From Rhodocyclaceae bacterium (GTDB taxonomy: Bacteria; Pseudomonadota; Gammaproteobacteria; Burkholderiales; Rhodocyclaceae): a stretch of 57,714 nucleotides of DNA. Location: positions 1 to 57,714 of the forward strand of contig JACDZI010000011.1 in assembly GCA_013426785.1 (NCBI GenBank), written 5' to 3'. The position numbers and the translations under genes were made by a program. Positions 1-57,714 of this stretch are shown here, piece by piece. Each line of letters starts with the position of its first letter. Within the stretch, counting starts at the first letter, position 1. The notes under the pieces are model-generated. The model was not told the DNA's origin, searched no databases, and saw only the letters and a list, made by a program, of their open reading frames with translations.

Positions 1-65
1 ATGTGGCGCCATTACGCCGATCTTCGGTGGCTCCTTTATGGCGATCAATGACATCTCATGACCTC

Positions 66-152
66 AACTTCTCGAACCGCCCGGTGCGGACCCGCATGCC
101 GGGTGGTGTGGGAGGGGATCGGTCAGGTATCCTGACCGCCCCTATCCCGATT
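66..152 (+). mobile_element. 3' end of a group II intron (domains V and VI)
   Basis: The sequence folds like the ribozyme end of a bacterial group II intron. A domain V-like hairpin (about 73-108) pairs ACCGCCCGG with CCGGGTGGT. It is followed by a domain VI-like hairpin (110-148) with inner stem CGGTCAGG/CCTGACCG, an unpaired A in the CCCTATCCC arm, and a terminal GATT. This arrangement is typical of the DNA just after an intron-encoded reverse transcriptase. The maturase itself is not in the window, so the intron either continues to the left or is a fragment. The 3' exon junction is probably near 152. Confidence 0.7.
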
Positions 153-248
153 ATTGCGGTGCGGCAAGTGATGGATGCATTGCCGAACGCAGCCCAACTT
201 GTCGAAGATTCGGTAGCATCCGGACAAATGAATTAGGAGGAGAGAAAA

Positions 249-506
249 ATGCTGGAGATAGATGAACAGGAGGCCTTTGCTGACGAGAACGATCGTGCTT
301 CGATGATCGAGCTGCAGAACAACCAGGAAGCGCTCGAAAGGGCGCGCCAACTGGTGTCAGCCGAGACGCACCCGGAGTTCGATGGCAGCCACTGCGTGGT
401 ATGCGACGCCAAGATTCCTAAAGCTCGTCTGGCCCTGATGAAGGTGCGTTGCGTGGAGTGCCAGTCAAGGATCGAGGCCGGTAGTAGGATGTATCGGCAT
501 CAGTGA
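249..506 (+). CDS. DksA/TraR-type C4 zinc-finger protein (small)
   Basis: An 85-residue protein with the C-terminal four-cysteine zinc finger of the DksA/TraR family: C49-x2-C52 and C68-x2-C71. The N-terminal half is acidic and rich in Glu and Gln and should be helical. It is much shorter than housekeeping DksA (about 150 residues) and resembles the short TraR/YbiI-like members, which lack most of the coiled coil. Family members modulate RNA polymerase through the secondary channel; whether this one does is inferred. The start is set by a strong Shine-Dalgarno sequence, TAGGAGGAGA, at 234-243. It lies just downstream of the group II intron end, and short family members are common on mobile elements. 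Confidence 0.75.
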   Translation: MLEIDEQEAFADENDRASMIELQNNQEALERARQLVSAETHPEFDGSHCVVCDAKIPKARLALMKVRCVECQSRIEAGSRMYRHQ

Positions 507-683
507 AGGCGGCTCTACCGAATTTCAGTCGGGTTCGGCGAAGCCGGTGAGTTACAGCGGATTGGTGATGGCCATCCGAGATCATCGCGGTAACTGTTTG
601 ATGCGATGTTGCCTGAGAGACTTGATCACAGGGTTACCCACAGAATTTGTGGATTTGTTCGGACGATCGGCGCAGATTTGCGG

Positions 684-1139
684 TTATTTAGGAGACACCA
701 CTTTGGCCGAAATCCAGCAGCGCTTCACATAATCCGTGTATTCAAGGTCATCGCTCAAAACGTGGCTTACGAACCACTGTTCAAAAAAGCCGACCAGGGG
801 CTCGCTGGAGCAGGACTTGTTGACCACTGCATCCTTGACCCTGCGCTCCATGTCCCCAACGCCCCCAATCAATCGATTATGGGTAGTGCGATGCTTCTCC
901 AGATCCGGATAAGCGAGAATTTCGAGCAGCGCATCTTCCACCGCCAAATGGAATTTCAGGGATTCCCTGATCTCGGCAAGAAAATACTGGACGATATGCC
1001 AAGGATCACGTTTGTCGATCGAGTTTTCCAGGGCGAGAAGGTGCTCAAAGATGGTCTTGTGCTGAGAGTCGATCGCATCGATACCCAACAGAAATTCATC
1101 CTTCCATTTGACGGTGTTTGACACCCATCCATCTCCCAA
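684..1139 (-). CDS. bacteriohemerythrin
   Basis: A 151-residue protein with the hemerythrin pattern: an opening IDAIDSQH motif (first His ligand), then H-x3-E-D, a paired H-x3-H segment (HRTTH), and a C-terminal H-x4-D (HVLSDD). These positions match the ligands of the non-haem di-iron O2-binding site in a four-helix bundle. The second motif reads HLAVED rather than the common HFxxEE, a conservative change. Prokaryotic single-domain hemerythrins bind O2 in the cytoplasm and are frequent in microaerobic bacteria. The gene stands alone with 177 bp before and about 160 bp after it; a possible -10 TACAAT reads on the minus strand at 1153-1158. Confidence 0.85.
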   Translation of the reverse strand: MGDGWVSNTVKWKDEFLLGIDAIDSQHKTIFEHLLALENSIDKRDPWHIVQYFLAEIRESLKFHLAVEDALLEILAYPDLEKHRTTHNRLIGGVGDMERRVKDAVVNKSCSSEPLVGFFEQWFVSHVLSDDLEYTDYVKRCWISAKVVSPK

Positions 1140-1300
1140 GAGCGCAGAGATTATTGTACTAATCTACTCAACCAAACGGGATGAGTTTGCGTCTGTTCCC
1201 TAAAACGCCCATCTGCACCCGCGCACCCATCGACCATGCCAGGCTACCTCATCGGCGTGGGCTAATTTGAAAGGTGACTTCTTCGGGCGGACAGAAGCGG

Positions 1301-2926
1301 TCAGTTTTCCTCGGGCATCATCTTGATTGCACCGCAGGGACACTCCGCCGCGCAGACGCCGCAGCCCTTGCAGTAGTCGTAATTGAACTCGAAGCGCTTG
1401 CCGGGGCCGAGCTTGATGACCGCATTATCGGGACAGACACCGTAACAGTTGTCGCATTCGAAGCAGTTGCCACAACTCAGGCAACGGCGCGCCTCGAACA
1501 GGGCATTGTTCTCGTCCAACCCGCCCTGCACCTCCTCGAAGGTGGACTGGCGGCGGATGATGTCAAGCGTCGGCCGCACCATGTGCGGCGCTTCGGTGTA
1601 GTACCAGGGATTGAGCTTGTCGAAGCTGGCGATTTCGTGCTTGGGGGGCGGCGCATAGGTTTCGCCACGCAGCCAGGCATCGATGTGGTGCGCGGCTTTC
1701 TTGCCGTGGCCGACCGCTACGGTGACGGTGCGCTCCGAAGGAACCATGTCACCGCCGGCGAAAATGCCGGGATGGCCGGTCATCATGTTCTGGTTGACCT
1801 GCACCGTGCCGTCCTTGAGTTCCAGCCCCGGCAAGCCGTCGAGTAGCGACAGGTCGACATCCTGGCCCAGTGCCAGCACGACGGAATCGGCCGCGAGGGT
1901 CTCGAATTCACCTGTCGGCTGCGGGAAACCCTTGTCGTCGAGGGCCATTTTCTCGATGGTAATTTCCCCTTCGCCGGCTTGCTTGATGGTGGACAGCCAC
2001 TTGACCATCACGCCTTCCTGCAGGGCTTCCTCGATCTCGAAATCGTGCGCCGGCGCCTTCTCGCGCGTGCGGCGATAAACGATGATGGCTTCGCTGGCGC
2101 CGAGGCGCTTGACCGTGCGCGCCACGTCGATGGCCGTGTTGCCGCCGCCATAGACGACGACGCGGCGGCCAAGCATCGGCTTATCCTCGCCCTCCATCGA
2201 GCGCAGCACCGACACCGCATCGACGATCTTGGTGGCGTCGCCGGCGGGGATGAAGGCGCGCTTGCCGATGTGCGCACCGACGGCCAGAAAGGCGGCGTCG
2301 AACTGCCCGGCCTGCATGCTGTCCTGGATGTTGGAAACCTTGGTGTCGAGGCGTAGCACCACGCCCAGGTCGAGGATGCGCTTCACCTCGGCGTTGAGCA
2401 CGTCGCGCGGCAGGCGGTATTGCGGGATGCCGAAGCGCATCATGCCGCCGGCGTAGGGACCGGCTTCGTGGATCTCGACCTCGTGGCCGAGGCGGGCCAG
2501 GTGGTAGGCCGCCGACAGCCCGGACGGGCCGGCACCGACGACGAGCACGCGCTTGCCGCTCTTGTTCGCGGGTTTGGGGAAGGCCCAACCGCGCTTGATC
2601 GCCTCGTCGCCGAGAAAGCGCTCGACGGCGTTGATGCCGACCGACGAATCGATATTCTGACGATTGCAGGCACCCTGGCAGGGGTGATAGCAGACGCGCC
2701 CCATGATGGCGGGCAACGGATTGTTCTCGGTGAGGGCGCGCCAGGCGGCTTCGTAGTCACCCGATTCGGCATGGAACAGCCAGCCCTGGATGTTCTCACC
2801 GGCCGGACAGGCGGCGTTGCAGGGTGGCAGGCGGTCGAGGTAGAGGGGTTTGAAGGTGCGCCAGGAACCGGTACGGTTGGCCAGCGACGAGCCGGGATCG
2901 AGCGTGATGGCGAAAGGCTTGTCCAT
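1301..2926 (-). CDS. NAD(P)-binding flavin/Fe-S electron-transfer subunit of 2-oxoacid oxidoreductase (GltD-like, C-terminal ferredoxin domain)
   Basis: A 541-residue protein. Residues 30-90 hold the GltD-type Fe-S region (C36-x3-C40, C79-x3-C83-x3-C87). Residues about 126-140 carry an FAD dinucleotide motif (VVGAGPSGLSAA) and a second Rossmann motif, GGGNTAID, lies near residue 260. The last 60 residues form a two-cluster [4Fe-4S] ferredoxin domain with CLSCGNCFECDNC and CKGCGVCAAECP. Such proteins move electrons between ferredoxin-level clusters and NAD(P). The gene ends the gamma-alpha-beta operon, starting 2 bp after porB. It probably replaces the usual small delta ferredoxin subunit and couples oxoacid oxidation to NAD(P), as described for NADP-linked 2-oxoacid oxidoreductases of aromatic-degrading Rhodocyclales. 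Direction and carrier are inferred. Confidence 0.8.
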   Translation of the reverse strand: MDKPFAITLDPGSSLANRTGSWRTFKPLYLDRLPPCNAACPAGENIQGWLFHAESGDYEAAWRALTENNPLPAIMGRVCYHPCQGACNRQNIDSSVGINAVERFLGDEAIKRGWAFPKPANKSGKRVLVVGAGPSGLSAAYHLARLGHEVEIHEAGPYAGGMMRFGIPQYRLPRDVLNAEVKRILDLGVVLRLDTKVSNIQDSMQAGQFDAAFLAVGAHIGKRAFIPAGDATKIVDAVSVLRSMEGEDKPMLGRRVVVYGGGNTAIDVARTVKRLGASEAIIVYRRTREKAPAHDFEIEEALQEGVMVKWLSTIKQAGEGEITIEKMALDDKGFPQPTGEFETLAADSVVLALGQDVDLSLLDGLPGLELKDGTVQVNQNMMTGHPGIFAGGDMVPSERTVTVAVGHGKKAAHHIDAWLRGETYAPPPKHEIASFDKLNPWYYTEAPHMVRPTLDIIRRQSTFEEVQGGLDENNALFEARRCLSCGNCFECDNCYGVCPDNAVIKLGPGKRFEFNYDYCKGCGVCAAECPCGAIKMMPEEN

Positions 2927-2928
2927 GC

Positions 2929-3939
2929 TTACAGTCCTTCCAGCAGGTTGTATTTGCGGATGTTGCGGTCGGCCAGCGCCTGCAGCTTCGCGATCACCTG
3001 TACATCCGGTTGCTTGCCGAACAGGTGGGCATAGCGTTTTTGCGGTCGCAGATAGTCTTCCACGGGCAGCTTCTGCCGTATCGCCAGCGCCGACTTTTGC
3101 TCGCCGTATTCTGCCGAGAACACCGGGAACAGGCCGGTTTCCTTGGCGAGTCGGGCGATCTTGATGGTCTCGCTCGATGCCGTGCCCCAGCCGAGCGGGC
3201 AGGGCACGAGGATATGGATATAGCGGGCGCCGCGCAGTTCCATGGCGCGGCTCACCTTCGCTTCGAGGTCGCGCAAGTCGGCGACCGTGGCGGTGGCCAC
3301 GTAGGGAATCTCGTGCGCCATGGCGATGGCGGGTACGAACTTGCCTTGGCCGAAGGCGTTGCCCGGTTCGCTGCCCACGGCCATGGTGGTGGCGGTGCGC
3401 GCCGCCGGAGGCGTGGCGCTAGAGCGTTGCACCCCCGTGTTCATGTAGCCGCCGTTGTCGTAGCAGATGTACAGCACGTCGTCGTTGCGCTCGAACATGC
3501 CGGACAGGCAGCCGAAGCCGATGTCGGTGGTGCCGCCGTCGCCGCCCTGCGCGACCACGCGGATGGCGGGATTGCGTTCGCCCTTCTTCTGCTTCACCTT
3601 CAGCGCGGCGGCGATGCCGGTGGCGACCGCCGCAGTGTTGCCGAACAGCGAATGCACCCAGGGAATCTGCCAGGAGGTCTCGGGGTAGGGCGTCGAGAAC
3701 ACTTCCAGGCAGCCGGTGGCATTGGCGCAGATTAGTTGGCCCTGGGTGGCCTCCATGGCGGCGTCAATGGCGTAGCGTGCGCCGAGCGCCTCGCCGCAGC
3801 CCTGACAGGCACGATGGCCGGAGTTGATCGAGTTGTAGCGCTTGTCGCTCGCCTGCACACTGCGCTCCTCGGGGGCGAGCAGGCGATTGCCGACGGTGAA
3901 GGTGCCGGTTTGATAGAACTTGATGGGTTGGAAGCTCAT
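2929..3939 (-). CDS. porB: pyruvate:ferredoxin oxidoreductase, beta subunit (TPP-binding)
   Basis: A 336-residue TPP-binding subunit. It shows the N-terminal cluster-ligand motif CQGCGEALG, the ANATGCLE/YPETSW stretch typical of pyruvate synthase beta chains, and the TPP motif GGDGGTTDIGFG followed by an acidic YDNGGYMNTG segment. These features favour pyruvate over 2-oxoglutarate as substrate, an inference from family likeness. The start used is ATG 3939, spaced 6 nt from AGGAGG; an overlapping GTG at 3942 is too close to that site. A minus-strand copy of the dispersed 24-bp element (3075-3098) is read in frame as KSALAIR near the C terminus, between the core fold and the PVEDYL motif. Confidence 0.88.
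   Translation of the reverse strand: MSFQPIKFYQTGTFTVGNRLLAPEERSVQASDKRYNSINSGHRACQGCGEALGARYAIDAAMEATQGQLICANATGCLEVFSTPYPETSWQIPWVHSLFGNTAAVATGIAAALKVKQKKGERNPAIRVVAQGGDGGTTDIGFGCLSGMFERNDDVLYICYDNGGYMNTGVQRSSATPPAARTATTMAVGSEPGNAFGQGKFVPAIAMAHEIPYVATATVADLRDLEAKVSRAMELRGARYIHILVPCPLGWGTASSETIKIARLAKETGLFPVFSAEYGEQKSALAIRQKLPVEDYLRPQKRYAHLFGKQPDVQVIAKLQALADRNIRKYNLLEGL
3075..3098 (-). repeat. 24-bp dispersed element, copy 1 (inside porB)
   Basis: Matches the element (AAAA plus core GTCGGCGCTGGCGGGACGGC) at 22 of 24 positions, with GATAC in place of GGGAC. It is read in frame in the sense direction of porB as KSALAIR. Confidence 0.75.
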
Positions 3940-3949
3940 CACCGTCCTC

Positions 3950-5203
3950 CTAGTAATTGCGCGCGGCGACGACGCCGGCGTCGCGCAGCAGGTTCTCGGC
4001 GATGGGCCCGGAGCGGCGCACCTGCTTCTCGCGTTCGAGCTGTTTGTTCACCGCCTTCCAGTCGAGGTCGAGGAAGGTGTTGAGTTCCAGTTCCCCGGCA
4101 CAGGCTTTCTCGAACAGCGCGGTCAGCGATTTCACCGTGATGGCGCGGCCGCCGAGTCCGGCGATCACCGTATGGCCCTGCAGCCCCATGCCCGTACAGG
4201 CGAGGCGCACGTCAGTGGCGACGATGCCGCCGCCGCCCACGGCGAGGCTCTTCTCCAGCACCACGAAGCGCTGGCAATCCTTCAGCGCGGCCGCGACGGC
4301 AGCGTAGGGGAAGGGGCGGAAGCTGGTGATGCCGAGCACGCCGATCTTGTGCCCTTGTTCGCGCATCGCATCGACGGTGTCTTTGATCGTGCCCAGTACC
4401 GAGCCCATGGCGATGATGATGGTTTCCGCATCCTCGGTGCGGTAGCTGCGGATCAGCCCACCCGAATCGCGACCGAACACGGCCTGGAATTCCTCGGCCA
4501 GTTGCGGGATGCGTTCCAGCGCCTGCATCTGCTTGGCGTGGGCGAGGTAGCGCACTTCCATGAAGGCCTCGGGGCCGACCATCGCGCCGATGGAGACCGG
4601 CTCGGCGGGGTCGAGCACCTGGCGCGGCTCGTAGGGCGGCAGGTACTGGTCGACCTGCTGCTGAGTCGGCATGTCCACCCGCTCGTAGGCGTGGGTGAGG
4701 ATGAAACCGTCCATGCACACCATGATCGGCAGCGAGAGTTCCTCGGCCAGCTTGAACGCCTGGATGTGCAGGTCGAGCGCTTCCTGGTTGGTTTCGGCAA
4801 ACAGTTGCAGCCAGCCGGAGTCGCGCTGCGACAATGAGTCGGAGTGGTCATTCCAGATGTTGATCGGCGCACCGATGGCGCGGTTGGCCACGGTCATCAC
4901 GATGGGTAGGCCGAGGCCGGAGGCGTTGTACACCGCCTCGACCATGTAGAGCAGGCCCTGCGAGGCAGTCGCGGTATAGCTGCGCGCCCCGGCGGCCGAG
5001 GCACCGATGGCGACCGACATGGCAGCGAATTCCGATTCGACGTTGATGTACTCGCAGTCGCCCAGGGTGGCGTCCTTGACCATTTCGCCGAGAGCCTCGA
5101 CAATGTGCGTCTGCGGCGAGATCGGATAGGCGCAGATCACTTCCGGCCGGCACAGGGCGATGGCCTCGGCGACGGCGCGGCTTCCTTCCATCTGTTTAAG
5201 CAT
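3950..5203 (-). CDS. porA: pyruvate:ferredoxin oxidoreductase, alpha subunit
   Basis: A 417-residue alpha chain with the PFOR N-terminal domain (GSRAVAEAIALCRPEVICAYPISPQ), an ESEFAAMS/GASAAGARSYTATASQG segment, and a C-terminal transketolase-type domain with the VLEKSLAVGGGG motif. In the family it forms the active site together with the TPP-bearing beta chain. The start is ATG 5203, preceded by GGAGGG; the reading frame stays open further upstream, but that extension is Pro-rich and overlaps porC. The gene overlaps the end of porC by 8 bp and is followed by porB after 10 bp, indicating a translationally coupled operon. Confidence 0.9.
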   Translation of the reverse strand: MLKQMEGSRAVAEAIALCRPEVICAYPISPQTHIVEALGEMVKDATLGDCEYINVESEFAAMSVAIGASAAGARSYTATASQGLLYMVEAVYNASGLGLPIVMTVANRAIGAPINIWNDHSDSLSQRDSGWLQLFAETNQEALDLHIQAFKLAEELSLPIMVCMDGFILTHAYERVDMPTQQQVDQYLPPYEPRQVLDPAEPVSIGAMVGPEAFMEVRYLAHAKQMQALERIPQLAEEFQAVFGRDSGGLIRSYRTEDAETIIIAMGSVLGTIKDTVDAMREQGHKIGVLGITSFRPFPYAAVAAALKDCQRFVVLEKSLAVGGGGIVATDVRLACTGMGLQGHTVIAGLGGRAITVKSLTALFEKACAGELELNTFLDLDWKAVNKQLEREKQVRRSGPIAENLLRDAGVVAARNY

Positions 5204-5774
5204 GGGTACCCTCCATTTCGGCGCGGACGATGTTGTAAGCCTCGGTGGCGGCGGCGATGTTGCCGTTGGCAACCTTGCCGGAGAAACGCTCGCGGATGGC
5301 CTTGACCACCGATTCGAGCTTGAGCACGCCCGAGATCGCCGCGAAACCGCCGAGCAGCGGCACGTTGGGTACCGGGCGGCCGATGTGCTTCAAGGCCAGG
5401 TCGGTGGCCGAGACGGTGCACAGGCGTTCGGCGCGATGATTCCTGACGAAGTCGGCGAGGCCCAACTGCTCGAAGGTCTTGTTGGTATTGATGAGGATGT
5501 AGCCGTCGGGCTTCAGGCCGGCGAAGCAGTCGACCTGGTGCAACAGCGTCGGGTCCTGGATGATCAGCGCATCGGGCGCCATGATCGGCTCCCGCAAGCG
5601 GATCTCCTTGTCGTCAATGCGGCAGAAGGCCACCACCGGTGCGCCGGTGCGCTCGGAGCCGAAACTGGGGAATGCCTGGGCGTGACGGCCTTCGTCGAAG
5701 GCGGCGATCGACAGCATTTCCGTCGCCGTTACAACGCCCTGACCGCCGCGCCCATGGATACGAACCTGGAACAT
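5196..5774 (-). CDS. porC: pyruvate:ferredoxin oxidoreductase, gamma subunit
   Basis: A 192-residue gamma chain beginning with the family signature RIHGRGGQGVVTA, followed by QAFPSFGSERTGAPV and a Rossmann-like body. It is the first gene of the (gamma, alpha, beta, flavin/Fe-S) operon and has a strong Shine-Dalgarno sequence (AAGGAGG) directly before the ATG. No delta ferredoxin gene follows; the GltD-like last gene carries that domain. The upstream region contains a 33-bp sequence (5811-5843) that recurs upstream of aceE in the same plus-strand orientation, so it may be a shared control site or a duplication flanking the intervening island. Confidence 0.9.
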   Translation of the reverse strand: MFQVRIHGRGGQGVVTATEMLSIAAFDEGRHAQAFPSFGSERTGAPVVAFCRIDDKEIRLREPIMAPDALIIQDPTLLHQVDCFAGLKPDGYILINTNKTFEQLGLADFVRNHRAERLCTVSATDLALKHIGRPVPNVPLLGGFAAISGVLKLESVVKAIRERFSGKVANGNIAAATEAYNIVRAEMEGTHA

Positions 5775-5810
5775 CGTGCCTCCTTCTTTTTTTGTCGGGA
5801 CCGCCGATGT

Positions 5811-5843
5811 TGCAGTGCCCGATTGCGAACGACAGTGTAACGC
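5811..5843 (+). repeat. left direct repeat flanking the hsdS'/ATPase island
   Basis: A 33-bp sequence matching 7952-7984 at 30 of 33 positions, same orientation. Both contain TGCCCGATTGCGA and end GTGTAACGC. It lies in the porC upstream region. It could be one half of an insertion-generated or attachment-site duplication, or a shared regulatory box of the pyruvate-converting operons. Confidence 0.7.
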
Positions 5844-5871
5844 TTTAGCGAATCGATGCGCGGTGAGGGCG

Positions 5872-5895
5872 AAAAGTCGGCGCTGGCGGGACGGC
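5872..5895 (+). repeat. 24-bp dispersed element, copy 2 (intergenic)
   Basis: Exact copy of AAAA plus GTCGGCGCTGGCGGGACGGC, just inside the left direct repeat of the island. From here to 6046 I see no gene or other clear feature. Confidence 0.85.
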
Positions 5896-6046
5896 GAGGT
5901 TCGGCCAAGTTCAGACGTAGTGGCTAAGAAATGTTAGCCGGCGCGAACAAAACGTAATTGATCTTGAACCGGCCGCCCGGTAACCTGCGGACTCAGACAA
6001 GTCATCATCTGGGACGGTCAGAGAGCTACCCCCTGATCGACATTAA

Positions 6047-6667
6047 GTTCGTTCGATATCAGGTACTCACTACACCGAGGGCGCAGACGGAGTGCCTTTC
6101 ATCCGGGTGCAGAATCTCTCCACTACTGGGAAGTTGAATCTTGAAGACTGTAAGCGCATAACCCGCAGCACACACGAGGGGCTTCTCGGTCGGAGCAAGT
6201 TATCTGGTGGGGAATTGCTGGTGAAAATTACCGGTGTTGGGCGGATGGCCGTAGCCTCAGTCGTCCCGGACCACTTTGAAGCCAACATAAACCAGCACAT
6301 CGTTGCGATACGCACAGGCGATAAGAAGATAAGCGAGACGCTCGCAGCATGGCTAAATCTCGACTCTGCGGAACGCCTTGCTTCGCGGCGCGCAACTGGC
6401 GGCACTCGCCCCGCCTTGGACTATCCAGCTCTCCTTTCCATCCCGGTTGTTTTCGATGAGAGTTTGCCAAAGCGAATTACTGATGCAGTCACCCGGTTTC
6501 AGGGGCTTCTGTATAAATCAAAGGACCTTCTGCTAAGAATTGACGATGTCCTCCTCAGCGAACTTGGCATTAAGCGTAAGTCGTCCCCTAAAAAGTCGGC
6601 GCTGGCGGGACGGCAACAGTTGAGGATTTCAAGCCAAGGAGCCAAAGTCGTAGCAGGTTCTATATAG
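6047..6667 (+). pseudogene. hsdS: type I restriction specificity subunit, 5'-truncated remnant
   Basis: The open frame from 6047 (no ATG; GTG at 6092) begins inside a target-recognition domain. GVPFIRVQNL and GELLVKITG followed by ANINQHIVAIR are hallmarks of HsdS. LDYPALLSIPV and a helical C-terminal stretch (LLRIDDVLLSELG) match the end of one half-subunit. About 205 residues remain, roughly half of a normal HsdS, so the N-terminal part is missing. The last natural residues are followed by an exact copy of the 24-bp element (6591-6614), read as KSALAGR, and a short unrelated tail. No hsdM or hsdR is adjacent. A different decayed type I locus lies at the right end of the window. Confidence 0.7.
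6591..6614 (+). repeat. 24-bp dispersed element, copy 3 (3' end of hsdS remnant)
   Basis: Exact copy, read in frame as KSALAGR just after the conserved part of the hsdS remnant. Confidence 0.85.
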
Positions 6668-6710
6668 TTCTAGTAATATTTCGATAGAAGTATGTATAAC
6701 TTGATAGAAC

Positions 6711-7901
6711 ATGGACCCCATCAAGAACCCGTTTTCACCTGGCGCCGGATCACCCCCACCTGAATTGGCTGGTCGGGCACCGATATTGGAGCAGGCCCGC
6801 ATCCTGCTCGGTCGCGTCCTGCTCGGCAAGCCCGAAAAAAGCCTGATGCTCACCGGCTTGCGCGGTGTCGGCAAAACCGTATTACTCAACGAAGTCCGGC
6901 GCATGGCGCAAGACACCGGCTATCGCACGGTATTGATCGAGGCCCATGAAGACAAATCCCTGGGGCCGCTCATTGCTGCACCGCTGAAGACCGTGTTTTT
7001 TGAACTCGACCGGTTGGCCCACGCGGGCGATCGTGTCAAGCGCGGGTTGCGAGTGTTGCGAAGTTTTCTGGGCGGCCTGAAGATCAAGATGGGCGAGATC
7101 GAGATCGGGCTCGATATCGAAGCCGAAACGGGTGCCGCTGATAGCGGTGACATCGAAATCGATCTGCCCAACTTATTCGAGGCACTGGGCGAAGCCGCAA
7201 AGGAAAAAGGCAGCGCGGTTGCGATCCTGATCGACGAAATCCAGTACCTGACCCAGAAAGAATTAGGCGCGGTCATCATGGCCATGCACCGCATGCAACA
7301 ACGCCAACTGCCGGTGATATTGCTTGGCGCCGGCTTGCCGGTTTTGCCCGGACTGGCTGGGGAATCGAAGTCCTACGCCGAACGTTTGTTTGCCTTTCCG
7401 GATGTCGGCGCACTTTCTCAACCGGACGCCAACCAGGCGATCAGCGAACCCGCCTTGGTGGAGGGAGTAAAAATCAGTGACGATGCACTCGCGGAGACCT
7501 ACCGTCTGACCAAGGGTTATCCCTACTTCATTCAGGAGTGGGGGTACCAGATATGGAACCTGGCGGAGAGTAGCCCCATCGAGTTCGCGGTGGTGCAATC
7601 CGCCGCCGCAACCGTGATAAAGCGGCTCGACCAGAACTTTTTCCGCGTTCGATTCGATCGACTGACGCCTGGAGAAAAGAACTTCTTGCGCGCCATGGCA
7701 GAACTGGGCCCTACCGCTAGCCGATCAGGCGATATTGCCGCGTGCCTGGGGGTGAAGGTGAACAGCATTGGTCCGGTACGGGCCAAACTCATCAAAAAAG
7801 GGATGATCTACAGCCCCGCATATGGCGACATTGCCTTTACCGTTCCGCTATTTGATGAGTTCATGAAGCGCGCCATGCCTGGCTTCGATGCCAGGATGTG
7901 A
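6711..7901 (+). CDS. AAA-family ATPase with C-terminal winged-helix-like region
   Basis: A 396-residue ATPase. The P-loop GLRGVGKT lies near residue 45 and Walker B AILIDEIQYL near residue 170, with a sensor-like VILLGAGLP strand after it; the overall layout is that of Orc1/Cdc6-like or archaeal-type AAA ATPases. The C-terminal 90 residues (LTPGEKNFLRAMAELG to VRAKLIKKGMIY) look like a winged helix that could bind DNA. The function is unknown. It stands alone behind an AT-rich stretch (6655-6705) unlike the surrounding GC-rich DNA, with no clear Shine-Dalgarno sequence. Together with the hsdS remnant it lies between direct repeats, suggesting acquired DNA. Confidence 0.75.
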   Translation: MDPIKNPFSPGAGSPPPELAGRAPILEQARILLGRVLLGKPEKSLMLTGLRGVGKTVLLNEVRRMAQDTGYRTVLIEAHEDKSLGPLIAAPLKTVFFELDRLAHAGDRVKRGLRVLRSFLGGLKIKMGEIEIGLDIEAETGAADSGDIEIDLPNLFEALGEAAKEKGSAVAILIDEIQYLTQKELGAVIMAMHRMQQRQLPVILLGAGLPVLPGLAGESKSYAERLFAFPDVGALSQPDANQAISEPALVEGVKISDDALAETYRLTKGYPYFIQEWGYQIWNLAESSPIEFAVVQSAAATVIKRLDQNFFRVRFDRLTPGEKNFLRAMAELGPTASRSGDIAACLGVKVNSIGPVRAKLIKKGMIYSPAYGDIAFTVPLFDEFMKRAMPGFDARM

Positions 7902-7906
7902 TTAAC

Positions 7907-7930
7907 GCCGTCCCGCCAGTGCCGACTTTT
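7907..7930 (-). repeat. 24-bp dispersed element, copy 4
   Basis: 23 of 24 match on the minus strand, 5 bp after the ATPase stop codon and just inside the right direct repeat. It is inverted relative to copy 2 at the other island boundary. Confidence 0.85.
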
Positions 7931-7951
7931 TTCGTCATCCGCCACGGATGG

Positions 7952-7984
7952 TGCACTGCCCGATTGCGAGCGACGGTGTAACGC
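7952..7984 (+). repeat. right direct repeat flanking the hsdS'/ATPase island
   Basis: Partner of 5811-5843 (30 of 33 identical, same orientation). It lies about 100 bp upstream of the aceE start. Confidence 0.7.
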
Positions 7985-8081
7985 ACTATCCTGAGGGTGT
8001 TCGCCTACCCGGCGACGCCAACCCCAAGCCACCGTGGGCGATCCGCACGGTGCCTATACAGAAACTCCATCAGGAGCCGTC

Positions 8082-10763
<2,682 letters not shown>

Positions 10764-10765
10764 TC

Positions 10766-12127
10766 ATGGGCGCGACGATTGAAGTGAAAGTTCCCGACAT
10801 TGGCGATTTCAAGGGCATTCCGGTCATCGAGATTCATATCAAGCCGGGCGATACGGTCAAGGCCGAGGATTCGCTGATCACGCTCGAATCCGACAAGGCG
10901 ACGATGGACGTGCCAAGCCCTGCTGCCGGAACGGTGCGGGAAGTCAAGGTGGCGCTTGGCGACAAGGTTTCCGAAGGCAGTCTGGTGCTGCTGCTCGATA
11001 CCGGTGCTGAAAAAGTCGGCGCTGGCGAGACGGCTGCTGCTGCGCCGGTTGCAGCCCCGGCGCCAGCCGCTGCAACTCCCGTCGCACAATCAGTTACGAC
11101 CGTTGCCGAAGGCGAGGTGTGCGAACTGCGTCCGACCGAGGCCGAACCGACCACGGCTCCGGCGCAGATCAGCATGCCCTCGCCGGCCGAAACGGTCATG
11201 GCCATGGACGGCGCCAAGGCGCATGCCTCGCCTTCGGTGCGCCGCTTCGCCCGCGAGTTGGGCGTCGATGTCGCGAAGGTGAATGGCAGCGGGCCGAAGG
11301 GCCGCATTACGGAGCAGGACGTGCAGGGCTATGTCAAGGCGGCGCTGACTGCGTCGCCCGCTGCCGTCTCGCCAGCGCCGACTTTTTCGGGTGGCCTGGA
11401 GTTGTTGCCCTGGCCCAAGGTCGACTTCGCCAAGTTCGGCCCCATCGAGGTCAAGCCGCTGTCGCGCATCAAGAAGATCAGCGGCCCGAACCTCGCGCGC
11501 AACTGGGTGATGATTCCGGCGGTGACCTATCACGAGGAAGCCGACATCACCGACCTCGAAGCGCTGCGCGTTAGCCTCAACAAGGAGAACGAGAAGGCCG
11601 GCATCAAGCTCACCATGCTGGCTTTCATGATCAAGGCAGTGGTCGCCGCATTGAAGAAGTATCCCGACCTCAATACCTCGCTGGATGGAGACACTCAGAT
11701 CTTCAAGAACTACTGGCACATTGGCTTCGCCGCCGATACGCCGAACGGCCTGATGGTGCCGGTGCTGAAGAGTGCCGACCAGAAGGGCGTGATCGAGATC
11801 GCACAGGAAACCTCCGAACTGGCCAGGAAGGCGCGCGACGGTAAGCTGCTGGCGGGCGACATGCAGGGGGCGACCTTCACCATTTCCAGCGTCGGCGGCA
11901 TCGGCGGCACAGCTTTTTCGCCCATCGTCAATGCGCCGGAAGTGGCGATCCTCGGCGTCAGCAAGTCGAGCCTGAAACCGGTGTGGGATGGTCAGGCTTT
12001 CGCGCCGCGCCTGATCGTGCCGCTGTCCCTTTCCGCCGATCACCGCGTCATCGATGGTGCGCTGGCGACCCGTTTTAATGCCTACCTCGCCCAGTTGCTG
12101 GGCGATTTCCGCAGGGTGATGCTATGA
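10766..12127 (+). CDS. aceF: dihydrolipoamide acetyltransferase, E2 of pyruvate dehydrogenase
   Basis: A 453-residue E2 with one N-terminal lipoyl domain (ESDKATMD; the Lys is lipoylated), a peripheral-subunit-binding domain (ASPSVRRFARELGVD, GPKGRITEQDV) and the catalytic acetyltransferase domain ending in the SADHRVIDG active-site motif. Two copies of the 24-bp element are read in frame exactly in the flexible linkers. One on the sense strand follows the lipoyl domain (11011-11034, KVGAGETA); an inverted one follows the binding domain (11363-11386, VSPAPTF). Both carry the same GAGAC variant, so the mRNA could pair them. The start is ATG 10766; a GTG at 10760 overlaps the aceE stop. Its end overlaps lpd by 4 bp. 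Confidence 0.96.
   Translation: MGATIEVKVPDIGDFKGIPVIEIHIKPGDTVKAEDSLITLESDKATMDVPSPAAGTVREVKVALGDKVSEGSLVLLLDTGAEKVGAGETAAAAPVAAPAPAAATPVAQSVTTVAEGEVCELRPTEAEPTTAPAQISMPSPAETVMAMDGAKAHASPSVRRFARELGVDVAKVNGSGPKGRITEQDVQGYVKAALTASPAAVSPAPTFSGGLELLPWPKVDFAKFGPIEVKPLSRIKKISGPNLARNWVMIPAVTYHEEADITDLEALRVSLNKENEKAGIKLTMLAFMIKAVVAALKKYPDLNTSLDGDTQIFKNYWHIGFAADTPNGLMVPVLKSADQKGVIEIAQETSELARKARDGKLLAGDMQGATFTISSVGGIGGTAFSPIVNAPEVAILGVSKSSLKPVWDGQAFAPRLIVPLSLSADHRVIDGALATRFNAYLAQLLGDFRRVML
11011..11034 (+). repeat. 24-bp dispersed element, copy 5 (aceF, first linker)
   Basis: 23 of 24 match (GAGAC variant), read as KVGAGETA directly after the lipoyl domain. Confidence 0.82.
11363..11386 (-). repeat. 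24-bp dispersed element, copy 6 (aceF, second linker)
   Basis: Perfect inverted complement of copy 5 (same GAGAC variant), read antisense as VSPAPTF in the linker before the catalytic domain. Confidence 0.82.
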
Positions 12128-13542
12128 CTCATGATATGGAAACCGACATGCTGGTCCTCGGGGCCGGCCCCGGCGGCTACTCGGCCGCCTTCCGCAGCGC
12201 CGACCTCGGCCTGAAGACCGTATTGGTCGAACGCTATGCCACGCTGGGCGGTGTTTGCCTCAATGTTGGTTGCATTCCCTCCAAGGCGCTGCTGCACGTC
12301 GCGGCGGTGATGGAGGAGGCGCAGCACCTGTCCAGCGCCGGCGTGAGCTTCGCCGCGCCGCAGGTCGACATCGACGCCATGCGCGTCCACAAGCAGAAGG
12401 TGGTCGGCAAGCTGACCGGTGGCTTGGCCGGCATGGCTAAGGCGCGCAAGGTCGAGGTGGTGCAGGGGGTCGGCAAGTTCGTCGACAGCCACCATCTGGG
12501 GGTTGAAACGGCCAGCGGTGGCAAGACGATCCGCTTCGAGAAATGCATCATCGCTGCCGGTTCTTCCGCCGTGCATCTGCCTTTCCTGCCTCAGGATGCA
12601 CGCATCGTCGACTCGACCGGTGCGCTCGAACTGCGTGGCAAGCCCGAAAAGATGCTGGTGATCGGCGGCGGCATTATCGGCCTGGAGATGGCGACGGTGT
12701 ATTCGACGCTGGGCGCCAAAGTCGATGTCGTCGAGATGCTCGACAGCCTGATGCAGGGGCCGGACCGGGACGCGGTGAAGGTGTGGGAAAAGCAGAACGC
12801 CCACCGCTTCGCGCGCATCATGCTCAAGACAAAAACCACCGCCGTCGTCGCAAAGGACGATGGTCTGTGGGTGACGTTCGAGGGCGAAGCGGCGCCGTCA
12901 GAACCGCAGCGCTATGACCTGATCCTGCAAGCCGCTGGCCGCAGCCCGAACGGCAACAAGATTGCTGCCGATCGGGCCGGCGTGGCGGTCGACGCACGCG
13001 GCTTCATCGCCGTCGACAGCCAGATGCGTACCGGCGTGCCGCACATCTTCGCCATCGGCGATGTGGTCGGCAATCCCATGCTGGCGCACAAGGCGGTGCA
13101 TGAGGCCCACGTCGCCGCGGAAGCCGCCGCCGGCCAGAAGTCACATTTCGACGCGAGGGTCATTCCCGGCGTGGCCTACACGCATCCCGAAATCGCGTGG
13201 GTCGGCCTCGGCGAGGACGAGGCGAAGAAAGCAGGCCGCAAGGTCGAGGTCGCCAAGTTTCCGTGGGCGGCCTCCGGCCGGGCGATCGCCAACGGCGCCG
13301 ACTACGGCTTCACCAAACTGGTTTTCGACGCGGAAACCCATCGCATCGTCGGCGGCAGCATCGTCGGGCCGAACGCGGGCGACATGATCGGCGAGGTCTG
13401 CCTGGCCATCGAAATGGGCGCCGACGCGCTGGATATCGCCAAGACCATCCACCCGCACCCAACGCTGGGCGAAAGCATCGGCATGGCGGCCGAAGTGGCG
13501 CATGGCAGTTGCACCGATCTGCCGCCACTGAAGAAACGCTGA
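12124..13542 (+). CDS. lpd: dihydrolipoamide dehydrogenase, E3
   Basis: A 472-residue flavoprotein disulfide reductase. It has an N-terminal FAD motif GAGPGGYSAAF, the redox pair CLNVGC, a second dinucleotide motif VIGGGIIGLEMA, the IFAIGDVVG FAD-binding motif, and the C-terminal HPHPTLGES motif that supplies the active-site base in the partner subunit. It reoxidises the dihydrolipoyl group of E2 with NAD+. The ATG overlaps the aceF stop (ATGA), so translation is coupled. An exact copy of the 24-bp element begins on the base after the TGA. Confidence 0.96.
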   Translation: MTHDMETDMLVLGAGPGGYSAAFRSADLGLKTVLVERYATLGGVCLNVGCIPSKALLHVAAVMEEAQHLSSAGVSFAAPQVDIDAMRVHKQKVVGKLTGGLAGMAKARKVEVVQGVGKFVDSHHLGVETASGGKTIRFEKCIIAAGSSAVHLPFLPQDARIVDSTGALELRGKPEKMLVIGGGIIGLEMATVYSTLGAKVDVVEMLDSLMQGPDRDAVKVWEKQNAHRFARIMLKTKTTAVVAKDDGLWVTFEGEAAPSEPQRYDLILQAAGRSPNGNKIAADRAGVAVDARGFIAVDSQMRTGVPHIFAIGDVVGNPMLAHKAVHEAHVAAEAAAGQKSHFDARVIPGVAYTHPEIAWVGLGEDEAKKAGRKVEVAKFPWAASGRAIANGADYGFTKLVFDAETHRIVGGSIVGPNAGDMIGEVCLAIEMGADALDIAKTIHPHPTLGESIGMAAEVAHGSCTDLPPLKKR

Positions 13543-13566
13543 AAAAGTCGGCGCTGGCGGGACGGC
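13543..13566 (+). repeat. 24-bp dispersed element, copy 7 (directly after lpd stop)
   Basis: Exact copy starting on the base after the lpd stop codon (TGA at 13540-13542). Confidence 0.87.
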
Positions 13567-13575
13567 GACGGTCGG

Positions 13576-14553
13576 CTAGGGGCGGGCCTGCTCGTCCGCG
13601 ATGTGGCGGCGCACGATGTCGTCGAAGTCGGCGTCGCGTGCAAAGCCCATTGCGTCGCTTCGCGTGGTCTCGAAATTGCCCGGCCAGGAATTGACGATAC
13701 GCATGATCGCGGGATCAGGCTCCCAACTGATGCGGGCGACGGCTTCCGGGCCGGCAATGCGCCCCAGCGCGGCGACCATTTCACTGACGCTGGTGCAAAG
13801 GCCGGGGAGGTTCAGGACACGGCTGTAGCCAAAGCGGCCAGCGTCGATGTCGTGTCCATGGATCAGGTTCTCGATGGCGAAGTGCGGCGAGATCAACCAC
13901 ATCGGCGTTTCCGGCGGTACGGGACAGTTGGCCGCAAGACCCTTGAGCGGCTCGCGGATGATGCCACTGGCGAAGCTCGACGCCGCCTTGTTCGGCACTC
14001 CGGGACGCACGCATACGGTGGGCATGCGCAGGGCGCGGCCATCGACGAAACCCTTGCGGCTGTAATCATTGACCAGCAGTTCGCCCATCACCTTCTGAGC
14101 GCCATAGGAACTTTGCGGCGTCGGGGCCTGATGGTCCGGCACCCTGGCAGGCAGGGTGCCGCCGAATACCGCCACCGAACTGGAAAAAACCACGCGCGGG
14201 CAATTGCCGTTTTGCCTGGCCCGTTCGAGGATGCGCCGGGTGGCATCGAAGTTGATCTTCATGCCCAGGTCGAAATCCGCCTCGGCATGACTGCTGACGA
14301 TGGCGGCCAGATGGAAGATCGACTGGGTCTGCGGGGTCAGGACGGACTGGAGCAGCGACTCATCGCCGATGTCGCCGGTAACGACTTCGATGCGCGGGTC
14401 GCTGAAGCTCTGCGCCGGCACGACATCCAGCAAAGTGATGCGTGTCAGGGGGGTTGGCACGCCCTCCGCATTGGCAAGCGTGCTGCGTTCGAGCAGTCGC
14501 CGCGCCAGGCGCGCACCCAGCAGGCCGGCACCGCCGGTAATCAGAATTTGCAT
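13576..14553 (-). CDS. denD: D-erythronate dehydrogenase-like NAD-dependent epimerase/dehydratase
   Basis: A 325-residue extended short-chain dehydrogenase. It starts with the Rossmann motif ITGGAGLLGARLA, has FHLAAIVSSHAEADF, and the catalytic Tyr/Lys in SSYGAQKVMGELL (Y-x3-K). RMPTVCVRPG and the C-terminal layout match the DenD group, which oxidises D-erythronate to 2-oxo-tetronate. The function is inferred from family plus context: it is divergently transcribed from otnK-otnC-otnI, the enzymes that process that product. A GGAAGG ribosome site precedes the ATG. The 120-bp divergent region probably holds promoters for both directions, but no regulator gene is in the window. Confidence 0.82.
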   Translation of the reverse strand: MQILITGGAGLLGARLARRLLERSTLANAEGVPTPLTRITLLDVVPAQSFSDPRIEVVTGDIGDESLLQSVLTPQTQSIFHLAAIVSSHAEADFDLGMKINFDATRRILERARQNGNCPRVVFSSSVAVFGGTLPARVPDHQAPTPQSSYGAQKVMGELLVNDYSRKGFVDGRALRMPTVCVRPGVPNKAASSFASGIIREPLKGLAANCPVPPETPMWLISPHFAIENLIHGHDIDAGRFGYSRVLNLPGLCTSVSEMVAALGRIAGPEAVARISWEPDPAIMRIVNSWPGNFETTRSDAMGFARDADFDDIVRRHIADEQARP

Positions 14554-14673
14554 GAGTTTTCCTTCCGATGGAACAGTGCGGCGTCAGGCCCGGTACCAGG
14601 GAGTTCGCCGCTGGTGAGCAAGAAAAAAAACTTGTAATATCCGTGCGCATCATACCCATTTCTCCTCCGTGCC

Positions 14674-16026
14674 ATGACGGAGTCCATTGGTGAGTCCGCT
14701 GGTATCCCCCGTCTTTCCGAAAACTCCGCCGGCCTGCCGGGTGCTGAGGGTATGGTGAAGCCGCTGCTGGGCTGCATCGCTGACGATTTTACCGGGGCCA
14801 CCGACCTGGCCGGCATGCTGGTACGCGCCGGCATGCGCACGGTGCAGATGATCGACGTGCCGACGCACCCCCTGCCGTCCGAAGTCGATGCAGTGGTGAT
14901 CGCACTGAAGTCGCGCACCGTTCCGGCGGCCGAAGCGGTCAACAGTGCGCTGGTGGCACTTGACTGGTTGCGTGCGGCCGGCTGTCGGCAGTTCTATTTC
15001 AAATATTGTTCGACCTTCGATTCGACCGATGCCGGCAACATCGGCCCGGTGACGGATGCCCTGATGACCGCGCTCGGGACCGACTTCACGATTGCCTGCC
15101 CGGCCTTCCCCGAAAACAAGCGCACGATCTTCAACGGTTACCTGTTTGTCGGCGACGTGTTGCTCAACGAAAGCGGCATGCGCGACCATCCCCTGACGCC
15201 GATGACCGACGCCAACCTGGTGCGCATATTGCAACGACAAACGCAGCGCCAGGTCGGGCTGATCCGACATGCCACGATAGCGGGCGGGGCGGCGGCGATC
15301 CGCGAGGAAATCCAGCGTTTGCGCACGGCCGGTGTGGCGATTGCCATCGTTGATGCGATCAGCGATGCCGACCTGATGCAGATCGGTGCGGCCTGCGCCG
15401 AGTTGGCATTGGTTACCGCCGGTTCGGGCATTGCGCTGGGCCTGCCGCAGAATTTCCGGCGCGAGGGATGCCTGGGCAACCGGATCGATGCCAATGCGTC
15501 GAGTTACCCGGTCGGCCATCGCGCCATCCTCTCTGGAAGCTGTTCTCTGGCCACCCAGGCGCAGGTTGCTCGCGCCATCGCTGCCGGCTGCCCCGCATTC
15601 AAGATCGACCCGTTGAGGCTCGCCGACGGCGAGGATCTGGTCGCCAAGGCGCTGGACTGGGCGACGCCTTTACTGTCCGGCAATCGCCCGCCCTTAATCT
15701 ATGCCACGGCAGATGCCGACAATGTCCGGGCCGCTCAAGCCAGGATCGGCGCGGTGCCCGCCGGCGCCCTGGTCGAACAGGCGCTCACCCGGATCGCCCA
15801 GGGCCTGGTTGAACGTGGCGTACGGCAACTGATCGTCGCCGGGGGTGAGACTTCGGGGGCCGTGGTGTCCGCCTTGAACGTGACGGGGTTGCACATCGGC
15901 CCGCAAATCGACCCCGGTGTGCCCTGGACACTTAGCCTGGGTGCCTCCCCGCTGGCCTTGGCCCTCAAGTCCGGCAATTTCGGCGCGCCGGACTTTTTCA
16001 CGCAGGCCTGGAACGTATTGCCATGA
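14674..16026 (+). CDS. otnK: 3-oxo-tetronate kinase, four-carbon acid sugar kinase family (DUF1537)
   Basis: Up to 450 residues. The kinase fold starts at LLGCIADDFTGATDLAGML, the family's N-terminal signature, and includes FKYCSTFDSTDAGNIGPV and the C-terminal ATP-site segments GGETSGAVV and LKSGNFGAPDFF. OtnK phosphorylates 3-oxo-tetronate at O4. Start choice is uncertain: the first 26 residues are not typical, and an internal ATG at 14752 would give the usual length of about 424, but neither start has a good Shine-Dalgarno sequence. A possible -10 TAATAT lies at 14635-14640. The stop overlaps the otnC ATG, indicating one operon. Confidence 0.88.
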   Translation: MTESIGESAGIPRLSENSAGLPGAEGMVKPLLGCIADDFTGATDLAGMLVRAGMRTVQMIDVPTHPLPSEVDAVVIALKSRTVPAAEAVNSALVALDWLRAAGCRQFYFKYCSTFDSTDAGNIGPVTDALMTALGTDFTIACPAFPENKRTIFNGYLFVGDVLLNESGMRDHPLTPMTDANLVRILQRQTQRQVGLIRHATIAGGAAAIREEIQRLRTAGVAIAIVDAISDADLMQIGAACAELALVTAGSGIALGLPQNFRREGCLGNRIDANASSYPVGHRAILSGSCSLATQAQVARAIAAGCPAFKIDPLRLADGEDLVAKALDWATPLLSGNRPPLIYATADADNVRAAQARIGAVPAGALVEQALTRIAQGLVERGVRQLIVAGGETSGAVVSALNVTGLHIGPQIDPGVPWTLSLGASPLALALKSGNFGAPDFFTQAWNVLP

Positions 16027-16661
16027 ACGAAGCCGCATTGCGCGAAGCGATTTGCCGATGCGGCGCTTCTTTATTCGCCCGTGGCCTCGCCACCGGCAGC
16101 AGCGGCAATGTCAGTGTCCGCCTCGACGACGGTTGGCTTCTGACCCCGACCAACAGTTGCCTCGGGCAGCTTGAACCGGACCGCCTGGCCAAGCTCGACT
16201 GGCAGGGCAGACTGCTTTCCGGCGCGCCAGCCTCGAAGGAAGCCTTCCTGCATCGCGCGATGTATGAAGCATGCCCGGCTGCGGCAGCGATCATCCACCT
16301 GCATTCGACTTACGCGGCGGCCGTTTCATGCATGTCCGGACTCGACCCGACCGATTGCATTCCGCCGCTGACCGCTTATTTCGTCATGAAAATTGGCAAA
16401 CTGCCGCTGGTGCCCTACCATCGTCCGGGTGACCCGGCCCTTGGGGAAGCGATGCGCCAGATGGCTGGCAGGCACAGTGCGGTTCTGCTCGCCAACCACG
16501 GTCCGGTGGTTTCCGGCCCGACGATCGAAAGCGCCCTGTACGCTACCGAGGAACTGGAGGAAACAGCGAAATTGTTCCTGCTGTTGCGCGGCCATAATCC
16601 GCGCATACTCGACACTGAAGAGATCGCCGAACTGGCGCGTGTCTTTCCCGCCGAAAAATAA
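16023..16661 (+). CDS. otnC: 3-oxo-tetronate 4-phosphate decarboxylase (class II aldolase family)
   Basis: A 212-residue class II aldolase/adducin-family protein. Its features are [14 protein letters not shown] (phosphate-binding loop), [21 protein letters not shown] with a catalytic Glu, the metal-binding IHLHSTYA, and a later NHGPVVSG that supplies the third His. In the four-carbon acid pathway this family decarboxylates 3-oxo-tetronate 4-phosphate to dihydroxyacetone phosphate. It overlaps otnK by 4 bp and is followed 14 bp later by otnI. Confidence 0.88.
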
Positions 16662-16675
16662 CAAGGAAAAGTGAC

Positions 16676-17467
16676 ATGCCACGCTTTGCCGCCAACCTGA
16701 CCATGATGTTCAACGAAGTCCCGTTCGCCGAACGCTTCGCGGCGGCGGCGCGGGCAGGCTTCCGGGCGGTCGAATTCCTTTTTCCCTATGACCATGCTCC
16801 TGACACCGTGGCTGGCTGGTTGCAGGCCAACGACCTGCAAAACGTCCTCTTCAACATGCCACCCGGCGACTGGCAAGCCGGTGAGCGCGGCCTGGGGGCG
16901 CTGCCGGGCCGCGAGGCGGAGTTTCAAGACGGCGTGACCAAGGCGCTCAATTACGCGCAGGCGCTCGGCACGCCGCGCCTGCACGCCATGGCGGGCCTGC
17001 TGCCTGCGGGCGCCGACCCTGCCGCATGCCGCGCAACCTACATCGACAACCTGCGCCATACCGCCGATCGCTGCGCAAAACAGGGCATCATGGTCTTGAT
17101 CGAGCCGATCAACACGCGCGACATTCCCGGCTACTTCCTCAATACCCAGGCCGAAGCACAAGCCATCCGCGCTGCTGTGGGCGCACCCAACCTCAAGGTG
17201 CAGATGGACCTTTATCACGCCCAGATCGTCGAAGGCGACATCGCCACGAAACTGCGCCGCTATCTGCCGCATATCGGCCACATCCAGATCGCCAGCGTGC
17301 CTGAGCGCCACGAACCGGACGACGGCGAACTGAATTATCCTTACCTGTTCCGTTTGCTGGACGAACTGGGATACGACGGCTGGCTGGGTTGCGAATACCG
17401 GCCGGCCGGCGCCACCGAAGCGGGCCTGGGCTGGCTGCCCAAGCCGCAACACCGTAGCACTCTGTAG
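16676..17467 (+). CDS. otnI: 2-oxo-tetronate isomerase (hydroxypyruvate isomerase family)
   Basis: A 263-residue TIM-barrel protein of the xylose-isomerase-like/hydroxypyruvate isomerase family. It opens with [14 protein letters not shown] and contains [17 protein letters not shown] (catalytic Glu), [16 protein letters not shown] (metal-binding Asp and His), [17 protein letters not shown] and GWLGCEYRP. It should interconvert 2-oxo- and 3-oxo-tetronate, feeding products of DenD and the LtnD-like enzyme into OtnK/OtnC. The name hyi would be the alternative; location within the otn cluster decides for otnI. An AAGGAAAAG ribosome site lies upstream. Confidence 0.88.
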
Positions 17468-17510
17468 TTTCGACGTGTCAATCCAATAAACCATCAAGGA
17501 GGTTTACCCG

Positions 17511-18497
17511 ATGAAAGCACTCCGCATCAGTGTCATGGCAATGGCAATTTCCGGCTTGGCTCTGGGTTTCGTTGCCCCCATGGCCAGTGCCCAAACGACC
17601 ATGCGCATCAGCGTTTCGACCGCACAAAACTCGCACCAGGGGGTCGCCATCGATACGCTGGCCAAGGAAGTCGAAGCGCGCAGCAACGGCCGCTACAAGA
17701 TCAAGACGTTCTACGCGGGTGCGTTGGGTGCTGAGCGCGAGGCCATCGAGGCGGTGCAACTCGGCACGCAGGAGCTGACCTGGACCTCCACCGGTCCGAT
17801 CCCCAACTTCGTCCCCGAAGTGAAGATCCTCGACGTGCCCTTCCTGTTCCGTGACTACGCGCATGCCCGTGCCGTACTGGACGGACAGATCGGCCAGGAC
17901 ATGCTGAAAAAATTCGACGCCAAGGGCTTCAAGGCGCTGGCCTGGGGCGAGAACGGTTTCCGCCACATGACCAACAACAAGCGCGCCATCAACGCCCCGG
18001 ACGACATGAAGGGCCTGAAGATGCGCACCATGGAGAACCCGGTGCACATCCAGGCCTACAAGGGCTTCGGCATCATCCCGACGCCGATGGCCTTCTCCGA
18101 AGTGTTCACCGCCCTCCAGCAAGGTACCGTCGATGGCCAGGAAAACCCGCTGTCGGTGATTACCGCCAACAAGTTCGAGCAGGTGCAGAAATACCTGACC
18201 CTGACCGGCCATGTCTACTCGCCCGGTATCTTCCTGATGAACAAGGCCGTGTTCGACAAGCTGTCGCCCGCCGACCAGCAGATCTTCCTCGAATCCGCCA
18301 AGGTGGCCGCCAAAGCCAACCGCGACCGCGTCGATGAGGATGAAAAGACGGCTGTCACCTACCTGCGCGGCAAAGGCATGAACGTCATCGACAATGTCGA
18401 CCGCAGCAAGTATCAGTCGGTGCTGGCACCCGTGTTTGCTGATTTCGAAAAGCAGTTCGGCAAGGCCGCCATCGACCAGATCAAGGCCGTCAAGTAA
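17511..18497 (+). CDS. dctP: TRAP transporter substrate-binding protein (DctP family)
   Basis: A 328-residue periplasmic solute receptor. A Sec signal peptide of about 27 residues (cut after PMASA) is followed by the DctP fold: YKIKTFYAGALGAEREAIEAVQLG, the ENGFRHMTNNKR strand, the binding-site motif LKMRTMENPVH with the conserved Arg, and GTVDGQENPLSV. The likely ligand is a four-carbon sugar acid (erythronate or threonate), inferred only from the cluster. It has a strong AAGGAGG ribosome site. A stable hairpin follows the stop, so the receptor is probably made in excess over the membrane subunits. Confidence 0.92.
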   Translation: MKALRISVMAMAISGLALGFVAPMASAQTTMRISVSTAQNSHQGVAIDTLAKEVEARSNGRYKIKTFYAGALGAEREAIEAVQLGTQELTWTSTGPIPNFVPEVKILDVPFLFRDYAHARAVLDGQIGQDMLKKFDAKGFKALAWGENGFRHMTNNKRAINAPDDMKGLKMRTMENPVHIQAYKGFGIIPTPMAFSEVFTALQQGTVDGQENPLSVITANKFEQVQKYLTLTGHVYSPGIFLMNKAVFDKLSPADQQIFLESAKVAAKANRDRVDEDEKTAVTYLRGKGMNVIDNVDRSKYQSVLAPVFADFEKQFGKAAIDQIKAVK

Positions 18498-18512
18498 GCC
18501 GTAGAGACGCAT

Positions 18513-18541
18513 GCAGCCCGGTCACTTCCCGGGCTGCTTTT
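18513..18541 (+). terminator. intercistronic hairpin with T-tract between dctP and dctQ
   Basis: GCAGCCCGG and CCGGGCTGC form a 9-bp GC-rich stem with a 7-nt loop, followed by TTTT. Because dctQ and dctM follow in the same direction, it probably acts as a partial terminator or as a 3' stabiliser of the dctP message. Confidence 0.75.
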
Positions 18542-18563
18542 CGTTCTCGCTCACGGGGAATTC

Positions 18564-19058
18564 ATGAAAGCCGCCTTTCTCGCCTTCGAACACCATCTCA
18601 CCACGCTGTCGATGTGGCTTGCCAGCGCCATGCTGGTTATCTCGGCGTCGCTTGGCCTGTTCCAGATCCTCACCCGCTTCGTCTTCGAGCAACCCGCTGA
18701 ATGGACGGAGGTGCTGGTGCGTTTCGCCCTCATCTGGATGGTCTTCCTCGGGATTCCGCAAGCCTTCCGGCGCGGCTCGATGGTCTCCATCGACCTCATG
18801 CATCGGCTGGCCCCGCGCGTGTTCCGCCGCATTCTCGAAGCCCTGATCATGATCGTCACGCTCGCCCTGCTGGCAGTGATCGTCTGGTGGGGCTGGGACT
18901 ATGCCCAGCGCGGCAAGGTACAGACCATGATCGGTCTTGAGGGCGTTTCGATGTTCTGGGCCTACATCGCGTTGCCGGTCGGCAGTCTGATCGCCGCTTT
19001 CGGCGTCATCGGCAATTTCCTCGAGCCGTGTCATCACGAGCTTGAGACGGCGCAGTAA
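18564..19058 (+). CDS. dctQ: TRAP transporter small membrane subunit (DctQ family)
   Basis: A 164-residue protein with four predicted hydrophobic segments and the DctQ core FVFEQPAEWTEVLVRFALIWMV followed by a loop with MVSIDL. This is the small integral membrane subunit that links the periplasmic receptor to the DctM channel. A GGGGA ribosome site precedes the ATG. It is flanked by dctP and dctM in the canonical order. Confidence 0.9.
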   Translation: MKAAFLAFEHHLTTLSMWLASAMLVISASLGLFQILTRFVFEQPAEWTEVLVRFALIWMVFLGIPQAFRRGSMVSIDLMHRLAPRVFRRILEALIMIVTLALLAVIVWWGWDYAQRGKVQTMIGLEGVSMFWAYIALPVGSLIAAFGVIGNFLEPCHHELETAQ

Positions 19059-19084
19059 GCGCGCAACGGAACCGGGAGCGCGCC

Positions 19085-20362
19085 ATGTCCTTCGCCATGC
19101 TGATCACGATGATCCTGTGCTTCGTTTTTTCCGTCTCGATCGCCGTGTCGATCGGGGTGGCAAGCATCGTCGGCATCCAGGTCGCCGAAGCCAACATGCT
19201 CATCGCGGTGAAGGAAATCTTCACCTCGATCAACAAGTTTCCCCTCGCGGCGATTCCCTTCTTCATTTTCGCCGGCAACCTGATGGAAACCGGCGGCATC
19301 TCCAAGCGGCTGGTCGAATTCGCCAAGTCCCTCGTTGGCGGCATCCAGGGTGGCCTGGCCGCCACCTGCGTGCTGACCTGCATGATCTTCGCGGCGATTT
19401 CCGGCTCGTCGGTGGCGACCACTTTCGCCATCGGCGCCATCCTGATTCCCGCCCTGGTCAAGCACGGTTACCCGATCAGCTATGCGGCGGCTTTGCAGGC
19501 CACCTCGGCCGAGCTGGGTGTCATCATTCCGCCATCGATCCCGATGATTCTCTACGGTGTCTCCGCCGAGGTCTCGATCGGCGAACTGTTCATCGCCGGC
19601 TTTGGCCCCGGCATCCTGATCGGTGTTGCCCTGATGATCTTCGTCATCGTCTATGCGCGCATCAAGGGCTACGGCAAGCAGGATCACATCGGCAAGCTGC
19701 CGGTGCTGGTGGCCTTGCGCCAGGCCTGGCTGGCGCTGTTGATGCCCTTCGTCATCCTCGGCGGCATCTACGGCGGGGTGTTCACGCCCACCGAAGCCTC
19801 CGTGGTTGCGGTGTTCTACGCCTTCATCCTCGGCGTGTTCATCTACCGCGAAACGAAATGGAGCGATCTGCCGGGGGTCCTGCGCAAGTCGGTGATCGCC
19901 TCGTCGGTGATCATGTTCATCATCGCCAATGCGGGCCTGTTCAGTTTCATGATCACGCGCGCTGGCGTGCCGGAGCTGATCGGCACCTGGCTTTCGGAAA
20001 CCCTGCAAAGCCCGGCCTACTTCCTGCTGGGTGTGAATCTCGCCCTGTTCGTCATCGGCATGTTCATCGAGACCTCGGCCTCGATCATCGTGCTGGCCCC
20101 GATCCTCGTCCCGGTGGCGATGAAGTTCGGCGTCGATCCGGTGCACTTCGGCATGATCATGATCGTCAACCTGGCGCTTGGCATGATCACCCCGCCCTTC
20201 GGCGTCAATCTGTTTGCGGCCTGCACGGTTGCCAAAATCTCGCTTGATCGCATGGCACCGAAGCTGCTGCCCTTTATCGGCGTGATCATCGCCTGCCTGA
20301 TGGTGATTACCTACTTCCCGCCACTTTCACTCGCCTTGCGGGATTTCATGTATGTCCGCTGA
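19085..20362 (+). CDS. dctM: TRAP transporter large permease (DctM family)
   Basis: A 425-residue, strongly hydrophobic permease with about 12 membrane segments. Family landmarks include PLAAIPFFIFAGNLMETGGI, ISGSSVATTFAIG, ELGVIIPPSIPMILYG, ETSASIIVLAPIL and the ending LGMITPPFGVNLF. It uses the cation gradient to import the ligand delivered by the receptor. Its last 11 bp overlap the ltnD-like gene, so transporter and dehydrogenase are co-translated. Confidence 0.93.
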   Translation: MSFAMLITMILCFVFSVSIAVSIGVASIVGIQVAEANMLIAVKEIFTSINKFPLAAIPFFIFAGNLMETGGISKRLVEFAKSLVGGIQGGLAATCVLTCMIFAAISGSSVATTFAIGAILIPALVKHGYPISYAAALQATSAELGVIIPPSIPMILYGVSAEVSIGELFIAGFGPGILIGVALMIFVIVYARIKGYGKQDHIGKLPVLVALRQAWLALLMPFVILGGIYGGVFTPTEASVVAVFYAFILGVFIYRETKWSDLPGVLRKSVIASSVIMFIIANAGLFSFMITRAGVPELIGTWLSETLQSPAYFLLGVNLALFVIGMFIETSASIIVLAPILVPVAMKFGVDPVHFGMIMIVNLALGMITPPFGVNLFAACTVAKISLDRMAPKLLPFIGVIIACLMVITYFPPLSLALRDFMYVR

Positions 20363-21245
20363 GCGCGTTGCATACCTGGGCCTCGGCAGCATGGGGCTGC
20401 CGATGGCGCGCCGCCTGCTGGAGGCCGGTTATCCCGTGACCGTCTGGAATCGTCATCCCGACAAGGCCGCGGCCCTGGTCAGCGCGGGCGCGCACTGTGC
20501 TGCCACGCCGGCTGAAGCCGTTGCCGCCGCAGACGTGATCTTTACGATGGTGGCCGACGATGCGGCCCTCGAAACCATCACCCTCGGCGAACAAGGCTTG
20601 TTGGGTGCCATGCGGCCGGGCGCCATCCATGCTTCGATGAGCACCATCCTGCCGGCGACGGCGCGGCGTCTTGCCGCGCTGCACCAGGCACGCGAGGTCC
20701 ATTACGTCGCCGCACCCGTATTCGGACGCCCCGATGCGGCGGCGGCTGGGCGCTTGTGGATCTGCCGGTCAGGTTCGCCAGAGGCACAGGCACGCCTCGC
20801 CCCCTTACTGGGGCCGCTCAGCCAGCGCCAGGAAGACCTCGGCGAGGACCCCGGGGCCGCCAACGTGCTCAAACTGACCGGCAATTTCATGATTGCGGCA
20901 GCCATCGAAACCATGGCAGAGGCCTATGTCTTCGGGGAAAAGAATGGTCTCGATCCCGCGTGGATGGCCGAGTTTTTCGGTGGCACCCTCTTTGCCTGCC
21001 CGATCTACCAGAATTACGGGCGCTTCATCGCCGAAGGCCGGTTTTCGCCGCCCGGATTTCGCCTGGCCCTCGGCCGCAAGGATGTGCAACTGGTAGCGGA
21101 AACCGCCCGGGCCAGCGATGTGCCGATGCCCTTTCTGGCCACGTTGGTCAATCGTTATGCCGCCCGTGTCGCCAAGGGCGGCGGGGATCTTGACTGGACC
21201 AGCATCGCCCTCGATGTCGCCTACGATGCCGGCCTTGACGGCTAG
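20352..21245 (+). CDS. ltnD: NAD(P)-dependent beta-hydroxyacid dehydrogenase, probable L-threonate dehydrogenase
   Basis: A 297-residue member of the 3-hydroxyisobutyrate dehydrogenase family, with N-terminal Rossmann motif LGLGSMGLPMARRLLEAG and catalytic-Lys helix KLTGNFMIAAAIE. The substrate-side motif usually read as APVSGG is here APVFGRP, which also occurs in relatives of uncertain specificity, so the L-threonate assignment rests mainly on context: it is the last gene of the otn/TRAP operon. Oxidation of L-threonate would give 2-oxo-tetronate, the input of OtnI. It overlaps dctM by 11 bp. Confidence 0.72.
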   Translation: MSAERVAYLGLGSMGLPMARRLLEAGYPVTVWNRHPDKAAALVSAGAHCAATPAEAVAAADVIFTMVADDAALETITLGEQGLLGAMRPGAIHASMSTILPATARRLAALHQAREVHYVAAPVFGRPDAAAAGRLWICRSGSPEAQARLAPLLGPLSQRQEDLGEDPGAANVLKLTGNFMIAAAIETMAEAYVFGEKNGLDPAWMAEFFGGTLFACPIYQNYGRFIAEGRFSPPGFRLALGRKDVQLVAETARASDVPMPFLATLVNRYAARVAKGGGDLDWTSIALDVAYDAGLDG

Positions 21246-21325
21246 CCCGTCATCAGGGGCGCGCGAAAAGCGTTGTCATCGCCGGGTGCATGCAGGGATG
21301 ATTCAGGATTGATCGGCAATGGCAT

Positions 21326-22150
21326 TCACAATCTGCGCATGATTTCCAGCGCCAGCGCGGACTGGTTCAGGGTATAGAAGTGCAGGCCGGGCGCGCCCAG
21401 CGCGATCAGGCGCTTGCACAGCTCGGTAACTACATCCAGGCCGAAGGCGCGGATCGATTCGGCATCGTCGCCGAAGCCCTCGAACTTGCGGCGCATCCAG
21501 CGCGGGATCTCGGCACCGCTGCTGTCGGCGAAGCGCGCCAGCTTGCTGAAGCTGGCGATCGGCATGATGCCCGGCACGATGGGGATGGTGATGCCCAACG
21601 CACGCGCTTCGGCGACGAAGTGGGCGTAGGCGTCGGCGTTGTAGAAGAACTGGGTGATGGCGGCATCGGCACCGGCATCGACCTTGCGCTTGAAGGCCAG
21701 CAGGTCGTCGCGCGGCGATTTCGCCTGCGGGTGCCATTCCGGGTAGGCCGCGACTTCGATGCGGAAGGTATCGCCGGTTTCGGCGCGGATGAACTCGACC
21801 AGTTCGTTGGCGTAGCGGAACTCGCCGACGTCGGCCATGCCCGAGGGCAGGTCGCCGCGCAGCGCGACGATGCGGCGGATGCCCTGTTCGCGGTAGCCGT
21901 GCAGGATCTCGCGGATGCCGACGCGAGTCGAGCCGACGCAGGACAGGTGGGGCGCGGCGGCATGTCCCTCGGCGGCGATCTCCATGACGATGTCGCAGGT
22001 GCGCTCGCGCGTCGAGCCGCCCGCGCCGTAGGTCACTGAGAAGAAGCTCGGATGGGCCGCTGCCAGTTTGGCGCGCACGGCGCGCAGTTTCTCGACGCCG
22101 TCGGCCGATTGCGGGGGAAAGAATTCGAAGGAGATTTCAGTCTTGTTCAT
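21326..22150 (-). CDS. metF: methylenetetrahydrofolate reductase
   Basis: A 274-residue TIM-barrel flavoprotein starting TEISFEFFPPQS, with SVTYGAGGSTRERT, HLSCVGSTR, GIRRIVALRGDLP and DAAITQFFYNAD, all typical of MetF. It supplies 5-methyl-THF for methionine synthesis. The ATG at 22150 is used because the family begins there; the frame continues upstream into tlyA. The start lies inside the last codons of tlyA (14-bp overlap), so it is translationally coupled in ahcY-tlyA-metF, which has an SAH riboswitch upstream of ahcY. Confidence 0.93.
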   Translation of the reverse strand: MNKTEISFEFFPPQSADGVEKLRAVRAKLAAAHPSFFSVTYGAGGSTRERTCDIVMEIAAEGHAAAPHLSCVGSTRVGIREILHGYREQGIRRIVALRGDLPSGMADVGEFRYANELVEFIRAETGDTFRIEVAAYPEWHPQAKSPRDDLLAFKRKVDAGADAAITQFFYNADAYAHFVAEARALGITIPIVPGIMPIASFSKLARFADSSGAEIPRWMRRKFEGFGDDAESIRAFGLDVVTELCKRLIALGAPGLHFYTLNQSALALEIMRRL

Positions 22151-22994
22151 GGCGGGCATGGAGGAAGAATTCACGGTTGCCGTCGCTGCCGGTAATCGGG
22201 CTGTCGAACCAGCCGAGGACGGTGAGATGGTGTTCGGTGCAGCAGGCGAGGAGTTTGTCGCGTACTGCCGGGTACAGGAAAGCATCGGTAACGATGCCGC
22301 CCTTGCCGATGTGCTCCGGGTCGACTTCGAACTGTGGCTTGACCAGCAGCAGCAGGTCGCCGAGCTTCGTCAGCAACGGCGGCAGTTGCGGGATGATCAG
22401 CGTGAGTGAAATGAAGCTCACGTCGGCGACAATCAGGTCGAACTGCCGCGCATTTTGCCGTATTGCCAGCGCCGACTTTTTCAAATCACGCGCATTGATG
22501 CCTTCGTGAGGCTCGACGCGCGGGTCGGCGGCGATGGCCGGGTGCAACTGGCCGTGGCCAACATCGATACCGACGACCTTCGCTGCCCCATGCTGCAGCA
22601 GGCAGTCGGTGACCCCCCCCGTGCTTTGACCGATATCGAGGCAGTCGCAGCCGCGCGGATCAATGCCAGCATTTCGAAGCGCGCCGGCCAGCTTGAGACC
22701 ACCGCGGGAGACGTATTCGGTGTCCGGCGCGGGGGCTACCGCTAGTGCAGCATCGTCAGGTAACAAATGCGCTGGCTTGAGCATAGTCTCACCGGCCAGG
22801 CTGACGCGCCCGGCCTCGATCAGCCGCTGCGCTGCGGTGCGTGAGGGCGCAAGCCCCTGTTGCACCAGCAGCGCATCGAGCCGCACGCCATGGGCGTGCG
22901 ATGGCGTTTTCGCGCTGAAGACCTGCGCCGCAGCGCGCACGGCCACCTTGGACTTGGGCCGTGCGGTGCGGGCATGAAACGAGTTCATGCTCAT
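22137..22994 (-). CDS. tlyA: TlyA family RNA methyltransferase (S4 plus FtsJ-like domains)
   Basis: A 285-residue protein. Residues about 37-95 form an S4 RNA-binding domain (VRLDALLVQQGLAPSRTAAQ). A Rossmann methyltransferase follows, with DIGQSTGGVTDCLLQ (SAM site), DVGHGQL, IVADVSFISL and LLVKPQFEV. Family members methylate 2'-O of rRNA cytidines (in mycobacteria) and are often called hemolysins. A sense-strand copy of the 24-bp element (22457-22480) is read in frame as KSALAIR between the NARDL and FDLIVADVSF motifs, where the family usually has a short variable loop. It is placed between ahcY and metF, so methylation demand and SAH recycling share an operon. Confidence 0.88.
   Translation of the reverse strand: MSMNSFHARTARPKSKVAVRAAAQVFSAKTPSHAHGVRLDALLVQQGLAPSRTAAQRLIEAGRVSLAGETMLKPAHLLPDDAALAVAPAPDTEYVSRGGLKLAGALRNAGIDPRGCDCLDIGQSTGGVTDCLLQHGAAKVVGIDVGHGQLHPAIAADPRVEPHEGINARDLKKSALAIRQNARQFDLIVADVSFISLTLIIPQLPPLLTKLGDLLLLVKPQFEVDPEHIGKGGIVTDAFLYPAVRDKLLACCTEHHLTVLGWFDSPITGSDGNREFFLHARHEQD
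22457..22480 (-). repeat. 24-bp dispersed element, copy 8 (inside tlyA)
   Basis: 21 of 24 match (AATAC variant of GGGAC), read in the sense direction of tlyA as KSALAIR, almost the same peptide as in porB. Confidence 0.72.
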
Positions 22995-23015
22995 GCGCGG
23001 ATTATCAGTAGCGGC

Positions 23016-24407
<1,392 letters not shown>

Positions 24408-24431
24408 GGTAAGTCTCCATTCACGTTAAAT

Positions 24432-24512
24432 GAATGGGCGCCGTTACCATGAGAACCTGTTTCGCCGAGCCTGACGATCAATGAGGATCGCTGCAGCGCC
24501 CCTCGGCAGCAG
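24432..24512 (-). promoter_or_regulatory. SAH (S-adenosylhomocysteine) riboswitch
   Basis: On the minus strand, about 105 to 25 nt before ahcY, the leader reads CCGAGGGGCGCTGCAGCG, a short hairpin, then CAGGCTCGGC and finally ACGGCGCCC. CCGAG pairs with CTCGG, and GGCGCC can pair back to GGGGCGC as the pseudoknot typical of this class. The CCGAGGNGCGCTGC and CAGGCTCGG elements are the class signature. A TATAAT -10 element lies just upstream at 24516-24521, inside the 3' end of the preceding methyltransferase gene. SAH binding normally turns expression on, here for ahcY-tlyA-metF. Confidence 0.87.
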
Positions 24513-24516
24513 CGGA

Positions 24517-25668
24517 TTATACGGTTTTGCCGCAGAGCCGCCACAGCGAGGTGACTTCCGCCGCCCGCGCGGCGTGCAGCGGGTCGCCGACATCCCTGAC
24601 CTTAGGATGGCGGGGACGGATGTCGAGACGATCCAGCACGCGCAAGCCGGCCGCGTCGATCCATCCCAGTAGTTCGGCGCGGGTGCGCAAGCCGAGGTGT
24701 TCGGCCAGGTCGGAGAGGATCAGCCAGCCTTCGCCGCCGGGTTCGAGGTGCGCCGCCAGCCCGGCCAGAAAGCCGCGCAGCATCCGGCTGTCGGGATCGA
24801 AGATCGCCTGTTCGAGGGGCGAGCTCGGGCGTGCCGGCACCCAGGGCGGATTGCACACGATCAGCGGCGCGCGGCCGGGCGGAAACAGGTGTTGCGGCTC
24901 CACCGCGACGTGCGCCGCCAGCCCCAGCCGTGCGATGTTCTCACGGGCGCAGGCCAGTGTGCGCGGGTCCTGGTCGGTAGCGATAATCCGCGCTACGCCG
25001 CGTCGCGCCAGCAGTGCCGCCAGCACGCCCGTGCCGGTGCCGATGTCGAAGGCAATCGTCTTGGCCGGCAAGGGCACTTCGGCGACCAGTTCCAGATATT
25101 CGCTGCGCACCGGTGAAAAAACGCCGTAGTGCGGGTGAATTCGCTCGCCGTCGAGTGCCCGGATCGGGATGCCTTTCTTGCGCCACTCGTGCGCGCCGAC
25201 CAGTCCGAGCAGTTCGCGCAGCGAGGCGACGAAGGCCGGGGAGTTGTCACCATAAACCTCGCTGCAGGCCGGCCGGACATCGGGGGCGCGGCGCAAGGGA
25301 ATCGCGTAATCGGCGTCGAAGGGAATCAGCAGCCGGCCCAGTGTGCGGGCGCGTTGCGACTGGGCGAGGCGATGGCGGTGGAAGGCGTCGGTGGTCGAGG
25401 CGTTTGTTTTGTCCGATGATTTCTTGGGCTTGGCGAGTGATTTGTCGATGCGCCGCGCCATGGCTTGCAGCAGCAGGCGGGCATTCTGGAAATCGCCGCG
25501 CCACAGGATCGCGGTGCCCTCGCTGGCGAGCCGGAAAGCCGTATCGGCAGGGAGCGTGTCGTCGCCGATCACCACCCGTTGCGGCGGTGGCACCCCGGCT
25601 TCCGAGCGCCAGAGAGCGGCGCGGGACGTGTCGCCTTCGTCCCAGGTGATTGTTGGCGTTTCGCTCAC
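24517..25668 (-). CDS. class I SAM-dependent methyltransferase (small-domain type, NPPW motif)
   Basis: A 383-residue protein. The C-terminal half (from about residue 190) is a Rossmann methyltransferase with AFDIGTGTGVLAALLARRG as the SAM site, an acidic ATDQDPRTLACA, and the catalytic IVCNPPWVPA motif of N6-adenine/N5-glutamine type enzymes. The N-terminal half contains a basic, low-complexity stretch (KPKKSSDK). The substrate is unknown; rRNA guanine methyltransferases of the RsmC/RlmG type have a similar layout. It starts just upstream of the ahcY promoter in the same direction, 6 bp after the helicase gene. Confidence 0.78.
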   Translation of the reverse strand: MSETPTITWDEGDTSRAALWRSEAGVPPPQRVVIGDDTLPADTAFRLASEGTAILWRGDFQNARLLLQAMARRIDKSLAKPKKSSDKTNASTTDAFHRHRLAQSQRARTLGRLLIPFDADYAIPLRRAPDVRPACSEVYGDNSPAFVASLRELLGLVGAHEWRKKGIPIRALDGERIHPHYGVFSPVRSEYLELVAEVPLPAKTIAFDIGTGTGVLAALLARRGVARIIATDQDPRTLACARENIARLGLAAHVAVEPQHLFPPGRAPLIVCNPPWVPARPSSPLEQAIFDPDSRMLRGFLAGLAAHLEPGGEGWLILSDLAEHLGLRTRAELLGWIDAAGLRVLDRLDIRPRHPKVRDVGDPLHAARAAEVTSLWRLCGKTV

Positions 25669-25674
25669 AAAGAA

Positions 25675-28600
25675 CTAGCCCAGCGGCTGGAAAAGTACGT
25701 CGAGGTCGTCGGCACCGAGCAGGTGTTTGCCGCCATTGTCACCCTGCGCACCCTGCACCAGTTGGTCGGCCAGACCGCGTTTCCGGTCTTGCAGCGCGAG
25801 GATTTTTTCCTCGACGGTACCCTGCGTCAGCAGCTTGTAAACGAATACCGGCTTGTCCTGGCCGATGCGGTGCGCGCGGGCGGTGGCCTGCTCCTCGACG
25901 GCGGGGTTCCACCACGGGTCGTAGTGGATCACCGTGTCGGCGGCGGTGAGGTTGAGGCCCGTGCCGCCGGCCTTGAGCGAAATGAGGAACAGCGGCACGC
26001 GGCCTTCCTGGAAATTGTTGATGGGCGTTTCGCGATCCCTGGTCTGGCCGGTCAGCTTGGCGTAGGGAATTTTCAGCAGATCGAGTTCGGCTTCGATCAG
26101 GCTCAGCATGCTGGTGAATTGGGAGAACAGCAGAATCTTGCGGCCCTCGTCGAGCAGTTCCTCGATCATCTCCATCAACAGCATCAGCTTGGCCGACTGG
26201 GCGTGGCCCTTATTGACGATGGCCTTGGCGGATTCGAGCTTGACCAAACGCGGATCGCAGCACACCTGCCGCAGCTTGAGCAGCGCGTCGAGGATCATGA
26301 TCTGGCTCTGGCCGACGCCCTTTTCGCGCAGGACTTCACGTAATTTTTGATCGAAGACGACGCGCAGCGATTCGTAGAGGTCGCGCTGGCCGCCTTCGAT
26401 CTCCACCCAGCGGACGATTTCGGTGCGGGGCGGCAGTTCGGTCAATACCTGTTCCTTGGTCCGCCGCAGCAGGAAGGGCCGCACCCGCTCGGCGAGGTTG
26501 AGGCGTGCCGTGGCATCGCCCTGCTTTTCGATCGGCGTGCGGAAGATGCGGCCGAAGCGCTCGGCCGTGCCCAGGAAACCCGGCATGAGGAAATCAAACT
26601 GAGCCCACAATTCGCCGAGGTGGTTCTCCAGCGGCGTGCCGGTCAGCGACAGGCGGTGGCGGGCCTTCAACTGGCGCGCCACCTGGTGCGACTTGGCCTT
26701 GGGATTCTTGATGAACTGCGCCTCGTCCAGCACCAGCAGGTGGAAGGGCTGGGACAGCAGCGTCTCTTGGTCGCGCACCAGCAGCGGGTAGGTGGTCAGC
26801 ACGATGTTGGCACCGGCGATCTCGCCGAAGCGCGCCGCACGATCCTTGCCGTGCAGCGTCAGCACGGTCAAGTCGGGCGTGAATTGCGCCGCCTCGTTCT
26901 TCCAGTTCGCCATCAGGCTGGTCGGGGCAATGACGAGGCTGGGGCGGTCGGCGCGGCCGCTGAGTTTTTCGATTTGCAGGTGGGCCAGCGTCTGCACCGT
27001 CTTGCCGAGGCCCATGTCGTCGGCGAGGATGCCGGCCAGCCCGTATTCGCGCAGGAATTGCAGCCAGTTGAGGCCGTCCTGCTGGTAGTGGCGCAATTCG
27101 GTCCGAAAAGTCGGCGCTGGCGGCACGGCGGCAATGCCGGAAAAATCCTTGAGCTTCGCGCCGATGGCGCGTAGCCGCTCACCGCCCAGCCAGTGCGCCG
27201 GCAGCTGTTCGAGCACGGCCAGTACGGCGGCGTGGTGGCGTGACAGGCGCGGTTTCTCGTCTTCCAGAAATTCCAGCAGCGGCAGCAGCCAGGCGCGCAG
27301 GCGCGGTACCGGCACCGGCAGGATGCGTTTCTCGTCAATGGCCACCGGCACACTGGCGTCGTCGGCCATTGCGGCGAGCCGCGCCAGCAAGCCGGGTTGC
27401 GTGGCAATCAGCCGCACCAGCGGCGGCACCAGGCTGACGCGTTCGCCGCCGATCATCACGCCCAGATCGAGATTGAACCAGTCGCTGCCGGTTTGCTCTT
27501 CTTCGACAGCGACAAACCAGTCGTCGGCATGTGCCACCTGATAAGGAAAGTCCTCGGTCAGCGTAACCTCCATGCCAGCCGCAGCCAGCGAGGCGATCCC
27601 GTCCGCCAGCAAGGGCAGCCAGCCGCTGGCGTCCTGACGGGCCGGCAGCAGGCAGGGCGCGGTGCTGTCGATGCGGTGATAGTGCGGCAACACGCGCTCC
27701 AGACTGTCCAGCCCCAGGGCTTGCAGGCGCTGCCAGACGGCGATTTCGGCGTCGGTGTCGCGGGCCAGCGTGATCATCCTGCCCTCATGGCGCACGCGCA
27801 TCAACGGCGGTGGCACGGCACAGCCCAGTACCGGCGGCAGCTCGGGATAGGTGAAATACAGTTCAGACAGCGCCACATCGTCGGCGATGGTGAGCATCTT
27901 GGTGTGACGCAGGCGGCCCAACCGCAAGTGCAGGCGTGCAACCGGTGGTCCCTCCGGCGCAGTGGCCTCGATGATTTCGGGCAACGGCAGTTCGACGCCG
28001 TGCTCTGCCGCGAGGTTGGCCAGACGGCGATGGGCGACCAGTGCGTCGGCCTCGTTCAGGGGCGGGGCGCGCAGCAGGGTGGCCAGCACCTCGTCGGGCA
28101 GGCCGCTGGTGAGCAGGCCGATCTCGGCACGCGTCGGGTCGACATAGGTGGTCGGCCAGGTCGGCAGGCGCGCCACGCAGTCCGGCAGTTCCAGCGCCAG
28201 TTGCTGCCGGCCTTGCGGGTCGCGCCGCCAGGCGAGAGCGATCTGGCGCGGTTCGCCCAGGCACAAGGGCCGATCCATCACCTCACCGATGAACAGTCGG
28301 TCGGTGCGCGCCGCCGCGCATAGCAGCGTATGCCCGGCCTCGCCTGCCAGCGAGGCGATCAGTTCGCGCTGGTAATAGCGCACTTCGTCCTGGCAGGCCA
28401 GCGCCAGCCGCAGCACCGAGACGTCATCGGGCAGCACCAGGTTCTTTTCGCCGCCGCGCACGTCATGGACATAGGGCATCCACGGCGCCGGCTTGCCCAG
28501 ACCGCCTTTTTTGAGACAGCGGCTTTTGCCGACGGCCAGCGTGCCGCGTGCCGGATCGAGCAGATACACCACGCGGTGGTCGCCGGAGAGTATTTCCGGG

Positions 28601-29061
28601 GCCATTGCCGCGTCCGCCGGGGTGACGGTGCGCGGGGTCAGTGCGGCCAGCCAGGACAGTGCCGCGGGGCTGGGTTCGAAATCGGCCTCAGCCGGGGGAG
28701 GCTTGGTGCCGGCGGCTGCGGGGGCCTCACTTTCCCGCGTTTCCCGCGCCGTCGCGGTCAGCAGCAGGGCGACGGCATGTTTGCAATCCGTGCCGATCGG
28801 ACAGGTGCAATTCCCCGTGACCTGGGAGACGTGGCCATTGGCGGCGTTATAGGTAATGACGACTTCGGTGGCATAGGGTTGCCGCACGGAGCCCCGCACA
28901 CTGCCGCTGATGAACAGGCGACCGGCCTCATTGTTGAGGGCGACGATGCTGACGCGGTCGCCGCCCTTCGCGTACTGCATGCCCCGCAGCAGCGTGCCCT
29001 TGTCGAAGTAATCGAGCAGATCGGCGATCTGCAGGGCGTGCGTTTGTCGGGCAGCCTTCAA
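25675..29061 (-). CDS. SNF2-family helicase with N-terminal SWIM zinc finger
   Basis: A 1128-residue protein. Near residues 80-100 is a SWIM finger (CTCPIGTDCKH). After a long, less conserved region, the SNF2 motor starts near residue 650: LRHYQQDGLNWLQFL, Walker A ADDMGLGKT, LVLDEAQ, SLTGTPLEN, then the second RecA lobe with ILLFSQFTSML and ARAHRIGQDKPVFVYKL. It is probably an ATP-driven DNA translocase with a role in transcription or repair; the target is unknown. The 24-bp element (27106-27129) is read antisense as PPAPTF in the linker right before the motor. It begins 4 bp after metK, so it is likely co-transcribed. Confidence 0.88.
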   Translation of the reverse strand: MKAARQTHALQIADLLDYFDKGTLLRGMQYAKGGDRVSIVALNNEAGRLFISGSVRGSVRQPYATEVVITYNAANGHVSQVTGNCTCPIGTDCKHAVALLLTATARETRESEAPAAAGTKPPPAEADFEPSPAALSWLAALTPRTVTPADAAMAPEILSGDHRVVYLLDPARGTLAVGKSRCLKKGGLGKPAPWMPYVHDVRGGEKNLVLPDDVSVLRLALACQDEVRYYQRELIASLAGEAGHTLLCAAARTDRLFIGEVMDRPLCLGEPRQIALAWRRDPQGRQQLALELPDCVARLPTWPTTYVDPTRAEIGLLTSGLPDEVLATLLRAPPLNEADALVAHRRLANLAAEHGVELPLPEIIEATAPEGPPVARLHLRLGRLRHTKMLTIADDVALSELYFTYPELPPVLGCAVPPPLMRVRHEGRMITLARDTDAEIAVWQRLQALGLDSLERVLPHYHRIDSTAPCLLPARQDASGWLPLLADGIASLAAAGMEVTLTEDFPYQVAHADDWFVAVEEEQTGSDWFNLDLGVMIGGERVSLVPPLVRLIATQPGLLARLAAMADDASVPVAIDEKRILPVPVPRLRAWLLPLLEFLEDEKPRLSRHHAAVLAVLEQLPAHWLGGERLRAIGAKLKDFSGIAAVPPAPTFRTELRHYQQDGLNWLQFLREYGLAGILADDMGLGKTVQTLAHLQIEKLSGRADRPSLVIAPTSLMANWKNEAAQFTPDLTVLTLHGKDRAARFGEIAGANIVLTTYPLLVRDQETLLSQPFHLLVLDEAQFIKNPKAKSHQVARQLKARHRLSLTGTPLENHLGELWAQFDFLMPGFLGTAERFGRIFRTPIEKQGDATARLNLAERVRPFLLRRTKEQVLTELPPRTEIVRWVEIEGGQRDLYESLRVVFDQKLREVLREKGVGQSQIMILDALLKLRQVCCDPRLVKLESAKAIVNKGHAQSAKLMLLMEMIEELLDEGRKILLFSQFTSMLSLIEAELDLLKIPYAKLTGQTRDRETPINNFQEGRVPLFLISLKAGGTGLNLTAADTVIHYDPWWNPAVEEQATARAHRIGQDKPVFVYKLLTQGTVEEKILALQDRKRGLADQLVQGAQGDNGGKHLLGADDLDVLFQPLG
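27106..27129 (+). repeat. 24-bp dispersed element, copy 10 (inside the SNF2 gene)
   Basis: 23 of 24 match, antisense to the gene, read as PPAPTF at the boundary between the N-terminal region and the helicase motor. Confidence 0.83.
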
Positions 29062-29064
29062 TGC

Positions 29065-30246
29065 CTAGAGACCAGCATCGGCTTTGAGGGCCTGCACCTT
29101 GTCGAGGGCTTCCCAGGTGAATTCCGGTTCGTCGCGGCCGAAATGGCCATAGGCGGCGGTCTTTTCGTAGATCGGCCGCAGCAGGTTCAGCATGTTGACG
29201 ATGCCCTTCGGGCGCAGGTCGAAGTGCTTCCTCACCAGTTCCGCGATCTTCTCGTCGGAAATCTTGCCGGTGCCCTGCGTGGTGACCCACACCGAGGTCG
29301 GCTGGGCGACACCGATGGCGTAGGACACCTGGACCTGGCACTTGCTGGCGAGGCCGGTGGCCACGATGTTCTTCGCCACGTAGCGGGCAGCGTAGGCGGC
29401 CGAACGGTCGACCTTGGACGGGTCCTTGCCGGAGAAGGCGCCACCGCCGTGGGGCGCCGCGCCACCGTAGGTGTCGACGATGATCTTGCGGCCGGTCAGG
29501 CCGCAGTCACCCTGCGGGCCACCGACGACGAAGCGGCCGGTCGGATTGACCAGATATTTGATGTCGCCCTTGATCAGTTCCTTCGGAAGCACCGGCTTGA
29601 TGATGTCCTCGATCACGGCTTCGATGGCGCTGGCCTTCATCTTCGGGCCGTCGGACATCTCCGGGGCATGCTGGGTCGACAGCACCACGGTGTCGATGGA
29701 CCAGGGCTTGCCGTCCTGGTACTTGACGGTAACTTGGCTCTTGGCATCCGGACGCAGCCAGGGCAGGCGGCCATCCTTGCGCAGCATGGCCTGGCGCTCG
29801 ACCAGGCGGTGCGACAAGTAGATCGGCAGCGGCATCAGCGTCGGGGTTTCGTCGCAAGCGTAGCCGAACATCAGGCCTTGGTCGCCGGCACCCTGGTTCA
29901 GGTAGTCGTCGGAGGCCCGGTCCACGCCCTGGGCGATGTCGGGTGACTGCTTGTCGTAGGCCACCAGCACGGCGCAGCCCTTGTAGTCGATGCCGAATTC
30001 GGTGTTGTCGTAGCCGATGCGCTTGAGCGTGTTGCGCGTCACGCCGATGTAATCAACGTTGGCGGTGGTGGTGATTTCGCCGGCGAGGACGACCAGGCCG
30101 GTGTTGCAGAGGGTTTCGGCGGCGACGCGGGCGGTCGGGTCCTGCGCCAGGATGGCGTCGAGGATGGCGTCGGAGATCTGGTCAGATACCTTGTCTGGAT
30201 GGCCTTCCGAGACGGATTCCGAGGTGAAGAAAAATTCGCTGGCCAT
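29065..30246 (-). CDS. metK: S-adenosylmethionine synthase
   Basis: A 393-residue enzyme of normal length. The sequence shows [19 protein letters not shown] (ATP-site His), [17 protein letters not shown] (signature), [17 protein letters not shown] and [19 protein letters not shown] (P-loop-like signature). It makes SAM from methionine and ATP. AAAAAAGGAG precedes the ATG. The leader of about 120 nt carries a SAM-II-like fold and a second hairpin, downstream of a good sigma70 promoter. The SNF2/SWIM helicase follows after 3 bp. Confidence 0.97.
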
Positions 30247-30265
30247 GGTGTGCTCCTTTTTTGTT

Positions 30266-30297
30266 CCCCGCTGTCTGGTCGTCGGACCAGCTCGGGG
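30266..30297 (-). promoter_or_regulatory. stem-loop in the metK 5' leader, upstream of the ribosome site
   Basis: The leader can form CCCCG/CGGGG outside CTGGTC/GACCAG with a GTCG-type tetraloop, ending about 10 nt before the AAGGAG ribosome site. It lies between the SAM-II-like fold and the start codon and could be part of its expression platform. Confidence 0.5.
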
Positions 30298-30309
30298 GAT
30301 CGGAGCAGG

Positions 30310-30367
30310 CGACGCTTTAGCAGTATTTATGATCCGCCCTGCAAGTTGTCCTGATTAACTCGGCGGA
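30310..30367 (-). promoter_or_regulatory. SAM-II-like riboswitch candidate upstream of metK
   Basis: On the minus strand, P1 pairs TCCGCC (30362-30367) with GGCGGA (30333-30338) around a 23-nt loop containing GTTAA and CTTGCAG. This is followed by ATAAATACTGCTAAAG. The order P1, loop with CTTGCAG, then A-rich ATAAA and GCTAAA is what I recall for the SAM-II pseudoknot class, and loop GCAG can pair with CTGC downstream. P1 starts within a few nt of the predicted transcription start. Identification is by eye; SAM binding would be expected to reduce metK expression. Confidence 0.6.
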
Positions 30368-30375
30368 GGTCGCGG

Positions 30376-30403
30376 ATAATAGCGACTTTTTTTCAGCCGT
30401 CAA
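30376..30403 (-). promoter_or_regulatory. sigma70-type promoter of metK
   Basis: On the minus strand: -35 TTGACG (398-403), 16-bp spacer, -10 TATTAT (376-381). The predicted start near 30369 puts the SAM-II-like P1 stem at the 5' end of the transcript. Confidence 0.6.
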
Positions 30404-30416
30404 CCGCACCCCCATC

Positions 30417-31247
30417 ATGGGTTTCTTGTTTCGCCTGCTGGCACGCCTGCCCTTGCCGCTGCTGCACAACCTCGGCGCATTGTTGGGTTGGGCCGCCTGG
30501 CTGGCTTCGCCGAGCTATCGCCGCCACCTGCGCGAGAACACCGCGCTGGCCGGGACGGAGGCCTGCCGGAGCGAGGCTGTGGCCGAGGCCGGCAAGACGA
30601 TCCTCGAATTGCCCAAACTGTGGCTGCGCCCGCATGACGAAGTGGTCGGCCGGGTGGTCAAGGTGGAAGGCTGGCAGCACGTCGAAGCGGCCCTGGCGGC
30701 CGGACGCGGCATCCTGTTCATGACGCCGCACCTGGGTTGCTTCGAGATCTGCGCCCAGTATCTGGCGAAGCATCGCCCGATCACCGTGCTGTATCGCCGC
30801 CCCAAGCAGGACTGGCTGGCGCCGATCATGGAACAGGGGCGCGGGGCGAACCTCAACCTCGCACCCGCCGACATGAGCGGTGTGCGCAAGCTGCTCAAGG
30901 CGCTCAAGGCGGGCGAAATGGTCGGCATGCTGCCCGACCAGGCGCCCAAAGCCGGCGAAGGCGAGTGGGCTCCCTTTTTCGGTCGCCCCGCCTACAGCAT
31001 GACCCTGGCGGCACGCCTCACGCAAACCGGCGCGACCGTCCTGATGGTCTATGCCGGGCGCCTGGCCTATGGCGCCGGCTATCACCTGCACTTCCTGCCG
31101 CCGGTCGGCCCCGTGGCCACGCCGGCCGACATCAACCGCGAGATCGAGCAACTGATCCTGCTGCATCCCGGCCAGTATCTGTGGGGCTACAACCGCTATA
31201 AAGGAAGTCCCGGCGGGACGGCGCCGGGAGTGGGGAATCCCGCATGA
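30417..31247 (+). CDS. lipid A biosynthesis acyltransferase (LpxL/HtrB family), first of pair
   Basis: A 276-residue inner-membrane acyltransferase with an N-terminal hydrophobic anchor and the catalytic H-x4-E motif TPHLGCFE near residue 105, plus VLYRRPKQDWL and MLPDQAPKAGEGEW. It adds a secondary acyl chain to lipid A precursors. The C terminus (KGSPGGTAPGVG) overlaps a degenerate remnant resembling the 24-bp element (31203-31222). It is divergent from metK; its stop overlaps the start of the second acyltransferase (ATGA). Confidence 0.88.
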   Translation: MGFLFRLLARLPLPLLHNLGALLGWAAWLASPSYRRHLRENTALAGTEACRSEAVAEAGKTILELPKLWLRPHDEVVGRVVKVEGWQHVEAALAAGRGILFMTPHLGCFEICAQYLAKHRPITVLYRRPKQDWLAPIMEQGRGANLNLAPADMSGVRKLLKALKAGEMVGMLPDQAPKAGEGEWAPFFGRPAYSMTLAARLTQTGATVLMVYAGRLAYGAGYHLHFLPPVGPVATPADINREIEQLILLHPGQYLWGYNRYKGSPGGTAPGVGNPA

Positions 31248-32179
31248 GCCGGCTGATGCTGCTCCTGATGTGGTTGCTGCACGGCTTGCCGCAGCCCGCA
31301 CTGGCGACCTGCGGCCGGCTGCTCGGCCGGCTGTTCATGCGCTTCGGCCGGCGCCGGCGCCATATCGTCGAGACCAACCTCGGCTTGTGCTTTCCTGATC
31401 TGACGCCGGCCGAAAAGTCGGCGCTGGCGAGACGGCACTTCGAAGCGTTCGGGCGCAGTTTTCTCGAGCGCGGCATCCTGTGGTGGTCAGCGCCGGAGCG
31501 CATCCGCCAGATCGTCACGCTCACGGGCATGGAACACCTGGCGGCGCTGGATGGCCGGCCGGTGATTCTGATGGCGCCGCATTTCGTTGGCCTCGACATG
31601 GGCTGGACACGGCTCACGCTGGAACGCGATATGGTGAGCATGTACGCCAACCAGGCCAGCCCGGGCTTCGATGCCGCCTTGTATCGTGGGCGGTTGCGGT
31701 TCGGCGCGTCCGAACTGCTGTCCAGGGAAGCCGGCGCCCGCAAAGCCGTCAAGGCGATGAAAGCGGGCAAACCCTTCTATTACCTGCCCGACCTCGATCA
31801 TGGCCGGCGGGATGCCGTTTTCGTGCCGTTCTTCGGCATTCCCGCGGCGACGGTCACCGGCCTGCCGCGTCTCGCGCGTCTGGCCGGGGCCACGGTGCTA
31901 CCGGTCGTCAGCCGCATGACGGCGACGGGATACGTCGTCGAAATCGGCCCGCCCTGGGCCGATTATCCGGGAGCCGACATCGAGGCGGATACGCGGCGGA
32001 TGAATGCCTTCATTGAGATGGCCATCCTCAAGATTCCGGAACAATATTTCTGGGTGCATCGCCGGTTCAAGACACCCCCTCCCGGCGGGAAACGCCCCTA
32101 CCTCATCCCCACTTTCCAGTTCCCCCCCTGGACACGTCGTCGCCGTGCGGCGAAACGCGCCGAGCGTTACCACCGGTAA
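31244..32179 (+). CDS. lipid A biosynthesis acyltransferase (LpxL/HtrB family), second of pair
   Basis: A 311-residue paralogue of the preceding protein, with catalytic motif APHFVGLD (H-x4-D), [36 protein letters not shown] and a basic C terminus. A copy of the 24-bp element (31413-31436) is read in sense as KSALARR near residue 60, before the catalytic motif, in a segment where the family has a variable helix. The pair presumably adds the two secondary acyl chains. Conserved neighbours in betaproteobacteria are metK, dapF and xerC, as here. Confidence 0.9.
31413..31436 (+). repeat. 24-bp dispersed element, copy 11 (inside second lpxL)
   Basis: 23 of 24 match (GAGAC variant as in aceF), read in frame as KSALARR. 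Confidence 0.8.
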
Positions 32180-32222
32180 GTCCGCGCCCGGCGAACAACG
32201 GCCGGATTGACCCCCTTTTGCA

Positions 32223-32246
32223 AAAAGTCGGCGCTGGCGGGACGGC
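32223..32246 (+). repeat. 24-bp dispersed element, copy 12 (dapF upstream region)
   Basis: Exact copy, 13 bp before the dapF ATG, between the second lpxL and dapF. Confidence 0.87.
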
Positions 32247-32259
32247 GTATTCTGGCGGG

Positions 32260-33105
32260 ATGAAAATCCGTTTCAGCAAGATGCATGGCCTCGGCAACGA
32301 CTTCGTCGTGCTGGACGCCGTGCACCAGAACTTCGTGCCGACGGCGGGGCAGGCGCGCTGGCTGGCCGATCGCCATTTCGGCGTCGGCTGCGACCAGATT
32401 CTCGTCGTCGAAGCGGCGCAGCGCGCCGAAGCCGATTTCCGCTACCGCATCTTCAACGCCGACGGCAGCGAGGTCGAGCAGTGTGGCAATGGCGCGCGCT
32501 GCTTCGTGCGTTTTGTCCATGAGCAGGGGCTGACCGACAAGACCGAAATCTGCGTCGAAACCCAGTGCGGCCTGATCGTGCCGCGCCTCGAAGCCGACGG
32601 GCAGGTGACGGTCGCCATGGGTGTGCCGCGTCTCGTTCCGGCCGAGGTTCCCTTTCTGGCCGAGAACGATGACCTGATCCAGACGCTTGAATTCGACGGC
32701 CGCAGTGTCGCGATCACGGCGGTGTCGATGGGCAATCCGCATGCGGTGCAAGTGGTCGCGGATGTCGATAGCGCGCCGGTGGCACGCGACGGCCCGCTGA
32801 TCGAGCGCCATCCGCTCTTTCCCAAGCGCGTGAACGCCGGCTTCATGCAAGTCGTCGACCGCCACGCCATCCGCTTGCGTGTGTACGAACGGGGGGCCGG
32901 CGAGACGCTCGCCTGCGGGACCGGCGCCTGTGCGGCGGTAGTGGCCGGCATCTGCCGCGGCCTGCTTGATTCGCCCGTGCGCGTGGCCACGCGCGGCGGC
33001 GAACTGATGATTGCCTGGGGCGGCGTGGGGCAACCGGTGTTGATGACCGGCCCGGCCGTCACGGTGTTTACTGGTGAAGTTGACTTGCCTGAGGAAATCA
33101 AATGA
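32260..33105 (+). CDS. dapF: diaminopimelate epimerase
   Basis: A 281-residue cofactor-independent epimerase starting [17 protein letters not shown]. The first active-site Cys is in [14 protein letters not shown] and the second in [23 protein letters not shown] lies between. It converts LL- to meso-diaminopimelate for lysine and peptidoglycan. The start is the ATG at 32260; a TTG at 32218 would extend it only through the 24-bp element and was rejected. The 3' end overlaps the DUF484 gene (ATGA). Confidence 0.95.
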
Positions 33106-33767
33106 GCCTAGTCGCCAAGGATGTTGCCCAGTTCCTGAAGGACCACCCGGAATTTTTCAACCAGTATGCCGACACGCTGGCACAAATCACCATTCCCGAT
33201 CCCCACCGCGGGCGGGCGGTGTCGATCACCGAACGGCAGATGGGCGCACTGCGTGACCAGGCCAGGCGGCTGGAAAGCAAGCTGGCCGAACTGATCCGCT
33301 TCGGCGAGGAAAACGACGTGCTGTCCGGCAAGGCCCACCGCCTGGCCGTGGCACTCGCCACCGCCGCCGATACCGGCGCCGCGCTACGGGTGCTTTACGC
33401 CCACCTCGGCGGCGATTTTGCCGTACCGCACGTCGCGGTGCGCCTGTGGGATGTGCCGGGCGACCGCCAAGACAGCGCTGCCCCCGAGTTTTCGCCGATG
33501 AGCGCCGCCGCGCGCGAGTTTGCCGCCAGTTTGCCGCGCCCCTATTGCGGTGCCGGCAGCGGCCCCGACGTGCTGGCCTGGTTCGGCGAACGCGGCGCGC
33601 AGGTGCGTTCGCTGGCGCTGGTCGCCCTGCGGCGCGGCCCGGACACCTTCGGCCTGCTGGCGCTCGGCAGCGAGGAACCGCAGCGCTTCTATCCGGAAAT
33701 GGGCACGCTGTATCTGGAGCGCATCGGCGAGATTGCCGCCGCCGCGCTCGACCGTACCCTCGGCTGA
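33102..33767 (+). CDS. DUF484 family protein
   Basis: A 221-residue protein of the DUF484 (GAF-like) family. The N-terminal [19 protein letters not shown] helix pair and [18 protein letters not shown] are the family hallmark; the C-terminal half is GAF-like ([22 protein letters not shown]). The molecular role is not known. It normally sits between dapF and xerC, as here, with a 4-bp overlap to dapF and xerC starting 8 bp after it. Confidence 0.9.
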
Positions 33768-33775
33768 AGCGCCCC

Positions 33776-34669
33776 ATGACCGACACGTCGGTCGAACAGT
33801 TTTTAGCCGAACTCGCCCACCAGCGGCGCGCCAGCCCGCATACGCTGACGGCCTACCGGCACGACCTGAGCCTGCTGGAAGCAACGGCTGTGGGCCGGCC
33901 GCTGGCCCAGTTGCAGTCGCACGAACTGCGCCGGCAGGCGATGCGCCTGCATGGCCAGGGCTTGTCGCCGCGCTCGGTAGCCCGCACGCTGTCCGCCTGG
34001 CGGTCCTATTACCGCTGGCTGGCGCGCAAGGGCCAACTGGCGGCCGACCCCTGCACTGGCCTGCGTGCCCCGAAACGGCCGCGCGTACTGCCCAAGGCGC
34101 TGGCCATCGACCAGACGGCCGCGCTGCTGGCCGGTGGCGATGGGCAGGGCGACGATCTGCTGGCGCTGCGCGACTGCGCCATGTTCGAGCTGTTCTATTC
34201 CTCCGGCCTGCGTCTGTCGGAACTGGTTTCGCTTGACGTGGCGGGCGGGCTCGACCTGGCCAGTGGCGAAGTCACGGTCACCGGCAAGCGCGGCAAGACG
34301 CGCATCGTGCCGGTCGGTGCCAAGGCCAGTGAGGCCTTGTCGGCCTGGATCGCCGGGCGGCGGAGCATCGCCGCTACCGACGAGCCGGCCCTGTTCGTCA
34401 GCCGGCGCGGTACCCGTTTGATGCCGCGCGCCGTCGAACTCAGGCTGGCCCAGTGGGCACGGAAGAGCGGGCTGGGCCTGCATGTCCATCCGCACATGCT
34501 GCGCCATTCCTTCGCCAGCCATGTTCTGCAATCCAGCGGCGACCTGCGCGCGGTGCAGGAGATGCTCGGCCATGCCAGCATCAGCACCACGCAGATCTAT
34601 ACGCATCTGGACTTCCAGCATCTGGCGAAGGTTTATGATGCGGCGCATCCGCGGGCGAAGGCGAAGTAG
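33776..34669 (+). CDS. xerC: tyrosine recombinase XerC
   Basis: A 297-residue site-specific recombinase with an N-terminal SAM-like core-binding domain (VEQFLAELAHQRRASPHTL) and a catalytic domain carrying Arg in SSGLRLSELV, Lys in the KRGKTR turn, the HMLRHSFASH box, LGHASISTTQIYTH and the nucleophilic Tyr in that last motif. It resolves chromosome dimers at dif with XerD. The ATG 33776 start fits family length. It marks the end of the conserved block; a defence island and zinc genes (34.7-52.5 kb) separate it from hslVU. Confidence 0.94.
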   Translation: MTDTSVEQFLAELAHQRRASPHTLTAYRHDLSLLEATAVGRPLAQLQSHELRRQAMRLHGQGLSPRSVARTLSAWRSYYRWLARKGQLAADPCTGLRAPKRPRVLPKALAIDQTAALLAGGDGQGDDLLALRDCAMFELFYSSGLRLSELVSLDVAGGLDLASGEVTVTGKRGKTRIVPVGAKASEALSAWIAGRRSIAATDEPALFVSRRGTRLMPRAVELRLAQWARKSGLGLHVHPHMLRHSFASHVLQSSGDLRAVQEMLGHASISTTQIYTHLDFQHLAKVYDAAHPRAKAK

Positions 34670-34703
34670 CGCCCTGACCTGGCGCCGTCCCGCCCGCCCC
34701 GGT

Positions 34704-34736
34704 TTGCAATTGTCCTTGAAATGGCTAATATGGCCA
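34704..34736 (+). promoter_or_regulatory. promoter and putative operator of the toxin-antitoxin pair
   Basis: -35 TTGCAA (34704-34709), 16-bp spacer, -10 TAATAT (34726-34731). An inverted repeat TGGC/GCCA (34723-34736) spans the -10, a plausible autoregulatory site for the antitoxin. Confidence 0.5.
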
Positions 34737-34761
34737 GATTGGATAGATCAAGGAGTTCCTC

Positions 34762-35019
34762 ATGATTACCGTAACCTCCGTGGAAGCGCAAAGCCGGTTT
34801 GGGGAATTGATCGATCGCGCCCAGCGCGAGCCCATCGAAGTTACCCGGCGCGGGCGCACTGTGGCCTATGTCGTGTCCGAGCATGAGATGCGGGAGTTGA
34901 CCGACCGCAAGCACCGCGAAGAGACAGACAAGACCCTGACGCTGGCTAAAACGCTGGCGGCGTGGAATGAGTTCGGCAGCCGGCATGGATCGTTCGCCGA
35001 CGAGCACTCGACGCTGTAA
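34762..35019 (+). CDS. antitoxin with Phd/YefM-type N terminus and CcdA-like C-terminal tail
   Basis: An 85-residue protein. Residues 1-50 (MITVTSVEAQSRFGELIDRA, VTRRGRTVAYVVS) are a Phd/YefM-type DNA-binding/dimerisation fold. The last 20 residues (WNEFGSRHGSFADEHSTL) look instead like the toxin-binding tail of CcdA, where the motif is NxxxxxxGSFADE. The combination fits the CcdB-type toxin that follows 9 bp later. A good AAGGAG ribosome site and an upstream palindrome over the promoter suggest normal antitoxin autoregulation. The two-part origin is inferred by motif likeness. Confidence 0.78.
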   Translation: MITVTSVEAQSRFGELIDRAQREPIEVTRRGRTVAYVVSEHEMRELTDRKHREETDKTLTLAKTLAAWNEFGSRHGSFADEHSTL

Positions 35020-35028
35020 GGTATTGCC

Positions 35029-35349
35029 ATGGCTCAGTTCGATGTCCATCGCAATACCGGCAAGCAGCGGGAGGCGATTCCCTATGTGGTACTGGTGCAA
35101 TCCGCCCAGTTCGACGCCTACCGACGCCGGGTGGTGATACCGCTGGTACGGCTTGCGGCGCTCGGGACAGTCAATAGCCCGCATCTGAACCCGGTGTTCG
35201 AGATCGAAAATGTGGCGGTCGTCCTCCATCCGCTCGAAATCGTCTCGGTGGCCAGTGACCCGCTTGGCGAGTTCGTCGTTTCCCTGGCCGCCGAGGGAGA
35301 CCGTATCGCGGCGGCGCTGGATGAATTGCTGACCCGGGCATGGGGATAG
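35029..35349 (+). CDS. ccdB: CcdB family toxin
   Basis: A 106-residue CcdB-like protein: FDVHRN near the start, YVVLVQSAQFD, RVVIPLVRLAAL, LNPVFEI and the C-terminal helix GDRIAAALDELLTRAWG, which carries the gyrase-poisoning residues in CcdB proper (Trp-Gly end conserved here). CcdB traps DNA gyrase in cleavage complexes. It pairs with the upstream antitoxin. Its stop lies 5 bp before the mod ATG, so the module is joined to the restriction operon and may help retain it. Confidence 0.88.
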   Translation: MAQFDVHRNTGKQREAIPYVVLVQSAQFDAYRRRVVIPLVRLAALGTVNSPHLNPVFEIENVAVVLHPLEIVSVASDPLGEFVVSLAAEGDRIAAALDELLTRAWG

Positions 35350-35354
35350 ACATC

Positions 35355-38132
35355 ATGACCAAGAAACCCGCCGCTCCCGCTGCCCAAGCCGACATCCTCA
35401 GCTACCGCCATCCCGACCGGCGCAAGAACAATCCCGAGGTCGGCATGGTCACCCCGGCCACCGACCCGGATGAGGGCAAGACCGTTTGGGCGCACGACCC
35501 GCATCTTGACCCGACGTTGAGCTGGACCGGCAAGGCCGAGCGCACCAGCTTCGCGGTCGATACCGTCAGCCTGCATGTGCATGAGCGCATCGACCCGGCC
35601 AGCATCCTTTCCGCTGTGCGGCAAAAAGTCGGCGCTGGCAGGACGGCGAAAACCACCAAGGCCGCCCAGCAAAAAGCCATGCAGCCCGGCCTGTTCGACG
35701 CGCCCTTCGAGAGTCTGCCGCTCAGAGACGCCATCGACTTCTACAAGCACGACAAGGGCTGGAGCAATCGTTTAGTTGCCGGCGATTCGCTGCTGGTGAT
35801 GAACTCGCTGTTGCAGAAGGAAGGCATGGCCGGGCAGGTGCAGACCATCTACCTCGACCCGCCCTACGGCATCAAATACGGCTCCAACTTCCAGCCCTTC
35901 GTGAACAAGCGCGACGTGAAGGACCGGAAAGACGAGGACCTGACGCAAGAGCCGGAAATGATCAAGGCCTTTCGCGACACTTGGGAGCTGGGGATTCACT
36001 CCTACCTCACCTACCTGCGCGATCGGCTGCTGCTGGCGAAGGAGTTGCTGTCTGAATCCGGTAGCGTGTTCGTGCAGATTTCGGATGAGAACGTGCACCA
36101 TGTGCGGGAGGTTTGTGGCGAAGTCTTTGGCCCTGAAAACCACGTTGCGACTATCGCATACAAGACTGCGGTGAGCATGAGCGGGCAACTTCTAGATCAG
36201 AACTTCGATTTCGTGGTTTGGGTTGCAAAGAACAAGAACAAACTCAAATTCCGCCAACTGTTTATTCCTACAACCATTGGTGAGGAAGGGGCCTCGCGGT
36301 ATGCATGGCTACAGTCCCGGGAGGTAATGCGACAGCGACCTATGACCGCAGATGAGCGCGAGAAGCCAGAACGAATCAGCCCCGAATGGCGAGCGTTTCG
36401 CGATCAAGGTCTAACTTCTCGCTCGGGATCAGAAACTACGGTCTTTCCGTTTGAGTACCATGGAAAGAAGTTTTCCCCAGCGAGTGGTGGATGGCGCACA
36501 AGTGTGGTTGGGCTCAGTCGCGTATCGAAAGCAGACCGCCTCATTAGTACTGCCCATCGTCTAAATTTCAAGAAGTACTACGACGATTTTTCTGCCGTGG
36601 CGTTGGCTGGCTTATGGGCAGATACGGGGGGTGGTATTACCAGTCGAGCAGATCCAAAAGTTTATGCAGTTCAGACTAGCACAACGGTAATCGAACGCTG
36701 CCTCCTGATGACCACCGACCCCGGCGATCTGGTGCTTGATCCTACCTGCGGTTCTGGCACCACGGCCTATGTGGCGGAGAAGTGGGGCCGGCGCTGGATC
36801 ACCTGCGATACCTCGCGGGTGGCGGTGACGCTGGCGAAGCAGCGGCTGATGACCGCCAGCTACGACTACTTCGAGTTGCGCTATCCGCATGAAGGGCTGC
36901 GCGGCGGCTTCATCTGGAAAACGGTGCCGCACGTCACGCTCAAGTCCATCGCCAACAACCCGGACATCGACGCCATCTACGCGCGCCTGCATCCGGCCAT
37001 TGAAACCGCATTGGCCGAACTCAACAAGGCGCTGAAAGCCGGTGCGAAGGAATGGGAAGTGCCGTTCGACTTTCCGGCGGGCGCGGATGAAAAAGCCCGC
37101 CCGGCCTTCGCGGCTTTCCATGCGGCGCGGCAGGCGATGCAGAAGGCGATGGACCGCTCCATCGCCGACCACGCCGACCAGGAAACGCTCTACGACCAGC
37201 CTGCCAAGTCGAAAAACAAGCTGCGCATCACCGGGCCGTTTTCGGTCGAGGCGGTGCCGTTTCCCACCGTGCAGGCGCTGGACGATGAAAACTCAGAAAG
37301 TCGGCGCTGGCAGGACGGCACTTTCAGCGCCGACGCCAGCATTGCCCGCTCCGGCGAATCTTCCCGCCAGCACCAGTGGCGCGACGAACTCTTGAAAACC
37401 GGCATTCGCGGCAAGGGCGGGCAAATCCTGAAATTCGCCGCACTGGAAACCCAGCCCGGCACCAAATACCTGCACGCCACCGGCCACACCGAGGATGGCC
37501 AGCGCGTCGTCGTGCATTTCGGCCCCGAACACGCAGCGCTGGAACAGCGCGCCGTGACCAATGCGCTGGAGGAAGCCGGCAACCTGTTCCCGCTGCCGAA
37601 GATGATCGTCTTCTGCGCTTTTGCTTTCGATCCCGAGGCCGCCAAGGACATCGACCACCTGAAGGGCATCACGGCGCTGAAAGCGCAGATGAACACCGAC
37701 CTGCTGACCGAAGACCTGAAGAAGGCTCGCAGCACCAACCAGAGTTTCTGGCTGATGGGCCAGCCGGACGTGGCGGTGAGGAAGCGCAAGGACGGACTCT
37801 ACGAAGTCGAGGTCAACGGCTTCGACTATTTCGACACCGCCAAGGGCGAACTGGTCTCCGGCGGCAAGGGCCGCATCGCCCTATGGTCACTCGATACCGA
37901 CTACGACGAGCGCTCGCTGTTCCCGCATCAGGTGTTCTTCCCGCTCGCCGGCAAGGGCGAAGGCTGGGAAAAACTGAAGAAGGACATCCGCGCCGAACTC
38001 GACGAGGACGCCCTGGAAGCCTTCCACGGCACCGTGTCGCTACCCTTCGCGGCCGGGGATAATAAGAAGGTGGCGGTGAAGATCGTGGACGACCGGGGGA
38101 TCGAGTCGTTGCGGATTATTGACTTGGATTGA
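35355..38132 (+). CDS. type III-like DNA methyltransferase (Mod), site-specific
   Basis: A 925-residue DNA methyltransferase of the beta class: catalytic IYLDPPYGIKYGSNF near residue 170 precedes the SAM motif LDPTCGSGTTAYVAEKWG near residue 465. The segment between them should hold the target recognition domain and is visibly lower in GC than both flanks (about 42-50% in two 60-bp lines against 62% downstream), suggesting domain exchange. The C-terminal 400 residues extend beyond the usual Mod length. Two copies of the 24-bp element are in frame: 35624-35647 (KVGAGRTA) and 37297-37320 (ESRRWQDG, a different frame of the element). The start is ATG 35355; an ATG 15 bp earlier overlaps ccdB. 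Confidence 0.88.
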   Translation: MTKKPAAPAAQADILSYRHPDRRKNNPEVGMVTPATDPDEGKTVWAHDPHLDPTLSWTGKAERTSFAVDTVSLHVHERIDPASILSAVRQKVGAGRTAKTTKAAQQKAMQPGLFDAPFESLPLRDAIDFYKHDKGWSNRLVAGDSLLVMNSLLQKEGMAGQVQTIYLDPPYGIKYGSNFQPFVNKRDVKDRKDEDLTQEPEMIKAFRDTWELGIHSYLTYLRDRLLLAKELLSESGSVFVQISDENVHHVREVCGEVFGPENHVATIAYKTAVSMSGQLLDQNFDFVVWVAKNKNKLKFRQLFIPTTIGEEGASRYAWLQSREVMRQRPMTADEREKPERISPEWRAFRDQGLTSRSGSETTVFPFEYHGKKFSPASGGWRTSVVGLSRVSKADRLISTAHRLNFKKYYDDFSAVALAGLWADTGGGITSRADPKVYAVQTSTTVIERCLLMTTDPGDLVLDPTCGSGTTAYVAEKWGRRWITCDTSRVAVTLAKQRLMTASYDYFELRYPHEGLRGGFIWKTVPHVTLKSIANNPDIDAIYARLHPAIETALAELNKALKAGAKEWEVPFDFPAGADEKARPAFAAFHAARQAMQKAMDRSIADHADQETLYDQPAKSKNKLRITGPFSVEAVPFPTVQALDDENSESRRWQDGTFSADASIARSGESSRQHQWRDELLKTGIRGKGGQILKFAALETQPGTKYLHATGHTEDGQRVVVHFGPEHAALEQRAVTNALEEAGNLFPLPKMIVFCAFAFDPEAAKDIDHLKGITALKAQMNTDLLTEDLKKARSTNQSFWLMGQPDVAVRKRKDGLYEVEVNGFDYFDTAKGELVSGGKGRIALWSLDTDYDERSLFPHQVFFPLAGKGEGWEKLKKDIRAELDEDALEAFHGTVSLPFAAGDNKKVAVKIVDDRGIESLRIIDLD
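35624..35647 (+). repeat. 24-bp dispersed element, copy 13 (mod, N-terminal part)
   Basis: 23 of 24 match (AGGAC variant), read as KVGAGRTA before the catalytic domain. Confidence 0.82.
37297..37320 (+). repeat. 24-bp dispersed element, copy 14 (mod, C-terminal part)
   Basis: 22 of 24 match, AGGAC variant, read in the third sense frame as ESRRWQDG after the methyltransferase core. Confidence 0.8.
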
Positions 38133-38136
38133 TACC

Positions 38137-39330
38137 ATGCAAATTGAATCGATACGTCTGAAGAATTTTCGCGCCTTCAAGAACATTACCTTGCGCGACA
38201 TTCCACGTTTCTGTGTATTGGTTGGTGCGAATGGAACGGGCAAGAGCACGCTGTTTTCAGTGTTCGGTTTTCTGCGCGATGCCATGACCACCAATCTCAC
38301 GGCGGCTTTGGCCAAGCTGGGTGGAAGCCGAGGACTGCAGGAGGTACGCAGCCGGAATTCAACCGGCCCGATAGAGATCGAGTTGAAGATTCGGGCGTCG
38401 CTTCGCGCAGGAACCAGCAGCCTGATTACCTATGAGTTGCAGATTGACGAAGAAGCGGGACGACCCTTTGTGGCACGGGAAATTCTCAAGTACCGCAGGG
38501 GTAGTTCCGGCCAGCCATGGCATTTTCTAAACTTCAGCAGGGGGGCAGGCGAGGCTGTCACCAATGAACTGGAGTCCGTAACGGATGAAAAGGACTTGAA
38601 GCGCGAACCGCAAACACTGAAGAGCCCAGATATTCTCGCTATCAAAGGGCTTGCGCAATTCGAGCGCTTTCCCGCCGTGGTTGCGTTGGGGAACTTGATC
38701 GAGAACTGGCACCTCTCGGATTTTCATATCAGTCGTGCTCGTCCCGAGCAAGAAGCCGGCTATGCAGAGCATTTGTCACGCGAGGGAGAGAATCTGTCGC
38801 TCGTGGTTGAGTATCTCTACAAGAATCACAGAGACGCGTTTGTCCGGATTCTTGATCGTCTGAAGGGGTGCATCCCCGGAATCACACATGTCGACGCAAA
38901 AACAACTGAAGAGGGACGCGTGCTGCTGAAGTTTCAGGACGGTTCTTTCGAGGACCCGTTTTTGGCACGCTACGTTTCGGATGGCACAATAAAAATGCTG
39001 GCTTACCTGGTGCTGCTCTATGATCCAACGCCCCACCCGCTACTGTGCGTCGAAGAGCCGGAGAATCAGCTCTATCCATCATTGCTTTGGGATTTGGCGG
39101 AGGAATTCCGTACTTATGCAGAGCGCGGAGGACAGGTTTTTGTGTCCACACATTCCCCGGATTTCCTCAATGCCGTGCAGATCGACGAGGTATTTTGGCT
39201 GGTAAAAGACGGCGGATATACACAGGTAAAACGCGCCAACGAAGACGAGCAGTTGGCGGCTTTGGTCGCCGAGGGCGACCAGTTGGGTTACCTCTGGAAA
39301 CAAGGAATGTTTCCGGAGGCCAACCCCTAA
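38137..39330 (+). CDS. AAA/ABC-type ATPase (RecF/OLD-like) inside the restriction locus
   Basis: A 397-residue ATPase starting IESIRLKNFRAFKNI, a RecF/OLD-type N terminus, with Walker A VGANGTGKST, the signature-like YVSDGTIKMLAYLVLL, Walker B LLCVEEPENQLYPSLL, and the H-loop VFVSTHSPDF. It has no TOPRIM domain of its own; the next gene overlaps it by 1 bp and encodes a TOPRIM-like DUF4276 protein, so the two look like a split OLD-type or RloAB/PARIS-like effector. GC is about 50% in sampled lines, lower than mod and res, pointing to separate acquisition. The start is ATG 38137, 4 bp after the mod stop. Confidence 0.83.
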   Translation: MQIESIRLKNFRAFKNITLRDIPRFCVLVGANGTGKSTLFSVFGFLRDAMTTNLTAALAKLGGSRGLQEVRSRNSTGPIEIELKIRASLRAGTSSLITYELQIDEEAGRPFVAREILKYRRGSSGQPWHFLNFSRGAGEAVTNELESVTDEKDLKREPQTLKSPDILAIKGLAQFERFPAVVALGNLIENWHLSDFHISRARPEQEAGYAEHLSREGENLSLVVEYLYKNHRDAFVRILDRLKGCIPGITHVDAKTTEEGRVLLKFQDGSFEDPFLARYVSDGTIKMLAYLVLLYDPTPHPLLCVEEPENQLYPSLLWDLAEEFRTYAERGGQVFVSTHSPDFLNAVQIDEVFWLVKDGGYTQVKRANEDEQLAALVAEGDQLGYLWKQGMFPEANP

Positions 39331-39890
39331 TGCGACCCTTGGTATTCCTCCTTGAGGAGCCATCGGCACAGGACGCTCTTGAGGGATTTCTGCCCAGCAT
39401 CCTGCCTGACAACGCCGAAGTCAAATATCTGGTATTCGAAGGCAAACAGGATTTGGAGAAGCGCATGGCCCGTACCATGCGTGCCTGGCAACAAGCCGAT
39501 GCTAGATTTGTCGTGATGCGCGATCAGGATAGTGGCGATTGCAAGGTGATCAAGCAAGGCTTGTTGGCTCGTTGCCGCGAGGCGGGGCGGGCGGACCGCG
39601 CTGTGGTGCGTATCGCCTGCCGTGAGTTGGAGTCTTGGTTTGTTGGAGACTGGGCCGCCGTGGGGCTAGCATTCGGTTTGCCGAAACTGGCAGCGCTGGG
39701 AGGCAAGGCGCTCTACCGTGATCCGGATCGTTTGGGAAGTCCGGTCACCGAACTTCGCAAAGCGATTTCGACGTATCAGAAGCGAGATGGGGCGCGGCGT
39801 ATCGGACCTCACTTGAAATTGGACCGCAATCGTTCGAATAGTTTTGCAGTATTCGCCGAGACCATTCGCCGCTTGGCTGCTGAAGCCTAG
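39330..39890 (+). CDS. DUF4276 family protein (TOPRIM-like putative nuclease)
   Basis: A 186-residue protein. Acidic motifs match the DUF4276/TOPRIM pattern: FLLEEPSAQ near the N terminus (catalytic Glu position), FVVMRDQDSGDC (D-x-D) in the middle and IACRELESWFVGD after it. TOPRIM-like domains cut or bind nucleic acids with metal ions. The ATG overlaps the ATPase stop (TAATG), implying coupled synthesis and a complex. Located between ATPase and res, it is likely the effector of an abortive-infection module that accompanies the restriction enzyme; that role is inferred. Confidence 0.78.
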   Translation: MRPLVFLLEEPSAQDALEGFLPSILPDNAEVKYLVFEGKQDLEKRMARTMRAWQQADARFVVMRDQDSGDCKVIKQGLLARCREAGRADRAVVRIACRELESWFVGDWAAVGLAFGLPKLAALGGKALYRDPDRLGSPVTELRKAISTYQKRDGARRIGPHLKLDRNRSNSFAVFAETIRRLAAEA

Positions 39891-39893
39891 GAA

Positions 39894-42680
39894 ATGACGC
39901 GGAAATCCCTCATCCTCAATTCCCCCTACGCCGCGCCATCCAAACACTGGCAACCCGGCGACGGAGGCGCTTTGGTCGAAACCGCCGGCCGCCGCCCGGC
40001 CAGCTACGAGATTTTCGACATCCGCAACAACACGCGGCGCAGCGAGCCGCTGGAGCGTGTCAAAGAGATTCGCGGCCGGGTGGATGCCTGGCGTGCGGCG
40101 GACTATCCGGGCGCGACTGCCGTTTCGCGCCGGCTGCTGGAACATTGGCGCGACGCCACGGCGCGGGTGCATCCGTTCTACTATTGCCAGATCGAGGCGA
40201 TCGAGACGCTGATCTGGTGGGTGGAGGGCGCGCAGGAGTTTCGTCAGGGCGTATTTTTGCCCGGCGATGGCGGTCCGTGGGAGCGCGTGTGCAGCAAGAT
40301 GGCGACGGGCACCGGCAAGACGCTGGTGATGGGCATGATCGTCGTCTGGCAGGTGGCGAACGCGCTGGCCTATCCGAAACGCAAGGAGTTTTCGCGGGCG
40401 ATCTTTGTTGTCGCACCGGGGCTGACGGTGAAGGAACGCTTGCGCGTGCTCTATCCCGGCGAGACGGACAATATCTACGACGAGTTCGCGCTGTGCCCCT
40501 CGGAGGCGCTGCGCCAACAGGTGAATCGTGCCGAAATCCTGGTCGATAACTGGCACGCGCTGATGCCGCTCACGCCACCGGAACGTTCGGTGGTCAGGAA
40601 AGGCAAGGAAAGCGAACAGGCTTTCACGCGCCGCGTACTGGGCAAGTTGGCGACGCATAACAATCTGGTGGTCATCAACGACGAGGCGCATCACGCCTGG
40701 CGGGTGCCCGCCGACGTGAAACTGTCGAAGAAGCAGGCGGCCGATTCCGGCATTGACCTGGACGAGGCGACGCGCTGGATCGAGGGGCTGGACCGCATTC
40801 ACAGGACGCGCGGGATTTTGCGCTGCTTTGATCTTTCCGCGACGCCCTTCGCGCCCACCGGCAAGGCGAATGCGGACGAAGGCTTGTTTGCGTGGATCGT
40901 TTCCGACTTCGGTCTCAACGATGCCATCGAGGCCGGGCTGGTGAAGACGCCGCGCGTGGTGGTGCGCGACGATGCGCTGCCCGACACGAAAACCCTGCGG
41001 CCGAAGTTGTATCACCTCTACCGCGATGATGAGGTGGCCGACGATCTGAACCGGCGCGGGGCGCAGGCGCATGAACCCTTGCCGCAGTTGGTGCAGGATG
41101 CCTACACGCTGCTGGGGGCCGACTGGCGTGCGGCGCTGGACGACTGGCAGGCCGCGGGCCACACCTCGCCGCCGGTGCTGCTGACGGTGTGCAACCGCAC
41201 CGAAACGGCGGCGCGCATCGAGCACTACTTCAAGCAAGGCAATGCCCATTGGCCGGAACTGCACGCGCCGGAAAGAACCCTGCGCGTCGATTCGCGCGTG
41301 CTGGACAAGGCGGAGCTTGGGGAAACCGCCGGGACGGACAAGGATTACGAGGCGGATTTGCGCGCCATCGTTGCGACGGCCGGGATTCCCCGGGAGAAGA
41401 AAGATCGCTTGGCCGGGCTGACCAAGGAAGAACTGCTGCGCGAGATCGTCGATAGCGTCGGCAAGCGCGGCCGCGCCGGGCAGGACGTGCAAAACGTGAT
41501 TTCGGTGGCGATGCTCTCCGAAGGCTGGGACGCGAAGAACGTGACCCACATCATGGGCTTGCGCGCCTTCACTTCGCAGCTTTTGTGCGAGCAGGTGATC
41601 GGTCGCGGCCTGCGCCGGGTGTCGCACGATTTGGACGAGAACGGCCTGTTCAAGCCGGAATTCGTCAACATTTTTGGCGTGCCGCTGTCGATCTTCCAGG
41701 AAGTCGGCGCTGGCGGGACGGCACCCAATCCGCCGCGACCCAACAAGCAGGTCGAGGCTTTGCCGGAGCGCAATGCCTTGGAACTACGTTGGCCCAATGT
41801 GCTGCGTATCGACACGGTGATGCGACCGACGCTGGTCGTGGACTGGTCACGGGTGCCATTGCTGACGCTCGATCCGGCCCAGACGCCCATCGTGGCCGAG
41901 ATTGCGCCGGCACTGGGCGGCGCGGCCGACATGAGCAAGGTGACGCGTATCGATCTGGAGTTGTTGCCGGAATCGTTCCGCTTGCAGCGGCTGGTGTTTC
42001 GCGCGGCGCAAAAGGCGTTCGAGGCAGCAGCGGGAAAGTTCAGCGGTCAGCGCGATTTCCTCGCCCTGCAACTGATCCGGCTGGTCGAGCAATTCCTTGC
42101 CGCCGACAAGCTGGACATCCCCAGCCTGTTCCATCGGGACGAGGGGCGAAAACGCATCCTGATTGCACTGAATCTCGATGCCATCGTGCAGCACTTGATG
42201 CGCCATGTCGAACAGCAGAACCGCGAACGGCTGGAGCCGGTGTTCGACGAAGAACAGCCGATTGGTTCGACCCGCGCCATGCGAACGTGGTACACGACCA
42301 AGACCTGCCACGCCACGCAGAAATCGCAGATCAGCTACATGCTCGCGGATTCGGCTTGGGAGCAGCACGCGGCCAATCTGCTGGAGATGGACAATCGGGT
42401 GCTGGCTTATGCCAAGAACGATCACCTTGGTTTCCAGATTGTCTATCTGTGGAACGGCGTGCGGCGGCGTTACCTGCCGGACTTCCTGATTCGCCTGACT
42501 AACGGCAAGACGCTGGTACTGGAGATCAAGGGCGAGGACTCCGAGCAGAATCGCGCCAAGCGTGCGGCGCTCGATTCCTGGGTACTGGCGGTGAATGCCA
42601 AGGGGGGCTTCGGCCTCTGGTGCTGGGACGTCGCTTTCGAGGCGGCGAAAATGCGCGACATCCTCGACCGTCATGGCTGA
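39894..42680 (+). CDS. type III-like restriction endonuclease subunit (Res): DEAD-type helicase plus PD-(D/E)XK nuclease
   Basis: A 928-residue protein. Helicase motifs: I MATGTGKT near residue 140, II INDEAHHAW, III DLSATPF, VI QVIGRGLRR. The C-terminal nuclease reads YLPDFLIRLTNG followed by LVLEIKGED (PD...ExK). It is the translocase/nuclease partner of the mod gene 1.8 kb upstream; the ATPase-DUF4276 pair is wedged between them. A copy of the 24-bp element (41699-41722) is read as EVGAGGTA between the helicase core and the C-terminal region. The last 8 bp overlap rlmI. Confidence 0.88.
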   Translation: MTRKSLILNSPYAAPSKHWQPGDGGALVETAGRRPASYEIFDIRNNTRRSEPLERVKEIRGRVDAWRAADYPGATAVSRRLLEHWRDATARVHPFYYCQIEAIETLIWWVEGAQEFRQGVFLPGDGGPWERVCSKMATGTGKTLVMGMIVVWQVANALAYPKRKEFSRAIFVVAPGLTVKERLRVLYPGETDNIYDEFALCPSEALRQQVNRAEILVDNWHALMPLTPPERSVVRKGKESEQAFTRRVLGKLATHNNLVVINDEAHHAWRVPADVKLSKKQAADSGIDLDEATRWIEGLDRIHRTRGILRCFDLSATPFAPTGKANADEGLFAWIVSDFGLNDAIEAGLVKTPRVVVRDDALPDTKTLRPKLYHLYRDDEVADDLNRRGAQAHEPLPQLVQDAYTLLGADWRAALDDWQAAGHTSPPVLLTVCNRTETAARIEHYFKQGNAHWPELHAPERTLRVDSRVLDKAELGETAGTDKDYEADLRAIVATAGIPREKKDRLAGLTKEELLREIVDSVGKRGRAGQDVQNVISVAMLSEGWDAKNVTHIMGLRAFTSQLLCEQVIGRGLRRVSHDLDENGLFKPEFVNIFGVPLSIFQEVGAGGTAPNPPRPNKQVEALPERNALELRWPNVLRIDTVMRPTLVVDWSRVPLLTLDPAQTPIVAEIAPALGGAADMSKVTRIDLELLPESFRLQRLVFRAAQKAFEAAAGKFSGQRDFLALQLIRLVEQFLAADKLDIPSLFHRDEGRKRILIALNLDAIVQHLMRHVEQQNRERLEPVFDEEQPIGSTRAMRTWYTTKTCHATQKSQISYMLADSAWEQHAANLLEMDNRVLAYAKNDHLGFQIVYLWNGVRRRYLPDFLIRLTNGKTLVLEIKGEDSEQNRAKRAALDSWVLAVNAKGGFGLWCWDVAFEAAKMRDILDRHG
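41699..41722 (+). repeat. 24-bp dispersed element, copy 15 (inside res)
   Basis: 22 of 24 match, read as EVGAGGTA directly after the last helicase motif block. Confidence 0.82.
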
Positions 42681-43878
42681 ACTGATCCTCCATCCCGGCA
42701 AGGAACGTTCGCTGTTCAAGCGGCATCCGTGGGTTTTCGATACCGCCGTGGCGCATCTGGCCGGACATGCCCGGCGCGGCGATACGGTGACGCTCTGCGC
42801 GGCTGACGGCCGGCCGCTGGCGAAAGCGGCTTTTTCGCCGCAGTCGAAGATTCGTGCCCGGGTGTGGACCTTCGATGTCGAAATGCCCATCGATCATGCC
42901 TTCTTCAAGCGTCGCGTGGCGCAGGCCGTCGCACGCCGCGCCGCGTTGCCGGAACTCCGGGGCCAGGATGGGCTGAGGCTGATCCATGCCGAATCCGACG
43001 GCCTGCCGGGCGTGATCGCAGACCAATATCACGATGAAATGAGCGGCGACACGGTGGTGGTGCAACTGACCAGTGCCGGGGCCGACAAGTGGCGCAGCGC
43101 GATTGTCGATGGCCTGGTCAAGGCCACTGGCTGCGCGCGCGTCTATGAGCGCTCCGATTCCGAGGTGCGCGGTCTGGAGGGGCTGGAACCCACGACGGGA
43201 TGGTTGCATGGCGAAGCGTCGGCCGGCGACATCGCCATCGGGGAGCACGGCGTGAAAATGGTGGTGGATATCGTCGCCGGCCACAAGACCGGCTTCTATC
43301 TCGACCAGCGCGAAAACAGGCAAATGAGCCGGCGCCTTGCCGAGAACGGGCGAGTATTGAATTGCTTTTGCTACACCGGGGGTTTTTCGCTGCAAGCCTT
43401 GGCCGGCGGTGCGGCCAGCGTGCTGTCGATCGACAGTTCGCAGCCGGCGCTGGACCGCGCGGCGGCGAATCTCGCGCTCAATCCGTCACTCGACGCCAAA
43501 CGTGCCGAGTGGCGCTGCGCCAACGTGTTCGACGAACTGCGCCAGTTGAAGGCGGCGGGGGAAACTTTCGACCTGATCGTGCTCGACCCGCCCAAGTTTG
43601 CGCCCTCGGCTGCGCATGCCGAGCGTGCCAGCCGCGCCTACAAGGACATCAATCTGCTGGGTTTCCGGCTGCTGGCGCCGGGCGGGCTGCTGATGACCTA
43701 CTCCTGCTCCGGCGGCATCGGCGTCGAACTGTTCCAGAAGATCGTCGCCGCTGCGGCCTGCGACAGCGGGCGGACCGCACGTATTGTCCGACGGTTGCAG
43801 GGTGCGGCCGACCACCCGGTCGATCTGGCTTTTCCCGAAGGCGAATATCTGAAAGGCTTGCTCGTTCAGGTCGATTGA
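42673..43878 (+). CDS. rlmI: 23S rRNA (cytosine-C5)-methyltransferase, RlmI family
   Basis: A 401-residue enzyme with an N-terminal PUA RNA-binding domain (ILHPGKERSLFKRHPWVF), a central EEHVD-like region and a Rossmann domain with NCFCYTGGFSLQALAGGA (SAM), VLDPPKFAPS and the TYSCSGG catalytic Cys. RlmI methylates C1962 of 23S rRNA. The ATG at 42673 fits the family start; it overlaps res by 8 bp, so a housekeeping gene is translationally coupled to the restriction operon. An element copy lies at its stop codon. Confidence 0.92.
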   Translation: MAELILHPGKERSLFKRHPWVFDTAVAHLAGHARRGDTVTLCAADGRPLAKAAFSPQSKIRARVWTFDVEMPIDHAFFKRRVAQAVARRAALPELRGQDGLRLIHAESDGLPGVIADQYHDEMSGDTVVVQLTSAGADKWRSAIVDGLVKATGCARVYERSDSEVRGLEGLEPTTGWLHGEASAGDIAIGEHGVKMVVDIVAGHKTGFYLDQRENRQMSRRLAENGRVLNCFCYTGGFSLQALAGGAASVLSIDSSQPALDRAAANLALNPSLDAKRAEWRCANVFDELRQLKAAGETFDLIVLDPPKFAPSAAHAERASRAYKDINLLGFRLLAPGGLLMTYSCSGGIGVELFQKIVAAAACDSGRTARIVRRLQGAADHPVDLAFPEGEYLKGLLVQVD

Positions 43879-43901
43879 AAAGTCGGCGCTGGCAGGACGG
43901 C
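43878..43901 (+). repeat. 24-bp dispersed element, copy 16 (at rlmI stop)
   Basis: 23 of 24 match (AGGAC variant). Its first A is the last base of the rlmI TGA. Confidence 0.85.
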
Positions 43902-43921
43902 GTGGCCCGACCGGGGCGTCA

Positions 43922-44254
43922 TCAGGCCTTGGACGGTTGGGAATGCCGCACGATGGTGACGAGGCCAAGCCGCTCGTATTCGGCGGCCGTCGGGTCGTCC
44001 CACAGGCTCGCTGCATTACGGATATCCAGGAAGTCGAGCACCATGCGGGACCGGTCTTTCCGTTCGATTTCGCACAGGCCGCGATATTTCCAGCCCCCCT
44101 GGCCGCCGTTGTTGTCGAGGTCGATGCGGCGCACCACGCCATCGATGGCGGTGCCGTCAGCAAGCACGATATGGGCAATTTCCCCGATGGGGATTTGCTT
44201 CGAGATATCGGCCATGTGATTCAGGTCAGCGAAGTTTTCAGTCCAGCGTGCCAT
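43922..44254 (-). CDS. hypothetical protein, 110 residues
   Basis: I do not recognise this protein. It has no signal peptide or membrane segment; the middle (IAHIVLADGTAIDGVVRRIDLDNNGGQGGW) alternates hydrophobic residues as in a small beta-barrel, and the C-terminal half contains MVLDFLDIRNAASLWDDP. The start is set at ATG 44254 because GGAAG lies 8 nt before it; an ATG 15 bp further upstream has no ribosome site. It converges on rlmI and is separated from it by the 24-bp element. Confidence 0.65.
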   Translation of the reverse strand: MARWTENFADLNHMADISKQIPIGEIAHIVLADGTAIDGVVRRIDLDNNGGQGGWKYRGLCEIERKDRSRMVLDFLDIRNAASLWDDPTAAEYERLGLVTIVRHSQPSKA

Positions 44255-44470
44255 TTTCGTTACTTCCAAAAAAGAGGATCGAGTTGAAATGATGTGTCGG
44301 TCTTTTCGGGCTATCTGCAGGAGTCGACCGACCAGATTTGCCCGGTATGTTCATTAACGCGCCGGGGGATGTCAACTCCGGAAGACGACCCTTTGCGCAC
44401 GGTGGGATGCACATCGGCCGTACTGCTATGATTTGCCAGCGATGTTGCCCCCGTTTGCCGAGAAATCCCG

Positions 44471-44696
44471 ATGATGCGTTTACTCCCGCTTTCCCTGCTG
44501 CTGATTTCCCGGCCAGACGCTGACGGTGCGCTTCAAGGGCAGCAATCTGGCCAACCATTTCAACTTCCTGCCGCCCGATTCGCTTGATGCCGCCATGGCC
44601 ACCGGCGAACTGTCCGACAATCGCTCCGATGGCGTGCTGCCGGACGACGGCGACAAGTACTTCGACATCCCCGCAGCGCTGGTGTTCGGCGGCTAG
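44471..44696 (+). pseudogene. frameshifted remnant of a secreted protein
   Basis: An ATG at 44471 opens a signal-peptide-like MMRLLPLSLLL, but the protein-like sequence continues in another frame from 44505 (FPGQTLTVRFKGSNLANHFN, then LSDNRSDGVLPDDGDKYFD) to a TAG at 44694-44696. The two parts do not share a frame, so an indel or internal deletion has broken the gene. I do not recognise the family. From 44255 to 44470 I see no other feature. Confidence 0.4.
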
Positions 44697-44707
44697 ACAG
44701 TGCGGGT

Positions 44708-44731
44708 GCCATCCCGCCAGCGCCGACTTAT
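44708..44731 (-). repeat. 24-bp dispersed element, copy 17 (at DUF3299 stop)
   Basis: 22 of 24 match; in the sense direction of the DUF3299 gene it begins at its TAA stop codon. Confidence 0.8.
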
Positions 44732-45273
44732 TATTGCTTGACCGGCTTCGGCTCGGTGTACGGCAGCACCTTGTCCACGGCCAACTGGTAGCCGGCCACG
44801 CCCCAGGTGGTTTCGCCACGCTGCACCTTGAGCGTGCCATAGGCCCAGATCGGCTGCATCATGCGCACGCCGGCCAGCGGCCTGGCCGACTTGGCGTGGA
44901 TGATCTGGTTGGCGGGCGGCGGCGGGGTATGGATGCAGGCGCCGAAGTAGGGAACGAGCAGGAATTCGATGACGCCGCCCTTGCCATCCGGGCCTGCCCG
45001 TTCAAGCGTCAGGGCGAAGCCGGCGATGCGGATCTTTTGCCCGTTCAGTGAGGGTTCGGCGGGGGCGTTGTCCCAGGCCGCCTTGAGCTTTTCGAGCGCT
45101 TCCATGGCGCGCGGGTCGGTATCCTGCAACTTCGACAGGTCGAGGTTCTTGAACTGGGCGGCGGGGTCCCAGTCCTTGGGTACCATGGCTTCCCACTTCA
45201 GTTCCGGCCAGGCGTCGGCGGCTGGCAGCGCCAGCGGTACCAGCAGGGCAAGCATCAGGATCAGTTTTTTCAT
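44731..45273 (-). CDS. DUF3299 domain-containing exported protein
   Basis: A 180-residue protein with a Sec signal peptide (KKLILMLALLVPLALPAADA) and the DUF3299 pattern: PSLNGQKIRIAGFALTLE, FLLVPYFGACIHTPPPPANQ and a C-terminal MQPIWAYGTLKV. The conserved Cys-His-Thr-Pro-Pro-Pro loop is the family signature. It is the last gene of a minus-strand operon with ZIP, DUF2796, ABC ATPase and FtsX-type permease. In Vibrio a comparable set (Zrg) is reported, from memory, to be zinc-regulated and to aid zinc uptake. Confidence 0.85.
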   Translation of the reverse strand: MKKLILMLALLVPLALPAADAWPELKWEAMVPKDWDPAAQFKNLDLSKLQDTDPRAMEALEKLKAAWDNAPAEPSLNGQKIRIAGFALTLERAGPDGKGGVIEFLLVPYFGACIHTPPPPANQIIHAKSARPLAGVRMMQPIWAYGTLKVQRGETTWGVAGYQLAVDKVLPYTEPKPVKQ

Positions 45274-45287
45274 GTGCCGTTTCGCGC

Positions 45288-46547
45288 TCAGTTTTTCGGC
45301 GTCAGGCCATCGGCCAGCGACATGCGCCACGCCCGCCAACCGGGCACCAGGCTGGCGAGCAGGCCGGTGGCGAGTACCGATTGCAATAGCAGGATTTCGT
45401 TCCCGGCGAACAGTTGTCCGCCCAGGGTGATGCCGAACTGCGTTTGCAACAACGGGGCGCCGAAGAAGAGGCCGACGGCGAGCAGTGCGCAGCCGAACAG
45501 TTCGCCCAGCACGGTAACCAGCAGCCCCTCGGCGGTCAGCATCAGGAACAGCGCGCCGGGTCCGGCACCGAGGGCGCGCAGGATGGCGAGTTCCCGGCGG
45601 CGTTCGTTCAGCCCGGCCAGCAGCGTGGCCATCAGGCCCGCGAGGCCGATGACCACCACCAGCGCCGACAGGGCCAGCAGGGTGCGTTCGATCATGCCCA
45701 GCGTCTGCCACAGTTCGTCGAGCGCCACGCCGGGCATCACGGCGAGCAGCGGTTCGCCACGGTAGCCGTTGATGTGGCGCTGCAGGCGGAACACGTCGGC
45801 GCGGCTTTTCAGGCCGATCAGCAGGGCGGTGATTTCCCTGGGTTGCAGATCGAATTTCTTCACCTGCTCGGCGGGGATGGCCAGGCCTGGCAGCGGGGCG
45901 CCGCCGGCCCAGTCCAGATGTAGCGCGGTGATCGCTTCCAGGCTGATGTGTACGGTACGGTCGACCGGTGTGCCGGTGGGGGCGAGCACGCCGACGATGG
46001 TGAAGGGCTTGTCCGCATGCTCGGGCCCTAGTTCTGCCATGCCGTGCGCGAGGGTGATGCGGTCGCCGACGCGATAACCCAGTTCCGCCGCGACGGCGCT
46101 GCCGACCACCGCCTCGAATACTTCGCTGAAGGGCCGACCGGCGGCGAAGGCAAGCGCTTGCCGGTCGCCGTGGCGGAAGTGCTCGAAATAGGCCACGGTG
46201 GTGCCGAGTACCGGGAAGCCGCGGTGGCTGTCGCCCAGACTGAGCGGTATCGCCCAGTCCACTGCCGGATGCGCGGCCAGCACCTCGACGCTGTCCCAGC
46301 GGATGTTGTTGGTGGCGCTGCCGGAATGGAACACCGCGTACAGCATCAGTTGCACGCTGCCGGTGCGCGCGCCGACGACCAGGTCGACGCCGGAGACCGT
46401 CTGGCTGAAGCTCTGGCGCGCATCGCTGCGCACTCGTTCGACGGCCAGCAGCAGGGCGGTGGACAATGCGATGGCGCAGACCACGATGCCCAGCGTCAGG
46501 CGGCGCGCCCAGGCGCTTTTCAGGGCGAGTCGCAGGATCGCTATCAT
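45288..46547 (-). CDS. ABC transporter permease (FtsX/MacB type)
   Basis: A 419-residue permease with one N-terminal membrane helix (TLGIVVCAIALSTALLLAV), a large periplasmic domain (about residues 45-270) and three C-terminal helices with ERRRELAILRALGAGPGALF, the FtsX signature. Such permeases couple ATP hydrolysis to periplasmic work rather than to classical import. The 4-bp overlap with the ATPase gene upstream shows they form one transporter. Context suggests a role in zinc handling. Confidence 0.87.
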   Translation of the reverse strand: MIAILRLALKSAWARRLTLGIVVCAIALSTALLLAVERVRSDARQSFSQTVSGVDLVVGARTGSVQLMLYAVFHSGSATNNIRWDSVEVLAAHPAVDWAIPLSLGDSHRGFPVLGTTVAYFEHFRHGDRQALAFAAGRPFSEVFEAVVGSAVAAELGYRVGDRITLAHGMAELGPEHADKPFTIVGVLAPTGTPVDRTVHISLEAITALHLDWAGGAPLPGLAIPAEQVKKFDLQPREITALLIGLKSRADVFRLQRHINGYRGEPLLAVMPGVALDELWQTLGMIERTLLALSALVVVIGLAGLMATLLAGLNERRRELAILRALGAGPGALFLMLTAEGLLVTVLGELFGCALLAVGLFFGAPLLQTQFGITLGGQLFAGNEILLLQSVLATGLLASLVPGWRAWRMSLADGLTPKN

Positions 46548-47242
46548 GCGGACGCCGCGCCATCGATGCGGTTGATATCCGCCAGCGCCACCGTACGGTC
46601 GAAGTGCGCTGCCAGCCGGTCGTCGTGGCTGACGAACAGCAGGGCTGCGCCGGCGGCACCCGATTCACGCAACAACAGGTCGACAAAGGCCTGCTGGCGC
46701 GGGGCGTCGAGCGCCGAGGTGGGTTCGTCGGCGATCAGCAATTCCGGCCGGCCGATCAGCGCACGCGCGGCGGCGACGCGCTGCTGCTGGCCAACCGACA
46801 GCTCGGCGGCCGGCTGCGGCCAGAGGTCGGGCGCCAGGTCGAGGTGGGTCAGCAGGCGCATGGCTTCCGCACGCACATCGTCGGCACGTTGCCGGCGGGT
46901 GGCCGAGAAGGTGCAGGGCAGCAGCACGTTATCCAGGGCAGAGAGCCAGGGCAGCAGGTTGAACTGCTGGAAGATGAAACCGATGTGGTCGGCGCGAAAC
47001 TGGTCGCGCACACGGGCGGACAGGCGGGTGATATCGGTGCAGAACAGTTCGATGGCTCCCCGCTCGGGCTGGGCGACACCGCCCAGCAGGCCGAGCAGCG
47101 AACTCTTGCCGCTGCCGCTGGGGCCGTGCAGGAAAACCCGCTCGCCGGCGGCGATCTCGAAGGCCGGGATGTCGAGGCAGGGGCGGGGCTGGCGCGGCCA
47201 GCGGAACAGCAGGTCGGCGATGCGGATGGCACTGCCGTTCAT
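46544..47242 (-). CDS. ABC transporter ATP-binding protein (LolD/MacB type)
   Basis: A 232-residue ATPase with Walker A GPSGSGKSS, the Q-loop FIFQQFNLLPWL, signature LSVGQQQRVAAARAL, Walker B ELLIADEPTSALD and H-loop LLFVSHD. It belongs to the LolD/FtsE/MacB group and partners the FtsX-type permease that overlaps its 3' end. It is not a ZnuC-type ATPase, so it is unlikely to serve the znuAB genes at 50.8-52.5 kb, which lack their own ATPase gene here. Confidence 0.9.
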   Translation of the reverse strand: MNGSAIRIADLLFRWPRQPRPCLDIPAFEIAAGERVFLHGPSGSGKSSLLGLLGGVAQPERGAIELFCTDITRLSARVRDQFRADHIGFIFQQFNLLPWLSALDNVLLPCTFSATRRQRADDVRAEAMRLLTHLDLAPDLWPQPAAELSVGQQQRVAAARALIGRPELLIADEPTSALDAPRQQAFVDLLLRESGAAGAALLFVSHDDRLAAHFDRTVALADINRIDGAASA

Positions 47243-47252
47243 CGCGGTGCCT

Positions 47253-47792
47253 TTACCAGGTCAGCACGGGGTTTCTCGGCGCAAGCCGCTGGGCACCCTG
47301 ACCGCCGGGGCCGGTACGCTGGACCTCCAGGCGGTAAAGACGCTTGAAGGTGTTGAACAGCGTCGTCTCGATGCCCTTCAGCGTGGCCGGATTGGCGCAC
47401 TTGAAAACGTAGTTTGCATCGATGTCGGCATGGTGGGATTCGCCTTCATGGGGATGCTGGCCGTGCTGGTCGTCGCCCCCCGTAAACGGCACCTTGACCT
47501 CGGTGGACTGCACGCTGCATTGGGCGGCGGGCGTCGGCACGAACAGGTTGGCGGTGGCGTTGAGCGCTTTCGCGGCATCGGCCAACGCGGCTTTCTCCTT
47601 GCCGTTCTTCGGCGGGCGCTCGAAGCCGACGGCCGCGTCAAGGGGCAGTTCGAGGTCGAGGGTGATAAGGCCCTTGTCGATGACGACATCGAGCTTGCCC
47701 TCACCATGCACATGCTTGTGCTGGGCTTGGGCGAACGAGGTGGCGAGCAGCAGGGCTAGGGGCACGGTGGCGAGCAGACTACGCTTGTGCAT
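47253..47792 (-). CDS. DUF2796 domain-containing periplasmic protein, zinc-linked
   Basis: A 179-residue exported protein: signal peptide to TSFAQA, then a His-rich start (QHKHVHGEG) and a second His-rich loop (DDQHGQHPHEGESHH) likely to bind zinc. LDVVIDKGLITLDLELPLDAAVGFE is the DUF2796 signature. Compared with Zrg-type systems of Vibrio, it would be the periplasmic zinc-binding component (recalled similarity, not tested). It is located between the ZIP gene and the ABC genes in one operon. Confidence 0.85.
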   Translation of the reverse strand: MHKRSLLATVPLALLLATSFAQAQHKHVHGEGKLDVVIDKGLITLDLELPLDAAVGFERPPKNGKEKAALADAAKALNATANLFVPTPAAQCSVQSTEVKVPFTGGDDQHGQHPHEGESHHADIDANYVFKCANPATLKGIETTLFNTFKRLYRLEVQRTGPGGQGAQRLAPRNPVLTW

Positions 47793-47808
47793 GGGATTTC
47801 TCCTCAGG

Positions 47809-48600
47809 TTAGTGGGAATGGCCGCTGCCGAGCACGACGATGGCAATGCCGGCGAACAGCAGCGAAGTATGCCAGCCGATGCCACGCTGCTCACGCTTGA
47901 GGCGCGGCATCAGGTCGGCGATGGCGATGTAGGTGAAACTGGCGGCAGCGATGCTGATGATCACGGGCACCCAGTTCTGGGCCCGCTCCAGCGCGAAGTA
48001 GCCGACGATGCCTCCCGCCACCGAGGCGAGGCTGGACACGCCGTTCCAGAACAGCGCGCGTTGGCGCTGCCAGCCGGCGGTGAGCAGGATGGCGAAATCG
48101 CCCGCTTCCTGCGGCACTTCGTGGGCGACTACGGCCAGTGTCGTCGCCCAGCCGAGCGCAGGATCGGTGAGGAACGCGGCCGCGATCAGCAGGCCGTCGG
48201 TGAAGTTGTGGAAGCTGTCGCCGACGAGGATACCGATTGCTTCGCCGCCGTGCCCGTGATGATGGTCATGGGTGTGGTCCTCGCAGGCGTCTTCATCCGT
48301 ATGCAGGTCGCCGTTGCCGTGCGAGTGGCGCCAGATGGCAAACTTTTCCAGGGCAAAGAAGCCGAGGATGCCCGCCAGGAACAGCGGAAAGACCTCGTGC
48401 GGGGTGAGGCCGGATTCGAGCGCCTCGGGCAGCAGATGCAGCAGCGCGGTGGCGAGCAGCACGCCGATGGAAAAACTGACTGCATAGGACAGCCAGTTGC
48501 GCGGCAGGCCGAATAGCACCAGCGCGGCCGCGGCGAGGCTCAGGATGCCGCCGGCCACGCAGGCGAGCGCAATTTGTACGAACAGGGACAGGTCGGTCAT
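47809..48600 (-). CDS. ZIP family zinc transporter
   Basis: A 263-residue membrane protein with about eight hydrophobic segments. ZIP metal-site motifs are present: FHNFTDGLLIAAAFL in one helix and AHEVPQEAGDFAILL in the next. A His-rich cytoplasmic loop (DEDACEDHTHDHHHGHGG) lies between helices 3 and 4. It imports zinc or related divalent metals. The start is ATG 48600, with a Zur-like palindrome just upstream (48633-48647). It is the first gene of the minus-strand zinc operon, divergent from zur. Confidence 0.9.
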   Translation of the reverse strand: MTDLSLFVQIALACVAGGILSLAAAALVLFGLPRNWLSYAVSFSIGVLLATALLHLLPEALESGLTPHEVFPLFLAGILGFFALEKFAIWRHSHGNGDLHTDEDACEDHTHDHHHGHGGEAIGILVGDSFHNFTDGLLIAAAFLTDPALGWATTLAVVAHEVPQEAGDFAILLTAGWQRQRALFWNGVSSLASVAGGIVGYFALERAQNWVPVIISIAAASFTYIAIADLMPRLKREQRGIGWHTSLLFAGIAIVVLGSGHSH

Positions 48601-48622
48601 ATTCCCGCATTCAAACACAACT

Positions 48623-48650
48623 GAGTTGCAAATGCAATATTGTTGCAAAT
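48623..48650. promoter_or_regulatory. Zur-type operator in the divergent zip/zur promoter region
   Basis: A perfect inverted repeat TGCAA-TATTG-TTGCA at 48633-48647, with a further TTGCAAATGCAA palindrome overlapping its left half. It lies 23 bp from the zip and 31 bp from the zur starts, where binding would block both promoters. Zur boxes of this AT-rich TGCAA/TTGCA type are known in proteobacteria. Confidence 0.72.
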
Positions 48651-48677
48651 AGCGGAAGAGTGTGCTTTCATTGCCTC

Positions 48678-49085
48678 ATGGGAACCGCCGCCGACCTTCT
48701 TCGCAGCGCCGGCGTCAAGGTGACGCCGGGGCGCCAGCGCGTGCTCGATGCCCTCTGCTCAGCCAGCCAAGCGCTAAGTCATGCGGATGTCGAGGCCTTG
48801 CTGCCGGATGCGGACCGCGTCACGCTTTACCGGGTTCTCGATTCGCTGGTGGCCTGCGGACTGGCGCTGAAGGCGGTCGACGCGCGCGGCGTGTTCCGCT
48901 TCTCGGCGAGCGCGGTACAACGCCAGCATGAAGGGCACGTGCATTTCCGTTGCACCGATTGCGGTGGCGTGTTCTGCCTCGAAGCTGCGCCGCCATCGCC
49001 GCCGCAGCTGCCGCACGGCTTCCGCTTGGCAGAGATTGCACTCGACGTGCGCGGCACTTGCGCGAACTGTTCCCGTACGGGCTGA
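48678..49085 (+). CDS. zur: Fur family transcriptional regulator, probable zinc uptake regulator
   Basis: A 135-residue Fur-family repressor: N-terminal winged helix (GVKVTPGRQRVLDAL, ADRVTLYRVLDSLVACGL) and a C-terminal dimerisation/metal domain with HEGHVHFRCTDCGGVFCLE (H-x-H plus C-x2-C) and a final C-x2-C (CANC) forming the structural Zn site. The zinc assignment comes from the neighbours (ZIP, His-rich DUF2796, znuA, znuB) and the adjacent palindrome. The start is the ATG at 48678. Followed 2 bp later by a small exported protein gene. Confidence 0.88.
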   Translation: MGTAADLLRSAGVKVTPGRQRVLDALCSASQALSHADVEALLPDADRVTLYRVLDSLVACGLALKAVDARGVFRFSASAVQRQHEGHVHFRCTDCGGVFCLEAAPPSPPQLPHGFRLAEIALDVRGTCANCSRTG

Positions 49086-49087
49086 CC

Positions 49088-49384
49088 ATGCTCCGGCGTG
49101 CGGTAAGTCTTGCTGCCCTGTTGGCGCTGCTGCTCGGTACCCAATGGCTCTTGGCGATGCATGGCATCGACCATGTTTTCGAGGCGGCCGAGGCGGATGA
49201 CGAGGTCTGCGTCACTTGCCTGGCACTGGCTGGTTTACAGGGGGGCGGGTCACCCACTCTCGCTGCTGCTTTGCCGGTACTACCCGTTGCCGCTTTGAAG
49301 CTTGAACACGCCGTCCCGCCAGCGCCGACTTTTCCCCGCCCCCTCCCTTTCCAGAGTCGCGCCCCGCCCGTTCTGCCGAGTTGA
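49088..49384 (+). CDS. small exported protein, DUF2946-like
   Basis: A 98-residue protein with an N-terminal hydrophobic signal (AVSLAALLALLLGTQWLLA), then HGIDHVFEAAEADDEVCVTCLAL with a C-x2-C pair and two His, a plausible metal site. This arrangement resembles DUF2946-type proteins found near metal and cytochrome genes, but the match is weak. An exact, antisense 24-bp element (49310-49333) is read as AVPPAPTF in the last third, so the C terminus may consist partly of element-derived residues. Co-directional with zur and the porin-like gene. Confidence 0.65.
   Translation: MLRRAVSLAALLALLLGTQWLLAMHGIDHVFEAAEADDEVCVTCLALAGLQGGGSPTLAAALPVLPVAALKLEHAVPPAPTFPRPLPFQSRAPPVLPS
49310..49333 (-). 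repeat. 24-bp dispersed element, copy 18 (3' part of the small exported gene)
   Basis: Exact copy on the minus strand, read as AVPPAPTF. Confidence 0.87.
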
Positions 49385-49441
49385 AACCTCGATTCGCGCA
49401 GCACTGTTGCGTGTCGTTCCCCCATTGCTCCGGAGAATTCC

Positions 49442-50809
49442 ATGAATCGCATTCCCCTGTCCGTGCTGGCCGCCTGTGGCGTGCTGGCCAGCCTGCCGGC
49501 GACCGCCGCCGGCGATGACCTGAAAGCCCTGCGCGATGAAATCGCGCAGATGAAGCAAACCTACGAGCAGCGCATTGCTGCATTGGAATCGCGCCTTGTC
49601 CAGACCGAAGCCAAGGCTGGCAATGCTGAAGTCTCTGCACGTCAGGCATCCGTTGCCGCGAGCCAGAAGCCGACCAGTGAAAGTGCTTTCAATCCGGCCA
49701 TTTCCCTGATCCTCGCGGGGACTTACACCCGTTTGTCGCAGGATCCGAATGCCTATGCCATCGGCGGTTTTGTGCCGACCGGCGGCGAAGTCGGCCCGCC
49801 CCGTCGCAGCTTCGGGCTGGGCGAGTCAGAACTGGGTATCGCCGCCAACATCAGCCCGGCCCTGCGCGGCCAGTTGACACTCGCCCTACCGCCGGAAGGG
49901 GGTGCCGAAGTCGAGGAAGCCTTCGTCCAGACGCTGGGCTTCGGGCAGGGTACAACGATCAAGGCTGGCCGCTTCCTCTCCGGTATCGGTTACATGAACG
50001 GACAGCACGCGCATGTCTGGGACTTTGCCGACGCGCCGCTGGCCTACAAGGCCGTTCTGGGTGGCCAGTTGAGGAACGACGGTGTGCAGGTCAAATGGAT
50101 CGCGCCGACCGACCTGCTGGTCGAGCTGGGGGCGGAAGCGGCCAGCGGCGGTGCATTCCCCTCGACCGACCGCAACAAGAACGGCGCCACGCTCGGCGCG
50201 CTGTTTGCTCACGTCGGTGGCGATACAGGACCTTCGGGCAGTTGGCGCGCGGGTTTGTCAGTGCTTGGTACTTCGCCGCGCGAGCGGGAGTACGACGGTA
50301 CCGACAGTACCGGTACCGATGTGACCAACGCCTTTTCCGGCCGCAGCCGCACCTGGATCGCCGATGCGGTCTGGAAGCAGGATTTCGCGCATGATCGTAA
50401 CCTGACCGTCCAGGGCGAGTATTTCCGACGGCGAGAAACCGGCGACTTGACCTACGACACCGGGGGGGTGAGCTTAGGCACAGCCACCGATTCTTTCCGT
50501 TCGAGCCAAAGCGGCTTTTATGCGCAGACGGTCTATCAATTCATGCCGCATTGGCGCGCCGGCTATCGTTACGACAGGCTCGACTCCGGCAATGCCAATA
50601 TTGGCGGTGCGCTGAGTCCGGCCGACTTCCCGCTGCTCGCCGCTTACAAGCCGAAGCGCAACACCGTGATGGTCGATTACTCACCGGACGAGTTCTCGCG
50701 CTGGCGTTTGCAACTGGCGCGCGATCAGTCGCGCCCGGATGCCACCGACAACCAACTCTGGCTGCAATACGTGGTCAGCCTTGGCGCCCATGGCGCGCAC
50801 GCCTACTGA
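49442..50809 (+). CDS. porin-like outer membrane protein, zinc-cluster associated
   Basis: A 455-residue protein with a signal peptide (to ATAAG), a short coiled coil (LKALRDEIAQMKQTYEQRI), and a beta-barrel-like body rich in aromatic strands (GYRYDRLDSGNANIGG) ending in HAHAY, an aromatic C-terminal residue typical of outer-membrane barrels. The coil-plus-barrel layout fits bacterial porins of the phosphate-selective or OprB-like kind. Its place between zur and znuA suggests that it admits zinc across the outer membrane; this is inferred. A CGGAG site precedes the ATG. Confidence 0.78.
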   Translation: MNRIPLSVLAACGVLASLPATAAGDDLKALRDEIAQMKQTYEQRIAALESRLVQTEAKAGNAEVSARQASVAASQKPTSESAFNPAISLILAGTYTRLSQDPNAYAIGGFVPTGGEVGPPRRSFGLGESELGIAANISPALRGQLTLALPPEGGAEVEEAFVQTLGFGQGTTIKAGRFLSGIGYMNGQHAHVWDFADAPLAYKAVLGGQLRNDGVQVKWIAPTDLLVELGAEAASGGAFPSTDRNKNGATLGALFAHVGGDTGPSGSWRAGLSVLGTSPREREYDGTDSTGTDVTNAFSGRSRTWIADAVWKQDFAHDRNLTVQGEYFRRRETGDLTYDTGGVSLGTATDSFRSSQSGFYAQTVYQFMPHWRAGYRYDRLDSGNANIGGALSPADFPLLAAYKPKRNTVMVDYSPDEFSRWRLQLARDQSRPDATDNQLWLQYVVSLGAHGAHAY

Positions 50810-50820
50810 GGAAAATCATC

Positions 50821-51714
50821 ATGAGAATCCTGATGTTTCTGTTGGTCGGTTTACTCGCCCTGCCCGCGCAGGCGGGATTGAAAATTTTCGCCACCGTGCC
50901 CGAGTGGGGTGCGCTGGCGAAAGAAATCGGCGGGGACAAAGCCGATGTATTCGTCGCCACGAACGGCCTGCAGGATCCGCACCACATCCAGGCGCGGCCC
51001 TCGCTGATCGCCCGGACGCGGGACGCCGACCTCGTTGTTGCTACCGGCGCCGAACTGGAGATCGGCTGGTTACCGCTGGTGCAACGCGAATCAGGCAATC
51101 CGCGCATCCAGCCCGGCCAGTCGGGCTATTTCGAGGCGGCCCGGCAGGTGCGCATGCTCGAAATGCCGAGCCGGCTCGACCGCGCCGATGGCGACGTGCA
51201 CGCCGCCGGCAACCCGCACATCCAGACCGATCCACGCAACTTCCTGCTGGTCGGCGCCGCGCTGGCGGCGCGCATGGCCGAACTCGCCCCGGCGGACGCG
51301 ACGACCTACGCGGCCAACTGGAAATCCTTCGCGGAGCGCTGGCGCGCCGCACTGACGCGCTGGGAAAGGCAGGCGACCCCCTTGCGCGGGCTGTCGATTG
51401 CCGTGCAGCACAAGGCCTTTCCCTATCTGCAAGACTGGCTCGGCCTGCAGGAGGTGGCGACGCTCGAACCCAAGCCTGGCGTCGAACCTTCCGTCGCCCA
51501 TCTCGGCAAGTTGCTCGCCCAAGTGGCGGCGAATCCGCCGAAACTGGTCATGCGCGCGGCCTATCAGTCACCGCAGGCTGCCGAGTGGTTCGGTCGCGAG
51601 GCGCAAGTACCGGTGGTCGTTGTCCCCTTCACCGTCGGCGGCAGCGACAGGGCCAGGGATCTGTTCGGCCTGTTCGACGATACCGTCGAACGCCTGCTTG
51701 CCGTACCGAGATGA
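50821..51714 (+). CDS. znuA: zinc ABC transporter substrate-binding protein (ZnuA family)
   Basis: A 297-residue cluster A-I metal receptor with a short signal peptide (MRILMFLLVGLLALPAQAG). Metal ligands are suggested by DPHHIQ, by GNPHIQTDP, and by a late acidic/His region (QHKAFPYL). There is no long His-rich loop. It should bind Zn2+ (Mn2+ is possible) in the periplasm for ZnuB. The stop overlaps the znuB ATG (ATGA). The preceding porin-like gene is 11 bp upstream with GAGGAAAA as ribosome site. Confidence 0.88.
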   Translation: MRILMFLLVGLLALPAQAGLKIFATVPEWGALAKEIGGDKADVFVATNGLQDPHHIQARPSLIARTRDADLVVATGAELEIGWLPLVQRESGNPRIQPGQSGYFEAARQVRMLEMPSRLDRADGDVHAAGNPHIQTDPRNFLLVGAALAARMAELAPADATTYAANWKSFAERWRAALTRWERQATPLRGLSIAVQHKAFPYLQDWLGLQEVATLEPKPGVEPSVAHLGKLLAQVAANPPKLVMRAAYQSPQAAEWFGREAQVPVVVVPFTVGGSDRARDLFGLFDDTVERLLAVPR

Positions 51715-52478
51715 ACATCGACATCGGCTTGCTCGCCGCGCCGCTGGCGGCCGGCCTGCTGGTGCTGGCCACGCATGTGCCGCTCGGTATGGAAGTCCTG
51801 AAGCGCGGCATCATCTTCATCGACCTCGCCATCGCGCAGGTGGCTGGCCTGGGGGTGATGGTCGCGCTGCTGATGGATTGGCAGGCGCCGCTCGCCGTGC
51901 AGTCAGCGGCTGCCGGTGCCGCGCTGGGTGGTGCGCTGTTGTTGCACTGGACCGAGCGCCGCTGGCCAGCGGTTCAAGAGGCACTGATTGGCCTGCTGTT
52001 CGTCACTGCCGCTGCGGCGGGCATCCTGTTGCTGGCCGGCAATCCGCATGGTGGTGAGCACTTGCAGGACTTGCTGGCCGGACAGATTCTCTGGGTCGGC
52101 TGGGCGCGGTTGCTGCCCGTGGCATTGCTGTACGCAACCATCCTGGCGCTGTGGTTCCTCGCCCGCGAGCGCCTCGGCCGCTTTGGCTTCTACCTACTGT
52201 TCGCGCTGATGGTGACCGCCTCCGTGCAACTGGTTGGTGTGCTGCTGGTGTTTGCCAGCCTGATCGCGCCGGCGGTAGCGGTAAGCGCTTTGCGGCATAG
52301 GCGGCTGGCTGCGGGGTACGGGATAGGTGCGCTCGCGTATATGGCCGGTCTGACGCTGTCGGCTGTCGCGGACCTGCCGGCTGGTGCGGCCATCGTCTGC
52401 AGTCTCGTCGGCATCAGCTTTATTGCACTGGCTGCATTCTCCCGCCGTCCTGCCAGCACCGACTTATTGCAGGCGTAG
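51711..52478 (+). CDS. znuB: zinc ABC transporter permease (ZnuB family)
   Basis: A 255-residue membrane protein of the ABC-3 family, with [19 protein letters not shown] near the N terminus and [21 protein letters not shown] near the C terminus, both family signatures. It forms the channel for the receptor ZnuA. The ATPase ZnuC is not encoded in this window. The last residues (RRPASTDLL) are read through a degenerate antisense element copy (52444-52467), so the natural C terminus may have been altered. hslV starts 29 bp later. Confidence 0.88.
52444..52467 (-). repeat. 24-bp dispersed element, copy 19 (3' end of znuB)
   Basis: 21 of 24 match, antisense, read as RRPASTDL over the final codons of znuB. 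Confidence 0.75.
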
Positions 52479-52507
52479 AATTCCCTCCCTTAACGTGGAG
52501 GCTGAAC

Positions 52508-53044
52508 ATGGAGCAGTATCGCGGCACCACCATCCTGTCCGTGCGGCGCGGCCATGCCGTGGCGCTCGGCGGTGACGGCCAGGTCACCCTCGGCAACATC
52601 GTCATCAAGGCGAGTGCGAGAAAAGTCCGGCGTCTTTACAACGAGCAGATCCTTGCGGGCTTCGCCGGCGGCACCGCCGATGCCTTCACCCTGTTCGAGC
52701 GCTTCGAGTCGAAGCTGGAAAAGCATCAGGGCAACCTGTTGCGCTCGGCAGTCGAACTCGCCAAGGACTGGCGCTCCGACCGCATGCTGCGCCGCCTGGA
52801 AGCGATGCTGGCCGTCGCGGACCGCGAGAATTCGCTGGTGATCACCGGCAACGGCGACGTGCTGGAACCGGAGCTGGGCATCGTCGCCATCGGCAGCGGC
52901 GGCGCCTATGCGCAGTCCGCCGCACGGGCGCTGCTGGAAAACACCGACCTCGCGCCGGCCGCGATCGTCAAGAAGTCGCTGGAGATTGCCGGCGACCTGT
53001 GCATCTACACCAACCAGAATCACATCATCGAGGTGCTCGAGTAA
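52508..53044 (+). CDS. hslV: ATP-dependent protease subunit HslV
   Basis: A 178-residue N-terminal-threonine peptidase: after removal of the leader MEQYRG, Thr7 in GTTILSVRR becomes the nucleophile. [19 protein letters not shown] and [12 protein letters not shown] are family landmarks. It forms the double ring of the HslUV protease. A GTGGAGG site precedes the ATG. hslU follows after 4 bp. Confidence 0.95.
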
Positions 53045-53048
53045 ACCC

Positions 53049-54386
53049 ATGACCCAAATGACCCCGGCCGAAATCGTTTCGGAACTCGACAAGCACATCG
53101 TCGGGCAGAGTCGCGCCAAGCGTGCCGTCGCCATCGCCCTGCGCAACCGCTGGCGGCGTGCCCAAGTGGCGGAGCCGCTGCGTTCCGAGATCACGCCGAA
53201 GAACATCCTGATGATCGGCCCGACGGGGGTTGGCAAGACGGAAATCGCCCGCCGGCTGGCGCGGCTGGCCCACGCACCCTTCATCAAGGTCGAGGCGACC
53301 AAGTTCACCGAGGTCGGCTACGTCGGCCGCGATGTCGACACCATCATCCGCGATCTGGCGGAAGCGGCGGTTAAGGACGAGCGCGAGCGCGCCATGAAGC
53401 AGGTGTACGATCGGGCGCTCGATGCCGCCGAAGACCGCATCCTCGACGTGCTGCTGCCGCCGGCCCGGACCAATCTCGCCTATGGCGAAACCGTCACGAC
53501 CAATGAAAACAGTACGCGCCAGAAGTTCAGGAAAAAGCTGCGCGAAGGCGAACTCGACGACAAGGAAATCGACATCGAAATGGCTACCGGCGTGGGCCAC
53601 ATGGAAATCCATGCGCCGCCGGGCATGGAGGAAATGACGCAGCAGATCCAGGGCCTGTTCCAGAACCTCGGTAACAGCAGGAAGCGCACGCGGCGCATGC
53701 GTATCGCCGACGCCCTCAAGGCGATGACCGACGAGGAAGCGGGGCGCCTGATCAACGATGAGGAAGTGAAGACGGCCGCCATGCGCAACGTCGAGCAGAA
53801 CGGCATCGTTTTCCTCGACGAGATGGACAAGATCGCCTCGCGCAGCGAAACACAGGGCGCCGACGTGTCGCGCCAGGGCGTGCAGCGCGACCTGTTGCCG
53901 CTGGTCGAAGGCACCACCGTATCGACCAAGTTCGGCATGATCAAGACCGACCACATCCTGTTCATCGCCAGTGGCGCCTTCCACTTTGCCAAGCCGTCCG
54001 ACCTGATCCCCGAATTGCAGGGGCGTTTTCCGATCCGCGTTGAGCTGGATTCGCTGTCGGTCGATGACTTCGAGTGCATCCTGACCCAGACCGATGCTTG
54101 CCTGACCCGTCAGTATCAGGCCCTGCTGGCGACCGAAGGCGTCAACGTCAGCTTTGCGCCGGACGGCATCCATCGCCTGGCGCAGATCGCCTTCGAGGTG
54201 AACGAGAAGACCGAGAACATCGGCGCGCGGCGGCTGCATACCGTGATGGAGAAGCTGCTGGAAGAGGTTTCCTTCTCCGCCGGTTCGGCCAGCGCGACCG
54301 AGCCGCTGAACGTGGATGCCACCTATGTCGATGCCCGGCTGGCCGAGTTGGCCCGCCGCGAGGATTTATCGCGCTACGTTTTGTAG
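53049..54386 (+). CDS. hslU: ATP-dependent protease ATPase subunit HslU
   Basis: A 445-residue AAA+ unfoldase, full length: N domain [17 protein letters not shown], Walker [16 protein letters not shown], the pore loop GYVGRD, an I domain (about residues 110-240), Walker [13 protein letters not shown], sensor [15 protein letters not shown] and a C terminus ending RYVL, which docks into HslV. The ATG at 53049 gives the family start. The hslVU pair restores the usual order after xerC once the intervening defence/zinc genes are ignored. Confidence 0.96.
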
Positions 54387-54424
54387 CGGCCTTCCTGCCG
54401 CAAGACAGCGCAAAGGAGTTTCAA

Positions 54425-54541
54425 ATGGCACCTCGTAACGAAGTTATGTTCGATTCGGCACCGGATCTGCCCGTGACAATCCGACGATCGTGGCCGCAAG
54501 CGCATAGCGGGCATGTTGCCGATAACCGCAGCCCTGTGTAA
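54425..54541 (+). CDS. possible short ORF (38 residues) upstream of the nhaD leader
   Basis: An ATG with a strong AAAGGAG site (about 6 nt spacing) opens a 38-residue frame, MAPRNEVMFDSAPDLPVTI onward, ending at TAA 54539-54541. The stop codon overlaps the predicted -10 of the nhaD promoter. No known family is recognised. It may be a small protein gene after hslU or a translated leader; support is only the ribosome site. Confidence 0.4.
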   Translation: MAPRNEVMFDSAPDLPVTIRRSWPQAHSGHVADNRSPV

Positions 54542-54544
54542 GAT
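54516..54544 (+). promoter_or_regulatory. sigma70-type promoter of nhaD leader
   Basis: -35 TTGCCG (54516-54521), 17-bp spacer, -10 TAAGAT (54539-54544). Initiation about 7 nt later falls on the GGG of the leader's first stem at 54551. Confidence 0.6.
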
Positions 54545-54550
54545 TGCTGC

Positions 54551-54682
54551 GGGTGTCCGTGAAAGCAACCTGAAACTGTAATCAAAACACGGGCAGGTTT
54601 TTCGTGCTGGTCGGGCCGCCGCACGCCAAACGAGGACACCCGTGGACGCTCGTCCTGCCCATTTGCAGCGGTGGCTGCAAAC
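54551..54682 (+). promoter_or_regulatory. structured leader RNA upstream of nhaD, candidate cation-sensing riboswitch
   Basis: GGGTGTCC (54551-54558) pairs with GGACACCC (54634-54641), enclosing a region with GAAAGCAACC and CTGAAACTG. GGGCAGG (54591-54597) can pair with CCTGCCC (54654-54660), an alternative to the enclosing stem. A hairpin TTTGCAGC/GCTGCAAA follows at 54662-54681, 25 nt before the start codon. Mutually exclusive stems before a Na+/H+ antiporter suggest a riboswitch, possibly of the nhaA-I (Li+) type recalled from the literature or a relative; the class is not proven. Confidence 0.6.
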
Positions 54683-54706
54683 TCGACACCCCCAGGAACA
54701 CCCCAA

Positions 54707-55990
54707 ATGCTGACTGCGCTCGTCCTTGTTTTCGTCATTGCCTATGCGGCTATCGCACTTGAGCATCCGCTCAAGATCAACAAATCGGCTTCCGCTTTAG
54801 TCGGCGCGGGCTTGCTGTGGACCATCTACGCCCTATCAACCGGCGATTCCCACCTGGTGGGCGAGCAGTTGGGTGAATCGGTCATGGCGACGGCGCAGAT
54901 CGTCTTCTTCCTGATGGGGGCAATGACCATCGTCGAGGTCGTCGATGCCCACAACGGTTTTGAAGTCATTACCAAACGCATTCGTACCTCACAGTTGTCC
55001 TCACTGATGTGGCTGGTCGGTTTCGTCACCTTCTTCCTGAGTGCGATTCTGGACAACCTGACCACGACCATCGTGATGATTTCCCTGATGCGGAAACTGC
55101 TGGCCAAGCACGAGGATCGCCTGTTCTTCGCCGGCATCATCGTCATTGCCGCCAACTCCGGCGGCGCGTGGTCGCCGATCGGTGACGTGACTACCACCAT
55201 GCTCTGGATCGGTGGCCAGATCACCACCCTGGCCATCATCAAGGCGGTCTTTCTGCCAGCCATCGTCAGCATGGTGGTGCCCCTGGCCGTCACCGCCTAT
55301 GTCTTGCGTGGCCAGTTGGTCGACGCGCCCCCGGTGAAGGAAAGCGATCATGGTTTGCGTACCACCGAGTTTGAACGCAATCTGATGTTCTTCCTCGGGT
55401 TGGGCATACTGGTGGCGGTCCCGGCCTTCAAGACGATCACCCATTTGCCGCCTTTCATGGGCATCCTGTTCGGGCTGGGCATCCTCTGGCTGGTCGGTGA
55501 TCTGGTGCATCGCCACAAGGAAGACGAGAACAAGCAGCATCTGACGCTGGTGCATGCCCTCAGTCGCATCGACATGAGTTCCATCGTCTTCTTCATCGGC
55601 ATCCTGCTGGCCGTCGCCACGCTGGAACACACCCACATCCTGACATCGCTGGCCCAGTGGCTGGATCAGACTGTGGGCCGGCAGGATGTGATTGTGCTGA
55701 TCATCGGCATCGTCAGCGCCATAGTTGATAACGTGCCGCTGGTCGCCGCTTCAATGGGCATGTACAGCCTGGAGCAATTTCCGGCCGATCATTTCCTCTG
55801 GGAGTTCCTGGCCTACTGTGCCGGTACCGGCGGTTCGATCCTGATCATCGGCTCCGCCGCGGGGGTGGCGGCCATGGGCCTCGAGAAGATTCACTTCTTC
55901 TGGTACGTGAAGAAAATCAGCGGGCTGGCCCTGGTCGGCTACTTTGCCGGTGCCGGTACCTATTTGCTGCAGTACCAGATGCTCCACTGA
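54707..55990 (+). CDS. nhaD: NhaD-type Na+/H+ antiporter
   Basis: A 427-residue membrane protein with about 12 segments. NhaD-family motifs include FFLMGAMTIVEVVDAHNGF, LSAILDNLTTTIVMISLMRKLL, ANSGGAWSPIGDVTTTMLWI, GIVSAIVDNVPLVAASMGMYSL and GTGGSILIIGSAAGVAAMG. The two Asp-Asn (DN) pairs are likely cation-site residues. It exports Na+ (or Li+) in exchange for H+. The start is ATG 54707 behind a long structured leader with its own promoter; an in-frame upstream start at 54671 lies in the leader hairpin and was rejected. Confidence 0.93.
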   Translation: MLTALVLVFVIAYAAIALEHPLKINKSASALVGAGLLWTIYALSTGDSHLVGEQLGESVMATAQIVFFLMGAMTIVEVVDAHNGFEVITKRIRTSQLSSLMWLVGFVTFFLSAILDNLTTTIVMISLMRKLLAKHEDRLFFAGIIVIAANSGGAWSPIGDVTTTMLWIGGQITTLAIIKAVFLPAIVSMVVPLAVTAYVLRGQLVDAPPVKESDHGLRTTEFERNLMFFLGLGILVAVPAFKTITHLPPFMGILFGLGILWLVGDLVHRHKEDENKQHLTLVHALSRIDMSSIVFFIGILLAVATLEHTHILTSLAQWLDQTVGRQDVIVLIIGIVSAIVDNVPLVAASMGMYSLEQFPADHFLWEFLAYCAGTGGSILIIGSAAGVAAMGLEKIHFFWYVKKISGLALVGYFAGAGTYLLQYQMLH

Positions 55991-56057
55991 GCATGTTTCC
56001 CGCTCAGATTGGTCATCGGGTCGGAAACCGACATCGTCTTTCTACTGCGGAACATTC

Positions 56058-56070
56058 AAAAAGTCGGCGC
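56058..56070 (+). repeat. partial (13-bp) copy of the dispersed element
   Basis: Only the AAAAAGTCGGCGC half is present, 5 bp past the stop of the minus-strand peptidase gene; the second half is lost. Confidence 0.5.
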
Positions 56071-56075
56071 GTACG

Positions 56076-56444
56076 TTACAGCGCCCTGTTGCCCACGATC
56101 CGCTTCAACTCGCCTTCATGGGCTTCATATTCGCCCAGATGCGAGCGCATCAGGCTTTTCCAGAGTTTTCCGTGGTTGGGCACCGAGAAGTGGAGCAGCT
56201 CGTGGACGATCACATAGTCCCACAGCTCTGGTTTCAGGGCGGGCAGTTCATCGCTGAAATTCAAATGGCCTGCGGTTGAACACGAGGCCCATTTGTTCCG
56301 CATCGGCCGCACACCCAGCCAGACGATTTTTACGTCCAGCTTGTCGGCCCAGTGCCGGACGCGCTGTTTGAAAGCGTCTTTGCAATTGATCGTTTTCACT
56401 GCGCTAAATCCGATCCGCTTTGTCCAGCAGTGTAAACAACGCAT
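56076..56444 (-). CDS. YgjP-type (M48 family) zinc metallopeptidase, short form
   Basis: A 122-residue protein with the zinc motif VHELLH plus FSVPNHGKLW (third ligand and conserved Trp), preceded by RNKWASCSTAGHLNFS. This is the C-terminal catalytic half of the YgjP/DUF45 family; full members are about 230 residues, so it is either a genuine short form or N-terminally reduced. The family frequently follows hsdR in type I restriction loci, and the upstream neighbour here is an hsdR remnant overlapping it by about 40 bp. Confidence 0.75.
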   Translation of the reverse strand: MRCLHCWTKRIGFSAVKTINCKDAFKQRVRHWADKLDVKIVWLGVRPMRNKWASCSTAGHLNFSDELPALKPELWDYVIVHELLHFSVPNHGKLWKSLMRSHLGEYEAHEGELKRIVGNRAL

Positions 56445-56787
56445 CCACCATCGCCGTCACCCGGTTCAGATCGTCCGTTTCCGCGAAGATGGCGAAGGTC
56501 ACTTTCTTGCGGAGTTCGCGCAGGGCGTTTTCGCTGCGTTTCCAGTTCGGAAACTCGGTGAAGGCGTGGCGAATCTTGCGGCTGACCACCTCGGCGTTCT
56601 CGATCTTCGCGTCGAGCAGGCTGCGATAGACAAAATAGGTCAGGCCGTCGAAAGACTTTTCGGCCTGCTCCTTCTTCCGCGCTTCATTGCCTGCCACTTC
56701 ACACAGCAATTCGGCCAGGGCATCGGCCGTGCTGGTCTGGCGCTGCTCGAAGCTCCCCGAGGCGTCTAGTTTGCCACTCGCTCACTC
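56404..56787 (-). pseudogene. fused remnant of hsdS (5' end) and hsdR (3' end)
   Basis: A GTG at 56787, overlapping the end of the upstream rhuM-like gene, opens SEWQTRRLGEL, a typical HsdS N terminus. Soon after, the sequence in another frame encodes SFEQRQTSTADALAEL followed by the HsdR C-terminal region KSFDGLTYFVYRSLLD, WKRSENALRELRKKVTFAI and ending DKADRI at 56404. The middle of both genes (about 4 kb normally) is missing, so a deletion has fused them. Order rhuM, hsdS', 'hsdR, peptidase matches an intact type I locus. Confidence 0.65.
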
Positions 56788-57714
56788 CGCACCTCCTTCA
56801 TCGTTCGCGCTTTCCTCATCGTTCCTTGCGATCCGCATGACTTCGGCGTCGAAATCCGAGACAAACAGGCGATCCTGGACGATGCGGTATTTCTCGAATT
56901 CGGATTCGGCGTGGGCTTTGGCGATTTCGGCGGTGACTTTGCCGGCGTCCTGCAGGATTTCCCGGTCGGTGGCTGCGATGAAGCGGTTGAGCCGTGTTTC
57001 CCAGTCCTGCATGGTCATGGGGATGTGCCGCTGGGCCATGTCTTCGGCGACATCGAGGTAGGCGTTGACGAGGCGGGAGAGTTGCGCCATCTCTGGCTCG
57101 GTCAGGTAGTTCTTGGCGACGCTGACATCGAATTTCTGGATTTTTCCATGGGGCGCATCTTTCCATGTGGTGAGGCCCATGTGCTGTTTCCCGGCATCGG
57201 CCCGGTCCACGATGACCTCGGCGGCGGTGTGGCCGTGGATGGCCCAGTGGAGCTTGTTCTGCACGGTGGCGAAGAAGCGCTGGGTGGCCTTGGCGCTGCG
57301 GTCGTAGTCGATGGCGGTGGCGTAGAGGTCGGTGATTTTCTGGTAGAACTTGCGCTCGCTGAGGCGGATTTCGCGGACGCGCTGGAGTTGTTCTTCGAAG
57401 TATTGTTTGGTCAGGACGGTGCCGCCCGCCTTGAGGCGTTCGTCATCCATCGCGAAGCCCTTGACGGTGTATTCCTTGACCACGGTGGTCGCCCATTTGC
57501 GGAATTGGACGGCCCGCTCGGAGTTGACCTTGTAGCCGACGGCGATGATGGCGGAGAGGTTGTAGTGGCCGGTGTCGTAGTTTTTGCCGTCGGCGGCAGT
57601 TATTCGAAATTTTCGAATAACTGAATCCTCGGTGAGTTCGTTGTCGGCGAAGATGGTTTTGAGGTGGTAGTTGATGGTGGGGGTCTTCACGTCGTAGAGG
57701 ACGCCCATCATTTT
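56782..57714 (-). CDS. RhuM family protein (5' end beyond the window)
   Basis: At least 309 residues of a RhuM-like protein; the N terminus is cut by the window edge. It shows VKTPTINYHLKTIFADNEL, DSVIRKFRITAADGKNYDTGHYNLSAIIAVGYKVNSERAVQFRKW and YFEEQLQRVREIRLSERKFYQKI. RhuM proteins are common between hsdM and hsdS in type I restriction loci and in pathogenicity islands; the biochemical role is unknown. The stop codon overlaps the GTG of the hsdS remnant. Confidence 0.85.
   Translation of the reverse strand, partial: KMMGVLYDVKTPTINYHLKTIFADNELTEDSVIRKFRITAADGKNYDTGHYNLSAIIAVGYKVNSERAVQFRKWATTVVKEYTVKGFAMDDERLKAGGTVLTKQYFEEQLQRVREIRLSERKFYQKITDLYATAIDYDRSAKATQRFFATVQNKLHWAIHGHTAAEVIVDRADAGKQHMGLTTWKDAPHGKIQKFDVSVAKNYLTEPEMAQLSRLVNAYLDVAEDMAQRHIPMTMQDWETRLNRFIAATDREILQDAGKVTAEIAKAHAESEFEKYRIVQDRLFVSDFDAEVMRIARNDEESANDEGGAE

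What the first reader, a model, noticed from the sequence alone, without database searches (positions are those of the whole stretch)
3075..56070. A dispersed 24-bp element, stop-free in all six frames, peppers the window
AAAA plus core GTCGGCGCTGGCGGGACGGC occurs in 19 full-length or near-full-length copies (5 exact: 5872, 6591, 13543, 32223, 49310; most others 1-3 mismatches) and one half copy, on both strands, about one per 3 kb. Translated it gives [22 protein letters not shown] and, in reverse, [23 protein letters not shown]: no stop in any frame. Copies in genes keep the frame. This resembles in-frame mini-repeats such as Rickettsia palindromic elements, or the density of DNA-uptake sequences, but I know no described class with this sequence. 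The central CGC-TG-GCG within GTC...GAC is an imperfect dyad, so a protein could also recognise it.
Basis: partly seen in the sequence, partly recalled or inferred. Interest (0 to 1): 0.9.

Follow-up and report, generated by a model that had tools for sequence, protein, structure and literature searches.

The report
Uptake-like 25-bp motif peppering Rhodocyclaceae genomes
A fixed 25-letter DNA word is scattered hundreds of times through the genomes of several related bacteria, in a pattern much like the address labels by which two other bacterial families recognise and take up their own kind's DNA, which would make this a third and much longer such label if tests confirm it.

Summary
In detail: 19 copies within 3 mismatches in the window, 0.05 expected; 638 within 2 mismatches in the 3.24-Mb genome, reversed control 0. 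The motif is about 25 bp, AAAA-GTCGGCGCTGGCGGGACGGC-R, with flat flanks. Of 297 family genomes (Rhodocyclaceae, judged by named relatives) 37 carry 90 or more copies, in 6 of 68 genera; other genera show variants. Copies are islands of conservation in divergent spots, enriched outside genes, more evenly spaced than chance, on both strands. Clean 24-bp insertion is not the rule: for 24 copies the closest element-lacking orthologue never shows it, but these are only six sites, and at one of them motif-bearing alleles are longer. The pattern resembles uptake sequences of Neisseriaceae and Pasteurellaceae, so my best reading is a DNA-uptake signal. Against: twice the known length, one inverted pair in 143 copies, no clear graded excess of partial matches, no pilin that tracks the motif. 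Function is inferred. I found no print report.

The parts
3075..3098 (-). motif copy, 2 mismatches in core, in frame inside the ORF 2929-3942 (peptide KSALAIR)
   Evidence: ungapped in L009 (has it), L010, L011, L017 (lack it)
5872..5895 (+). motif copy, exact 24 bp, between listed ORFs
6591..6614 (+). motif copy, exact 24 bp, in frame in a 191-aa ORF (KSALA)
7907..7930 (-). motif copy, 1 mismatch, between ORFs upstream of aceE
11011..11034 (+). motif copy, 1 mismatch, in a linker of the pyruvate dehydrogenase E2 gene (EKVGAGETA; gene name inferred from its place after aceE and from its relatives)
11363..11386 (-). motif copy, 1 mismatch, in a second linker of the same gene (AVSPAPTF)
13543..13566 (+). 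motif copy, exact 24 bp, just after a TGA stop
22457..22480 (-). motif copy, 3 mismatches, in frame inside the ORF 22137-22994 (KSALAIR)
23943..23966 (+). motif copy, 2 mismatches, same length in six orthologues that lack it
27106..27129 (+). motif copy, 1 mismatch, shared with L169 and L170
31413..31436 (+). motif copy, 1 mismatch, in frame (KSALA); shared, within 4 differences, with 13 genus stretches
32223..32246 (+). motif copy, exact 24 bp, just upstream of the dapF start (gene name recalled from the sequence)
35624..35647 (+). motif copy, 1 mismatch, in frame in a type III methyltransferase gene (KVGAGRT)
37296..37319 (+). motif copy, 1 mismatch, in frame in the same gene (ESRRWQDG)
41699..41722 (+). 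motif copy, exact core with GGAA, in frame in the type III restriction gene (EVGAGGT)
43878..43901 (+). motif copy, 1 mismatch, overlapping a TGA stop
44708..44731 (-). motif copy, 1 mismatch, at tandem TAA stops
49310..49333 (-). motif copy, exact 24 bp
52444..52467 (-). motif copy, 2 mismatches
56059..56070 (+). half copy (A-tract plus GTCGGCG)
   Evidence: 6 mismatches over the full core

Best explanation
The motif is a DNA-uptake (self-recognition) signal of a Rhodocyclaceae clade. Shown: a 25-bp word repeated hundreds of times on both strands, kept in place across species, sitting in permissive spots, spaced more evenly than chance, with variants between genera, and mostly not arriving as a fixed-length insertion. 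Inferred: a surface receptor, probably a type IV pilus component, binds DNA carrying the word; such DNA is taken up and recombined preferentially; alleles carrying the word therefore spread, and the word accumulates wherever selection on the host sequence tolerates it. The receptor and the uptake bias are not shown.
For: Copy number on both strands, 336 and 302. No replichore polarity for the 100 forward copies of G001, Rayleigh p about 0.27. Island of conservation: 90.6% identity in the core against 60% (positions -10 to -5), 72% (just after it) and about 80% at control sites; 155 of 204 ungapped orthologous cores are within 2 mismatches where 9-21% would be expected from flank divergence (query copies with at most 1 mismatch, pairs not independent). 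No clean 24-bp gain against the closest element-lacking orthologue of 24 copies, which are six sites. Enriched outside ORFs: 79 of 143 copies lie fully inside an ORF against 86% of random 24-mers (rough ORF caller). Even spacing: CV 0.75 against 0.93 simulated, P 0.0015, 1 of 122 gaps under 300 bp against 12 expected; two further sets give P 0.07 and 0.0055 for the CV. Variants by genus. A similar picture (conserved motif in more divergent spots of the core genome, many new copies too divergent from orthologues for point mutation and laid to recombination) is described for neisserial DUS (PMC2397512, passages). comEC is present in 291 of 297 family genomes.
Against: The motif is about 25 bp and 38 bits (copies chosen within 4 mismatches), against about 9-13 nt cores. 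Only 1 inverted pair within 150 bp among 143 copies, whereas DUS and USS are often inverted pairs. Partial matches: sequences with 4-6 mismatches are about 2 to 3 times as common as for permuted cores (9 against 2.7, 40 against 21, 241 against 133) but no commoner than for same-G+C genomic 20-mers, so a graded excess is not shown. Sites are indel-rich (length within 3 bp in 6 of 24 copies against 513 of 569 controls), and at one of six sites motif-bearing alleles are longer. comEC does not discriminate; a ComP_DUS-family pilin is in 29 of 30 genomes, motif-rich or not, and the one without, G062, bears its own dialect; the pilin tree does not sort by motif. Three copies lie in type III restriction genes, often accessory. 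Competence was not shown for any of these organisms.
Confidence: 0.57

Rival explanations
1. A genome-wide binding site for a chromosome-organising, regulatory or recombination protein (KOPS, Chi, parS or nucleoid-protein like), kept by selection for that role.
For: Conserved island, even spacing, genus variants that could follow a coevolving protein.
Against: No polarity by replichore (one genome, forward strand only); about 38 bits for a site that needs about 13 bits to be found 638 times (my arithmetic); one same-genus genome, G010 (87% complete), has none, and most related genera have few or none at this core.
Confidence: 0.2
2. A mobile mini-element (RPE, MITE or REP type) inserted in trans by an enzyme and then decayed or tidied by small indels.
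For: Fixed length, many copies, patchy across genera; indel-rich sites; at one of six sites motif-bearing alleles are longer by 12 bp in 19 pairs and by 27-43 bp in 14 pairs; one of 81 pairs at +24, in the E2 linker.
Against: No insertion-range gain against the closest element-lacking orthologue of 24 copies; same length at 23943 in six lacking orthologues and at 3075 in three; copies more conserved than flanks instead of decaying; no hairpin; the only Y1 transposase match in the own genome is an IS605-type pair.
Confidence: 0.12
3. Template-directed writing: a small RNA- or ssDNA-derived template repeatedly converts partly similar sites to the consensus.
For: Near-exact copies without a clear graded series of partial matches; local replacement with varied length change.
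Against: No template or writing enzyme was found; none was searched for beyond one transposase family. Allele replacement by transformation explains the same data.
Confidence: 0.07
4. Chance, compositional bias or assembly artefact.
For: High G+C genome.
Against: 0.05 expected against 19; reversed control 0 against 638; 18 of 19 genus genomes carry 149 to 658 copies, one of them a single-contig assembly (G018).
Confidence: 0.01

Closest known systems
DUS of Neisseriaceae (10- to 12-mer, ComP receptor)
   Same: Hundreds of copies or more, in permissive spots of conserved regions, more conserved than flanks, clade-specific dialects. The family lies in the same order in GTDB (recalled).
   Different: Twice as long; unrelated overall sequence (a shared GCCGTC string and an inner CTG may be coincidence); inverted pairs nearly absent; lower density (recalled for DUS); receptor unknown.
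USS of Pasteurellaceae (9-nt core plus two AT-rich regions, up to 32 nt)
   Same: A long composite motif with an A-tract, many copies, more than one type by clade.
   Different: Here about 24 contiguous positions are strongly conserved and the core is G+C-rich; different family and sequence.
Rickettsia palindromic elements and other in-frame mini-repeats (features recalled)
   Same: Copies sit in frame inside genes, some in permissive linkers.
   Different: No palindrome or hairpin, no regular clean insertion, conserved instead of decaying.
REP elements with RAYT transposases (features recalled)
   Same: Dispersed short repeats in high copy.
   Different: No hairpin; no RAYT seen in the own genome by a PF01797 search.

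Membership tests
DNA uptake sequence (DUS/USS type) | Hundreds to thousands of copies genome-wide on both strands | tested here: met
   638 within 2 mismatches, 336 and 302
DNA uptake sequence (DUS/USS type) | Located in permissive spots yet itself conserved | tested here: met
   (pairs are not phylogenetically independent); enrichment outside ORFs with a rough ORF caller
DNA uptake sequence (DUS/USS type) | Clade-specific dialects | tested here: met
   (eleven groups of stretches, 20 to 445 kb each; several rest on 5 to 18 copies); G002 dialect also in the listing
DNA uptake sequence (DUS/USS type) | Even spacing (feature recalled from the older USS literature) | tested here: met
   CV P 0.0015, 0.07 and 0.0055 in three sets, window alone 0.11; short gaps fewer in two of the three sets
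DNA uptake sequence (DUS/USS type) | Core of about 9-13 nt | tested here: not met
   24 strongly conserved positions plus a purine
DNA uptake sequence (DUS/USS type) | Often paired as inverted repeats acting as terminators | tested here: not met
   1 pair within 150 bp among 143 copies
DNA uptake sequence (DUS/USS type) | Graded excess of partly matching sequences (Bakkali 2007, PMC1939737, passages) | tested here: inconclusive
   two- to threefold excess at 4-6 mismatches over permuted cores; none at 4-8 over same-G+C genomic 20-mers
DNA uptake sequence (DUS/USS type) | Rare in recently acquired DNA | tested here: inconclusive
   15 contigs chosen for lack of exact hits hold 3 copies, mixed gene content in the 10 ORFs scanned; biased choice. 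Viral contigs with an exact match: 36 extra copies in 493 kb. Three window copies lie in a type III restriction operon
DNA uptake sequence (DUS/USS type) | Cognate pilin receptor (ComP, predicted ComN) | tested here: inconclusive
   ComP_DUS-family pilin present but in 29 of 30 genomes whether motif-rich or not, and not found in motif-bearing G062
DNA uptake sequence (DUS/USS type) | Raises uptake or transformation of DNA that carries it | not testable with these tools
   bench assay needed
Rickettsia palindromic element / MITE | Clean insertion relative to empty orthologues | tested here: not met
   0 of 24 copies against the closest lacking orthologue, six distinct sites, one of which has longer motif-bearing alleles of varied length
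Rickettsia palindromic element / MITE | Palindrome or stable hairpin | tested here: not met
   the 24-mer folds at -2.8 and -0.5 kcal/mol on its two strands, z 0.18 and 1.12
REP / RAYT system | RAYT (Y1) transposase in the genome | tested here: not met
   one Y1 match, next to a TnpB-type gene; assumes RAYTs match PF01797 (recalled)

The most novel reading that the evidence does not exclude
A third, independently evolved family of DNA-uptake signals, in Rhodocyclaceae, with a 25-bp word about twice as long as any known continuous core, recognised by an unknown receptor and split into genus dialects.
Probability: 0.52. Interest if true: 0.88.

Novelty: new variant of a known kind. Interest (0 to 1): 0.77.

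Why it matters
[quoted passage not shown] A third case would allow independent tests of how such signals arise (drive, safe sex, repair), how a pilus protein could read 25 bp, and why receptors differ. It may also give a marker for gene flow: clusters of the motif in otherwise motif-poor genomes may flag DNA that came from this clade.

Tried and rejected
Insertion-element reading: tested on orthologues and mostly rejected. A first pass included the low-complexity E2 linker: of 204 pairs 119 had the motif, 4 had it reversed, 81 lacked it; of the 81, 25 had zero length change and 1 had +24. A stricter pass left out that region and took the closest element-lacking orthologue per copy: 24 copies, 0 in the range +15 to +33, 5 in the range -33 to -15, 2 at exactly 0. 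I raised the odds of the insertion rival from 0.06 to 0.12 and lowered the uptake reading from 0.62 to 0.57 (the novel case from 0.55 to 0.52, interest from 0.78 to 0.77) for that reason.

Transposase search: PF01797 in the own genome gave one IS605-type pair. Receptor search: comEC, FimT (29 of 30), the fimT-linked pilin (30 of 30), its tree and PF16732 (29 of 30) all failed to separate motif-rich from motif-poor genomes; the ComP_DUS hit in the own genome (36.8 bits, cut-off 27.3) is only a lead. Polarity: none. Graded partial matches: control-dependent. Mobile-DNA depletion: inconclusive.

Frame labels: the printed peptides for the opposite strand are shifted by one base; the counts stand and I corrected the labels by hand. 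Even spacing was also run on forward copies of G001 alone, with no effect (CV 0.96 against 0.98).

Literature: searches. Passages only were seen of PMC2397512, PMC1939737, PMC3630211 and PMC4212676; of PMC12616744 the abstract and part of the introduction and passages. Other papers were seen in listings only.
Full report
What is there. The core GTCGGCGCTGGCGGGACGGC occurs 19 times within 3 mismatches in the window, 0.05 expected. In the own genome it occurs 638 times within 2 mismatches, 336 forward and 302 reverse, with no match to the reversed control. In 445 kb of that genome (the window and 20 stretches that I chose because they hold hits) there are 59, 48, 20, 16 and 9 copies with 0, 1, 2, 3 and 4 mismatches. 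The aligned copies give AAAA, then the 20-bp core, then A or G; the flanks carry no further signal. The motif sums to 38 bits (inflated, since copies were chosen within 4 mismatches), while 638 sites on both strands of 3.24 Mb need about 13. Being stop-free in six frames is not special: 39% of random 24-mers from the same DNA are.

Where it occurs. The closest named relatives of the window's aceE gene are Rhodocyclaceae assemblies, nearly all metagenomic at the top of the list. In the window's genus 18 of 19 genomes carry 149 to 658 copies and one, G010, carries none. Of 297 family genomes, 37 have 90 copies or more (counted): 11 of 12 sampled from g1, 11 of 12 from g2 (the twelfth has 21), the one genome of g9, the one of g38, 4 of 4 from g46 and 9 of 9 from g64; one of two g23 genomes has 26; the rest have 17 or fewer. 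A genome with a different dialect, such as G062 (8 copies), is undercounted by this core. A degenerate core searched in 399 order-level genomes found no more than 6 in any of the 386 outside the family. Small groups of exact copies in a few motif-poor genomes (G384, G073) look like transferred or misbinned segments; not followed up.

Dialects. Stretches from other genera give their own consensus: g45 AAAAGTCGACGCTGG (10 copies within 4 mismatches); g9 with T beside C at GGtGCTGG (18 copies); g64 mostly a after GGCG; g2 with the A-tract reduced to about GAG and two free positions before ACGGCG (13 copies); G002, within the genus, with GAAACTCGG and GGGGCGGC (5 copies in the stretch, many more in the listing). 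Counting 12-mers without prior knowledge puts the motif on top in G000, G062, G026, G055, G129 and G086, but not in G117, G163, G040, G002 or the Sulfuritalea loci, where samples are small or other repeats win.

Mostly not an insertion. I compared copies with orthologous stretches from the genus. For 24 copies there is an element-lacking orthologue with flanks at least 75% alike; against the closest one the length gain is in the insertion range (15 to 33 bp) for 0 of 24, and for 8 of 569 control sites. These 24 copies are six distinct sites; the 104 copies examined fall into 62 sites, and the other 56 had no lacking orthologue that met the thresholds. At window 23943 six lacking orthologues have the same length. 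Upstream of dapF the length differs by anything from -39 to +11. At L190 position 8156 and its orthologues motif-bearing alleles are longer, by 12 bp in 19 pairs and by 27 to 43 bp in 14. Outside this set, window 3075 is ungapped in L010, L011 and L017, which agree with it in 15, 16 and 12 of 20 bases, and L175 against L173 upstream of dapF differs by five substitutions and no gap with flanks 88% alike. Element sites are indel-rich: 6 of 24 lie within 3 bp of equal length against 513 of 569 controls. So copies seem to arise by replacement of local sequence in tolerant spots, sometimes with added length, not by one fixed insert. At one gene end the motif sits in opposite orientations in different genomes (L176 against L166 and L168).

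Conserved island. Over 204 ungapped orthologue pairs (query copies with at most 1 mismatch; G002 stretches left out; 82 of 286 pairs set aside because gapped in the element) the core is 90.6% identical, positions -10 to -5 60%, the 9 bp after the last motif position 72%, and control sites about 80% throughout; 155 of 204 orthologous cores are within 2 mismatches, where 9 to 21% is expected from flank divergence. Pairs share ancestry, so the counts are not independent.

Position. By a rough ORF caller 79 of 143 copies lie wholly in ORFs, 53 wholly outside, 11 across an edge, against 86% of random 24-mers inside. In ORFs the six readings are used unequally: KVGAGGT 26, AVPPAPTF 18, RPASADF 13, KSALAGR 11, PSRQRRL 6, KSRRWRDG 5 (opposite-strand labels corrected by hand). 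In the pyruvate dehydrogenase E2 gene copies fall in linkers and differ between relatives. Spacing is more even than chance: CV 0.75 against 0.93, P 0.0015, and 1 gap under 300 bp where 12 are expected; two further sets give P 0.07 and 0.0055 for the CV, and P 0.02 and 0.52 for short gaps; the first of these sets is the same two regions in different genomes. The window alone is not significant (P 0.11). No replichore bias on G001.

Mechanism. The closest pattern is that of DUS and USS: many copies, both strands, permissive spots, high conservation, dialects, recombination-linked origin (PMC2397512, passages). I therefore take the motif as an uptake signal: DNA with the word is bound, taken up and recombined more often, and the word spreads. 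Recognition at the surface is inference. The machinery is plausible: comEC is present in the own genome and in 291 of 297 family genomes, and a fimT-linked pilin matches Pfam ComP_DUS. But that pilin family is in 29 of 30 genomes tested, the exception being motif-bearing G062, its tree does not sort by motif and its net charge is low, so it is not shown to be the receptor.

Against. The word is far longer than known cores, inverted pairs are nearly absent, a graded excess of partial matches depends on the control, and three window copies lie in a type III restriction operon. These, and the single longer site, keep the chromosome-binding, insertion and template-writing rivals alive.

Novelty. 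No paper in the library holds the 20-mer, none joins the phrase uptake signal sequence with Rhodocyclaceae, and the listings of further searches showed none on this family's motif. The library lacks most subscription journals.

Noticed in passing
window 24429-24510: SAH riboswitch (RF01057, 56.7 bits) just upstream of the ORF 23016-24407 on the minus strand.
   Followed up: no
window 54551-54623: nhaA-I riboswitch (RF03057, 42.2 bits) upstream of the ORF starting at 54671.
   Followed up: no
window 35340-42680: Type III restriction-modification genes with an ATPase-like gene between them that matches PADLOC HEC-01B (661 bits); the methyltransferase holds two in-frame motif copies and the restriction gene one.
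   Followed up: partly
window 25675-29061: Large SNF2 helicase ORF with a weak SWIM finger match; best PADLOC match DpdE (698 bits), which may only reflect the helicase domain.
   Followed up: no
L198 about 14819 onward (G000:C224): CRISPR-like array: 37 copies, about 70 bp apart where listed, of a repeat containing GTCAGCAAAATGCCCTGAAAACAAAGGGATTGAGAC, plus a lone partial copy at 7274.
   Followed up: no
L176 13413, L166 13443, L168 7289: Motif at the same gene end in opposite orientations in different genomes.
   Followed up: partly
   Followed up: no
A natural control for loss or lack of the motif.
   Followed up: partly
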